DNA from: Bacteroidales bacterium
GTDB taxonomy: Bacteria; Bacteroidota; Bacteroidia; Bacteroidales; WCHB1-69
NCBI GenBank assembly: GCA_017962275.1
Contig: JAGCVQ010000102.1
Location: forward strand, 1-33,747
Reading direction: 5' to 3'
Length of the DNA: 33,747 bases
In this document: piece by piece, positions 1 through 33,747 of the stretch
How positions within the stretch are numbered: the stretch's first letter is position 1
Layout: each line of letters opens with the position of its first letter
Notes under the pieces: model-generated
Told to the model about the DNA's origin: nothing
Databases searched by the model: none
The model's input: only the letters and a program-made list of their open reading frames with translations
Translations under genes and position numbers: made by a program

Positions 1-28
1 CCTGAGCCAGGATCGAACTCTCCATAAT
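1..28 (-). rRNA. 16S ribosomal RNA, 5' end only (runs off the left edge)
   Basis: Read on the minus strand, the first bases give GAGAGTTCGATCCTGGCTCAG, a one-base variant of the universal 16S 5' sequence (27F primer site). Only the first few tens of bases of the gene are inside the window; the body lies to the left. The exact 5' end of the mature RNA cannot be fixed from sequence alone, so the right boundary is approximate. A good Bacteroidota promoter lies about 160 bases upstream on the same strand, so this is the head of an rRNA operon. Confidence 0.9.
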
Positions 29-189
29 AATTAATGTCTTTTATTTTATTGTCTGTCCTGGCATCGTCGCTTGCGAATCTCAAAATTCCTAACTTGAGTA
101 TTTGCTACATTCTTCCATTCTTTCAATGAACATTCCCCTGTTGACAACCTCTCTCTCATGCCGTCCCGTATCGTTGTCGTTTGGGATTG

Positions 190-218
190 CAAAAATAGAA
201 TTTTTCTATTACATACAA
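190..218 (-). promoter_or_regulatory. rRNA operon promoter
   Basis: On the minus strand TATTTTTG (190-197) matches the Bacteroidota -7 consensus TAnnTTTG. A TTG (216-218) lies 18 bases upstream, as expected for the -33 element. It points at the 16S gene with a leader of roughly 155 bases. An AT-rich stretch lies upstream. Confidence 0.7.
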
Positions 219-656
219 CCCATGCAACGCATTTTTTTAAACTTTTTTTTCGAGCTATGTTATTTTGCTGATTATTAGTATTTTATAGAGATTTTCAAAT
301 CTTATTTTTCTTCATTTTTTGCCATTTTCGCCCACTTTCGCCATCCCAATCCCCGAAAATTTCGCAGATTTTCGGCAAATCGCCGCAAAAATCGAAAATC
401 GACCTCCTAAAACAGATGCGTTTTTAGTGTAATTTTTTAACAACTATCTGTCAGCCTGCGATTTGTGATTTTTAGAGCTTTATATCTTATTGTATATGTG
501 ATAGTTATGTGTTTTATAGGGCTGACAAGGAGATTGTTTACTATTATTCATATATTATATATACAATAATTATATCTTAGTGCCGTAAATTTGTTGTTGA
601 AAGGTGGAGGTTCCGCCGCCCTTCTTTTCCCCTTTTATCCCCGGATGCGACTCGTC
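219..656. other. gene-free AT-rich spacer upstream of the rRNA promoter
   Basis: I see no convincing gene here. The stretch is AT-rich (long T runs at 230-255, AT-only segments at 540-580) and contains only short chance reading frames. Part of it probably serves as upstream DNA for the rRNA promoter. No tRNA, riboswitch or insertion sequence was recognised. Confidence 0.5.
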
Positions 657-688
657 ATTCCGCGTAACGCGACAGCGTTGAGCGGAAT
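657..688. repeat. interrupted hairpin, 12 paired bases
   Basis: ATTCCGC (657-663) pairs with GCGGAAT (682-688). Inside it AACGC (666-670) pairs with GCGTT (675-679) around the tetraloop GACA, with a 2x2 internal loop. There is no T tract, so a simple intrinsic terminator is unlikely. It resembles a REP-type palindromic element. Confidence 0.55.
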
Positions 689-735
689 CTCGCTACCCCT
701 TCATAGAATCAACGAAACCATTGCGTCGGTCTTCT

Positions 736-778
736 GTCGGTTCAGGGTCGGTTCAGGGTCGGAGCAGGGTCGGAGCAC
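736..778 (+). repeat. 11-bp tandem repeat, about four units
   Basis: Units begin at 736, 747, 758 and 769: GTCGGTTCAGG twice, GTCGGAGCAGG once, then a truncated GTCGGAGCAC. Eleven bases is not a multiple of three, and no credible gene covers the region, so this looks like non-coding slippage-type repeat DNA. Confidence 0.7.
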
Positions 779-882
779 TGTCGCTCAAGGGCGTGCTTAG
801 AGCGAAGGTGGAGCGAGGGAAAAGAGAAAGTGCGGCGGCGCTACGCGCTGGGGGCACCTTGGCAAGTGCTCCCGACACCTTG

Positions 883-946
883 GCCTGCGGCCAGCCGGGA
901 TCGTCTCCGCCTGCGGCCAGCCGAAGACCACCCCGGCCTGCGGCCA
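883..946 (+). repeat. three dispersed copies of GCCTGCGGCCA
   Basis: The 11-mer GCCTGCGGCCA occurs at 883-893, 909-919 and 936-946. Each copy is a mini-hairpin (GGCC-TGC-GGCC in the best case). The third copy is the first stem of the 40-nt two-hairpin element at 927-966. Confidence 0.65.
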
Positions 947-966
947 CCCCTCCAAAGGAGGGGAAT
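927..966 (+). repeat. 40-nt two-hairpin repeat element, copy 1
   Basis: It starts ACCACCCCG, then carries a small hairpin (GGCC-TGC-GGCC), then the 17-nt perfect palindrome CCCCTCC-AAA-GGAGGGG (947-963). A second copy of equal length lies at 19672-19711. The flanks and second stem are identical there, but the first hairpin has a different sequence that still pairs. Confidence 0.75.
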
Positions 967-1133
967 GTCACTCGGTCGCTGCTGATCGCAGTAGCCACGG
1001 GAATTCTTTCTTTGTCCTGCCTGTTAGGAATCACGATCTGATTCTGCATGTTTTTCGATACTTTCGGGATTGGGATAAAACAGTCTGGTAATCAATACAA
1101 TAGACGAATGGAGAAAAATTTTTCCATAATGAC

Positions 1134-1162
1134 TTGTTGAAAAGAAAAAAAGTGTATTTTTG
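1134..1162 (+). promoter_or_regulatory. rpmH promoter
   Basis: TATTTTTG (1155-1162) fits the TAnnTTTG -7 element. A TTG at 1134-1136 lies 18 bases upstream as a possible -33 element. The rpmH start is 37 bases downstream of the -7 box. Confidence 0.7.
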
Positions 1163-1198
1163 CCGTCCAAAAAAAGTAAAGGTAAAAACTGTAATAAT

Positions 1199-1357
1199 AT
1201 GAAAAGAACGTACCAACCTTCAAACACGAGACGCAGACATAAACACGGTTTCCGTGAGAGAATGTCCACTGCGAACGGACGCCGCGTGTTGGCCGCCCGC
1301 AGAGCAAAAGGCAGAAAGAAACTCACCGTGTCAGATGAAAGTCTGGGTAGAAAATAA
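1199..1357 (+). CDS. rpmH: 50S ribosomal protein L34
   Basis: A 52-residue, strongly basic protein of the large ribosomal subunit. It begins [22 protein letters not shown] and continues [20 protein letters not shown], the full family signature of bacterial L34. The ATG at 1199 is chosen over an in-frame ATG at 1160 because L34 always starts MKRT and because the -7 box at 1155-1162 would overlap the upstream codon. The family is usually 44-53 residues, so this copy is complete. In many bacteria rpmH lies beside rnpA and dnaA; here it stands alone between an rRNA promoter region and a SurA-like gene, with its own promoter and a terminator. Confidence 0.97.
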
Positions 1358-1383
1358 TCCGAACGAAACGGGATTATTGTAGG

Positions 1384-1409
1384 AAAAAGAAGGCGTTGGT
1401 CTTCTTTTT
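1384..1409 (+). terminator. intrinsic terminator after rpmH
   Basis: AAAAAGAAG (1384-1392) pairs with CTTCTTTTT (1401-1409) around an 8-base loop, and the T run continues to 1412. A second hairpin, AATAATCC/GGATTATT, spans about 1355-1379 and overlaps the rpmH stop codon. Confidence 0.75.
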
Positions 1410-1456
1410 TTTGTATTTTCGCACGCTTTTTAAAATGCGGAAAATCTAAGGAAAAA

Positions 1457-2806
1457 ATGAGAAAAACAATCTTGAGCGCACTGCTGACAGCCACACTTCT
1501 GTGCGGATTCGCACAGGGCGGCGGCACCCCCATCGACGGCATCGTGGCCGTGATCGGAAAGTCCGTCATCCTGCGCTCCGACCTCGAAAAACACTACAAG
1601 GACTACACGGCACAGTACCGTACCGTGGAGGATCCCGACGATGTCTATTGCACCATCCTGGAGAACTTGGTTTACAACAAACTGATGGTCAACCAGGCGG
1701 AAATCGACAGCATCGAGGTCAGCGACGAAGAGGTGGACTACATGGTGAACGCGCGTCTCTCATACTTCCTGCAACAGACCGGCGGCGATGTGAAGTACAT
1801 CGAGAACTACTTCAACAAACCGATGACAGAGATCAAGAAGGACCTGCGCGAGATGATGTACGATCAGGCGCTCATCGATCAAGTGCAGTCGGGCATCACC
1901 AGCAGCATCACCGTCACGCCGTCGGAAGTCAGCCAGTTTGCCTCAAAAATCAGTCCCGACAGCATGCCGATCGTGAGCACGACGTACCAGTTCGGGGAGA
2001 TCGTGAAGATCCCGCCGGTGAGCGACGAGGAAATCGCATCCGTGAAGGAGCGGCTGACGAACTACCGCGAGCGTGTGCTCCGCGGCGAGAAGTTCGGGGC
2101 CTTGGCGCGCCTCTACTCCGACGATCCGGGCAGCGCTTCCAAGGGCGGCGACCTCGGTTTTGTGGAACGCGGCACCCTCTACCCCGAGTTCGAGGCAGTG
2201 GCCTTCAACCTCAAAACCGGTGAAATCTCGCAGGTGGTCAAGACCCAGGCCGGCTACCACATCATCCAGATGATCGAACGCCGCGGCGAGTCCATCCGCG
2301 TGGCCCACATCCTCATCCAGCCCAAACCCTCCACCGACGAACAGGTGCGCGCCATCACCTACCTCGACAGCGTGCGCAAGATCATCATTGACGAAAAGAT
2401 GTCCCTCGAAGAGGCTGCCAAGAAATACTCGGAAGGCCCCACGCGCAACAACGGCGGCATGGTGGTGAACCCTTACAACAACTCCCTCTCCTTCGACCGG
2501 CAGTCGCTCGACGAGGCCACCTACACCACCATCAACAAGCTCATCCCGGGCGAATACTCCGAATGCGTGCCCTTCGTGAACGACAACGGTGTGATGGCCT
2601 ACCGACTCATCTACCTGAAAGAGAGAGTAATGGAACACAAAGCCAACCTCGTGGAAGACTACGACATGATCAAGAACGCGGCCTTAGAGCAGAAAAAATA
2701 CGACGCGATGGAGAAATGGGTGCTCGACAAAGTGAAAGTGACGAATATCAAGATTTCGGAACAATATAAATTCTGTCCGTTCGTTACCAAGTGGCAGATT
2801 CCGTAG
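1457..2806 (+). CDS. SurA-like periplasmic peptidylprolyl isomerase/chaperone
   Basis: A 449-residue exported protein. Residues 1-20 form a signal peptide (MRKTILSALLTATLLCGFAQG). The N-terminal region (about 25-165) resembles the SurA chaperone core (DGIVAVIGKSVILRSDLEKH). Two parvulin-type (PpiC) domains follow: a well-kept one at about 170-280 (LARLYSDDPGSASKGGDLGFVERGTL, then TGEISQVVKTQAGYHIIQ) and a second at about 280-390 (RVAHILIQPKP, EAAKKYSEGPTRNNGG). By family it should assist folding of outer-membrane proteins in the periplasm. The ATG at 1457 gives a clean signal peptide. A G-rich repeat array begins 5 bases after the stop and fills part of the 73-base gap to the MoxR gene. Confidence 0.9.
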   Translation: MRKTILSALLTATLLCGFAQGGGTPIDGIVAVIGKSVILRSDLEKHYKDYTAQYRTVEDPDDVYCTILENLVYNKLMVNQAEIDSIEVSDEEVDYMVNARLSYFLQQTGGDVKYIENYFNKPMTEIKKDLREMMYDQALIDQVQSGITSSITVTPSEVSQFASKISPDSMPIVSTTYQFGEIVKIPPVSDEEIASVKERLTNYRERVLRGEKFGALARLYSDDPGSASKGGDLGFVERGTLYPEFEAVAFNLKTGEISQVVKTQAGYHIIQMIERRGESIRVAHILIQPKPSTDEQVRAITYLDSVRKIIIDEKMSLEEAAKKYSEGPTRNNGGMVVNPYNNSLSFDRQSLDEATYTTINKLIPGEYSECVPFVNDNGVMAYRLIYLKERVMEHKANLVEDYDMIKNAALEQKKYDAMEKWVLDKVKVTNIKISEQYKFCPFVTKWQIP

Positions 2807-2810
2807 GATG

Positions 2811-2840
2811 GTTTAGGGTTTAGGGTTTAGAGTTTATGGA
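2811..2840 (+). repeat. TTTAGGG-type array after a stop codon
   Basis: Four units of GGTTTAG/GGTTTAG/GGTTTAG/AGTTTAT type at 7-base spacing lie directly after the SurA-like stop codon, with the G-bearing strand on the coding strand. The unit resembles plant telomere repeats but is a short intergenic array here. Confidence 0.8.
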
Positions 2841-2879
2841 TAAGGGTTCAAGATTTAATAGATTAATAGAGAATAAGAT

Positions 2880-3866
2880 ATGGAGTTAGAGAACAAGACA
2901 GACATTGAAGCGATTGAATCGTTCGTTGAAAAATATAAGACCTTGCGCGAGGAGATCGCGAAGGTGATTGTGGGTCAGGACGATGTGGTGAAGAACGTGC
3001 TGATGGCGATGTTCAGCCGCAGCCACGCCCTGCTGATCGGCGTGCCGGGACTGGCCAAGACGTTGATGATCACCACGATAGCCAAAGCGGTGGATATGAG
3101 CTACAACCGTATCCAGTTCACCCCCGACCTGATGCCGTCCGACATCATGGGTGCGGAGATTCTGGACGACAACCGCAACTTCAAGTTCGTGAAGGGACCC
3201 ATCTTCGCGAACATCGTGCTGGCGGATGAGATCAACCGTACCCCTCCGAAAACGCAGTCCGCGCTGTTGGAGGCCATGCAGGAGCGTTCCGTCAGTATGA
3301 ACGGCACGACTTACGACCTGCCGAACCCGTTCTTCGTGCTGGCCACGCAGAACCCCATCGAACAGGAGGGTACCTACCCGCTGCCCGAAGCACAACAGGA
3401 CCGTTTCATGTTCAACATCATGCTGGATTATCCGAGCACGACCGAGGAGGTGGAGATTGTGAAACGCACGATCCACGGCGACATGGCGGAACCGAAACGC
3501 GTGCTGACAGTGGAGGAGATCATCTTCTACCAGAAACTGCTGCAGAAGGTGCCCGTCCCCGAGAACGTCTATCGCTATGCGGTGAACCTCTCCACGTTGA
3601 CCCGTCCGGGCACATCCGGCGCGCACGCTTGGGCCAACGACTACCTCTCCTGGGGTGCCGGTCCGCGTGCCTCGCAGTTCCTCATCATCGGTGCGCGCAC
3701 CCACGCCGTGCTGAACGGCAAGTACTCGCCCGACATCGAGGACGTCCGCGCCGTGGCCTATAACATCCTGCGTCACAGAATCATCAAGAACTACAAAGCG
3801 GAGGCCGAGGGCATCACTGTCGAGCAGATCATCGACAAGCTGCTGACCGCCGCCAACACCCAATAA
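2880..3866 (+). CDS. MoxR-family AAA+ ATPase
   Basis: A 328-residue cytoplasmic AAA+ protein of the MoxR class, a family thought to act as chaperones that help activate or assemble partner complexes. Walker A is GVPGLAKT (residues 54-61). Walker B is IVLADEIN (112-119), followed by the typical RTPPKTQSALLEAMQE. ATQNPIEQEGTYPLPEAQQDRF is the family sensor segment, and the C-terminal lid helical domain ends the protein. MoxR genes often precede DUF58 and von Willebrand-A proteins. Here none follows: only 3 bases separate its stop from a histidine kinase gene, so the two are probably co-transcribed. The partner therefore cannot be read from context. Confidence 0.93.
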   Translation: MELENKTDIEAIESFVEKYKTLREEIAKVIVGQDDVVKNVLMAMFSRSHALLIGVPGLAKTLMITTIAKAVDMSYNRIQFTPDLMPSDIMGAEILDDNRNFKFVKGPIFANIVLADEINRTPPKTQSALLEAMQERSVSMNGTTYDLPNPFFVLATQNPIEQEGTYPLPEAQQDRFMFNIMLDYPSTTEEVEIVKRTIHGDMAEPKRVLTVEEIIFYQKLLQKVPVPENVYRYAVNLSTLTRPGTSGAHAWANDYLSWGAGPRASQFLIIGARTHAVLNGKYSPDIEDVRAVAYNILRHRIIKNYKAEAEGITVEQIIDKLLTAANTQ

Positions 3867-3869
3867 ACG

Positions 3870-5372
3870 ATGAACAGATTGCGGAAACCGTTTTGGAAGT
3901 GGCTGCTGTTCGCTTCCGCCGCAGCGATTTTCACGGTCATCATCATCTATTCCAACCAGCTGATCCGGAAAATCGCGCAGGAGGAGCGGCAGCGCATTGA
4001 GATTTGGGCCGGGGCCATCACCTACAAGACCCAGATCATCAACGAAACGGAGCGCTTTTTCGATTCCATCCGCATCGAGGAGGGGAATCAGGCCTACATT
4101 TTCGCCAAGGCGGTGAAAAAAGTGGCCGAGGCTTCCCTCTATGAGGACATCACCTTCTATCAAGACATTATCTCCGCCAACAAGACGGTGCCGACCATCA
4201 TTGCCAACCGGAACGGCGACATAGACGCTGCTATCAATCTACCTGACAGCGTTTTAAGTATGCGCAACATCCGCGAATTAGGGGAAGGCATACACGATTT
4301 CGATAGTCTCAAATTGGCGTACTACCGCAACGACTATGTGATGATCTACTACAAGAACTCGCACATCTACGGCGATTTCCGGGAGATGATCGACAATCTG
4401 TTGGAGTCGTTCTTCGAAGAGACGGTCATCAATTCCGCTTCCGTGCCGGTCATCATCACCGACAGCACGCAGATCAACGTCATTGCGGCCGGCAATATCG
4501 ATTCTTCCATCGTCAACGCCCCGTTCAAAGTGAACGCGCTGTTGGAGGAGATGCGCGAAGAGAACGAACCCATCGTGTTGGATTGGCTGGACCACGGCAA
4601 ATGCTACGTCTTCTATGAGGAATCCACCGTGCTGAAGCAGCTGCGGCTGTTCCCCTACATCCAATACGGCATCATCTTCGTCTTCATCCTCGTAGCTTAT
4701 CTATTGTTCAGTGTGTCAAGACGTTCGGAGGAGAACCGCGTCTGGGTGGGCATGTCGAAAGAGACGGCACACCAGTTAGGCACCCCGATCTCGTCGTTGA
4801 TGGCGTGGACGGAGTTGCTAAAGGAAATGCCTGTGGATCAGTCCATTCCGCAGGAAATCGGGAAAGACGTGCACCGGCTGGAGACCATCGCGCAGCGATT
4901 CTCGAAAATCGGCTCCGTGCCGGTGTTGGAAGAGACCGATATCGTGCCCATCATCGATGATTTCACTAACTACCTGCAGACGCGCATCTCGTCGATGGTG
5001 AACATCCACTTCGAGAAACCCGACCATCCGATTATGTTGCCCCTGAACCGGCAGCTGTTTGAATGGGTTATCGAAAACCTGTGCAAGAATTCCGCCGACG
5101 CGATGAACGGCAAAGGGGACATCACCGTGACCATCACGGAAGAGAAAAACAAGGTCTATATTGACGTGACGGACACCGGCAAGGGCATCCCCGCGAAGAT
5201 GCAACGCCGGATCTTCTCCCCGGGCTACACCTCCAAGAGCCGCGGCTGGGGTCTCGGCCTGACCCTCGCCCGCCGCATTATCAACAACTACCACAAGGGA
5301 AAACTGTTCGTCAAATCCTCCGTCGTCGGCGAAGGCACCACCATGCGCATCCAGCTGAGACGTGATGTGTGA
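3870..5372 (+). CDS. membrane sensor histidine kinase, orphan
   Basis: A 500-residue sensor kinase. Transmembrane segment 1 is at about 11-28 and segment 2 at about 265-283; the roughly 235 residues between them are a predicted periplasmic sensor domain that I do not recognise. The phospho-acceptor segment is ETAHQLGTPISSL with His301. The ATP-binding domain shows an N box (ENLCKNSADAM, about 402-412), DTGKGIP (435-441) and GWGLGL (459-464). Gln follows the acceptor His where most kinases of this type have Glu or Asp. No response regulator gene is adjacent. It sits 3 bases after the MoxR gene, so the pair looks like one transcription unit. What it senses cannot be inferred. Confidence 0.9.
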   Translation: MNRLRKPFWKWLLFASAAAIFTVIIIYSNQLIRKIAQEERQRIEIWAGAITYKTQIINETERFFDSIRIEEGNQAYIFAKAVKKVAEASLYEDITFYQDIISANKTVPTIIANRNGDIDAAINLPDSVLSMRNIRELGEGIHDFDSLKLAYYRNDYVMIYYKNSHIYGDFREMIDNLLESFFEETVINSASVPVIITDSTQINVIAAGNIDSSIVNAPFKVNALLEEMREENEPIVLDWLDHGKCYVFYEESTVLKQLRLFPYIQYGIIFVFILVAYLLFSVSRRSEENRVWVGMSKETAHQLGTPISSLMAWTELLKEMPVDQSIPQEIGKDVHRLETIAQRFSKIGSVPVLEETDIVPIIDDFTNYLQTRISSMVNIHFEKPDHPIMLPLNRQLFEWVIENLCKNSADAMNGKGDITVTITEEKNKVYIDVTDTGKGIPAKMQRRIFSPGYTSKSRGWGLGLTLARRIINNYHKGKLFVKSSVVGEGTTMRIQLRRDV

Positions 5373-5385
5373 TGTATGACGTGAG

Positions 5386-5415
5386 TGTAGAGACGCAAAA
5401 TTTTGCGTCTCTACA
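5386..5415. repeat. 30-nt perfect palindrome
   Basis: TGTAGAGACGCAAAA (5386-5400) is followed directly by its exact reverse complement (5401-5415). It lies between the convergent histidine kinase and lipoprotein genes. It could act as a bidirectional hairpin terminator or be a REP/MITE-like mobile palindrome. There is no loop, which is odd for a terminator. Confidence 0.85.
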
Positions 5416-5449
5416 AACCATAAACCCTAAACCATAAACCCTAAACCTT
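5416..5449 (-). repeat. TTTAGGG/TTTATGG array after the lipoprotein stop
   Basis: On the minus strand, which is the coding strand of the neighbouring lipoprotein, the array reads GGTTTAGGGTTTATGGTTTAG and onwards, starting a few bases after that gene's stop codon. It again carries the G-bearing strand in the coding direction. Confidence 0.8.
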
Positions 5450-6340
5450 TCAATGCCAATAAACATACGTATATATCAACGTACTGTCCATTTTGTTTGA
5501 TGCCGTATTCCAAGAAGTGAAATAGACTTTTGTGGGGTACTTGTTGTGATACTCATACGAGTAGGTGAAGGAGGTCGTGTTGGAAAAAATGTCATAGATG
5601 TCCGTCACCATGACGCTCGTCACGTTGTTTTTGCTGCAAAACAGGTATTGCGGACGGTCGTTGACCAGCGTACGCACCGGGAAAAGCGAAAGCAGTCCGT
5701 TCTTAGGATTGAGATTGTCATCATAAACGTAGGTGAAGGTCAGCCGCTGGATGCTGTCGGGACGCGTGAGTTGCATCTTCATATACTTGACATTGTCCCC
5801 TTCCCACACGTAATCGATTTCGGCGTCGCGGAAATTGTACGCCTCGACTTTCTCCCTCCGGTCCGCCTGCATCACCCGTGTCCATTCGCCGTTCCCCGGC
5901 ATGAGCATCGGCAGAAAGCCGCAACCATTCAAGTCTTTTGCCGGTTTTTTGAAGGAGATATGCGACAATTTGTTCTTGTCGAACGTCAAATCGTATGTCT
6001 CGACCAATTTGTCGCCCTTGTAGGTGTTGATCTTGGTCAGAAGTTTCCCGTCGTAAAGGAATTCCGTGTATTGGCCGTCCGTCTCGATACGGGAGAGGCG
6101 ATCCCCGTCATAGAGGTAGTGGTGAGAACTTTGGAGGTTCCCGCTCGGACGGAGATAATCGATTTTGGAGAGGGTATTCCCGGTCCAAGTCCACTCCTCC
6201 TGCAAATACCGCCCATCCTCCTCGGAATAAATCTTGTTAATCTTCATTTTGGGGTTATAGACTCCCAACTGTTCCTTCTGGCAAGCGGAAAAACTTAAGA
6301 TCAATAGGATTCCTATAAAAACAATTTCGATTTTTTTCAT
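5450..6340 (-). CDS. putative lipoprotein with YD-like repeats, paralogue A
   Basis: A 296-residue predicted lipoprotein of unknown function. MKKIEIVFIGILLILSFSAC is a lipoprotein signal peptide with Cys20 as the likely lipidation site. The mature part has repeated short strands such as WTWTGNTLSKIDYL, YLYDGDRLSRIETDG and FLYDGKLLTKINTY, a pattern like YD/RHS-type beta repeats in which each strand pair ends in a turn. The ATG at 6340 is preferred over a non-ATG extension to 6367 because it gives the clean signal peptide and lies 24 bases from a -7 box. It shares layout and motifs with the protein at 10904-11758 (FNPSKKIQKVYS versus YNPKMKINKIYS; WNWNGNMLTSID versus WTWTGNTLSKID). The two are paralogues. 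Confidence 0.75.
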   Translation of the reverse strand: MKKIEIVFIGILLILSFSACQKEQLGVYNPKMKINKIYSEEDGRYLQEEWTWTGNTLSKIDYLRPSGNLQSSHHYLYDGDRLSRIETDGQYTEFLYDGKLLTKINTYKGDKLVETYDLTFDKNKLSHISFKKPAKDLNGCGFLPMLMPGNGEWTRVMQADRREKVEAYNFRDAEIDYVWEGDNVKYMKMQLTRPDSIQRLTFTYVYDDNLNPKNGLLSLFPVRTLVNDRPQYLFCSKNNVTSVMVTDIYDIFSNTTSFTYSYEYHNKYPTKVYFTSWNTASNKMDSTLIYTYVYWH

Positions 6341-6364
6341 AAGAGTATCTTTGAAAAGGACTGG

Positions 6365-6372
6365 CAAAAGTA
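6365..6372 (-). promoter_or_regulatory. -7 promoter element of lipoprotein A
   Basis: TACTTTTG on the minus strand fits TAnnTTTG and lies 24 bases upstream of the chosen start codon. Confidence 0.6.
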
Positions 6373-6401
6373 AGATTTTTTAGTTTTGGTCGAAAAAAAA
6401 T

Positions 6402-6446
6402 TATCCATTTTCCATTATCAATTATCCATTAAAATTTGTACCTTTG
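6402..6446 (+). promoter_or_regulatory. TTATCCATT repeats running into the -7 box of the C69 peptidase gene
   Basis: Repeated TTATCCATT/TTCCATTAT units (6402-6431) end 7 bases before TACCTTTG (6439-6446), a match to the TAnnTTTG element. The start codon is 43 bases further on. The repeats occupy the place where a -33 element would be expected. Confidence 0.6.
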
Positions 6447-6488
6447 CCACGCAATTTGCGAAAATACAATAACGTAAATAAAACCTTT

Positions 6489-8240
6489 ATGAGAAAGAAC
6501 TTTGTACTCACTTTGTTGTGCAGCCTGTTGGCGCTCGGAAGCGCGATGGCCTGCACCAATTTCATCGTCACGAAGGGGGCCAGCAGAGACGGTTCCTGCT
6601 TTCTGACGTATGCCGCCGACTCCCACCAGCTGTACGGCGAATTGTACTACCGTCCGGCTGCCAATTACCCTGCCGGCACGATGATGGATGTCATTGAATG
6701 GGATACGGGCAAGAAGCTCGGACAGATCCCGCAAGTGGCTCACACTTACTCCGTTATCGGCAACATGAACGAGTTCCAGCTGGCTATCGGCGAGACCACT
6801 TACGGCGGTATCCACGAGCTGGAGCAGGGCCAGGGTCTGATCGACTACGGCTCCCTGATCTACATCACGCTGCAACGGGCCAAGAACGCCCGCGAGGCCA
6901 TCAAGGTGATTTCGGAACTGCTTGACGCATACGGATATGCCAGCGAGGGCGAATCGTTTTCCATCGTGGACCCCAACGAAGCTTGGATTATGGATCTCAT
7001 CGGCAAGGGTGAGAAGATGGTGGACGCCAAGGGCAAGGTCGTGAAAGGTTGGAGCAACGGTGCCGTGTGGGTGGCCCGTCGCATTCCCGACGGCTATGTC
7101 TCCGGACACGCCAACCAAGCACGCATCACCACGTTCCCGCTGCGCGACGGCAAGACCTCCATCACCAACCGCGAGTTGGACAAGATCTTCCTCCCGACGG
7201 TGGAAACCGTTTATTCTTACGATGTCATCTCCTTCGCCCGTCTGAAAGGGCTCTATCCGAAGGACGTGAAGGCCGCTCCGGACGCACAGTTCAGTTTCTG
7301 CGACACCTACAACCCCATCACGTTCGACGGCGCGCGCTTCTGTGACGCCCGCGTGTGGGCTTTCTTCAACCACGTCAACCACGCGGAAATGGCTAAGTAT
7401 GAGGACTATGCCCGTGGCGACAACCTCAAGCACCGGATGCCGTTGTGGATCAGACCCGCCAACAAAAACCAGATTGATGCGCAGTTCATGATGCAGATGA
7501 TGCGCGACCACTACGAAGGCACGACGATGGACATGAGCAAGGACCTCGGCGCAGGTCCGTACGCCTGCCCCTACCGCTGGCGCCCGATGACCTGGTCCGT
7601 GGATGGACAAAACTACATTCATGAGCGCGCAACGGCCACGCAACAGACTGGTTTCGTGTTCGTTGCCCAATGCCGTAGCTGGCTTCCCGACATGTTCGGC
7701 GGTGTCTATTGGTTCGGTGTCGATGATGCCGGTTCCAACTGCTTCGTACCGATGTTCTGCGGCATCACCGAGATTCCGAAAGAGTATGCCGAAGGGAACG
7801 GATCCATGGTTGAATACTCCCCCACCTCCGCTTTCTGGACCTTCACGAAGGTCAGCAACTACGTCTATACCCGCTACAACGACATGATCAAACATGTGAA
7901 CGAGAAGCAGTCGAAATGGGAAGGCAAATTCGTGAGAGACATCGACCAGATGTCGGCGAAGATGAAGGACCTCTGCACGCAGAACCCCGATGCCGCCCGC
8001 AAGGAGCTCAACCGTTACTCTGCCACCGCTTCCCGCGACGTTTGCAACGAATGGAATCGTCTGTTTGAGTATCTGTTGGTGAAATACCACGACGGTAACG
8101 TCAAGAAAGAGGAGAACGGCAAGTTCGTGACCAACGGCACCGAGAAGCCGCAGGTCGTGTTCCCCGACCAACCGAAATGGCCCGACGCATGGTACCGCAT
8201 GATCGTCCGCGACTGCGGCAAGAACATTCAGGCGAAGTAG
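6489..8240 (+). CDS. secreted C69-family dipeptidase
   Basis: A 583-residue Ntn-hydrolase of peptidase family C69 (PepD type), which cleaves dipeptides and other short peptides. MRKNFVLTLLCSLLALGSAMA is a signal peptide. Cleavage after residue 21 would expose Cys22 of CTNFIVTKGASRDGS as the N-terminal nucleophile, the hallmark of this family. Further family features are YAADSH, the GETTYGG segment and the QWRP-like YRWRPMTW region. The ATG at 6489 is chosen because an upstream in-frame start at 6444 overlaps the -7 box and would spoil the signal peptide. A strong terminator follows. It probably works in the periplasm or is secreted, as expected for a peptide-using gut-type bacterium. Confidence 0.92.
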   Translation: MRKNFVLTLLCSLLALGSAMACTNFIVTKGASRDGSCFLTYAADSHQLYGELYYRPAANYPAGTMMDVIEWDTGKKLGQIPQVAHTYSVIGNMNEFQLAIGETTYGGIHELEQGQGLIDYGSLIYITLQRAKNAREAIKVISELLDAYGYASEGESFSIVDPNEAWIMDLIGKGEKMVDAKGKVVKGWSNGAVWVARRIPDGYVSGHANQARITTFPLRDGKTSITNRELDKIFLPTVETVYSYDVISFARLKGLYPKDVKAAPDAQFSFCDTYNPITFDGARFCDARVWAFFNHVNHAEMAKYEDYARGDNLKHRMPLWIRPANKNQIDAQFMMQMMRDHYEGTTMDMSKDLGAGPYACPYRWRPMTWSVDGQNYIHERATATQQTGFVFVAQCRSWLPDMFGGVYWFGVDDAGSNCFVPMFCGITEIPKEYAEGNGSMVEYSPTSAFWTFTKVSNYVYTRYNDMIKHVNEKQSKWEGKFVRDIDQMSAKMKDLCTQNPDAARKELNRYSATASRDVCNEWNRLFEYLLVKYHDGNVKKEENGKFVTNGTEKPQVVFPDQPKWPDAWYRMIVRDCGKNIQAK

Positions 8241-8259
8241 TCACGGGGTGACGATATAC

Positions 8260-8291
8260 AAAAAGGCGTGCCGGAAACGGTACGCCTTTTT
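8260..8291 (+). terminator. intrinsic terminator after the C69 gene
   Basis: AAAAAGGCGTGCCG (8260-8273) pairs with CGGTACGCCTTTTT (8278-8291) around the tetraloop GAAA, giving 14 pairs with one G-T. With A and T runs on both sides it can work in both directions, and it lies between convergent genes. Confidence 0.9.
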
Positions 8292-8295
8292 GTTA

Positions 8296-8425
8296 GTTCA
8301 AAGTTCAAAGTTCCAAGTTCCATGTTCCAATTTCAAGGTTCAAAGTTTCAGGTTTCCCTTAACCCTATAACCCTATAACCATGTAACCATGTAACCCTAT
8401 AACCATGTAACCATGCAACCCACCC
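8296..8425. repeat. double array: GTTCAAA units then TAACC units between convergent genes
   Basis: From 8296 to about 8350 the plus strand carries GTTCAAAGTTCAAAG-type units, the G-bearing form following the plus-strand C69 gene. From 8359 to 8420 it carries TAACCATGTAACC/TAACCCTATAACC units. Read on the minus strand these give GGTTACATGGTTATAGG directly after the MurF-Alr stop codon. Each half therefore has the G-bearing strand on the coding strand of its own gene. Confidence 0.8.
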
Positions 8426-10882
8426 TCACTCTTGCACATACACCCGCGGCACGCGCTGCGAGATGCGGGTCATCAGTTCGTAGCTGATGAGGCCGGCGGC
8501 GTCTGCCATGTCCGAGACGGTGTTGCCCTCGCCATAGACGATGACCTCGTCGCCCTCGTGTACGCGCAGGCCAGTGATGTCGAGCATGCACATGTCCATG
8601 CAGACTTTGCCGATGACGGGCACTTTCTGTCCCTGTACGAGCACGGTGCCGCGACCGTTGCAGAGCTCGCGGGGGTAGCCGTCCGCATAGCCGATGGGGA
8701 TAATGGCCACCTGCGTGTCGCGTTGCAGCCGCCACGTGCGGTTGTAGCCAATCGTTTCGCCAGCGGGAATCTGCTTGATTTGGGTGATGACGGTCTTGAG
8801 GGTCACCACGTTATGCAATTTCATCGTCATCTCGGGAATCTCGGAGCAGCCATAAAGCTGGATGCCGAGACGGACCATGTCGAACTGCGCCTCCGGGAAA
8901 CGGACAATGCCCGCACTGTTGAGGATGTGGCGCAGGATTTTGTAGTCGAAAGCGGCGCACAGCACATCGGTCATGCGGCCGAAAAGGGCGATTTGCCGAC
9001 GGGTGAAGGCGTCCTCGGCAGGATCCTCAGCGGCGGCCAGATGCGAAAACACCGACGCGATGTGCAGTTTCGGGTTCCGCTTCACGATGTCGATGAGGCG
9101 CGGAAGGTCCTGCTTATCAAAGCCCAAGCGGTGCATGCCCGTATCGACTTTGATGTGGATGTTGAACGTCGGGATTTCGGGATGCCGCGCCAGCACCTCC
9201 TCCAACTGCTGGAGGTAGTAGAAGTTGAAGATTTCCGGTTCCAAACGGTGGTTCACCATCACCTCGAAACTGTGGGCCTCTGCCCCGAGCACGATGATCG
9301 GGGTGTCGATACGACGTTTGCGCAGACGAACGCCCTCGTCAGTGTAGGCAACAGCCAGATAATCAACCCCTTGGTCTATCAATGTATTGACTAATTCCAC
9401 ATCGCCCAGGCCATAGGAAGAGGCCTTCACCATCGCCACCATTTTGGTGTCGGGGCGCAGGCGGTTGCGGTGATAATTCAGATTATAGGCCAACGCAGGG
9501 AGGTTCACCTGCATAATGGTCAGATGGGTTTTATGTTGCAATGCGTTGACTACCTGCTCGAAATGAAAATTGCGGGCCCCCTTCACCAAGATAATCTCGT
9601 AAGAAATGGGAATATCCTGCAAATTCGAGAGCAAGTCGGCCGTATCGTGGAAAAAGAGCTGTTCCTCCAAATCGAAAACCCCTCTGTAGCCTTCAAAGCT
9701 GCTGCCGACGGCTATCAACCGGGAAATGTGGTGCCGTTTCAGCTGGGCATTCAGGCGACGGAAATCCTCTTCCGTCAGCTTTCCAACCTGCTCGAAATCG
9801 GAAATGACGAGCGTCTTTTTCGTCATCTGCGTCTGCGTGTCCAAGAAGTTCAACGCAGCGGATAACGAATTGATATCCAGACTGTACGTGTCGTTCACAA
9901 TCACCGAATGGTTGCGGCCCTCCATAATTTCCAGCCGCATGCTGATGTGCGTGAGCCGTCCCAACCGGCTGTTGATCTCCTCCGGCGTGAACCCGACATA
10001 GCGCAACGTGACCATCACATGGGTGACATTCTCCAACGAGGCGCTATCAATAAACGGAACCGTGTAATCGAAACCGTCAAGGGAAATAATCGTGCCGCCG
10101 GAGGGAGCCGCCTGCATCTGGACGGGATAGGTGCTGCGGGAATCGCCCCAGGAGATTTTCTTCAGACGGGCGTACTCCGGCAATTGCAACACCATGTTCA
10201 ACTCTTCGTTATCATTGTGATAGATAAGCACTTCCGCATTCTGGAAGAGTTTGAGCTTCTCGATAATCTTGCGGTTGTTGCTCGGGAAGAACTGGGCGTG
10301 CGCGGCCCCGATGTTGGTCAGGATGCCGATTGTGGGATCGATAATGTCCGCCAGCACCCGCATCTCGTTGGGACGGGAAATGCCTGCCTCGAACACGGCA
10401 ATGTCGTGCTGGTCAGACATCTGCCACACGGAAAGCGGCACCCCGAGACGGGAGTTGTAGCTGTCGGGGCTCTTCACCACCTTGAACTTGTCGTCAAGGA
10501 TGGAGGTAAGCCACTCTTTGACAATGGTTTTGCCGTTGCTGCCGGTGATGCCGATGACGGGATAACGGAACTGCTGGCGATGATGTTGCGCCAATCGCTG
10601 CAGGGCCGCCACCGAATCTTCCACGAAGAGGAAATTGGCGGAAAGACAGGTCGCGTAACTTTCCATCACTTTGGTGATGACGAAGTTGCGGACCCCCGCC
10701 TGGTACAGCGTCGGGATATAGAGATGACCGTCGTTCTTCTCCGTCTCAATAGCGAAGAAGAGGGTGCGGTCCGGCGCAGTCACCTTGCGGCTGTCGATAG
10801 CCAGCTCCGTGACAAAAGCCTCGGGAGTACCCAAAATAGTCTCCCGAGGCTCAATATATCGTATTAACTCAGAAAGTTGCAT
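8426..10882 (-). CDS. bifunctional MurF (UDP-MurNAc-tripeptide:D-Ala-D-Ala ligase) / alanine racemase
   Basis: An 818-residue fusion of two consecutive peptidoglycan precursor activities. Residues 1-450 are MurF: GITGSNGKT (111-119) is the ATP-binding loop, EAGISRPNEM and TNIGAAHAQ are Mur-ligase segments, and NDTYSLD replaces the usual DxYNANP motif. Residues from about 456 are a PLP-dependent alanine racemase: VAMVKASSYGLG with Lys486 as PLP lysine, IGYNRTW near the second catalytic region, GYADGYPRELCNGRG, and VCMDMCMLDIT. Alanine racemase supplies the D-Ala for the dipeptide that MurF then adds. This fusion is known in Bacteroidota. Only 21 bases separate it from the upstream lipoprotein B gene and no separate promoter is visible, so it is probably read from that gene's promoter. 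Confidence 0.95.
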   Translation of the reverse strand: MQLSELIRYIEPRETILGTPEAFVTELAIDSRKVTAPDRTLFFAIETEKNDGHLYIPTLYQAGVRNFVITKVMESYATCLSANFLFVEDSVAALQRLAQHHRQQFRYPVIGITGSNGKTIVKEWLTSILDDKFKVVKSPDSYNSRLGVPLSVWQMSDQHDIAVFEAGISRPNEMRVLADIIDPTIGILTNIGAAHAQFFPSNNRKIIEKLKLFQNAEVLIYHNDNEELNMVLQLPEYARLKKISWGDSRSTYPVQMQAAPSGGTIISLDGFDYTVPFIDSASLENVTHVMVTLRYVGFTPEEINSRLGRLTHISMRLEIMEGRNHSVIVNDTYSLDINSLSAALNFLDTQTQMTKKTLVISDFEQVGKLTEEDFRRLNAQLKRHHISRLIAVGSSFEGYRGVFDLEEQLFFHDTADLLSNLQDIPISYEIILVKGARNFHFEQVVNALQHKTHLTIMQVNLPALAYNLNYHRNRLRPDTKMVAMVKASSYGLGDVELVNTLIDQGVDYLAVAYTDEGVRLRKRRIDTPIIVLGAEAHSFEVMVNHRLEPEIFNFYYLQQLEEVLARHPEIPTFNIHIKVDTGMHRLGFDKQDLPRLIDIVKRNPKLHIASVFSHLAAAEDPAEDAFTRRQIALFGRMTDVLCAAFDYKILRHILNSAGIVRFPEAQFDMVRLGIQLYGCSEIPEMTMKLHNVVTLKTVITQIKQIPAGETIGYNRTWRLQRDTQVAIIPIGYADGYPRELCNGRGTVLVQGQKVPVIGKVCMDMCMLDITGLRVHEGDEVIVYGEGNTVSDMADAAGLISYELMTRISQRVPRVYVQE

Positions 10883-10903
10883 TTCTGACGTGAAAGCGAA
10901 CTA

Positions 10904-11758
10904 TTAGTACTCGTAAATGACCGTTTCAACATCAACTTCACCCCCTTCAACGGTCTTGCACGTCACTTTGGTCGGATAGTTACCCTCATATTCGTAAGTG
11001 AAATCAGCCCCACCAAGTGCCTGACCCATGTACAAATACTTCACGGACAGGGGATTGTTCTTATTCAGGAAGAGATTAACGGCAACATCACTACCCAGTG
11101 TCGCAAACAAACCGTACGTCGGGTTGTTCTTCTTGTCGAATGTCAATTCCACCGTCTCTGTCACAGGGACACCCCAAGAGGTAAAGTTGAGTTCCATGGA
11201 GGTAACATTGTCCCCCTTCCAGTTCAGTTTTATGACAATCTGATCATCGCCCTTGGCCTCTTTCGAGCATTTCTCTATAGCGTTTTGCACGGCAGCGCAG
11301 GCTTCGGGAATCACAAAACGCATCGGGTTCAGCAGATGCGCCTTATCAATCATAGAAAGCAAGTCATCCAGTCTCATTTCGACAATCTTGCCATTCTTGT
11401 GTACGAATTCCATGGTGCTGACCACGGTTCCCTCGTAGGAGCCTTCGATTTTTTGGATATACTTCCCGTCATAGATAAACTCAGAATGAGCACCGGCTTC
11501 ATCCATGCTGACCAGACGGTTTTTGCTGTCGTAGTTGAAGTAAACCGTATAAGGATATGTATCGTCAATACAGTCAATGGAAGTGAGCATGTTACCGTTC
11601 CAGTTCCACACTTCAGAAAGTTCCTTCACGCCATCGTCATTGACAGAATAAACTTTCTGGATTTTCTTGGAAGGGTTAAACACGCCTTCGGGGTCCTTAC
11701 ATGCTGAGAACAACGCGACTACCGCGATGCACAGGCAAAAAATGATGCTCTTTTTCAT
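10904..11758 (-). CDS. putative lipoprotein with YD-like repeats, paralogue B
   Basis: A 284-residue predicted lipoprotein. MKKSIIFCLCIAVVALFSAC gives a lipobox with Cys20. The mature part contains strand repeats VWNWNGNMLTSID, YFNYDSKNRLVSMDEAG and FIYDGKYIQKIEGSYEG, matching those of the protein at 5450-6340, and ends FTYEYEGNYPTKVTCKTVEGG..VIYEY. The ATG at 11758 is chosen over a TTG two codons upstream. Function is unknown. YD-like beta repeats suggest an extended surface or periplasmic beta structure. It lies directly upstream of murF-alr on the same strand with a 21-base gap, so the two are probably co-expressed. A -7 box lies 26 bases upstream of its start. Confidence 0.78.
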   Translation of the reverse strand: MKKSIIFCLCIAVVALFSACKDPEGVFNPSKKIQKVYSVNDDGVKELSEVWNWNGNMLTSIDCIDDTYPYTVYFNYDSKNRLVSMDEAGAHSEFIYDGKYIQKIEGSYEGTVVSTMEFVHKNGKIVEMRLDDLLSMIDKAHLLNPMRFVIPEACAAVQNAIEKCSKEAKGDDQIVIKLNWKGDNVTSMELNFTSWGVPVTETVELTFDKKNNPTYGLFATLGSDVAVNLFLNKNNPLSVKYLYMGQALGGADFTYEYEGNYPTKVTCKTVEGGEVDVETVIYEY

Positions 11759-11783
11759 ATTCAAAAGTTTTTAAATGATGCGG

Positions 11784-11791
11784 CAAAGATA
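11784..11791 (-). promoter_or_regulatory. -7 promoter element of lipoprotein B (probably also murF-alr)
   Basis: TATCTTTG on the minus strand matches TAnnTTTG, 26 bases upstream of the start codon. The TAACC repeat array at 11807-11886 lies immediately upstream. Confidence 0.7.
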
Positions 11792-11806
11792 CAAAATATT
11801 GGATTA

Positions 11807-11886
11807 CACGGTTAGGTTACATGGTTAGACGGTTAGGGGTTAACCGTGTAACCCTCTAACCGTGTAACCGTGTAACCATGTAACCT
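11807..11886. repeat. inverted pair of TAACC arrays (long imperfect hairpin)
   Basis: The left part (11807-11840) on the plus strand is of GGTTAGGTTACATGG type. The right part (about 11838-11886) is GGTTAACCGTGTAACC..TAACCATGTAACC, its reverse complement in kind. They could pair as one imperfect hairpin. On the minus (coding) strand the array is G-bearing just after the beta-helix stop codon and C-bearing just before the lipoprotein B promoter. Confidence 0.8.
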
Positions 11887-11888
11887 TT

Positions 11889-13343
11889 TCACCTCTTCTC
11901 CTCCGGAATCGGATAATACTCGTACGCGCCGATGTCGGGGATGCCGTTGCGGGGGCGGCCGAGGATGTCGGTGGTGATGCCGAGACCGGTCATGCCTGCA
12001 TCCACGGCGGGAGAGGTCTCCTCGATGTTGTAGTTCTGTCCGTAAGTGGCGATGAACTTGGGATTTGCGTTGAAACAGTTGATGTAATGGTCGTTGTTGA
12101 TGCTATCCTTCCGCACGATGCAGTTGTGCAAGGTGTAGGTCAGCTCCGCACCCTCTTTGGTGCCCGTTCCGAATTCATTCTGCAACGAGCCATAGAGAAT
12201 GCAGTTATTAAAGGTCGCGTGCGCATCCCCGAGGTAAGAGACGTTAACCGCCTCTCCGCCAACAACTTCTGTCTTGACAAAAAAGTTGGTCAACGCCACG
12301 GAAGGCGTGTTGCGGGAGGACTGCGAAAAGTAGTTGGCCACCGTGACGTGGTTGAGGGTGAAGTCTCCTACCCACAACGCGAGACTGTATTTGCCGTTGT
12401 TGCTCACCTGGCAGTTGTTCATCTCCACGTTAGCACCTTCCGCCCGAATTCCCATCACCTGGTTGTTGTGAATCACGGAATTATTGATGATGTTCCGGTT
12501 GCCGGTGTATTCCTCAAGTGCTTCAAAATGAATGCCGTACGAGGAGTTGGAGATGATAGCATTCTCGATGATGTTGTCCTCGCTGCCCTCGTTGATCCAC
12601 AGGGCATCCCATTGGGCGTAATCGTTGGCGAAAAAGGGCTCCAGACGGTCGCCGGTGATGGTCACGGGTTCCTCTAACGTGCCGTCGATGTGGATATTAC
12701 CGTAACGATAGACCCAGATGCCGCCGCCGCTGTGGACATACACTTTCGTGCCGGGATCGATCGTAAGCTTGCCGAGCGAATCCACCACCGCCCATCCGTA
12801 GATGACCCACGGCTTGTCGTTGGTCCAGTGCACATGTTCGTGCTCATGCGCGATGATCCGGTACCGCATCGAAGCTGGACCGTCGTTGGGGACGATGAAG
12901 TGCGCATCCTGCCCGAAGGCCACTAACTGCACCGACTGCGTGCGGCTCTTTTGGTAGAACATCACCGAATCGGTTACCAGATAGGGCGTGTTCTGGTTCG
13001 TGGGGTCGATGTTGACCTTCACGAAGACGAAAATGCTGTCGTGCGCGGGAATCTCCACATTGCGGAATTCCGTGCCCGCCACGCCATCCACATTGATGCT
13101 GTAGTTGGACTGCTTGCCGCCCGCCAACGCGATATCGACTTCCACGGGCGACCCCGTCGTGTTCCTCACCGTGAACGACTGCGTGCTCGACGTGATGGTG
13201 GTGAACACCGTGTCGAACAGCACCGTGTCCGCCGAAAATTCCAGTTCCACCCCATCGGCGTTGTTGTTCCGGTGACAGGAGGGCATGGTGAAGGACAATG
13301 CTATCGCCAAAGAGATATATATGATTCGGATGGTATGTTTCAT
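11889..13343 (-). CDS. right-handed beta-helix repeat lipoprotein
   Basis: A 484-residue predicted lipoprotein. The N terminus is MKHTIRIIYISLAIALSFTMPSC, with Cys23 as lipidation site. Residues about 30-150 look like an Ig-like domain (FDTVFTTITSSTQSFTVRNTTGSPVEVDI). Residues about 185-460 carry beta-helix coils with repeated N-rich turns: GTLEEPVTITGDR, DNIIENAIISNSSYGIHFEA, RNIINNSVIHNNQVMGIRAEG and ANVEMNNCQVSNNGKYSLAL. Such folds often bind or cleave polysaccharides, but catalytic residues cannot be assigned here. The C terminus (RNGIPDIGAYEYYPIP) is typical of this family in Bacteroidota. It follows the toxin gene by only 18 bases on the same strand, so it may be read from the toxin-antitoxin promoter. 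Confidence 0.85.
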   Translation of the reverse strand: MKHTIRIIYISLAIALSFTMPSCHRNNNADGVELEFSADTVLFDTVFTTITSSTQSFTVRNTTGSPVEVDIALAGGKQSNYSINVDGVAGTEFRNVEIPAHDSIFVFVKVNIDPTNQNTPYLVTDSVMFYQKSRTQSVQLVAFGQDAHFIVPNDGPASMRYRIIAHEHEHVHWTNDKPWVIYGWAVVDSLGKLTIDPGTKVYVHSGGGIWVYRYGNIHIDGTLEEPVTITGDRLEPFFANDYAQWDALWINEGSEDNIIENAIISNSSYGIHFEALEEYTGNRNIINNSVIHNNQVMGIRAEGANVEMNNCQVSNNGKYSLALWVGDFTLNHVTVANYFSQSSRNTPSVALTNFFVKTEVVGGEAVNVSYLGDAHATFNNCILYGSLQNEFGTGTKEGAELTYTLHNCIVRKDSINNDHYINCFNANPKFIATYGQNYNIEETSPAVDAGMTGLGITTDILGRPRNGIPDIGAYEYYPIPEEKR

Positions 13344-13361
13344 AATGCTCTCAATAATCTT

Positions 13362-13682
13362 CTATCGCGCTGCAATGACATCTGCAAGTTTTGAGTCATC
13401 TCGGCGGTTATTCCACAAAGCCACAATCATCAAACAATCATTTTGTTGGCAATAAATAATTGAAATTGTTCGCATACTAAAAGAGCGAATCACATTACCG
13501 TGATACTGAATATCTTCATAAGATTTCCCCATTTTAGGAAAAGAACGGAGTTTCTCAATATTTTTCAAAACCTTTTGGAATGCACCCTCCGCTACGGAAC
13601 TGCCAAATTCGTTGAAAACATATTCTAATTCCGAGTTCAAATCATCACGAGCCGCATCAACCCAATCAACCTTCAAAACCAT
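13362..13682 (-). CDS. ParE/RelE-superfamily toxin
   Basis: A 106-residue protein with the ParE-type layout: a first strand and helix VLKVDWVDAARDDLNSELEYVFNEFG, a second helix KVLKNIEKLRSFPKMGKSYEDI, and the C-terminal strands VIRSFSMRTISIIYCQQNDCLMIVALWNNRRDDSKL. ParE toxins poison DNA gyrase and RelE toxins cut ribosome-bound mRNA; which applies here is not clear from sequence. The ATG at 13682 gives the usual family N terminus and overlaps the antitoxin gene by 17 bases. An alternative ATG at 13703 has a better ribosome-binding site (GAGGAAG) and would add 7 residues. The gene is more AT-rich than its neighbours, which fits a transferred module. Confidence 0.82.
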   Translation of the reverse strand: MVLKVDWVDAARDDLNSELEYVFNEFGSSVAEGAFQKVLKNIEKLRSFPKMGKSYEDIQYHGNVIRSFSMRTISIIYCQQNDCLMIVALWNNRRDDSKLADVIAAR

Positions 13683-13947
13683 ACCTTTCTCGAATTTGAG
13701 CATATACTTCCTCACTGGGTATCAGTTTTGATTCACCTGAATCAAGGCGTTTCAACCGCTCTATCACAATGGCTTTCATTTCTTCAGCCGTATGGGCAAT
13801 GGGGGACTCATTATATTCCTCCGCCGTGATGTCTTCCATCAAATTGTCCACGTGTTGCTGCAACCATTTCCCAAATGACTCGCGGGTGAATGTTGGTCGC
13901 AATTTTTTCAACACTTTGTCGTCAACTGTTATATTGTACGTACACAT
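13666..13947 (-). CDS. antitoxin partner of the ParE-like toxin
   Basis: A 93-residue protein ending inside the toxin gene (overlap 13666-13682). It begins MCTYNITVDDKVLKKLRPTFTRESFGKWLQQHVDNLMEDI, a strand followed by two helices compatible with a ribbon-helix-helix DNA-binding domain. The acidic C-terminal part (EEMKAIVIERLKRLDSGESKLIPSEEVYAQIRERYGFEG) would wrap the toxin. The call rests on position, size and overlap with a clear ParE-family toxin; the family itself is not certain. Antitoxins of this type usually repress their own promoter, which here would be the box at 13970-13977. Confidence 0.75.
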   Translation of the reverse strand: MCTYNITVDDKVLKKLRPTFTRESFGKWLQQHVDNLMEDITAEEYNESPIAHTAEEMKAIVIERLKRLDSGESKLIPSEEVYAQIRERYGFEG

Positions 13948-13969
13948 AATTCTTTATTTTTTATATCTG

Positions 13970-13977
13970 CAAAGATA
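13970..13977 (-). promoter_or_regulatory. -7 promoter element of the toxin-antitoxin operon
   Basis: TATCTTTG on the minus strand lies 22 bases upstream of the antitoxin start. The gap of 18 bases after the toxin stop suggests that transcription may continue into the beta-helix lipoprotein. Confidence 0.6.
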
Positions 13978-14013
13978 AACAATTTTCCAATTATTACCTA
14001 TTCTTCATTCAAA

Positions 14014-14038
14014 ACCATAAACCCTAAACCCTAAACTC
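14014..14038 (-). repeat. TTTAGGG array beginning within the truA stop region
   Basis: On the minus strand the last truA codons and stop read GGA GTT TAG, and the array continues GGTTTAGGGTTTATGG. The stop codon TAG is part of the first repeat unit. Confidence 0.8.
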
Positions 14039-14783
14039 CCAACTTCCCATAACGTACTTCTGTCAAAAATAGTGCATTCGCGGGCACGGAAGTCTTCGCC
14101 GCGCATCTATCCTTCTGGTTGATAATATCTTGGAAGTCCTGGACGGTGAGTTTCCCGAAGCCGACCTCCAACAGCGTGCCCACCAACGCCCGCACCATGT
14201 TGCGCAGGAAACGGTTCGCGGTGACGGTGAAGATGAGCTCGTCATCCACGCGGTCCCAGTGCGCCTCCGTAACGTGGCAGATAAAGTTGTTGACCTGCGT
14301 GTGCACTTTCGAGAAACTGGTAAAGTCCTCGTTTTGAAGGAGTAACGCCGCCGCTTCATTCATCTTCTCCACATCAATGGAGCGGTGGCAGTGGTAGGAG
14401 AACTGGAGTTTGAAGGGATCCTTGCGGGTGCAGACGTGGTATTGGTAGGTGCGGCTTTCGGCATCGAAACGGGCATGAAGGTCGGGAGCCACCTTGAAGA
14501 GGTCGAAGATGACAATCTCCTTCGGCAGGAAGTTGTTGAGTTTGTGTACCAACTGGCGACAATCGTCGGGGGAGAACTGCTTTTCGGTGTCGAAGTGGGC
14601 GTAGAAAGAGCTCGCGTGCACGCCGGTGTCCGTGCGCCCGCAGCCCGTAATCGCCACGCGCTCCTCATGCAGCAGCAGCGAGAGACAATTCTCCAAAGTC
14701 TCCTGCACAGACGGGTGCTCCGGCTGTATCTGCCAGCCGAAAAACGCGGAACCGTTGTATGCCAGATGGATAAAGTATCGCAT
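14031..14783 (-). CDS. truA: tRNA pseudouridine(38-40) synthase TruA
   Basis: A 250-residue enzyme that turns uridines 38-40 of the tRNA anticodon arm into pseudouridine. The catalytic segment GCGRTDTGVHA carries Asp52. Other family features are FFGWQIQPEHPSVQETLE near the N terminus, LPKEIVIFDLFKVAPDLHARFDAESRTYQYHV in the middle and FLRNMVRALVGTLLEVG near the C terminus. Length and motifs are normal. The final codons and stop codon lie inside a TTTAGGG-type repeat, so the last residue (Val) is encoded by repeat DNA. It is divergent from lysS, with an intergenic array between them. Confidence 0.96.
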   Translation of the reverse strand: MRYFIHLAYNGSAFFGWQIQPEHPSVQETLENCLSLLLHEERVAITGCGRTDTGVHASSFYAHFDTEKQFSPDDCRQLVHKLNNFLPKEIVIFDLFKVAPDLHARFDAESRTYQYHVCTRKDPFKLQFSYHCHRSIDVEKMNEAAALLLQNEDFTSFSKVHTQVNNFICHVTEAHWDRVDDELIFTVTANRFLRNMVRALVGTLLEVGFGKLTVQDFQDIINQKDRCAAKTSVPANALFLTEVRYGKLGV

Positions 14784-14803
14784 ATCTTACCAAAACCAGG
14801 CCG

Positions 14804-14811
14804 CAAAAGTA
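14804..14811 (-). promoter_or_regulatory. -7 promoter element of truA
   Basis: TACTTTTG on the minus strand fits TAnnTTTG and lies 20 bases upstream of the truA start codon. Confidence 0.6.
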
Positions 14812-14821
14812 CGATTTTTCT

Positions 14822-14880
14822 TTAACCCTTAACCATGTAACCGTGTAACCTTTGAACTTTGAACCTTGAACTTTGAACCA
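14822..14880 (+). repeat. TAACC plus GAACTTT arrays in the truA-lysS divergent promoter region
   Basis: TTAACCCTTAACCATGTAACCG-type units (14822-14850) are followed by TTTGAACTTTGAACC units (14851-14879). The C-bearing form lies on the coding strand of lysS, directly before its -7 box. Confidence 0.8.
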
Positions 14881-14897
14881 AAAAAATCGTATCTTTG
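14865..14897 (+). promoter_or_regulatory. lysS promoter embedded in repeat DNA
   Basis: TATCTTTG (14890-14897) matches TAnnTTTG. CTTG at 14865-14868, 21 bases upstream and inside the GAACTTT array, is the only plausible -33 element. The sequence AACCAAAAAAAT just before the -7 box recurs before the -7 box at 23245. Confidence 0.6.
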
Positions 14898-14923
14898 CCG
14901 CTCATTTTGAAAAGAGAATTACG

Positions 14924-16648
14924 ATGAGCGTTGAATTATCAGAACAGGAAATTATCCGCAGAAAGAAATTACAGGATTTGCTCGATCTGGGCATCGACCC
15001 CTACCCCGCCGCCACCTATGAGGTGAACGCCACCACCGCTGAGATTCTGGAGAAATACCCGAAAGACAACAGTCTCTTCCAGGAGGTCAGCATCGCCGGA
15101 CGTATTATGAGCCAGCGCATTATGGGCGCCGTCTCCTTCTACGTGTTGCAGGATGCGGTCGGCAAAATCCAGGTCTATGCCAAACGCGACGAGATTTGTC
15201 CCGGCGAGGACAAGACGATGTACAACAGCGTGTTCAAGAAATTGGACATCGGCGACATCATCGGCGTGAAGGGTTTCGTGTTCACCACGCAGACCGGCGA
15301 GATCAGCATCCACGTGAAGGAATTCACCATCCTGTGCAAGTCAGTGTGCCCGCTGCCCATCGTCAAGGAGAAGGACGGCGTGGTCTATGACGCTTTCCAG
15401 AATCCGGAGCAGCGTTACCGTCAGCGCTACATCGACCTCATCGTGAACCCGCAGATCAAGGATACGTTCATCAAGCGCACGCTGTTGGTCAACACAATGC
15501 GCAACTATCTGAACGAGAAGGGTTACCTCGAAGTGGAAACCCCAATTCTGCAACCGCTTTACGGCGGTGCCGCGGCCCGTCCCTTCAAGACCCACCACAA
15601 CACGTTGGATATGACGCTCTACCTGCGTATCGCCGACGAACTTTACCTGAAGAAGCTGATTGTCGGTGGTTTCAACGGCGTGTATGAGTTCTCCAAGGAC
15701 TTCCGCAACGAGGGCATGGACCGTTTCCACAACCCCGAGTTCACCCAGATGGAACTCTACGTGCCCTACAAAGACTACAACTGGATGATGGACACCGTGG
15801 AGGAGATGGTCGAACGGATTGCGCTCGCCCTGCATGGCACCACCAAAGTGCAGGTCGGTGACAATCTCATCGACTTCAAACGCCCGTGGAAGCGCTACAC
15901 CATGTTCGAGGCCATCGAGCACTTCACCGGCACCGATATTTCCGAAATGACCGAGGAACAGCTCGCCGCTTTTGCCAAGACGCAAGGCGTGGAGGTCGAT
16001 AGCACCATGGGCAAGGGCAAGCTCATCGACGAGATTTTCGGCGAGACTTGCGAATCGAAGCTCATCCAGCCGACCTTCATCTACGACTACCCGATTGAGA
16101 TGTCCCCGCTGACCAAGAAGCACCGCAGCAAACCCGGTCTCACCGAGCGTTTCGAGGCGATGTGCAACGGCAAGGAGATCTGCAACGCCTACTCCGAGCT
16201 CAACGACCCGCTTGACCAGCGCAAACGTTTCGAGGACCAGCTGGAACTCGGAAAACGCGGCGACACCGAATCGATGGTGCTCGACGAAGACTTCCTCCGT
16301 TCCCTCGAAATCGGTATGCCGCCCACAGCCGGTCTCGGCATCGGCATCGACCGGTTGGCGATGATCATGACCAATTCACCCTCCATCCAAGACGTGCTCT
16401 TCTTCCCGCAGATGCGTCCCGAGAAGAAGCAGGAGGTCAGCAAAGACGAGGAATTCACTGCGTTGGGCATCGATGCCGCATGGATTCCCGCGCTCCGGAA
16501 ACTCAATTTCAACACGTTGGAGCAACTGAAGCAGGCCAATCCCAACAAGTTGCTGAACGACCTCGGCGGTCTTCGCAAGAAGCTGAAATTGGAGGTTCCT
16601 GCCGCGAAATTGGAGGACATCAAGGGATGGATAGAAAAAATCGGATAA
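14924..16648 (+). CDS. lysS: lysyl-tRNA synthetase, class II
   Basis: A 574-residue enzyme that charges tRNA-Lys. The N-terminal OB-fold anticodon-binding domain spans about 40-150 ([31 protein letters not shown]). The class II core shows motif 1 around [17 protein letters not shown], motif 2 [20 protein letters not shown] and motif 3 [13 protein letters not shown]. After motif 3 a further 75 or so residues ([46 protein letters not shown]) form a helical appendix seen in Bacteroidota LysS and absent from E. coli LysS. The ATG at 14924 (MSVELSEQE) is chosen over 14873 because the latter lies upstream of the -7 box. A tRNA-Leu gene follows 52 bases later with its own promoter. Confidence 0.96.
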
Positions 16649-16680
16649 AAAAAAATCGCCGAGCGATTCAAAAAAAAGTG

Positions 16681-16688
16681 TATTTTTG
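16681..16688 (+). promoter_or_regulatory. -7 promoter element of tRNA-Leu
   Basis: TATTTTTG sits 12 bases before the tRNA. Its surroundings (AAAAAAAGTGTATTTTTGCCG) closely match the rpmH promoter at 1155-1162. Confidence 0.65.
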
Positions 16689-16700
16689 CCGCCGATTTGA

Positions 16701-16787
16701 GCCGAAGTGGCGGAATAGGTAGACGCGTTGGTCTCAAAAACCAATGAGGTAACACTCGTACCGGTTCGATCCCGGTCTTCGGTACCA
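16701..16787 (+). tRNA. tRNA-Leu, anticodon CAA
   Basis: An 87-nt class II tRNA. The acceptor stem GCCGAAG pairs with CTTCGGT (one G-U), followed by discriminator A and an encoded CCA. The anticodon arm is TTGGT-CTCAAAA-ACCAA, giving anticodon CAA for UUG codons. A long variable arm follows (TGAGGTAACACTCGT region), and the T arm reads CCGGTTCGATCCCGG. All expected landmarks are present. Confidence 0.95.
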
Positions 16788-16790
16788 ACG

Positions 16791-16826
16791 AAAAAAGCAC
16801 TTAACCAGACGGTTAGGTGCTTTTTT
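16791..16826. terminator. bidirectional intrinsic terminator between the two tRNA genes
   Basis: AAAAAAGCACTTAACC (16791-16806) pairs with GGTTAGGTGCTTTTTT (16811-16826) around AGAC, with one wobble pair. It can serve tRNA-Leu on the plus strand and the other tRNA on the minus strand. Confidence 0.88.
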
Positions 16827-16853
16827 CATATCATCCATTTCCCTTTCGTTTTG

Positions 16854-16926
16854 TGGAGCCGACGGGAGTCGGACCCGCGACCTCATGCTTGCGGAGCATG
16901 CGCTCTACCAACTGAGCTACGACCCC
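16854..16926 (-). tRNA. tRNA-Ala, anticodon CGC (atypical C33 and C55)
   Basis: A 73-nt cloverleaf without encoded CCA. The acceptor GGGGTCG pairs with CGGCTCC with a G3-U70 wobble, the main alanine identity element, and A73 follows. The D arm is GCTC-AGTTGGTA-GAGC. The anticodon arm CATGC-TCCGCAA-GCATG gives CGC at 34-36. Position 33 is C where U is nearly universal, and the T loop reads TCCGACT, with C where U55 is expected. A register shifted by one would give CCG (Arg), but the closing C31-G39 pair and G3-U70 favour Ala. All stems pair, so it is probably a real gene. Confidence 0.8.
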
Positions 16927-16941
16927 TTGATTTTCGGGCGG

Positions 16942-16949
16942 CAAAAATA
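16942..16949 (-). promoter_or_regulatory. -7 promoter element of tRNA-Ala
   Basis: TATTTTTG on the minus strand, 15 bases upstream of the tRNA 5' end. Confidence 0.6.
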
Positions 16950-16996
16950 CAAAATTATTGGATATGGCTGACTTTAGCGGCGAAAACTTATTTTTG

Positions 16997-17004
16997 TACC
17001 TTTG
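16997..17004 (+). promoter_or_regulatory. -7 promoter element of the DUF5686 gene
   Basis: TACCTTTG fits TAnnTTTG and lies 55 bases upstream of the start codon. No clear -33 element is seen. Confidence 0.6.
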
Positions 17005-17059
17005 CGCTCTTTTTGAGAACCCAAACCGCGTTGCGATAGATTGCCGTAACCTTCATTGA

Positions 17060-19672
17060 ATGAGGACGATAGAAACATTTTGCAAGATAAGGGCGTGGAG
17101 CATCCCGGTGATGCTTGTCGCCGTGTGGCTCCTGCAATGGGCTCTCCCCTCCCAGGTGTCGGCACAGGTGCTGAGAGGCAAGGTCTACACCCTCGGGGAG
17201 AACGGCGACACGGTGGCGGTCTATATGGCGCGGCTGCAATGGCTGAACACGGCGGCAGGCGCAATGACGGAAAAGGACGGCTCCTACCGGCTGAACTTCG
17301 CGGGCACCGACACCTTGGTGGTCAGCTATTCCTTCTATAAACCCGACACGGTGGTCATTGACCGAAGCGAACGTCGGCGCGACTTCCTCATCAACGCCGC
17401 CCAGCCGCTGAAGGAGGTGGTGGTCAGCCGGAAACGGCAGAAATACGTCCGCAAAGACAATCCGGCCATCGAATTGGTCCGAAACGTGATCCGGCACAAG
17501 CACGAAAACAGCATCGAAGACGCCGACGCCTACCATTCCTACAGCTACAAGAAGTTGGTGATGACATTAGGCCCGTTCACCGTGGATCTCCAGAAAAACC
17601 GCTTCCGGCGGCAGTTCTCCTTCCTCGAAAAGTACATCGACACCCTTCAGGCCGACACCACGCCCGTGCTCACCATCTCGCTGCGGGAGAACCTGTCGGA
17701 GCGCTACTACCAAAAGTCCCCGAAGAAGGTGGTGAACTACGTGAAAGCCATCCGGATGCAAGGCGTGGATGAGGAGTTCGATGAGGAAGGGCTCGGCGCG
17801 AACCTGAACACGCTCTTCTCCGAAGTCAACATCTTCGACAACGAAATCGAGCTGATGGCCAACCGGTTTGTAAGCCCGCTTTCCTCCACCATCGCAACCA
17901 CTTTCTACCACTACTACATCACCGACACCTTGGACATGGACAGTACCTCCTGCATCGAGCTCACCTTCACGCCGGTCAACAGCCGGGATTTCGGCTTCAG
18001 CGGCCGCCTCTACATCGTGAACGACAGCTCCTACGCCCTGAAACGGTTCACCATCAACGTGCCCCACAACATCAACATGAATTTCGTGAACCGGCTGGTG
18101 GTGGATCAGCAGTTCACGAAAGTAGATAGCATCCACTGGGCGCCGAAGGAATCCCACACCTATTCCCAGTTCTCCCTCTTCAAGTTCAAACGGATACGGA
18201 CAAAACAGCTGTATGCCCACCAGACTACGCTTTGGTACCGCTACGAGATGGACGGGGTCGTTCCCGATTCGGTAGCGGCGGCCATGTCGGGCGAGGAACT
18301 CGTAGCCGAAAACACCAAATTCATCCGGAAGCAGTGGCTGCAGATGCGTCCCATCCCCCTGACGCCCAAAGAGTCCTACATGGACAGCCTATCCACGGAA
18401 CTGCGCCGGACGCCGCTTTTCCGAGGAATCGAGAAGACTGCCGAGATTTTCGCTACCGGCTACATCGCCACCGCCAAAGAGCGCAAGCAGAGTTACTTCG
18501 ACTTCGGTCCTATATATAGTATGATAAGCCGGAACCCGGCGGAGGGCCTTCGTCTGCGCATCGGCGGGATGACCACCGCCAAGCTCCATGACCAGTGGTT
18601 CATGAGCGGCTACTTCGCTTTCGGCTGCCGCGACCTCCGGCTGAAATACAACGTCACCATGATCCACACATTTCAGAAGAAGAAGTACCATCCCTACGAA
18701 TCACCGAAAAACTACATCAGTTTCAGTTCCAGCTACGATGTGGAGATGCCGGGACAGCAATACAGCTACATGGACCGCGACAACCTGTTCCTCTCCTACG
18801 ACTACGACAAGGGTGACCCTTCCGCGCAGTACGTGCGCCGCACCAAGCTGCTTTTCCGGCAGGAGTGGCCCAGCAACCGCTTCAGTTTAGAGAGCTGGCT
18901 GCAGTACGAGAACAACGAGGCCACGGGCGCGTTGACCTATTGGAGCATCAACCGCGACGGAACCGTCAGTCCGGTAGGTGATTTCAACGATTTCGAATGG
19001 GGCGTGAAACTCCGCTGGGCTCCCGGCGAGACCACCTACGACAGCCGTTTAGGCGACAAGAAACCCCTCAAGCTCTCCAAAGACGCCCCCATTTTCACCC
19101 TCACCCACACCTTCGGCATCCTTGACCAGCATTTCTGGTACAACCGCACGGACCTCTCCATCGAAAAGCGGTTCTGGATGTCGGCTTTCGGGCACATCGA
19201 CGTCACGCTGCAGGGCGGAATCGTCTGGGACGCAGCCCCTTATCCGAAACTCTACGTGCCGCAGAACAACCAGTCGTGGTTCATGACCCCCAACAGCTTC
19301 AACCTGATGAAGCCGATGGAGTTCATTATGGACAAATACGTGGCCCTCTTCGCCACCTACTATATGAAGGGGCTGATTTTCAACCGCATACCGCTCTGGA
19401 ACCGACTGAGACTCAGGGAGGTGGTGTCGTTCAGCGGGGTTTATGGCGGCCTCTCGCCCAAGAACAACCCGGGACCGAACACGCCGGGCCTCTACCTCCT
19501 GCCTGACGGATGCGGACAGTTGGGCAAGGTGCCGTATATGGAATTCACCGCCGGCATCGAGAACATTTTCCAGTTCCTGCGCATCGACTATGTGCGGCGC
19601 ATCTCCTACGCCAAGAACCTGAGGGGCTGGGATCGCAACGGCATACGGTTCACGTTCAGGATCGAGTTCTAA
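17060..19672 (+). CDS. DUF5686-family outer-membrane beta-barrel protein with carboxypeptidase-like regulatory domain
   Basis: An 870-residue exported protein. A signal segment (about residues 13-36, ending VSAQ) is followed by a carboxypeptidase-regulatory-like beta-sandwich at about 37-110 (VLRGKVYTLGENGDTVAVYMARLQW..TEKDGSYRLNF). A central DUF5686 domain carries repeated segments such as IELVRNVIRHKHENSIEDADAYHSYSYKKL. From about 480 to the end there are many alternating beta strands, and the C terminus ends in Phe (FTFRIEF), as expected for an outer-membrane barrel. The family is common in Bacteroidota, often called a carboxypeptidase-like regulatory protein; its role is unknown. The layout resembles the N-terminal plug-like domains of TonB-dependent proteins, but no TonB plug is seen. 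Confidence 0.88.
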   Translation: MRTIETFCKIRAWSIPVMLVAVWLLQWALPSQVSAQVLRGKVYTLGENGDTVAVYMARLQWLNTAAGAMTEKDGSYRLNFAGTDTLVVSYSFYKPDTVVIDRSERRRDFLINAAQPLKEVVVSRKRQKYVRKDNPAIELVRNVIRHKHENSIEDADAYHSYSYKKLVMTLGPFTVDLQKNRFRRQFSFLEKYIDTLQADTTPVLTISLRENLSERYYQKSPKKVVNYVKAIRMQGVDEEFDEEGLGANLNTLFSEVNIFDNEIELMANRFVSPLSSTIATTFYHYYITDTLDMDSTSCIELTFTPVNSRDFGFSGRLYIVNDSSYALKRFTINVPHNINMNFVNRLVVDQQFTKVDSIHWAPKESHTYSQFSLFKFKRIRTKQLYAHQTTLWYRYEMDGVVPDSVAAAMSGEELVAENTKFIRKQWLQMRPIPLTPKESYMDSLSTELRRTPLFRGIEKTAEIFATGYIATAKERKQSYFDFGPIYSMISRNPAEGLRLRIGGMTTAKLHDQWFMSGYFAFGCRDLRLKYNVTMIHTFQKKKYHPYESPKNYISFSSSYDVEMPGQQYSYMDRDNLFLSYDYDKGDPSAQYVRRTKLLFRQEWPSNRFSLESWLQYENNEATGALTYWSINRDGTVSPVGDFNDFEWGVKLRWAPGETTYDSRLGDKKPLKLSKDAPIFTLTHTFGILDQHFWYNRTDLSIEKRFWMSAFGHIDVTLQGGIVWDAAPYPKLYVPQNNQSWFMTPNSFNLMKPMEFIMDKYVALFATYYMKGLIFNRIPLWNRLRLREVVSFSGVYGGLSPKNNPGPNTPGLYLLPDGCGQLGKVPYMEFTAGIENIFQFLRIDYVRRISYAKNLRGWDRNGIRFTFRIEF

Positions 19673-19711
19673 CCACCCCGCCCTTCGGGCACCCCTCCAA
19701 AGGAGGGGAAT
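19672..19711 (+). repeat. 40-nt two-hairpin repeat element, copy 2
   Basis: The element starts at the last base of the DUF5686 stop codon: ACCACCCCG, then the hairpin GCCC-TTC-GGGC, then the palindrome CCCCTCC-AAA-GGAGGGG (19692-19708). Length and flanks equal copy 1 at 927-966, and the first hairpin differs in sequence while keeping its pairing. Confidence 0.75.
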
Positions 19712-19741
19712 TGACCGCTCGCCTTCGACTCCACACTGCGA

Positions 19742-19757
19742 CTGGTGCTTGCGCCAG
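19742..19757. repeat. small hairpin next to the three-hairpin element
   Basis: CTGGTGC (19742-19748) pairs with GCGCCAG (19751-19757) with one G-T pair and a two-base loop as drawn. It has no equivalent beside the copy at 22225-22304. Confidence 0.4.
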
Positions 19758-19764
19758 CTACCGT

Positions 19765-19846
19765 CCCCACACTGCGCTCCTTCGTCGCTTGTGTGGGGTT
19801 AATTGCGCTTAGCGCGTCTTGTCCCTTCGGGACTGCTTAAGGAAGA
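19765..19846 (-). repeat. three-hairpin structured element, copy 1 (minus orientation)
   Basis: Read on the minus strand from 19846: CCTTAAGCA, hairpin 1 GTCCC-GAA-GGGAC (19821-19833), hairpin 2 GCGC-TAA-GCGC (19805-19815), then hairpin 3 CCCCACAC..GTGTGGGG (19765-19798) with an 18-base loop containing GCGACGAAGGAGCGCA. An inverted partner lies at 22225-22304. Confidence 0.8.
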
Positions 19847-19903
19847 TGTTATGTTTAATTATGTTAAAAAGTGTTAATCATAAGATTCGTATGTAAAAAA
19901 GAG

Positions 19904-19911
19904 TACTTTTG
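19904..19911 (+). promoter_or_regulatory. -7 promoter element of the DUF4954 gene
   Basis: TACTTTTG fits TAnnTTTG, 29 bases upstream of the start codon. Confidence 0.6.
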
Positions 19912-19940
19912 CAGTCCATAAGAACAAACATTTTCACATT

Positions 19941-22148
19941 ATGGATAAAGTCACCATTTTACCATACGACAGAATCTATGAGAACTTCATTGATCCCAAA
20001 TACTTGCATGACGGTCATGACGAATATTATTACCGTAACCAGCAGGTGAAGAAGCCCGAAGGCGGCTGGCGGCATTTGCGTTCGGACGAGATCGAGCGGT
20101 TAGTGCTCAACAGCAACTCGGCTTCCAACTGGGATGACATCTGGGTGACTGACGATTTCGACACCCGCATGGTCCGCAACAACCGTTTCTTCGGGATGGT
20201 GCGCATCGGACGGGTACGCAACGAGATATTGCAATTCCACGACCTTCGGGTGCCCGTAGGTATCACCGACAGCAGTATCATCTCCTGCGACATCGGCGAC
20301 GATGTGGCCATCCACGACGTCCACTACATGGCCAACTACATCATCGGTGACCGCTGCATCCTTTTCAACATCCAGGAGCTTTCGACCACCGACCACTCCA
20401 AGTTCGGCAACGGCGTGGTGAAAGAGGGCGAGCCCGAAGAGGTGCGCGTGAAGTTGGAGGTGATGAACGAGAATGGCGGTCGCGCCATCCTCCCCTTCGA
20501 TGGCATGATTACCGCCGACGCCTACCTGTGGGCCAAGTTCACCGACGATCCCCGTCTGCAGGAGCGGCTCAAGGAGATCACCCAAAAGAGCATCGACAAC
20601 CACCGCGGCTTTTACGGCACGATTGACGAAGGCTGCGTCATCAAGAACTGCTGGATTCTCAAGGACGCGAAAGTGGGTGCCCACTGCTACATCAAGGGCG
20701 CTTCCAAGCTGAAGAATGTCACCATCAATTCCTCTGAGGAGGAGCCCACGCAGATCGGCGAGGGCGTGATTTTGGTCAACGGCGTCACCGGTTACGGTTG
20801 CCACATTTTCTACTCCGTCACGGCCACGCGTTTCGTGCTGGGCGACAACTGCAACCTCAAATACGGCGCCCGTCTGATTCACTCCGTGTTGGGCGACAAT
20901 TCCACCATCTCCTGCTGCGAGGTGCTCAACAACCTCATCTTCCCGTCGCACGAGCAGCACCACAATAACTCCTTCCTCATCTCCGCCTGCGTGATGGGAC
21001 AGAGCAACATGGCCGCCGGCGCCACCGTCGGTTCCAACCACAACAGCCGCGCCACCGACGGCGAAATCGTGGCCGGCAGAGGTTTCTGGCCGGGCCTTTG
21101 CACCAGCGTGAAGCACTCCTCCAAGTTCGCTTCCTTCACCCTTCTCGCCAAGTCCGACTACCCGCACGAGCTCAACATCATGCTGCCGTTCAGCTTGGTG
21201 AACAACAACCCCAAAACCGACGAATTAGAGGTGATGCCCGCCTATTGGTGGATGTACAACATGTACGCCATCGCCCGCAACACCTCCAAATACCAGAAGC
21301 GCGACACCCGCAAGCGCCGCATCCAGAATATCGAGTTCGAAACTTTCGCTCCCGACACCATGGAGGAAGCCATCGAGGCGCGCAAGCTCATCGAAGGATG
21401 GACCGGCAAGGCATACCTCCTCAGACAGGGAACTTACGACCCGAACATGGATTTCAAGGAGCTGCGCAAAATCGGCAAGGACCTCCTCGACCACGATCCC
21501 GAAACGGCCAAGAGCCTCGAAGTTTTCGGCGAAGGCATGGAATGCGGTCACCGGAAAGTGCGCATCCTCAAACCCTGTCAGGCCTACCACGCCTACGGCG
21601 ACATGCTCATCTATTACGCCGTGACCAACATCACCCGTTTCCTGGAGGAGAACACCTCCTTCACCATGAGCGAACTCTGCAAGGAGATCGAGAGCAAACG
21701 CCAGCGCGAATGGATCAACCTCGGCGGACAGCTGATGAACGGCGACGAGGTGGAACTCCTCATCCACGACATCAACTACGGCGTGCTGAACAGCTGGGAT
21801 GACATCCACCACCGCTACGACGAAATCTGGAAGAGCTACTCCATGGAGAAGCTCCGTCACGCATACCTCTCCCTTATCTTCCTGCACAAGGACGAGACCG
21901 ACACGCTCACGCCCGAAATCTGGCAGGAGTCCGTCGCGGCCGCGAAACGCATCCAGCAGTTCATCTGCGACCAGGTCTATATCACCCGCAAGAAAGACTA
22001 CGACAACGAATACCGCAACGCCACCTTCCGCAACGAGGCCGAAAAGATCGCGGTCATCGGCGAAATTGACGACGTGAGCTTCGTGAAGCAGATCCGCCGC
22101 GAGACAGAGGAGTTTATGGAGATGATCGGGAAGTACGAGAAATGGTAA
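19941..22148 (+). CDS. DUF4954-family protein with left-handed beta-helix (hexapeptide) region
   Basis: A 735-residue protein without a signal peptide, so probably cytoplasmic. It matches the DUF4954 family as I know it from Bacteroidota. Residues about 70-400 contain hexapeptide-type repeats typical of left-handed beta-helix acyl- and nucleotidyltransferases: CVIKNCWILKDAKVGAHCYIKGASKLKNVTI, TQIGEGVILVNGVTGYGCHI, FVLGDNCNLKYGARLIHSVLGDNSTISCCEV, and MAAGATVGSNHNSRATDGEIVAGRGFWPG. The remaining third is helical (SFVKQIRRETEEFMEMIGKYEKW at the end). The reaction is unknown. Its neighbour is nagB, which suggests a link to amino-sugar phosphates or UDP-GlcNAc supply; that is inference. Two inverted copies of a structured element lie on either side of the gene. 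Confidence 0.88.
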   Translation: MDKVTILPYDRIYENFIDPKYLHDGHDEYYYRNQQVKKPEGGWRHLRSDEIERLVLNSNSASNWDDIWVTDDFDTRMVRNNRFFGMVRIGRVRNEILQFHDLRVPVGITDSSIISCDIGDDVAIHDVHYMANYIIGDRCILFNIQELSTTDHSKFGNGVVKEGEPEEVRVKLEVMNENGGRAILPFDGMITADAYLWAKFTDDPRLQERLKEITQKSIDNHRGFYGTIDEGCVIKNCWILKDAKVGAHCYIKGASKLKNVTINSSEEEPTQIGEGVILVNGVTGYGCHIFYSVTATRFVLGDNCNLKYGARLIHSVLGDNSTISCCEVLNNLIFPSHEQHHNNSFLISACVMGQSNMAAGATVGSNHNSRATDGEIVAGRGFWPGLCTSVKHSSKFASFTLLAKSDYPHELNIMLPFSLVNNNPKTDELEVMPAYWWMYNMYAIARNTSKYQKRDTRKRRIQNIEFETFAPDTMEEAIEARKLIEGWTGKAYLLRQGTYDPNMDFKELRKIGKDLLDHDPETAKSLEVFGEGMECGHRKVRILKPCQAYHAYGDMLIYYAVTNITRFLEENTSFTMSELCKEIESKRQREWINLGGQLMNGDEVELLIHDINYGVLNSWDDIHHRYDEIWKSYSMEKLRHAYLSLIFLHKDETDTLTPEIWQESVAAAKRIQQFICDQVYITRKKDYDNEYRNATFRNEAEKIAVIGEIDDVSFVKQIRRETEEFMEMIGKYEKW

Positions 22149-22152
22149 GGTT

Positions 22153-22180
22153 GAGGCAAAAGGCAAGAGGCAAAAGGCAA
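22153..22180 (+). repeat. 14-bp tandem repeat GAGGCAAAAGGCAA, two copies
   Basis: Perfect 14-mers at 22153-22166 and 22167-22180, starting 5 bases after the DUF4954 stop codon, with the G-bearing strand on the coding strand. Confidence 0.85.
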
Positions 22181-22224
22181 GAGTATAATAAAGTGACGAA
22201 CAGCAATTATATATTAAAAAGATA

Positions 22225-22304
22225 TTCCTTAAGCAGTCCCAGAGGGACAAGTGCTCGAAGAGCTTAATAACCCCACATGAGCGACGAAGGAGCGCAATGT
22301 GGGG
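22225..22304 (+). repeat. three-hairpin structured element, copy 2 (plus orientation)
   Basis: TTCCTTAAGCA, then hairpin 1 GTCCC-AGA-GGGAC (22236-22248), hairpin 2 GCTC-GAA-GAGC (22253-22263), then hairpin 3 CCCCACAT..ATGTGGGG (22271-22304) with loop GAGCGACGAAGGAGCGCA. Compared with the copy at 19765-19846, spacing between the hairpins is the same, stem 2 and the top of stem 3 differ by paired changes, and the 18-base loop differs at one base. Confidence 0.8.
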
Positions 22305-22343
22305 CAGGCAGTAACAAGAAACAACAACAAAATCGATAAAGTC

Positions 22344-23129
22344 ATGCGCGTAATCATCAAAAACAACTACGACGAAATGTCGAAATGGGCGGCGCAGCAC
22401 ATTGTGGAGCGCATCAACGCCTTTGCGCCCACGGACGCCAAACCCTTCATCCTCGGTCTGCCGACGGGTTCCACCCCCATCGGCACCTACAAGGAGCTCA
22501 TCCGCCTCCACAAGGAGGGCAAAGTCTCCTTCGCCCATGTGGTGACCTTCAACATGGACGAATATGTGAAGATTCCGGAGAGCCACCCCGAGAGCTATCA
22601 CTCCTTCATGTGGAACAATTTCTTCAACCACATCGACATCAAGAAGGAGAACGTCAACATCCTGAACGGCAACGCCGAAGATCTGGAGGCCGAGTGCCAG
22701 CGTTATGAGGAGAAAATCAAATCCTACGGCGGCATCGACCTGTTCATGGGCGGCATCGGTCCCGACGGCCATATCGCCTTCAACGAGCCGGGTTCCTCGC
22801 TAACCTCCCGCACCCGCGTGAAGACTCTCACGATGGACACGGTGATTGCGAACTCCCGCTTCTTCGACAACGACATCAACCAGGTGCCCAAGACGGCGCT
22901 GACCGTCGGTGTGGGCACGGTGATGGACGCCCGTGAGGTGATGATCCTGGCCAACGGTCACGGCAAGGCCCGCGCCTTGGCCGCCGCCATCGAAGGTGCC
23001 GTCAGCCAGATGTGTACTGTCTCCGTCCTGCAGCTCCATCCCAAGGGCATCATCGTCTGCGACGACGCCGCCTGCGACGAGATCACCTACGGCACGGTGA
23101 AATATTTCAAAGACATCGAGAATCGGTAA
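22344..23129 (+). CDS. nagB: glucosamine-6-phosphate deaminase
   Basis: A 261-residue enzyme converting glucosamine-6-phosphate to fructose-6-phosphate and ammonia, linking amino-sugar breakdown to glycolysis. [17 protein letters not shown] is the phosphate-binding loop. FNMDEYVKI carries Asp72, and [17 protein letters not shown] carries Asp141, His143 and Glu148, all at the same numbers as in E. coli NagB. The ATG at 22344 ([17 protein letters not shown]) matches the family start; a longer frame back to 22299 overlaps the structured element. No separate -7 box is obvious, so it may be read through from the DUF4954 gene, with the structured element between them in the mRNA. Confidence 0.97.
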
Positions 23130-23137
23130 CGACACCT

Positions 23138-23190
23138 GTAGGGCTGCCGCAATGCTTTGTAGGGCTGCCGCAATGCGACAGCCCTACAAC
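23138..23190 (+). repeat. 19-bp direct repeat with a hairpin
   Basis: TGTAGGGCTGCCGCAATGC occurs at 23138-23156 and 23159-23177. The second copy leads into a hairpin: TTGTAGGGCTG (23158-23168) pairs with CAGCCCTACAA (23180-23190). It lies 9 bases after the nagB stop codon and may end transcription, though there is no T run. Confidence 0.8.
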
Positions 23191-23199
23191 ATCACCTAT

Positions 23200-23236
23200 A
23201 ACCGCGTAACCGTGTAACCGTATAACCGTGTAACCA
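23200..23236 (+). repeat. TAACCGTG array before the lytic transglycosylase promoter
   Basis: Four TAACC units at 9-base spacing (TAACCGCG, TAACCGTG, TAACCGTA, TAACCGTG) end in TAACC followed by a run of seven A. The C-bearing strand is the coding strand of the downstream gene. Confidence 0.85.
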
Positions 23237-23242
23237 AAAAAA

Positions 23243-23278
23243 TGTACCTTTGCATCTTCGTCAAAGGTACAATTTTTT
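23243..23278 (+). promoter_or_regulatory. -7 box within a perfect inverted repeat, followed by a T run
   Basis: TACCTTTG (23245-23252) is a -7 element. It is half of a dyad: TGTACCTTTG (23243-23252) and CAAAGGTACA (23262-23271), 10 perfect pairs around 9 bases, followed by ATTTTTTT (23272-23278). The right arm is itself a minus-strand TACCTTTG. It may be an operator, a pair of facing promoters, or a terminator. Confidence 0.65.
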
Positions 23279-23307
23279 TGTGTCAAAACCATTATAACCC
23301 GTTCACT

Positions 23308-24291
23308 ATGAGGAAGAACATGATTGTCATCGCCGTCTGTGTGTTGACGGCGTTGTTAGCGGTGACCGGCTGCTGGGCCATCACCAAGGGGCGCAGCGAG
23401 GCCGATCCCACCCCGAACCAATACGCGAACACCATCACCGCGCCGCCCCTGCCGCAGAGCATCACCTTCGCCGGCGAGGAGGTGCCGCTGGATGTCTATT
23501 GGGTGCGGGAGGCCCTTGACCGCGAGGTCATCGTCAACTGCTACCAACACTCGAAAACCCTGCGCATCCTCAAACTCTCGACCCGCATCTTCCCCACCAT
23601 CGAGAAGATCCTGAAAGAGGAGGGCGTGCCGGACGACTTCAAATACCTCTGCGTGGCCGAGAGCGGGCTGGAGAATGTGACCTCGCCCGCCAGCGCCGGC
23701 GGCTATTGGCAGTTCATCCCCTCCACCGCCAAGGTTTTCGGGCTGGAGGTAAGCAACGATGTGGATGAGCGTTGCAACTTGGAAAAATCCACCCGCGCCG
23801 CATGCAAGTATCTGAAGAAGATGAAGAACCAATTCGGTAGCTGGACTATGGCGGCAGCAGGCTACAACCGCGGCGACGGCGGTCTGCAGGCGGCGGTCGA
23901 TGACCAGCAGGTGCACGAATACTGGGACATGTGGCTCAACAACGAGACCTCCCGGTACATCTACCGCATCCTCTCCTTCAAGCTCATCTTCGAGAACCCG
24001 CAGGAGTACGGCGTGAAGCTCTGTCCCGCGCAGATGTACCATCCCATTGAGACCAAGACCGTGAAGGTCACCTCGTCAATCCCCAGTCTGCCGCGTTTTG
24101 CCGAGGAACACCACGTCACCTACCGCGAGCTGCGCAACCTCAACCCCTGGATCCGCAACAACAAGCTCACCGTCGCATCCGGAAAATCCTACGACATCGA
24201 GATTCCCAAACACCCGAAATCCAACTACCGCGACCTCTACAAGCATTGCGACAACCCGTATCTGAACCTCGGGGCGACAACGCAAGAATAA
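23308..24291 (+). CDS. MltD-like lytic transglycosylase lipoprotein
   Basis: A 327-residue enzyme that cuts the glycan strands of peptidoglycan. MRKNMIVIAVCVLTALLAVTGC is a lipoprotein signal peptide with Cys22. The SLT domain spans about 90-240: CVAESGLENVTSPASAGGYWQFIPSTAK carries catalytic Glu118, followed by YNRGDGGLQAA and the YRILSFKLIFENP segment. The C-terminal 50 residues (VKVTSSIPSLPRFAEEHHVTYRELRNLNPWI..KSYDIEIP) look like one LysM-type wall-binding module. The ATG at 23308 is chosen because the -7 box and dyad lie between it and the earlier in-frame start at 23242. A terminator follows. Confidence 0.93.
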   Translation: MRKNMIVIAVCVLTALLAVTGCWAITKGRSEADPTPNQYANTITAPPLPQSITFAGEEVPLDVYWVREALDREVIVNCYQHSKTLRILKLSTRIFPTIEKILKEEGVPDDFKYLCVAESGLENVTSPASAGGYWQFIPSTAKVFGLEVSNDVDERCNLEKSTRAACKYLKKMKNQFGSWTMAAAGYNRGDGGLQAAVDDQQVHEYWDMWLNNETSRYIYRILSFKLIFENPQEYGVKLCPAQMYHPIETKTVKVTSSIPSLPRFAEEHHVTYRELRNLNPWIRNNKLTVASGKSYDIEIPKHPKSNYRDLYKHCDNPYLNLGATTQE

Positions 24292-24310
24292 CCCGTCCTT
24301 TTCCTTATAA

Positions 24311-24349
24311 ACAAAGCCGGACTCCTCAGAGAGAGAAGTCCGGTTTTGT
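24311..24349. terminator. bidirectional terminator between convergent genes
   Basis: ACAAAGCCGGACT (24311-24323) pairs with AGTCCGGTTTTGT (24337-24349) with one wobble pair, and TTTTT follows to about 24354. It lies between the lytic transglycosylase and prolyl oligopeptidase genes. Confidence 0.88.
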
Positions 24350-24368
24350 TTTTTCATAGTCGCCGAGA

Positions 24369-26489
24369 TTAGTATTTCGGCTCCACGCCCATATTGTAGA
24401 AGATGAAGGAGAACATGTCGGTCACCTCTTCGATTGTCTTTTCAAGGGGTTTGCCGCCGCCGTGACCCGCGTTGCTTTCGATGCGGATGAGGTGCGGCTT
24501 GTCGCCGATGTCACTGTTCTGCAATGCCGCGGCGTATTTGAACGAGTGTGCCGGCACCACACGGTCGTCGTGATCGGCGGTGGTGACCAAGATGGCCGGA
24601 TACTCCTTGCCGTTCTGGATGGAGTGCAGCGGGGAGTACTTGTAGAGGTACTCGAACATCTCCTTGCTGTCCTCGCTGGTGCCGTAATCGGTAGCCCAGT
24701 AACGACCGATGGTGAACTTGTGGTAGCGCAGCATGTCCATGACACCCACCTGCGGGATGGCCACCGCGAAGAGGTCGGGACGCTGGTTCACGACCGCACC
24801 CACCAAGAGACCACCGTTGGAACCGCCTTGCAAGGCCAACTTCTCCTTGCTGGTATAGCCTTGATTGATAAGGCATTCCGCCGCCGCGATGCAGTCATCA
24901 AACACATTCTGCTTCTTCATCTTGGTGCCGGCCTCGTGCCACTCCTTGCCGTATTCGCCACCGCCGCGCAGATTGGCAATCGCCAGCACACCGCCCTGCT
25001 CCAACCACAAAATGCGGGTCGTGCTGAAACTGGGCGTCAAGGAAATATTGAAACCGCCGTAACCGTAAAGCAGTGTCGGGTTGTTGCCGTCCATCTTGAT
25101 GCCCTTCTTGTAGGTAATGAACATCGGAACCTTCGTGCCGTCCTTCGAGGTGAAGAACTTCTGCTCAGTGACATATTCGTCGGAGTTGAACTTGATTTCG
25201 GACTTCTTGTACAAAGTGGATTTGTTGTTCGTGACATCGTAGCGGTAGATGGCGGCCGGAGTGATGTAGGAGGTAACGGTATAAAACGTCTCCGTATCTT
25301 CCGCCTCACCGGCAAAACCACCGATGGAACCGATCAGGTCGTTGTCGAGATTGGCGAGGAATTTACCGTTCTCGTCGAAAATCTTCACCACGGAATGCGC
25401 ATCCTTGTTGTAGTTGGCGATCAGCTTCTTCCCAAGATGGCTCACCCCCGTGAGGATGTCCTTGGATTGCGGGATAAGGTCGGTCCAGTTCGTGGGATTG
25501 TCCAACGGAATCTTCACCAACTTGTAGGCGGGAGCATCGTGGTTGGTCATCACGAGGAAGTTGCCGTCCACCTCATCCACCACGGCGTAGTCGTCCTTAA
25601 AGTCGGTCACCAATTTCACGAACTGCGCGTTGGGTTTCAACAAATCTTTGTAATACAGACAATTGCCGGATGTCGATTCGCTGCCGTAAATCACCAAGTA
25701 GCGTTTGTTGACCACGCCGGCGCTAAAGCTCAGGTTCGGGTTCGTGCGGTCCTCATACGCGAGCTTGTCCTCCTTTTGGTCGGTGCCGACCTTGTGGTAA
25801 TAGAGCTTGCCGTTCTCGTTCACGCCGGAGAGCTCGTTCTTGGGTTCCGGGAAACGGCTGTAGAAGAAACCGTCGTCCTTCCACGCGATGCCGGAAAACT
25901 TCACCCACACGAGATGGTCGTCCAGAACCTTGCCCGTCTCGATGTCCTTGACGTAAATCTCCTGCCAGTCGCTGCCGTTGCGGGAGATGGCGTAACCGAG
26001 ATACTTGCCGTCGTCGGAAATGTCGAGGGTTGAGAGCGCCACGGTACCGTCTTTGGAAAGCTTGTTCGGGTCAAGCAGCTCCACAGGCTTGCCGTCCAAG
26101 GAGTTCTTGTAATAGAGCACGCTCTGGTTCTGCAAGCCGTCGTTGCGGTAGAAGAAGTAACGGTCGCCCTTCTTCCACGGCGCACCCTCCTTCGGGTAAT
26201 TCAGGATATCCTTCAGGTGCTGCTTCATCTTCTCGCGGTAAGGGATGCGCGACAGGAACTCGTTGGTCACGGCGTTCTGGGCCTTCACCCAGTTGGCGGT
26301 CTCCTCCGAATAGTCGTCCTCCAACCAGCGGTAGGGGTCAGGGACGGCCACCCCGAAGTAATGATCAACCGTGTCGCATTTCTTGGTCTCCGGATAAGTC
26401 ACCGGCTCGATTTTCGGTTTCTTGGAATGACAAGACATCATCATAATGAAAGCCATAGAACATAAAACAAATGTGGTGATTCTTTTCAT
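24369..26489 (-). CDS. prolyl oligopeptidase family serine peptidase (S9A), lipoprotein
   Basis: A 706-residue exported peptidase expected to cut after proline in short peptides. MKRITTFVLCSMAFIMMMSC gives Cys20 as lipidation site. The N-terminal part of the catalytic fold (VDHYFGVAVPDPYRWLEDDYSEET) is followed by a beta-propeller (about 100-440). The C-terminal alpha/beta-hydrolase contains GGSNGG with Ser557, the DHDDRVVP segment with the catalytic Asp at about 640, and AGHGGG with His676. YGYGGFNISLTPSF and ANLRGGGEYGKEWHEAG are family signatures. It lies next to a divergent CAP-like gene. Like the C69 peptidase earlier in the window, it fits use of peptides as nutrients. Confidence 0.95.
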   Translation of the reverse strand: MKRITTFVLCSMAFIMMMSCHSKKPKIEPVTYPETKKCDTVDHYFGVAVPDPYRWLEDDYSEETANWVKAQNAVTNEFLSRIPYREKMKQHLKDILNYPKEGAPWKKGDRYFFYRNDGLQNQSVLYYKNSLDGKPVELLDPNKLSKDGTVALSTLDISDDGKYLGYAISRNGSDWQEIYVKDIETGKVLDDHLVWVKFSGIAWKDDGFFYSRFPEPKNELSGVNENGKLYYHKVGTDQKEDKLAYEDRTNPNLSFSAGVVNKRYLVIYGSESTSGNCLYYKDLLKPNAQFVKLVTDFKDDYAVVDEVDGNFLVMTNHDAPAYKLVKIPLDNPTNWTDLIPQSKDILTGVSHLGKKLIANYNKDAHSVVKIFDENGKFLANLDNDLIGSIGGFAGEAEDTETFYTVTSYITPAAIYRYDVTNNKSTLYKKSEIKFNSDEYVTEQKFFTSKDGTKVPMFITYKKGIKMDGNNPTLLYGYGGFNISLTPSFSTTRILWLEQGGVLAIANLRGGGEYGKEWHEAGTKMKKQNVFDDCIAAAECLINQGYTSKEKLALQGGSNGGLLVGAVVNQRPDLFAVAIPQVGVMDMLRYHKFTIGRYWATDYGTSEDSKEMFEYLYKYSPLHSIQNGKEYPAILVTTADHDDRVVPAHSFKYAAALQNSDIGDKPHLIRIESNAGHGGGKPLEKTIEEVTDMFSFIFYNMGVEPKY

Positions 26490-26555
26490 TGATTTTGGGA
26501 TTTATTGTATAACTAACTGATTTGCAACAACAAAAATTATTACTTGAAGAAAACG

Positions 26556-26563
26556 CAAAAATA
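26556..26563 (-). promoter_or_regulatory. -7 promoter element of the prolyl oligopeptidase gene
   Basis: TATTTTTG on the minus strand, 66 bases upstream of the start codon. Confidence 0.55.
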
Positions 26564-26588
26564 CATAAAGTTCGAATTGAAATTTATG

Positions 26589-26596
26589 TACATTTG
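26589..26596 (+). promoter_or_regulatory. -7 promoter element of the CAP-like gene
   Basis: TACATTTG fits TAnnTTTG, 34 bases upstream of the start codon. Confidence 0.55.
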
Positions 26597-26630
26597 CTAA
26601 GTTTAAATTGCAATCTAAAAAATACCGCTT

Positions 26631-29093
26631 ATGAATAGAAAATATACCTTTTCGATTTTTTCTATACTATTGATTTTCAGCGTTTTTGCATACGCCCAAA
26701 CCGAAAATCAATACAGCCGGTTCGATCCGAAGGCATTGAAGGAAAATGCCAAATATGTGCGGAATTTCGCGCCGAACAACTACGACGAGAAAATTCTGTA
26801 CCAGTGTTTCACCGACATGGTGGATATGGCGCGGGCCGAATTCCGCTACGTGCCGAAACTGAAACACGACATCAGTTTGGACTCCACCGCGCAGTTCCAA
26901 GCTGATTTCCAGGCTTCCAAGGATGAGAAGACGCTGGACAACAACGCCCCGTACAAGACCACCTTCTTCCGTCTGCGCAAGTACGGTTTGGCGGGCAACG
27001 GCGAGGAATTGGTGGCCAAAGCGAAAGCCTACATGGGCGAGGCGGAGTACACCTACTACGACCTCTGTCTCTCGTTGGTGCAGTCCATCCTCAAAAACGT
27101 GAAGACCGCCGACGTGATGCTCAACGAGAAGTACACCTACATGGGCTTCGGCTTCAACACCGACGTGGCCATGAAGAGCATGTACACCTCCCTCGTGCTG
27201 GGCAACGACCGCACCTTCAACCTCTACAAAGCGGGCTACAACGAGAAAGATGTCCCCTATACCAAAGGGCAAGCCAGTCTGAAGGGTTATGACGAAAAGG
27301 TCTGCAAGAAGTGCGCCTCTGAACCCGGAATGGAAATCCTCTCCGAGTGCGTCTCCGTGAACAAAAACGGGGAAATCTACTTCACGACCGATAACTACAA
27401 GGAAATCAAGCGTCTCATCGGCAAGGAGGGTGACGCCATCGTCATCGACATCGTGCAAGAGGGGCAATACGAATGCGACAACCATCAGGTGGATTACGAC
27501 CTCTACCACCGCGGCACCGTCACCAAACCCATCACCTTCGAGAAGCTGATGGCCGCCAACGAGAACGCCAACCTCAAATCCGGCAAGCTGATTGCCAAAA
27601 TCGCGGATCTGCCGGCAGAAGTCAACGACAACAAAGGGCTGGATCTCATCGTGTTGGTGATCAAGGAGGGGAACCACGTTTGCCGCTCCGTCATCGCCAA
27701 GCGCATCGAGAGCAAGGGCGCCGACTACACCGAGAAAATCAACTTCGTGAAGGACGAGACCGGCATCAAGAGCACTGGCGAATGGACGATCTCCCCTGAA
27801 GACGGCACCGTGAGCCTCTCGTTCCCCTACGAGGCCAAGAAAACCGACTATACCGCCGCCGGCTTCAACCTCGACAAAACCGATCCCAACCTGCCGCCGT
27901 ACAAGGTCAACAGCGTGGAGCTGATCTCCCACATCTCCCCCGACTACTACCAGGATCCCGCCTACAAAGCCATCCAGGAAAAGCGCGCCGCCGCCGTCAA
28001 GAAAGACCTGCAACGCTACTTCCCCGGCGTGGACATCAAGTTGGTGTACGACTACTGCTGGGACGAGTTCAAAGAGAAAATCACCCAACATGAGGAATAT
28101 TACGACCTGAGCTTCAAGACGTTGGAGGAGGCCGCCAAGGAGTTGCGTCTCTACAACCGCTATGCCGCCAAAGTGCTGGATACCAACTATCTGGCCCCGC
28201 TGCGCACGATGGAACTCCGTCAGAGCGTGACCTATTATGCCGACTCCCCCACCGGTGAGGAGGCGTTCGCCCTCTGGAAATTCAACAACGCCGTCAAGAA
28301 CCCGAAACAACTCGGTTTCGCCATGTCGGTGGAAGACTACATCCTCAAGCAGGTGGAGAACGGCAAATTCTCGTCCTCCTCTTTGGAGAAGATGGAGATT
28401 CCGTTCAAGAAAGAGTACCAGACGCTGCTGAACAACAAGCTGTACGCCCAATACTACAAGAGTTCGAAGCTGACGCCCGCGATGGCTGAGCAGATGACGA
28501 AGATCTACAACCTCAACACCGCCAACCAGTTGCTGCTGTACAACACGACCGTGGCCGATGTGCTGGCTGCCAAAATCAACACCATGGCCGACATCACCAA
28601 GACACAGGCCGCCATCGACAAGCTCTACACCATTCCCGCCATCCCGAAAGACCGCGTGAACAGCCTCAACTTGGAGTACCAGTTCAAGATTATCAACTAC
28701 TTGGACACGCTGCCCGCCACCCCGGAAACCACCGCGATGGTTACAAGCACCTACCAGAAAATCAAAGAGATACGTAACGAAAAGATGGACAGCTGGAAGA
28801 ACGCCTTCAAGCTCGCCTCCTACTTCAACAAACGTTACGACTACATGTATTCGCTCTCGCTGATGACGCCGTTCCTGGATGACCCGACCATCTCCGAAGA
28901 CTTCATCTTCTCCTACGTGACGCTCGCCGCGCACCGCGAGGAGACCTACCTCAGCGGACTCTTCACCAAGGCTGTGGGCTTAGCCGCCGAGAAAAACCCG
29001 ACCCGTCTCTGCGGTCTTGTCGATAAACTGCCGACCTGCATTTTGGAGAATCAGGAGGCGAAGAAGATTATCTGCAAGGCGTGCAATCGCTAA
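26631..29093 (+). CDS. large secreted protein of unknown function with a possible CAP-like N-terminal domain
   Basis: An 820-residue exported protein (signal peptide 1-22, ending AYAQ). I do not recognise the family. Residues about 54-206 resemble a CAP/SCP domain: a helix with HDISLDSTAQFQADFQASKDEKT, a central YGLAGNGEELVAKAKA where CAP proteins have their GEN motif, and a final strand pair MGFGFNTDVAMKSMYTSLVLGND. Residues about 230-440 look beta-rich, with a Cys pair in KVCKKCAS. Residues about 450-530 include KRAAAVKKDLQRYFPGVDIKLVYD, like an OmpA-type or oxidoreductase-like helix-strand unit. The last 300 residues are helical, with three or more Cys at the end (RLCGLVDKLPTCILENQEAKKIICKACNR). 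No adjacent gene hints at its role. Confidence 0.7.
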   Translation: MNRKYTFSIFSILLIFSVFAYAQTENQYSRFDPKALKENAKYVRNFAPNNYDEKILYQCFTDMVDMARAEFRYVPKLKHDISLDSTAQFQADFQASKDEKTLDNNAPYKTTFFRLRKYGLAGNGEELVAKAKAYMGEAEYTYYDLCLSLVQSILKNVKTADVMLNEKYTYMGFGFNTDVAMKSMYTSLVLGNDRTFNLYKAGYNEKDVPYTKGQASLKGYDEKVCKKCASEPGMEILSECVSVNKNGEIYFTTDNYKEIKRLIGKEGDAIVIDIVQEGQYECDNHQVDYDLYHRGTVTKPITFEKLMAANENANLKSGKLIAKIADLPAEVNDNKGLDLIVLVIKEGNHVCRSVIAKRIESKGADYTEKINFVKDETGIKSTGEWTISPEDGTVSLSFPYEAKKTDYTAAGFNLDKTDPNLPPYKVNSVELISHISPDYYQDPAYKAIQEKRAAAVKKDLQRYFPGVDIKLVYDYCWDEFKEKITQHEEYYDLSFKTLEEAAKELRLYNRYAAKVLDTNYLAPLRTMELRQSVTYYADSPTGEEAFALWKFNNAVKNPKQLGFAMSVEDYILKQVENGKFSSSSLEKMEIPFKKEYQTLLNNKLYAQYYKSSKLTPAMAEQMTKIYNLNTANQLLLYNTTVADVLAAKINTMADITKTQAAIDKLYTIPAIPKDRVNSLNLEYQFKIINYLDTLPATPETTAMVTSTYQKIKEIRNEKMDSWKNAFKLASYFNKRYDYMYSLSLMTPFLDDPTISEDFIFSYVTLAAHREETYLSGLFTKAVGLAAEKNPTRLCGLVDKLPTCILENQEAKKIICKACNR

Positions 29094-29096
29094 CTT

Positions 29097-29140
29097 TGGC
29101 TTTTGGCTTTTAAACTTTGGCTTTTGGCCATTGGCTTTTT
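29097..29140 (+). repeat. TTTGGC array after a stop codon
   Basis: Units of CTTTGGCTTTTGGCTTTT and TTTGGCCATTGGCTTTT begin within 5 bases of the CAP-like stop codon. The reverse complement of this family occurs at 29547-29612, on the other side of the four-helix-bundle gene. Confidence 0.8.
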
Positions 29141-29169
29141 AAGGAAGAGTACAACATAGTACAATATAT

Positions 29170-29568
29170 ATGAGAAACTTCAGGCAATATGAAGTATGGA
29201 CGAAAGCTGTTGATATAGCTGATATTGTCTATGCTCTATGTGACGGATTTCCAAAGTACGAGTTGTTTGCCTTAGGCGATCAGTTGCGTCGTGCAGCTGT
29301 TTCCATAGCATCGAATATTGCAGAAGGAGCATCAAGGACATCTACGGCAGAGTTTGCACATTACCTTGAAGTTGCAATAGGTTCAGCGTTTGAAGTTGAG
29401 ACACAACTTCTTATAGCAAGAAGACGTAATTACATTACGGAAGAGGTCTATAACACCACTGTTATGGAGCTCCAATCTTTGGAGAGACAACTGAATACTT
29501 TTATCTCAAGAATAAGAAATGAACAACCCACAACTAAAAGTTCAAAGCCAACAGCCAACAGCCGATAG
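29170..29568 (+). CDS. four-helix-bundle protein (S23/intervening-sequence type)
   Basis: A 132-residue, mostly helical protein. It matches the family first seen inside 23S rRNA intervening sequences: YEVWTKAVDIADIVYALCDGFPKYELFALGDQLRRAAVSIASNIAEGASRTSTAEFAHYLEVAIGSAFEVETQLLIARRRNYI. Members form a four-helix bundle, often pentameric; their role is unclear. The gene is clearly more AT-rich than its neighbours. The last 16 or so residues (NEQPTTKSSKPTANSR) are encoded by the GCCAACA repeat array, and the end overlaps the start of the RluD-like gene by 50 bases. The combination suggests a small mobile or inserted gene within a repeat-bearing gap. Confidence 0.88.
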   Translation: MRNFRQYEVWTKAVDIADIVYALCDGFPKYELFALGDQLRRAAVSIASNIAEGASRTSTAEFAHYLEVAIGSAFEVETQLLIARRRNYITEEVYNTTVMELQSLERQLNTFISRIRNEQPTTKSSKPTANSR

Positions 29569-30610
29569 CCAGGAGCCAATGGCCAACGGCCAACAGCCAA
29601 CAGCCAACGACGAGTTATACGAACATTTTCGGTTCGAGGTGACGGCGGGGACGGAGATGCTGCGCATCGACAAGTACCTGTTCAACCTGATCGCCAACAC
29701 GTCGCGCAACAAAGTGCAGCAGGCGGCGAAGGCGGACTGTATCTTGGTGAACGGCAGCCCCGTGAAGCAGAACTACAAGGTGCGGCCCGGCGACACCATC
29801 TCCGTGCTGATGCCCAATCCGCCGAACGACACCGAAATCCTGCCCGAGAACATCCCGCTGAACATCGTCTATGAAGATAACGACCTGCTGATTGTCAACA
29901 AAGAGGCGGGCATGGTGGTGCATCCGGCTTACGGCAACTACACCGGCACGCTGGTCAATGCGCTCTACTACTATCTTCGCGACCAAAAATTGGAGGACGG
30001 CTCCCCCATGAAACCGCTGTTGGTACACCGCATTGACAAGAACACCTCCGGGCTGTTGGCGGTGACCAAGAACGAGTTAGCGCAGATGCGGTTGGCCAAG
30101 ACCTTCTTCGACCACGACCTGGAACGCAAATACTGGGCGTTGGTGTGGGGCGACATGGAAGGGGATTCCGGCACCATTGTGGGCAACGTGGGGCGCAACC
30201 CCAAAGACCGCATGGTGATGACGGTGTTCCCCGAGGGCAGCGACCAGGGCAAGCACGCCGTCACACATTGGCGTGTGGTGGAGCGTTTTGGCTACGTAAC
30301 CCTCATCGAATGCCAGTTGGAGACCGGCCGCACGCATCAGATCCGCGTCCACCTGCAGCACATCGGACATCCGCTCTTCAACGACGAGGCCTACGGCGGC
30401 AACCGCATCCTCAAGGGCACCACGTTCACGAAATACCAGCAGTTCATCCGCAACTGCTTCTCGCTGATGCCGCGGCAGGCCCTGCACGCCAAATCGTTGG
30501 GCTTCAAGCACCCCATTACCGGCAAGGCGATTCTGTTCGAATCGGAGCTGCCGGAAGACTTTGCCGCCGTGGTGGAGAAATGGAGAGGATATTCTTCAGT
30601 TGAGAGTTGA
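29519..30610 (+). CDS. RluA/RluD-family 23S rRNA pseudouridine synthase
   Basis: A 363-residue enzyme of the RluA family. An S4 RNA-binding domain spans about 45-100 (MLRIDKYLFNLIANTSRNKVQQAAKADCILVNG..YKVRPGDTI). The catalytic domain carries LLVHRIDKNTSGLLAVTKN with Asp173, followed by ETGRTHQIRVHLQHIGHPLFND. It is closest to RluD, which modifies helix 69 of 23S rRNA. The start is uncertain: residues 1-31 (rich in Gln, Pro, Asn, Thr) come from the GCCAACA repeat array, and an ATG at 29579 is an alternative; neither start has a strong ribosome-binding site. The C-terminal VES and the stop codon are also repeat-encoded (GTTGAGAGTTGA). Confidence 0.92.
   Translation: MNNPQLKVQSQQPTADSQEPMANGQQPTANDELYEHFRFEVTAGTEMLRIDKYLFNLIANTSRNKVQQAAKADCILVNGSPVKQNYKVRPGDTISVLMPNPPNDTEILPENIPLNIVYEDNDLLIVNKEAGMVVHPAYGNYTGTLVNALYYYLRDQKLEDGSPMKPLLVHRIDKNTSGLLAVTKNELAQMRLAKTFFDHDLERKYWALVWGDMEGDSGTIVGNVGRNPKDRMVMTVFPEGSDQGKHAVTHWRVVERFGYVTLIECQLETGRTHQIRVHLQHIGHPLFNDEAYGGNRILKGTTFTKYQQFIRNCFSLMPRQALHAKSLGFKHPITGKAILFESELPEDFAAVVEKWRGYSSVES
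29547..29612 (+). repeat. GCCAACA array, translated in two frames
   Basis: GCCAACA/GCCAACG/GCCAAT units cover 29547-29612. They encode the tail of the four-helix-bundle protein (to 29568) and the N-terminal segment of the RluD-like protein in another frame. This is the C-bearing form of the TTTGGC family at 29097-29140. Confidence 0.8.
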
Positions 30611-30638
30611 GAGTGTAGAGTTGAGAGTTGAGAGTTAC
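30596..30638 (+). repeat. GTTGAGA array at the end of the RluD-like gene
   Basis: GTTGAGAGTTGAGAGTGTAGAGTTGAGAG-type units begin inside the last codons of the gene (GTT GAG AGT TGA) and run up to the terminator. The G-bearing strand is the coding strand. Confidence 0.8.
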
Positions 30639-30643
30639 AAGAG

Positions 30644-30672
30644 AAAAGGCTGTCACTGCGTGACAGCCTTTT
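30644..30672. terminator. bidirectional terminator overlapping the end of the WecA-type gene
   Basis: AAAAGGCTGTCAC (30644-30656) pairs perfectly with GTGACAGCCTTTT (30660-30672) around TGC. The right arm encodes the last residues of the minus-strand glycosyltransferase, whose stop codon is at 30653-30655. Confidence 0.9.
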
Positions 30673-31867
30673 CTGTTGCTTTGCGGATTTTTCTTCTGCG
30701 GCGGCGACCTCCATCAAGGATATCGCTGATGTGGTCGCGGATACTGATCGGCTTGCTGGAAACGCGCTTGGAGTGTTGCTTGAACCGTTCAAAAAGTTCA
30801 GGTTTCTTCAGGGCAATGAGCTTCAGCACGAAATAGAGGCCCGGAATCAACAATATAGCCGTGCCTATCACCACGAAGAACTGTCCGTTGATGGATTCCA
30901 TATAGAGGCTGGTGATATACCAAACCAAGATCACCAGACAGTTGATGAAGAGCAGGATAGCGGTAATCATGACGTGGGGATAGCCCAGATCCACGAACAT
31001 GTGGTGCAGGTGCGTGCGGTCGGGCTTGAAAGGCGAATTACCGTGCGCCAGACGCACCGCCATCACGCGAAGGGTGTCGAAGACGGGCAGCGAATAGATG
31101 GCGAACATCATGGCCACACAAAACTGGTCGTTCCAGTCCAGATGGGGCGTATGGATGACGCGGCACGTGAAGACGTATGCGAGGGTGCCCATGATGAGGG
31201 AACCGGCATCGCCGATGAACATCTTGTACTTGCGGCTGAAGACGTTACAGAAAAAGAAGGGGATGAGCGCGCCGGCAAACACGATGGAGAGCATGGCGAA
31301 GAGGGGGTCGTGGTGCGTGATGAAATAGGCGCCGCAGATGGAGCTCGTGATGAAACCCAACCCCGAGGCGAGGCCGTCCACGCCGTCCACCATATTCAGG
31401 GAATTCATCAGTCCCACGCCCGCGAGGAGCGATATCACCAAACTCCAGAACATCGGGATTTCCGTAATGCCGAAGAGTCCCACCAGCGTATCGACGCGAT
31501 AGCCGAAAGTCCAGAGCATAAAGACGACCCCGAACTGGACGAGAAACTTCATCTTGTAGGAGATATCCAGCAGATCGTCGAAAAAGCCGAGGAAGAACAT
31601 GATGGAGATGGCCGCGATGACCACGTATAGTCGGTCGGTAGGATGGAAGATATTGCAGAAAAAGAGCCCCACGATAAAGGAGAGGAACACACTCATGCCG
31701 CCCAGCACGGGCACGGGGGTCTTCTGCAGTTTTCGGAAGTTGGGGTTGTCGGTAAGGTGCTTTTTCAATGACAATTTGATGATGAGCGGATTCATCACAA
31801 TGGCTGTCACGATGGCAATCAACGCGCACATCACAGCTTCAAGAACTAATGGAATCTCCCAATACAT
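30653..31867 (-). CDS. WecA/MraY-family undecaprenyl-phosphate sugar-1-phosphate transferase
   Basis: A 404-residue polytopic membrane protein (about ten hydrophobic segments). It moves a sugar-1-phosphate from a UDP-sugar to undecaprenyl phosphate, the first step of O-antigen, capsule or related glycan synthesis. Visible family motifs are KTPVPVLGGMSVF near residue 50, NMVDGVDGLASG near 160, FIGDAGSLIMG near 220 and DRTHLHHMF near 285. The HLHH loop marks the WecA/TagO branch rather than MraY. The C-terminal tail is unusually basic (RRRRRKIRKATEKAVTQ). The sugar donor is most likely UDP-GlcNAc by family, which I cannot prove. Confidence 0.92.
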   Translation of the reverse strand: MYWEIPLVLEAVMCALIAIVTAIVMNPLIIKLSLKKHLTDNPNFRKLQKTPVPVLGGMSVFLSFIVGLFFCNIFHPTDRLYVVIAAISIMFFLGFFDDLLDISYKMKFLVQFGVVFMLWTFGYRVDTLVGLFGITEIPMFWSLVISLLAGVGLMNSLNMVDGVDGLASGLGFITSSICGAYFITHHDPLFAMLSIVFAGALIPFFFCNVFSRKYKMFIGDAGSLIMGTLAYVFTCRVIHTPHLDWNDQFCVAMMFAIYSLPVFDTLRVMAVRLAHGNSPFKPDRTHLHHMFVDLGYPHVMITAILLFINCLVILVWYITSLYMESINGQFFVVIGTAILLIPGLYFVLKLIALKKPELFERFKQHSKRVSSKPISIRDHISDILDGGRRRRRKIRKATEKAVTQ

Positions 31868-31886
31868 AATTCTTCATTTGAAAATG

Positions 31887-31894
31887 CAAAAGTA
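31887..31894 (-). promoter_or_regulatory. -7 promoter element of the WecA-type gene
   Basis: TACTTTTG on the minus strand, 19 bases upstream of the start codon. Confidence 0.6.
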
Positions 31895-31965
31895 CAAAAT
31901 ATTAATAACAATGCACATAATGAAAGAATTTTTTCCAAATTTGTCCTGAATCCTGACGATTTTCA

Positions 31966-31975
31966 CCCCCCCCCC
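31966..31975 (+). repeat. run of ten C
   Basis: A C10 (minus-strand G10) homopolymer in the gap between the mutarotase-type gene and the WecA-type gene, 72 bases upstream of the latter's -7 box. Long G/C runs are prone to length change. Confidence 0.9.
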
Positions 31976-32027
31976 GATAATTGGATAAGTTATTGGTTGA
32001 TAGCGAAATACAAGTATCATCAAGCAG

Positions 32028-32357
32028 CTACGATTGGAAGATTTTTTCCATCAATTGCCACTTTTCGTCACTTCGGGCATCGGCGGCGCAACCTTGGAAC
32101 TGGGAAACGTAGGCTTCCCATTCGGCTTGTCGCGGCAATTTGGCAAGCCGTGCCATATCGCGCTCCCAGTCGAAATCATCGACGGTGTCGCAAATCATGA
32201 ACAGCTGGCGGCCATGACGGTAAATCTGCATGTCGAGGATGCCCACTTCGTGCTGTCCCTCAATAATCTCGGGCCACACATGTGCATGCACCTCCACATA
32301 TTTTGCGATGAGCTCGGGATCATCCCGCAGCTCCAATGTTTGACAGTACCTTTTCAT
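32028..32357 (-). CDS. L-rhamnose mutarotase family protein (RhaM/DUF718)
   Basis: A 109-residue protein of the RhaM fold. Members interconvert alpha and beta anomers of L-rhamnose; some relatives act on L-fucose. MKRYCQTLELRDDPELIAKYVEVHAHVWPE holds the Tyr20 and His24 positions that match the active-site Tyr/His of RhaM, and the WQLMEKIF end is typical. Length fits (104-110). No rhamnose catabolic genes are in view. Instead, a sugar kinase/nucleotidyltransferase fusion lies upstream on the same strand, separated by a large hairpin, which points to sugar activation or salvage rather than simple catabolism. The real sugar is not known. Confidence 0.88.
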   Translation of the reverse strand: MKRYCQTLELRDDPELIAKYVEVHAHVWPEIIEGQHEVGILDMQIYRHGRQLFMICDTVDDFDWERDMARLAKLPRQAEWEAYVSQFQGCAADARSDEKWQLMEKIFQS

Positions 32358-32495
32358 TAGTTTAGAGTTTAGGGTTTAGAGTTTAGGGGTGAGGGTTGAG
32401 GGTTGAGGGTTGAGAGTGTAAAGTTGAGAGTTAGAAAACACTCTACACTCAACACTCTAAACTCTCAACTCTCAACTCTCAACTGTCAACTTTCA
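32358..32495. repeat. large inverted repeat of GTTTAGA/GTTGAGG arrays with a G-quadruplex motif
   Basis: The plus strand runs GTTTAGAGTTTAGGG..GAGGGTTGAGGGTTGAGAG (about 32360-32432) and then the complementary kind ACTCTACACTCAACACTC..CTCTCAACTCTCAAC (about 32439-32490). An imperfect stem of about 40 pairs is possible. Four G runs at 32386-32389, 32393-32395, 32400-32402 and 32407-32409 with 3-4 base loops form a classic quadruplex pattern on the plus strand. Confidence 0.8.
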
Positions 32496-33668
32496 TCACA
32501 TTCCGCTCCGGCGGATATGCAGTGCAATTGCCTCGGGGTGTTCTGAACAGAATTTTTCTGCATCGGTAACCACACAGGCGAGGTAGCCGCCGCCACCCGC
32601 ACCGGGCATCTTCCACGCCAAAACATCCTCAAGAGGAGAATATCGGTCGATGTAATCCTGCACACAACCTTGAATCATCGCAGGGAACATGGCCGTCTGT
32701 GCTTCGAAGGAGGCCTTGTAAGCAGCGGCAAATGCAGGCAAGTCAGTACGGAGAACGGCCTCCCAACAGTTGTCGGCAGCAGTGGCGAGGGCCTTAACCT
32801 TCTCTTCCGTGATGTCCTGTCCTTCCACCACACTGCAGCCCGGCTTCCGGGGTTCCATCGGAATCATCACCAAGTGGTTTTCCAGCCAGGTAAGCACTCG
32901 CTCGTCCTCGCAGGTCTCGATGCGCTCGGGCCAGAAATGGTTATCGTAAAAATGTCTGCATAGTCCCGGCACACAAATTCCTATCGCATCCTGCGCCCCG
33001 CTGATGATGCCGTCCTCACGTTCGGGATGGTTCTCAAAGCAGAAAACCAGCCGCGCTAAAGTTTCAGGATCCATATTGGGCAACTGATAAGGCCAGATAC
33101 GCTTGATGACATTGCGCGTGGAGGTACTCAGCCCGCAACGCTCCCGAATCTCGAAGGTGGGTTCCAGACTGATGGTGAGTGCCCAGCCGGGGGCATACTG
33201 GCTCACGTAAGGCTGGTCAATCCACGTACCGGCGAGATCCAACCGCGTGGGCAGCAGACACTCGGTCTTCTTCAGTTCCGTACTGCTGCGGGCAGCAAGA
33301 CCGTCATGGGGAATACGGTCGAGCACGATATACTCCATTCCCCGCTCCTCACAGACCTTGCGTTTCGCATCGGAACCGCCATCGCTGTTCACCACAAGGA
33401 TATCCGGCTTCAGAAAATCGAGCGTAGGCAGGAAATCGAGAATGCCGTCGCCCTGATTGATGAAAGCGTCCTTCACATAACGGATGCTCTTCACCATGAA
33501 AAGCCGCTCCTGCTCGCTGTAGATGGTCTTATGGTGCTTGTAATGCAGAATGGTGTTGTCGGAGCCGATGCCCACATACAAGTCACCATACTGCGCCGCC
33601 TGCCGGAAAAACTCCACGTGACCGCTGTGCAGCAGGTCATAGCAGCCACTGACAAAAACTTTCTTCAT
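32496..33668 (-). CDS. cytidylyltransferase-type nucleotidyltransferase fused to a GHMP kinase
   Basis: A 390-residue two-domain protein. Residues 1-135 are a nucleotidyltransferase of the TagD/HldE-C type: VFVSGCYDLLHSGH (4-17) holds the HxGH nucleotide-binding motif and ARSSTELKK (126-134) the second signature. Residues 139-390 are a compact GHMP sugar kinase: LPTRLDLAGTWID (139-151), CGLSTST (178-184) as ATP loop, GAQDAIG (214-220), and PGAGGGG (345-351). The expected action is phosphorylation of a sugar at C1 and transfer of a nucleotide to it. The order (nucleotidyltransferase then kinase) is that of the fucose-salvage enzyme Fkp, but this protein is under half its size and its first domain belongs to another family. 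Substrate unknown. Confidence 0.87.
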   Translation of the reverse strand: MKKVFVSGCYDLLHSGHVEFFRQAAQYGDLYVGIGSDNTILHYKHHKTIYSEQERLFMVKSIRYVKDAFINQGDGILDFLPTLDFLKPDILVVNSDGGSDAKRKVCEERGMEYIVLDRIPHDGLAARSSTELKKTECLLPTRLDLAGTWIDQPYVSQYAPGWALTISLEPTFEIRERCGLSTSTRNVIKRIWPYQLPNMDPETLARLVFCFENHPEREDGIISGAQDAIGICVPGLCRHFYDNHFWPERIETCEDERVLTWLENHLVMIPMEPRKPGCSVVEGQDITEEKVKALATAADNCWEAVLRTDLPAFAAAYKASFEAQTAMFPAMIQGCVQDYIDRYSPLEDVLAWKMPGAGGGGYLACVVTDAEKFCSEHPEAIALHIRRSGM

Positions 33669-33684
33669 ACGATTACTTCTTATA

Positions 33685-33747
33685 AAGTTTAGAGTTGAGA
33701 GTTTAGAGTTGAGAGTTAAACTCTAAACCCTAAACTCTAAACCCTAA
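33685..33747. repeat. inverted GTTTAGAG/CTCTAAAC array at the right edge
   Basis: GTTTAGAGTT (33701-33710) pairs with AACTCTAAAC (33719-33728), flanked by more units of both kinds, and the array runs off the window. On the coding strand of the gene to its left it is C-bearing just before the start. Confidence 0.8.

Follow-up and report, generated by a model that had tools for sequence, protein, structure and literature searches.

The window, a stretch of 33,747 nt from a Bacteroidales bacterium (WCHB1-69; GCA_017962275.1, contig JAGCVQ010000102.1, positions 1-33,747), carries short tandem arrays between its genes, and the question raised by this locus is what fixes the orientation of such arrays relative to the genes beside them. 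The genus belongs to the Bacteroidales, and its named relatives come mostly from ruminant guts. Arrays were detected using Tandem Repeats Finder and filtered for a period of 6-9 or 14 and a score of 40, while gene starts and stops were taken from a simple hexamer-based script rather than a standard gene caller. The sample consisted of 901,512 bases of the same genome (own genome) and three congeneric genomes, G013, G012 and G026, giving four genomes in total.

Arrays were present at all of the window positions given in the initial annotation, as determined by Tandem Repeats Finder, inspection of the sequences, and their edges and base counts (Table 1). Seventeen rows of the window passed the period and score filter; the sites at 11807 and 14830 were outside it, yet are visible in the sequence. 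Two tRNAs were the only Rfam matches in the window.

Table 1. Tandem arrays of the window, with the strand on which each is read and the gene edge beside it.
Array	Position	Strand	Setting	Further observation
GGTTTAG (G-strand on +)	2810..2848	+	begins 3 nt past TAG stop of SurA-like gene (1472-2806)	lies between the SurA-like gene and a MoxR-like AAA gene at 2880
GGTTTAT/GGTTTAG	5415..5447	-	2 nt off stop edge of minus-strand gene 5450-6340	preceded by a 28-nt palindrome, 5387-5414
GGATAAT-type (ATTATCC on +)	6400..6431	-	just upstream of TGTACCTTTG promoter-like site	left-hand start at 59 nt, right-hand start at 114 nt; TGTACCTTTG site precedes + gene ending at 8240
GTTCAAA/GTTCCAA	8295..8354	+	directly behind intrinsic terminator of + gene, 54 nt past its stop	C exceeds G by 2 (base count over 8295-8347)
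CATGGTTA octamer	8360..8420	-	5 nt off stop of MurF-Alr fusion gene (8426-10834, -)	
GGTTAC/GGTTAG	11804..11836	+	before start of - gene 10904-11758, G outward	outside period/score filter
CACGGTTA octamer	11841..11885	-	3 nt off stop of - gene 11889-13286	
AGGGTTT	14012..14036	-	overlaps stop of TruA-like gene (14031-14783, -)	
TAACC octamers then CTTTGAA heptamers (C on +)	14823..14879	-	adjoins AAAAAAATCGTATCTTTG promoter-like element of lysS	called start of lysS at 14924
AGGCAAA	22153..22183	+	4 nt past stop of DUF4954 gene (19941-22148)	
TAACCGTG (C on +)	23199..23235	-	adjoins AAAAAAATGTACCTTTG promoter-like element	upstream stop at 69 nt, called start at 84 nt
TTTGGCT	29095..29139	+	1 nt past stop of gene 26670-29093	
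GTTGGCT (AGCCAAC on +)	29546..29608	-	overlaps called start of pseudouridine synthase gene by 30 nt	
GTTGAGA	30598..30636	+	encloses TGA stop of pseudouridine synthase gene (29579-30610)	
GTTTAGA/GTTGAGA	32359..32432	+	outward from start of - ORF 32028-32357	
GTTGAGA/GTTTAGA	32454..32495	-	adjoins stop of - gene 32496-33668	
GTTTAGA/GTTGAGA	33686..33717	+	outward from start of gene 32496-33668	
GGGTTTA	33717..33747	-	reaches contig end; G-inward to its one known neighbour	

The own-genome sample contained 275 intergenic arrays, compared with 27 after each gap was shuffled, and arrays are therefore far above chance; their commonest periods were 7, 14 and 8. They lie mainly outside genes: among arrays of period 6-9 or 14, the intergenic share was 275 of 309 for the own genome, 121 of 131 for G013, 38 of 43 for G012 and 60 of 70 for G026. 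The rule originally worded for the window was that an array after a stop codon carries G on the coding strand, and one before a start carries C, without exception. When 244 own-genome arrays were scored by nearest edge (leaving out 5 whose G and C counts were equal and 26 not flanked on both sides), 183 fitted this rule, so that orientation is not 50:50 and the rule holds for the majority, but 61 did not fit. At stops there were 114 G and 46 C arrays, and at starts 69 C and 15 G. Misfits at stops were commoner with distance from the edge, the G to C counts being 100:14 within 5 nt and 14:32 beyond. Exceptions also occur among the arrays on which the rule was based. That at 8296, cited as G-bearing, is slightly C-rich and therefore not a clean example, and those at 6402 and 23200 go against the rule by nearest edge, but fit if assigned to the farther, promoter side.

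The polarity recurred in the three congeneric genomes: within 8 nt of a stop, whatever the neighbouring gene, G and C arrays numbered 104:18 in the own genome, 53:4 in G013, 16:1 in G012 and 15:7 in G026. Across the four genomes 324 arrays were assigned to an edge, those remote from both edges or in contact with both being dropped, and the G-strand pointed outward in 290, inward in 28 and was tied in 6. Scored by G minus C, the outward to inward ratio was 165:11 at stops (1 tie) and 125:17 at starts (5 ties); the two edges are alike, with the G-strand outward at both, whatever the reading direction of the gene. This held over different unit families, as had been noted in the window. Convergent gaps gave 45 outward and 7 inward arrays, divergent gaps were less strict (38 and 12), and just one of four arrays near tRNAs was outward. 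In other Bacteroidota the numbers are small, but they lean towards the same polarity. The near-genus lysS loci L094-L103 carried 9 arrays, with 2 G and 2 C at stops and 4 C and 1 G at starts. The polarity is strong, though with exceptions.

The initial annotation tied the polarity to the direction of transcription or translation, and this did not stand. In tandem gaps of the four genomes the coding strand was the G-strand of 172 arrays and the C-strand of 168 (95:91, 52:38 and 12:12, with an off-balance 13:27 in G026). The promoter test used one strict motif, TANNTTTG, which occurred before the next gene with 40 of the 172 G arrays, 41 of the 168 C arrays, and in 132 of 426 array-less tandem gaps. 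Position was quite different, since 144 of the 172 coding-G arrays lay within 8 nt of the stop, compared with 24 of the 168 coding-C arrays. Over the four genomes, 224 arrays had the 5' end of the G-strand facing a stop, and in 183 of them it was within 8 nt, where uniform placement would give 35.7; a 3' end facing a stop was this close in 29 of 220 (38.4 expected). The stop codon lay entirely within the array in 77 of the 183 stop-abutting arrays. Among own-genome arrays facing a start, 38 of 121 had TANNTTTG no more than 75 nt away, with 24 of them ending 7-12 nt before the motif; in G013 the motif was found for 16 of 48, of which 9 ended 5-10 nt before it. These counts show that it is an end of the array that is locked, rather than its strand relative to transcription: the G-richer strand meets a functional edge with its 5' end, either at a stop codon or in the region immediately preceding a promoter, while its 3' end is free. 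Unit purity did not change in a graded way along the arrays, and the direction of growth is therefore not directly visible. The original observation was confirmed in part, and its interpretation was supported in part.

Orthologous gaps were compared, one of them in depth. The gap between the SurA-like and MoxR-like genes contained an array (score at least 24) in 16 of 30 genomes, with G on the coding strand in 13 and C in 3, and each of the 13 G arrays began at a position from -3 to +6 nt relative to the stop. Array-less genomes had 13 TAA stops and 1 TAG, compared with 2 TAA and 14 TAG or TGA in array-bearing genomes, showing that at this gap arrays accompany the replacement of a TAA stop by TAG or TGA. 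In 10 of the 14 array-less genomes this gap was same-strand and shorter than 20 nt. Repeat units at the same gap change between species, while the polarity is kept. Fifteen conserved gaps carried an array in just one genome; their median extra length was 53 nt for a median array of 39 nt, and in two of them the lengths differed by just 4 nt. Orthologous gaps are thus longer where an array is present. Arrays as scars of rearrangement were rejected at close range: where both orthologues were sampled, the flanking genes were still adjacent in G026 for 15 of 15 gaps with an array and for 43 of 44 without one. Rearrangement may play a part at larger distance, as the TruA-like neighbour of lysS was found beside lysS in none of 22 other loci (flanks of about 1.5 kb).

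Consecutive arrays in the own genome formed 36 pairs in the order G then C, 2 in the order C then G, 10 CC and 8 GG. It had been proposed from the window that the two forms meet to make inverted repeats; the G-then-C order does dominate, but by 6-mer overlap the units were unlike in 22 of the 36 pairs, and an inverted-repeat element by construction was rejected for these. Fourteen pairs shared a unit, compared with an average of 3.7 and a maximum of 10 after shuffling. Arms were unlike in 13 of 15 pairs in G013 and 1 of 4 in G012, and 140 of 188 array-bearing gaps contained a single array. Arrays directly upstream of a terminator-like hairpin were G in 19 cases and C in 5, and those directly after terminators were G in 9 and C in 15. 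Bidirectional terminators entered these counts from either strand, and one or more of the hairpins is probably a promoter instead. The terminator-like hairpins found beside arrays were mostly separate sequences, and the place of some arrays upstream of them suggests that these may be transcribed. Rho-type insulation before promoters was rejected, as the promoter enrichment that it predicted failed to appear.

At least ten unit families occur, and the composition of the units bears on several possible causes. Some units, such as TTTAGGG, could form quadruplexes, and quadruplex regulation, as weighed for Xanthomonas and Nostoc arrays, would be consistent with the identical placement rule described there (PMC4692102, parts covered). 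Most arrays lack quadruplex motifs, however, four-tract G3 motifs being present in 8 of the 324 edge-assigned arrays, G2 motifs in 88 more and neither in 228, and arrays without any GG or CC are equally polar (110:7, 2 ties). Quadruplexes were rejected as a general cause, and their regulatory role as the explanation is extremely improbable. Background base composition was also rejected, since the GC skew of array-free intergenic DNA was small (-0.09 to +0.07). It is also conceivable that arrays are kept as translation stops, with only a strand carrying stop codons in every frame tolerated after a gene. Stop triplets were indeed abundant on the outward strand of 127 of 177 arrays at stops, compared with 62 of 147 at starts, and many arrays enclose the stop codon itself. 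Polarity at stops was, however, equally strong where both strands carried stop triplets (51:2) or neither did (19:2), and it is present at starts, where the corresponding ratios were 24:3 and a weak 14:8. We therefore consider this explanation very unlikely; stop-codon supply was rejected as the sole cause, and is an added effect rather than the cause of polarity.

Other explanations concern the history of the gap. A mobile or REP-like element that inserts with inverted arrays at its ends would account for the G-then-C pairs and the excess of shared units, and other interspersed elements likewise lie at stops, but the frequent unlike arms, the prevalence of single arrays, and the different units of sister species at one gap make it decidedly unlikely. 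Directional erosion by replication slippage, in which arrays arise anywhere in a gap and the sequence lying 5' of the G-strand is deleted as far as a functional edge, where selection halts the loss, would yield pinning, outward polarity, pair order and 50:50 strands together, and the two gaps differing by 4 nt would fit replacement. Against it, array-bearing gaps are longer, and DNA was therefore added rather than consumed; unpinned arrays were also not clearly younger (identity 0.834, n=41, compared with 0.868, n=183; p 0.06). This reading seems rather improbable. It is unlikely, too, that both orientations arise and that selection on RNA leaves only outward-G arrays at each edge. Selection of this kind is consistent with the excess of G arrays upstream of hairpins and in the SurA-MoxR gap, and with G minus C being the best of the four composition measures tried as predictors of the outward strand; it is at odds with the even tandem totals, which did not depend on the downstream promoter motif, and with the outward arrays of convergent gaps, where termination would be harmless. 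It would suppose that C-rich, G-poor arrays after a stop load Rho or destabilise the message and that G-rich arrays before promoters are harmful, and start edges would require a second, unrelated reason.

Our preferred reading, which is tentative and which we regard as possible rather than probable, is directional copying outward from gene edges, with selection halting the array at functional sequence. Array DNA would be copied by 3' extension of the G-rich strand, possibly through template switching or through slippage for which the edge serves as primer. Copying may be favoured where untranslated transcription exits a gene, either past the stop or divergently from a promoter, because G-rich RNA on a C-rich template would form stable R-loops; the absence of promoter enrichment among start-facing C arrays counts against the divergent step. 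Copies entering functional sequence would be removed by purifying selection, which would leave the array flush with the edge, and a second, weaker selection may favour units with stop triplets at stop edges. The arrays themselves would need no function. In favour of this reading are the pinned 5' ends, the even strands of tandem gaps, polarity that persists in arrays of differing composition, the small skew of array-free DNA, the spacing of start-facing arrays from TANNTTTG, the SurA-MoxR gap, the extra length of array-bearing gaps, and the excess of G arrays upstream of hairpins. Strands at 50:50 would also result from a selective filter that depends on position and acts equally strongly at both edges, and several observations count against outward copying: the strand imbalance of G026, the weak start polarity of arrays lacking stop triplets, the laxer divergent gaps, the few outward arrays near tRNAs, and the occurrence of both G and C arrays directly after terminators. 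In a broader form, which we think unlikely, the outward G-strand would be a cross-phylum law caused by edge-started directional synthesis that writes the array and the stop codon in passing, with quadruplexes and regulation as side issues; such synthesis could be template switching coupled to R-loops, or a telomere-like process that heals broken ends.

These results extend a rule published for two quadruplex-forming heptamers, with no mechanism attached, to many unlike units, most of them lacking quadruplex motifs, and to a third phylum, thereby removing quadruplexes as a general explanation and making the transcript strand an unlikely target of selection. The evidence points to a directional DNA process, testable in culturable Bacteroidetes, and at the SurA-MoxR pair arrays accompany stop-codon exchange in many species. 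If general, the process would be relevant to the origin of intergenic DNA in bacteria and to the frequency of heptamers.

REP elements and MITEs are short intergenic repeats with palindromic units, some of them near stop codons. Unlike these, which have a palindromic unit and matching ends, the arrays described here are direct tandem arrays whose two arms are unlike in many gaps. Long simple sequence repeats with units of 5-11 nt were described by Mrazek and colleagues in 2007, with heptamers the commonest class in most genomes and polymerase slippage proposed; no orientation rule is mentioned for them as cited in the parts covered of PMC4679880 and PMC4692102. In the former paper, TAACTGA heptamer arrays are reported from Beggiatoaceae, cyanobacteria and some Bacteroidetes, intergenic and with TAAC toward the start codon. 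In one Beggiatoaceae genome most of them face start codons in the forward orientation, and in Flexibacter litoralis 12 of 14 sets are forward before a start and one is reversed right after a stop. In Microcystis the 22 mapped intergenic sets are unbiased (6 forward to a start, 8 reverse and 8 between stops), and two sets occur in Paludibacter. That system differs in having a single unit with equal G and C, and a stop-edge rule was not found in the parts covered; the TAACTGA consensus unit was in no array of the window. No paper on arrays of this genus was among the matches listed in literature searches.

The initial annotation knew of no described system with such a rule, but the placement rule has been known since 2015 for the GGGAATC arrays of Xanthomonas and the GGGGA(C/T)T arrays of Nostoc (PLoS One 2015 e0144275; PMC4692102, parts covered), in addition to the oriented TAACTGA arrays. 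Those heptamers are mostly intergenic, with the G-rich strand nearer its 5' neighbour whatever the gene orientation, so that it is the non-coding strand upstream of genes and the coding strand downstream, where the stop is often overlapped. Between aligned genes, the xanthomonad arrays are near-equal on both strands (30 and 35 per cent in one, 35 and 35 in the other) and 70 and 75 paired inverted arrays were counted in two xanthomonads, while Nostoc arrays are unbalanced (18 per cent on the same strand and 34 on the opposite one) and seldom paired. Quadruplex roles were weighed by the authors, with no function identified in the parts covered. The arrays studied here resemble these in their tandem units of about 7 nt, their mainly intergenic location, and a G-rich strand near its 5' gene neighbour regardless of gene direction. 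They differ from the one quadruplex-forming unit type per genome studied there in having at least ten unit families, mostly without quadruplex-capable G tracts, and in the often unlike arms of a gap; this diversity, the turnover of units with polarity kept, and the stop-codon change at one conserved gap are new.

The window is contig 60 of a 2.77 Mb assembly of 105 contigs, and was placed in the Bacteroidales by its protein families, by TANNTTTG promoter-like sites, a motif we take to be the Bacteroidetes -7 box, and by its nearest named relatives, mostly Bacteroidales MAGs of ruminant gut origin. A sample of 901,512 bases from this genome (G000) in 61 stretches, the window among them, was searched with Tandem Repeats Finder, and a simple calling script gave 714 genes. 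Arrays with a period of 6-9 or 14 were largely intergenic (275 of 309), and shuffling of the gaps left 27 intergenic arrays. The initial annotation stated that, without exception in its reading, an array just after a stop codon carries its G-bearing strand (here the G-strand, the one with more G than C) on the coding strand, and an array just before a start or promoter its C-bearing strand. All of the arrays it named are present, and the nearest-edge counts (n=244; stops, G 114 : C 46; starts, C 69 : G 15) indicate that the rule is real yet not exceptionless. The array at 8296, cited as G-bearing, contains slightly more C than G and is preceded by a terminator, and those at 6400 and 23200 are closer to the edge other than the one assigned. 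Of two congeneric genomes, G013 had G 60 : C 16 at stops and C 34 : G 3 at starts, while G012 had G 18 : C 5 at stops and C 11 : G 0 at starts. Around lysS, ten nearer loci gave G 2 : C 2 for stops, C 4 : G 1 for starts, and the few usable arrays (29) from 70 other lysS neighbourhoods, mostly of Bacteroidota, gave G 11 : C 4 and C 10 : G 4.

To say "G after stop, C before start" amounts to saying that the G-strand points outward from a gene edge, a wording symmetric under reverse complement. Three tests were used to part an edge rule from a transcription rule: strand balance in tandem gaps, the edge touched, and the end point on the start side. Tandem gaps of four genomes were balanced overall, with 172 coding-G and 168 coding-C arrays (95:91, 52:38, 12:12 and, in the congener G026, 13:27), and orientation predicted the edge touched, 144/172 G arrays and 24/168 C arrays lying within 8 nt of the stop. 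G-strand 5' ends facing stops were within 8 nt in 183/224 cases (35.7 expected), and 3' ends in 29/220 (38.4 expected); in G026 alone the values were 14/17 and 7/31. Where a -7 box was found on the start side, arrays ended just short of it. In G000 a box lay within 75 nt of 38/121 arrays, 24 of these at 7-12 nt, and in G013 of 16/48, nine of these at 5-10 nt, compared with 70/474 and 29/196 random intergenic windows, respectively. In small gaps with an array touching both sides, orientation was 14:14. A tie to the direction of transcription or translation, as originally proposed, is not supported: tandem gaps are balanced, and start edges mirror stop edges.

Consecutive arrays in one gap were ordered G-then-C in 36, 15 and 4 cases (G000, G013 and G012), and C-then-G in 2, 0 and 0. 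The suggestion that meeting arrays make inverted repeats applies to the 14 of 36 G000 pairs that share a unit (3.7 after shuffling) and not to the 22 with unlike units, so hairpin formation may account for some pairs, not for the order.

Among 324 arrays each assigned to one edge, the outward strand was best predicted by G minus C (stop 165:11, start 125:17, 6 ties), purine and keto skew being poorer. Arrays without GG or CC also followed the polarity (110:7, 2 ties), and array-free gaps had little skew. The outward strand was rich in stop triplets in 127/177 stop-edge and 62/147 start-edge arrays; this is a second effect, of which stop-edge polarity is independent.

The gap between surA and a MoxR-like gene was compared across 30 congeneric genomes with a tree. 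In 14 no array was detected, the gap being 13-19 nt in ten and 33-87 nt in four. The 16 arrays have units unlike between most sister species, a related unit being common to G030, G006 and G040; 13 are coding-G, their first base -3 to +6 nt relative to the stop, and three are coding-C, beginning 6, 19 and 64 nt past it. The surA stop is TAA in 13/14 array-less copies and TAG or TGA in 14/16 array-bearing copies; the end point of the protein is either unchanged or shifted by one residue downstream. The shift is weaker genome-wide, TAA being used at 45/122 stops with an abutting array versus 288/550 without in G000 (p 0.003) and at 21/58 versus 114/204 in G013 (p 0.01). In 15 conserved gaps with an array in only one of G000 and G026, the median excess was 53 nt for a 39 nt array, compared with a median length difference of 17 nt in 41 array-less gaps.

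We tentatively favour a reading in which array synthesis would start at gene edges and proceed outward, the G-rich strand being the one that grows, and selection would limit this growth, although several observations count against it: promoter enrichment and a purity gradient along arrays are absent, G026 has a strand imbalance, just 1/4 arrays near tRNAs is outward, and divergent gaps are weaker (38 out, 12 in). Selection acting on the transcript is opposed by the strand balance in tandem gaps and the symmetry of start and stop edges, directional erosion by the added length of array-bearing gaps, and element insertion by the two arms of a gap, which are often unlike.

Other features of the window are collected below. 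The palindrome's TAG is the stop codon of 10/714 genes in G000, 5/282 in G013, 4/202 in G012 and 10/320 in G026; insertion at TA would fit this. The hairpin-rich elements follow arrays in many gaps. Between tandem genes their TAACCCCACA part lies mostly in the sense direction (sense to antisense, G000 31:3, G012 7:1, G013 2:2), a transcription-tied polarity not shared by the arrays. In several genes the array is immediately 3' of the terminator T-run, and in others it is between stop and terminator. Arrays occurred in the first 60 nt of 7/57 sampled contig starts versus 111/4000 random windows, and therefore tend to break assemblies. The TruA-like neighbour was found adjoining lysS in none of 22 other loci (flanks of about 1.5 kb), which suggests frequent gene-order change there.

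Neighbouring elements and sites in the window
Position	Feature	Observation
5387-5414	28-nt perfect palindrome GTAGAGACGCAAAATTTTGCGTCTCTAC	Dispersed element
8241-8294	Stop, intrinsic terminator, then array	
14873-14924	lysS promoter-like core T(T/C)GTATCTTTGCCGC	Kept in close relatives
19670-19845	Longer interspersed element, hairpin-rich (..TTCCTTGAGCAGTCCCGAAGGGAC..GCGCGAAGCGC..TAACCCCACA..TGTGGGG)	Antisense copy
22225-22305	Longer interspersed element of the same kind	
23137-23188	21-nt unit TGTAGGGCTGCCGCAATGCTT, nearly two direct copies, then a partial inverted copy	10 nt ahead of the TAACCGTG array
33717-33747	Array	Runs into contig end

The initial annotation knew of no described system with such a rule; the same placement rule is on record, in the available text of PMC4692102, for quadruplex-forming heptamers of Xanthomonas and Nostoc. 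Strand use between aligned Xanthomonas genes was near-equal, inverted pairs were present, and in that text the authors identified no function. TAACTGA arrays are described, in the portion of PMC4679880 available, as oriented forward toward starts. From these texts, this kind of array was already known. Relative to that part of PMC4692102, what is new here is the many unit types, the near-zero edge distance, the stop-codon exchange, and the separation of polarity from quadruplexes and from stop content.
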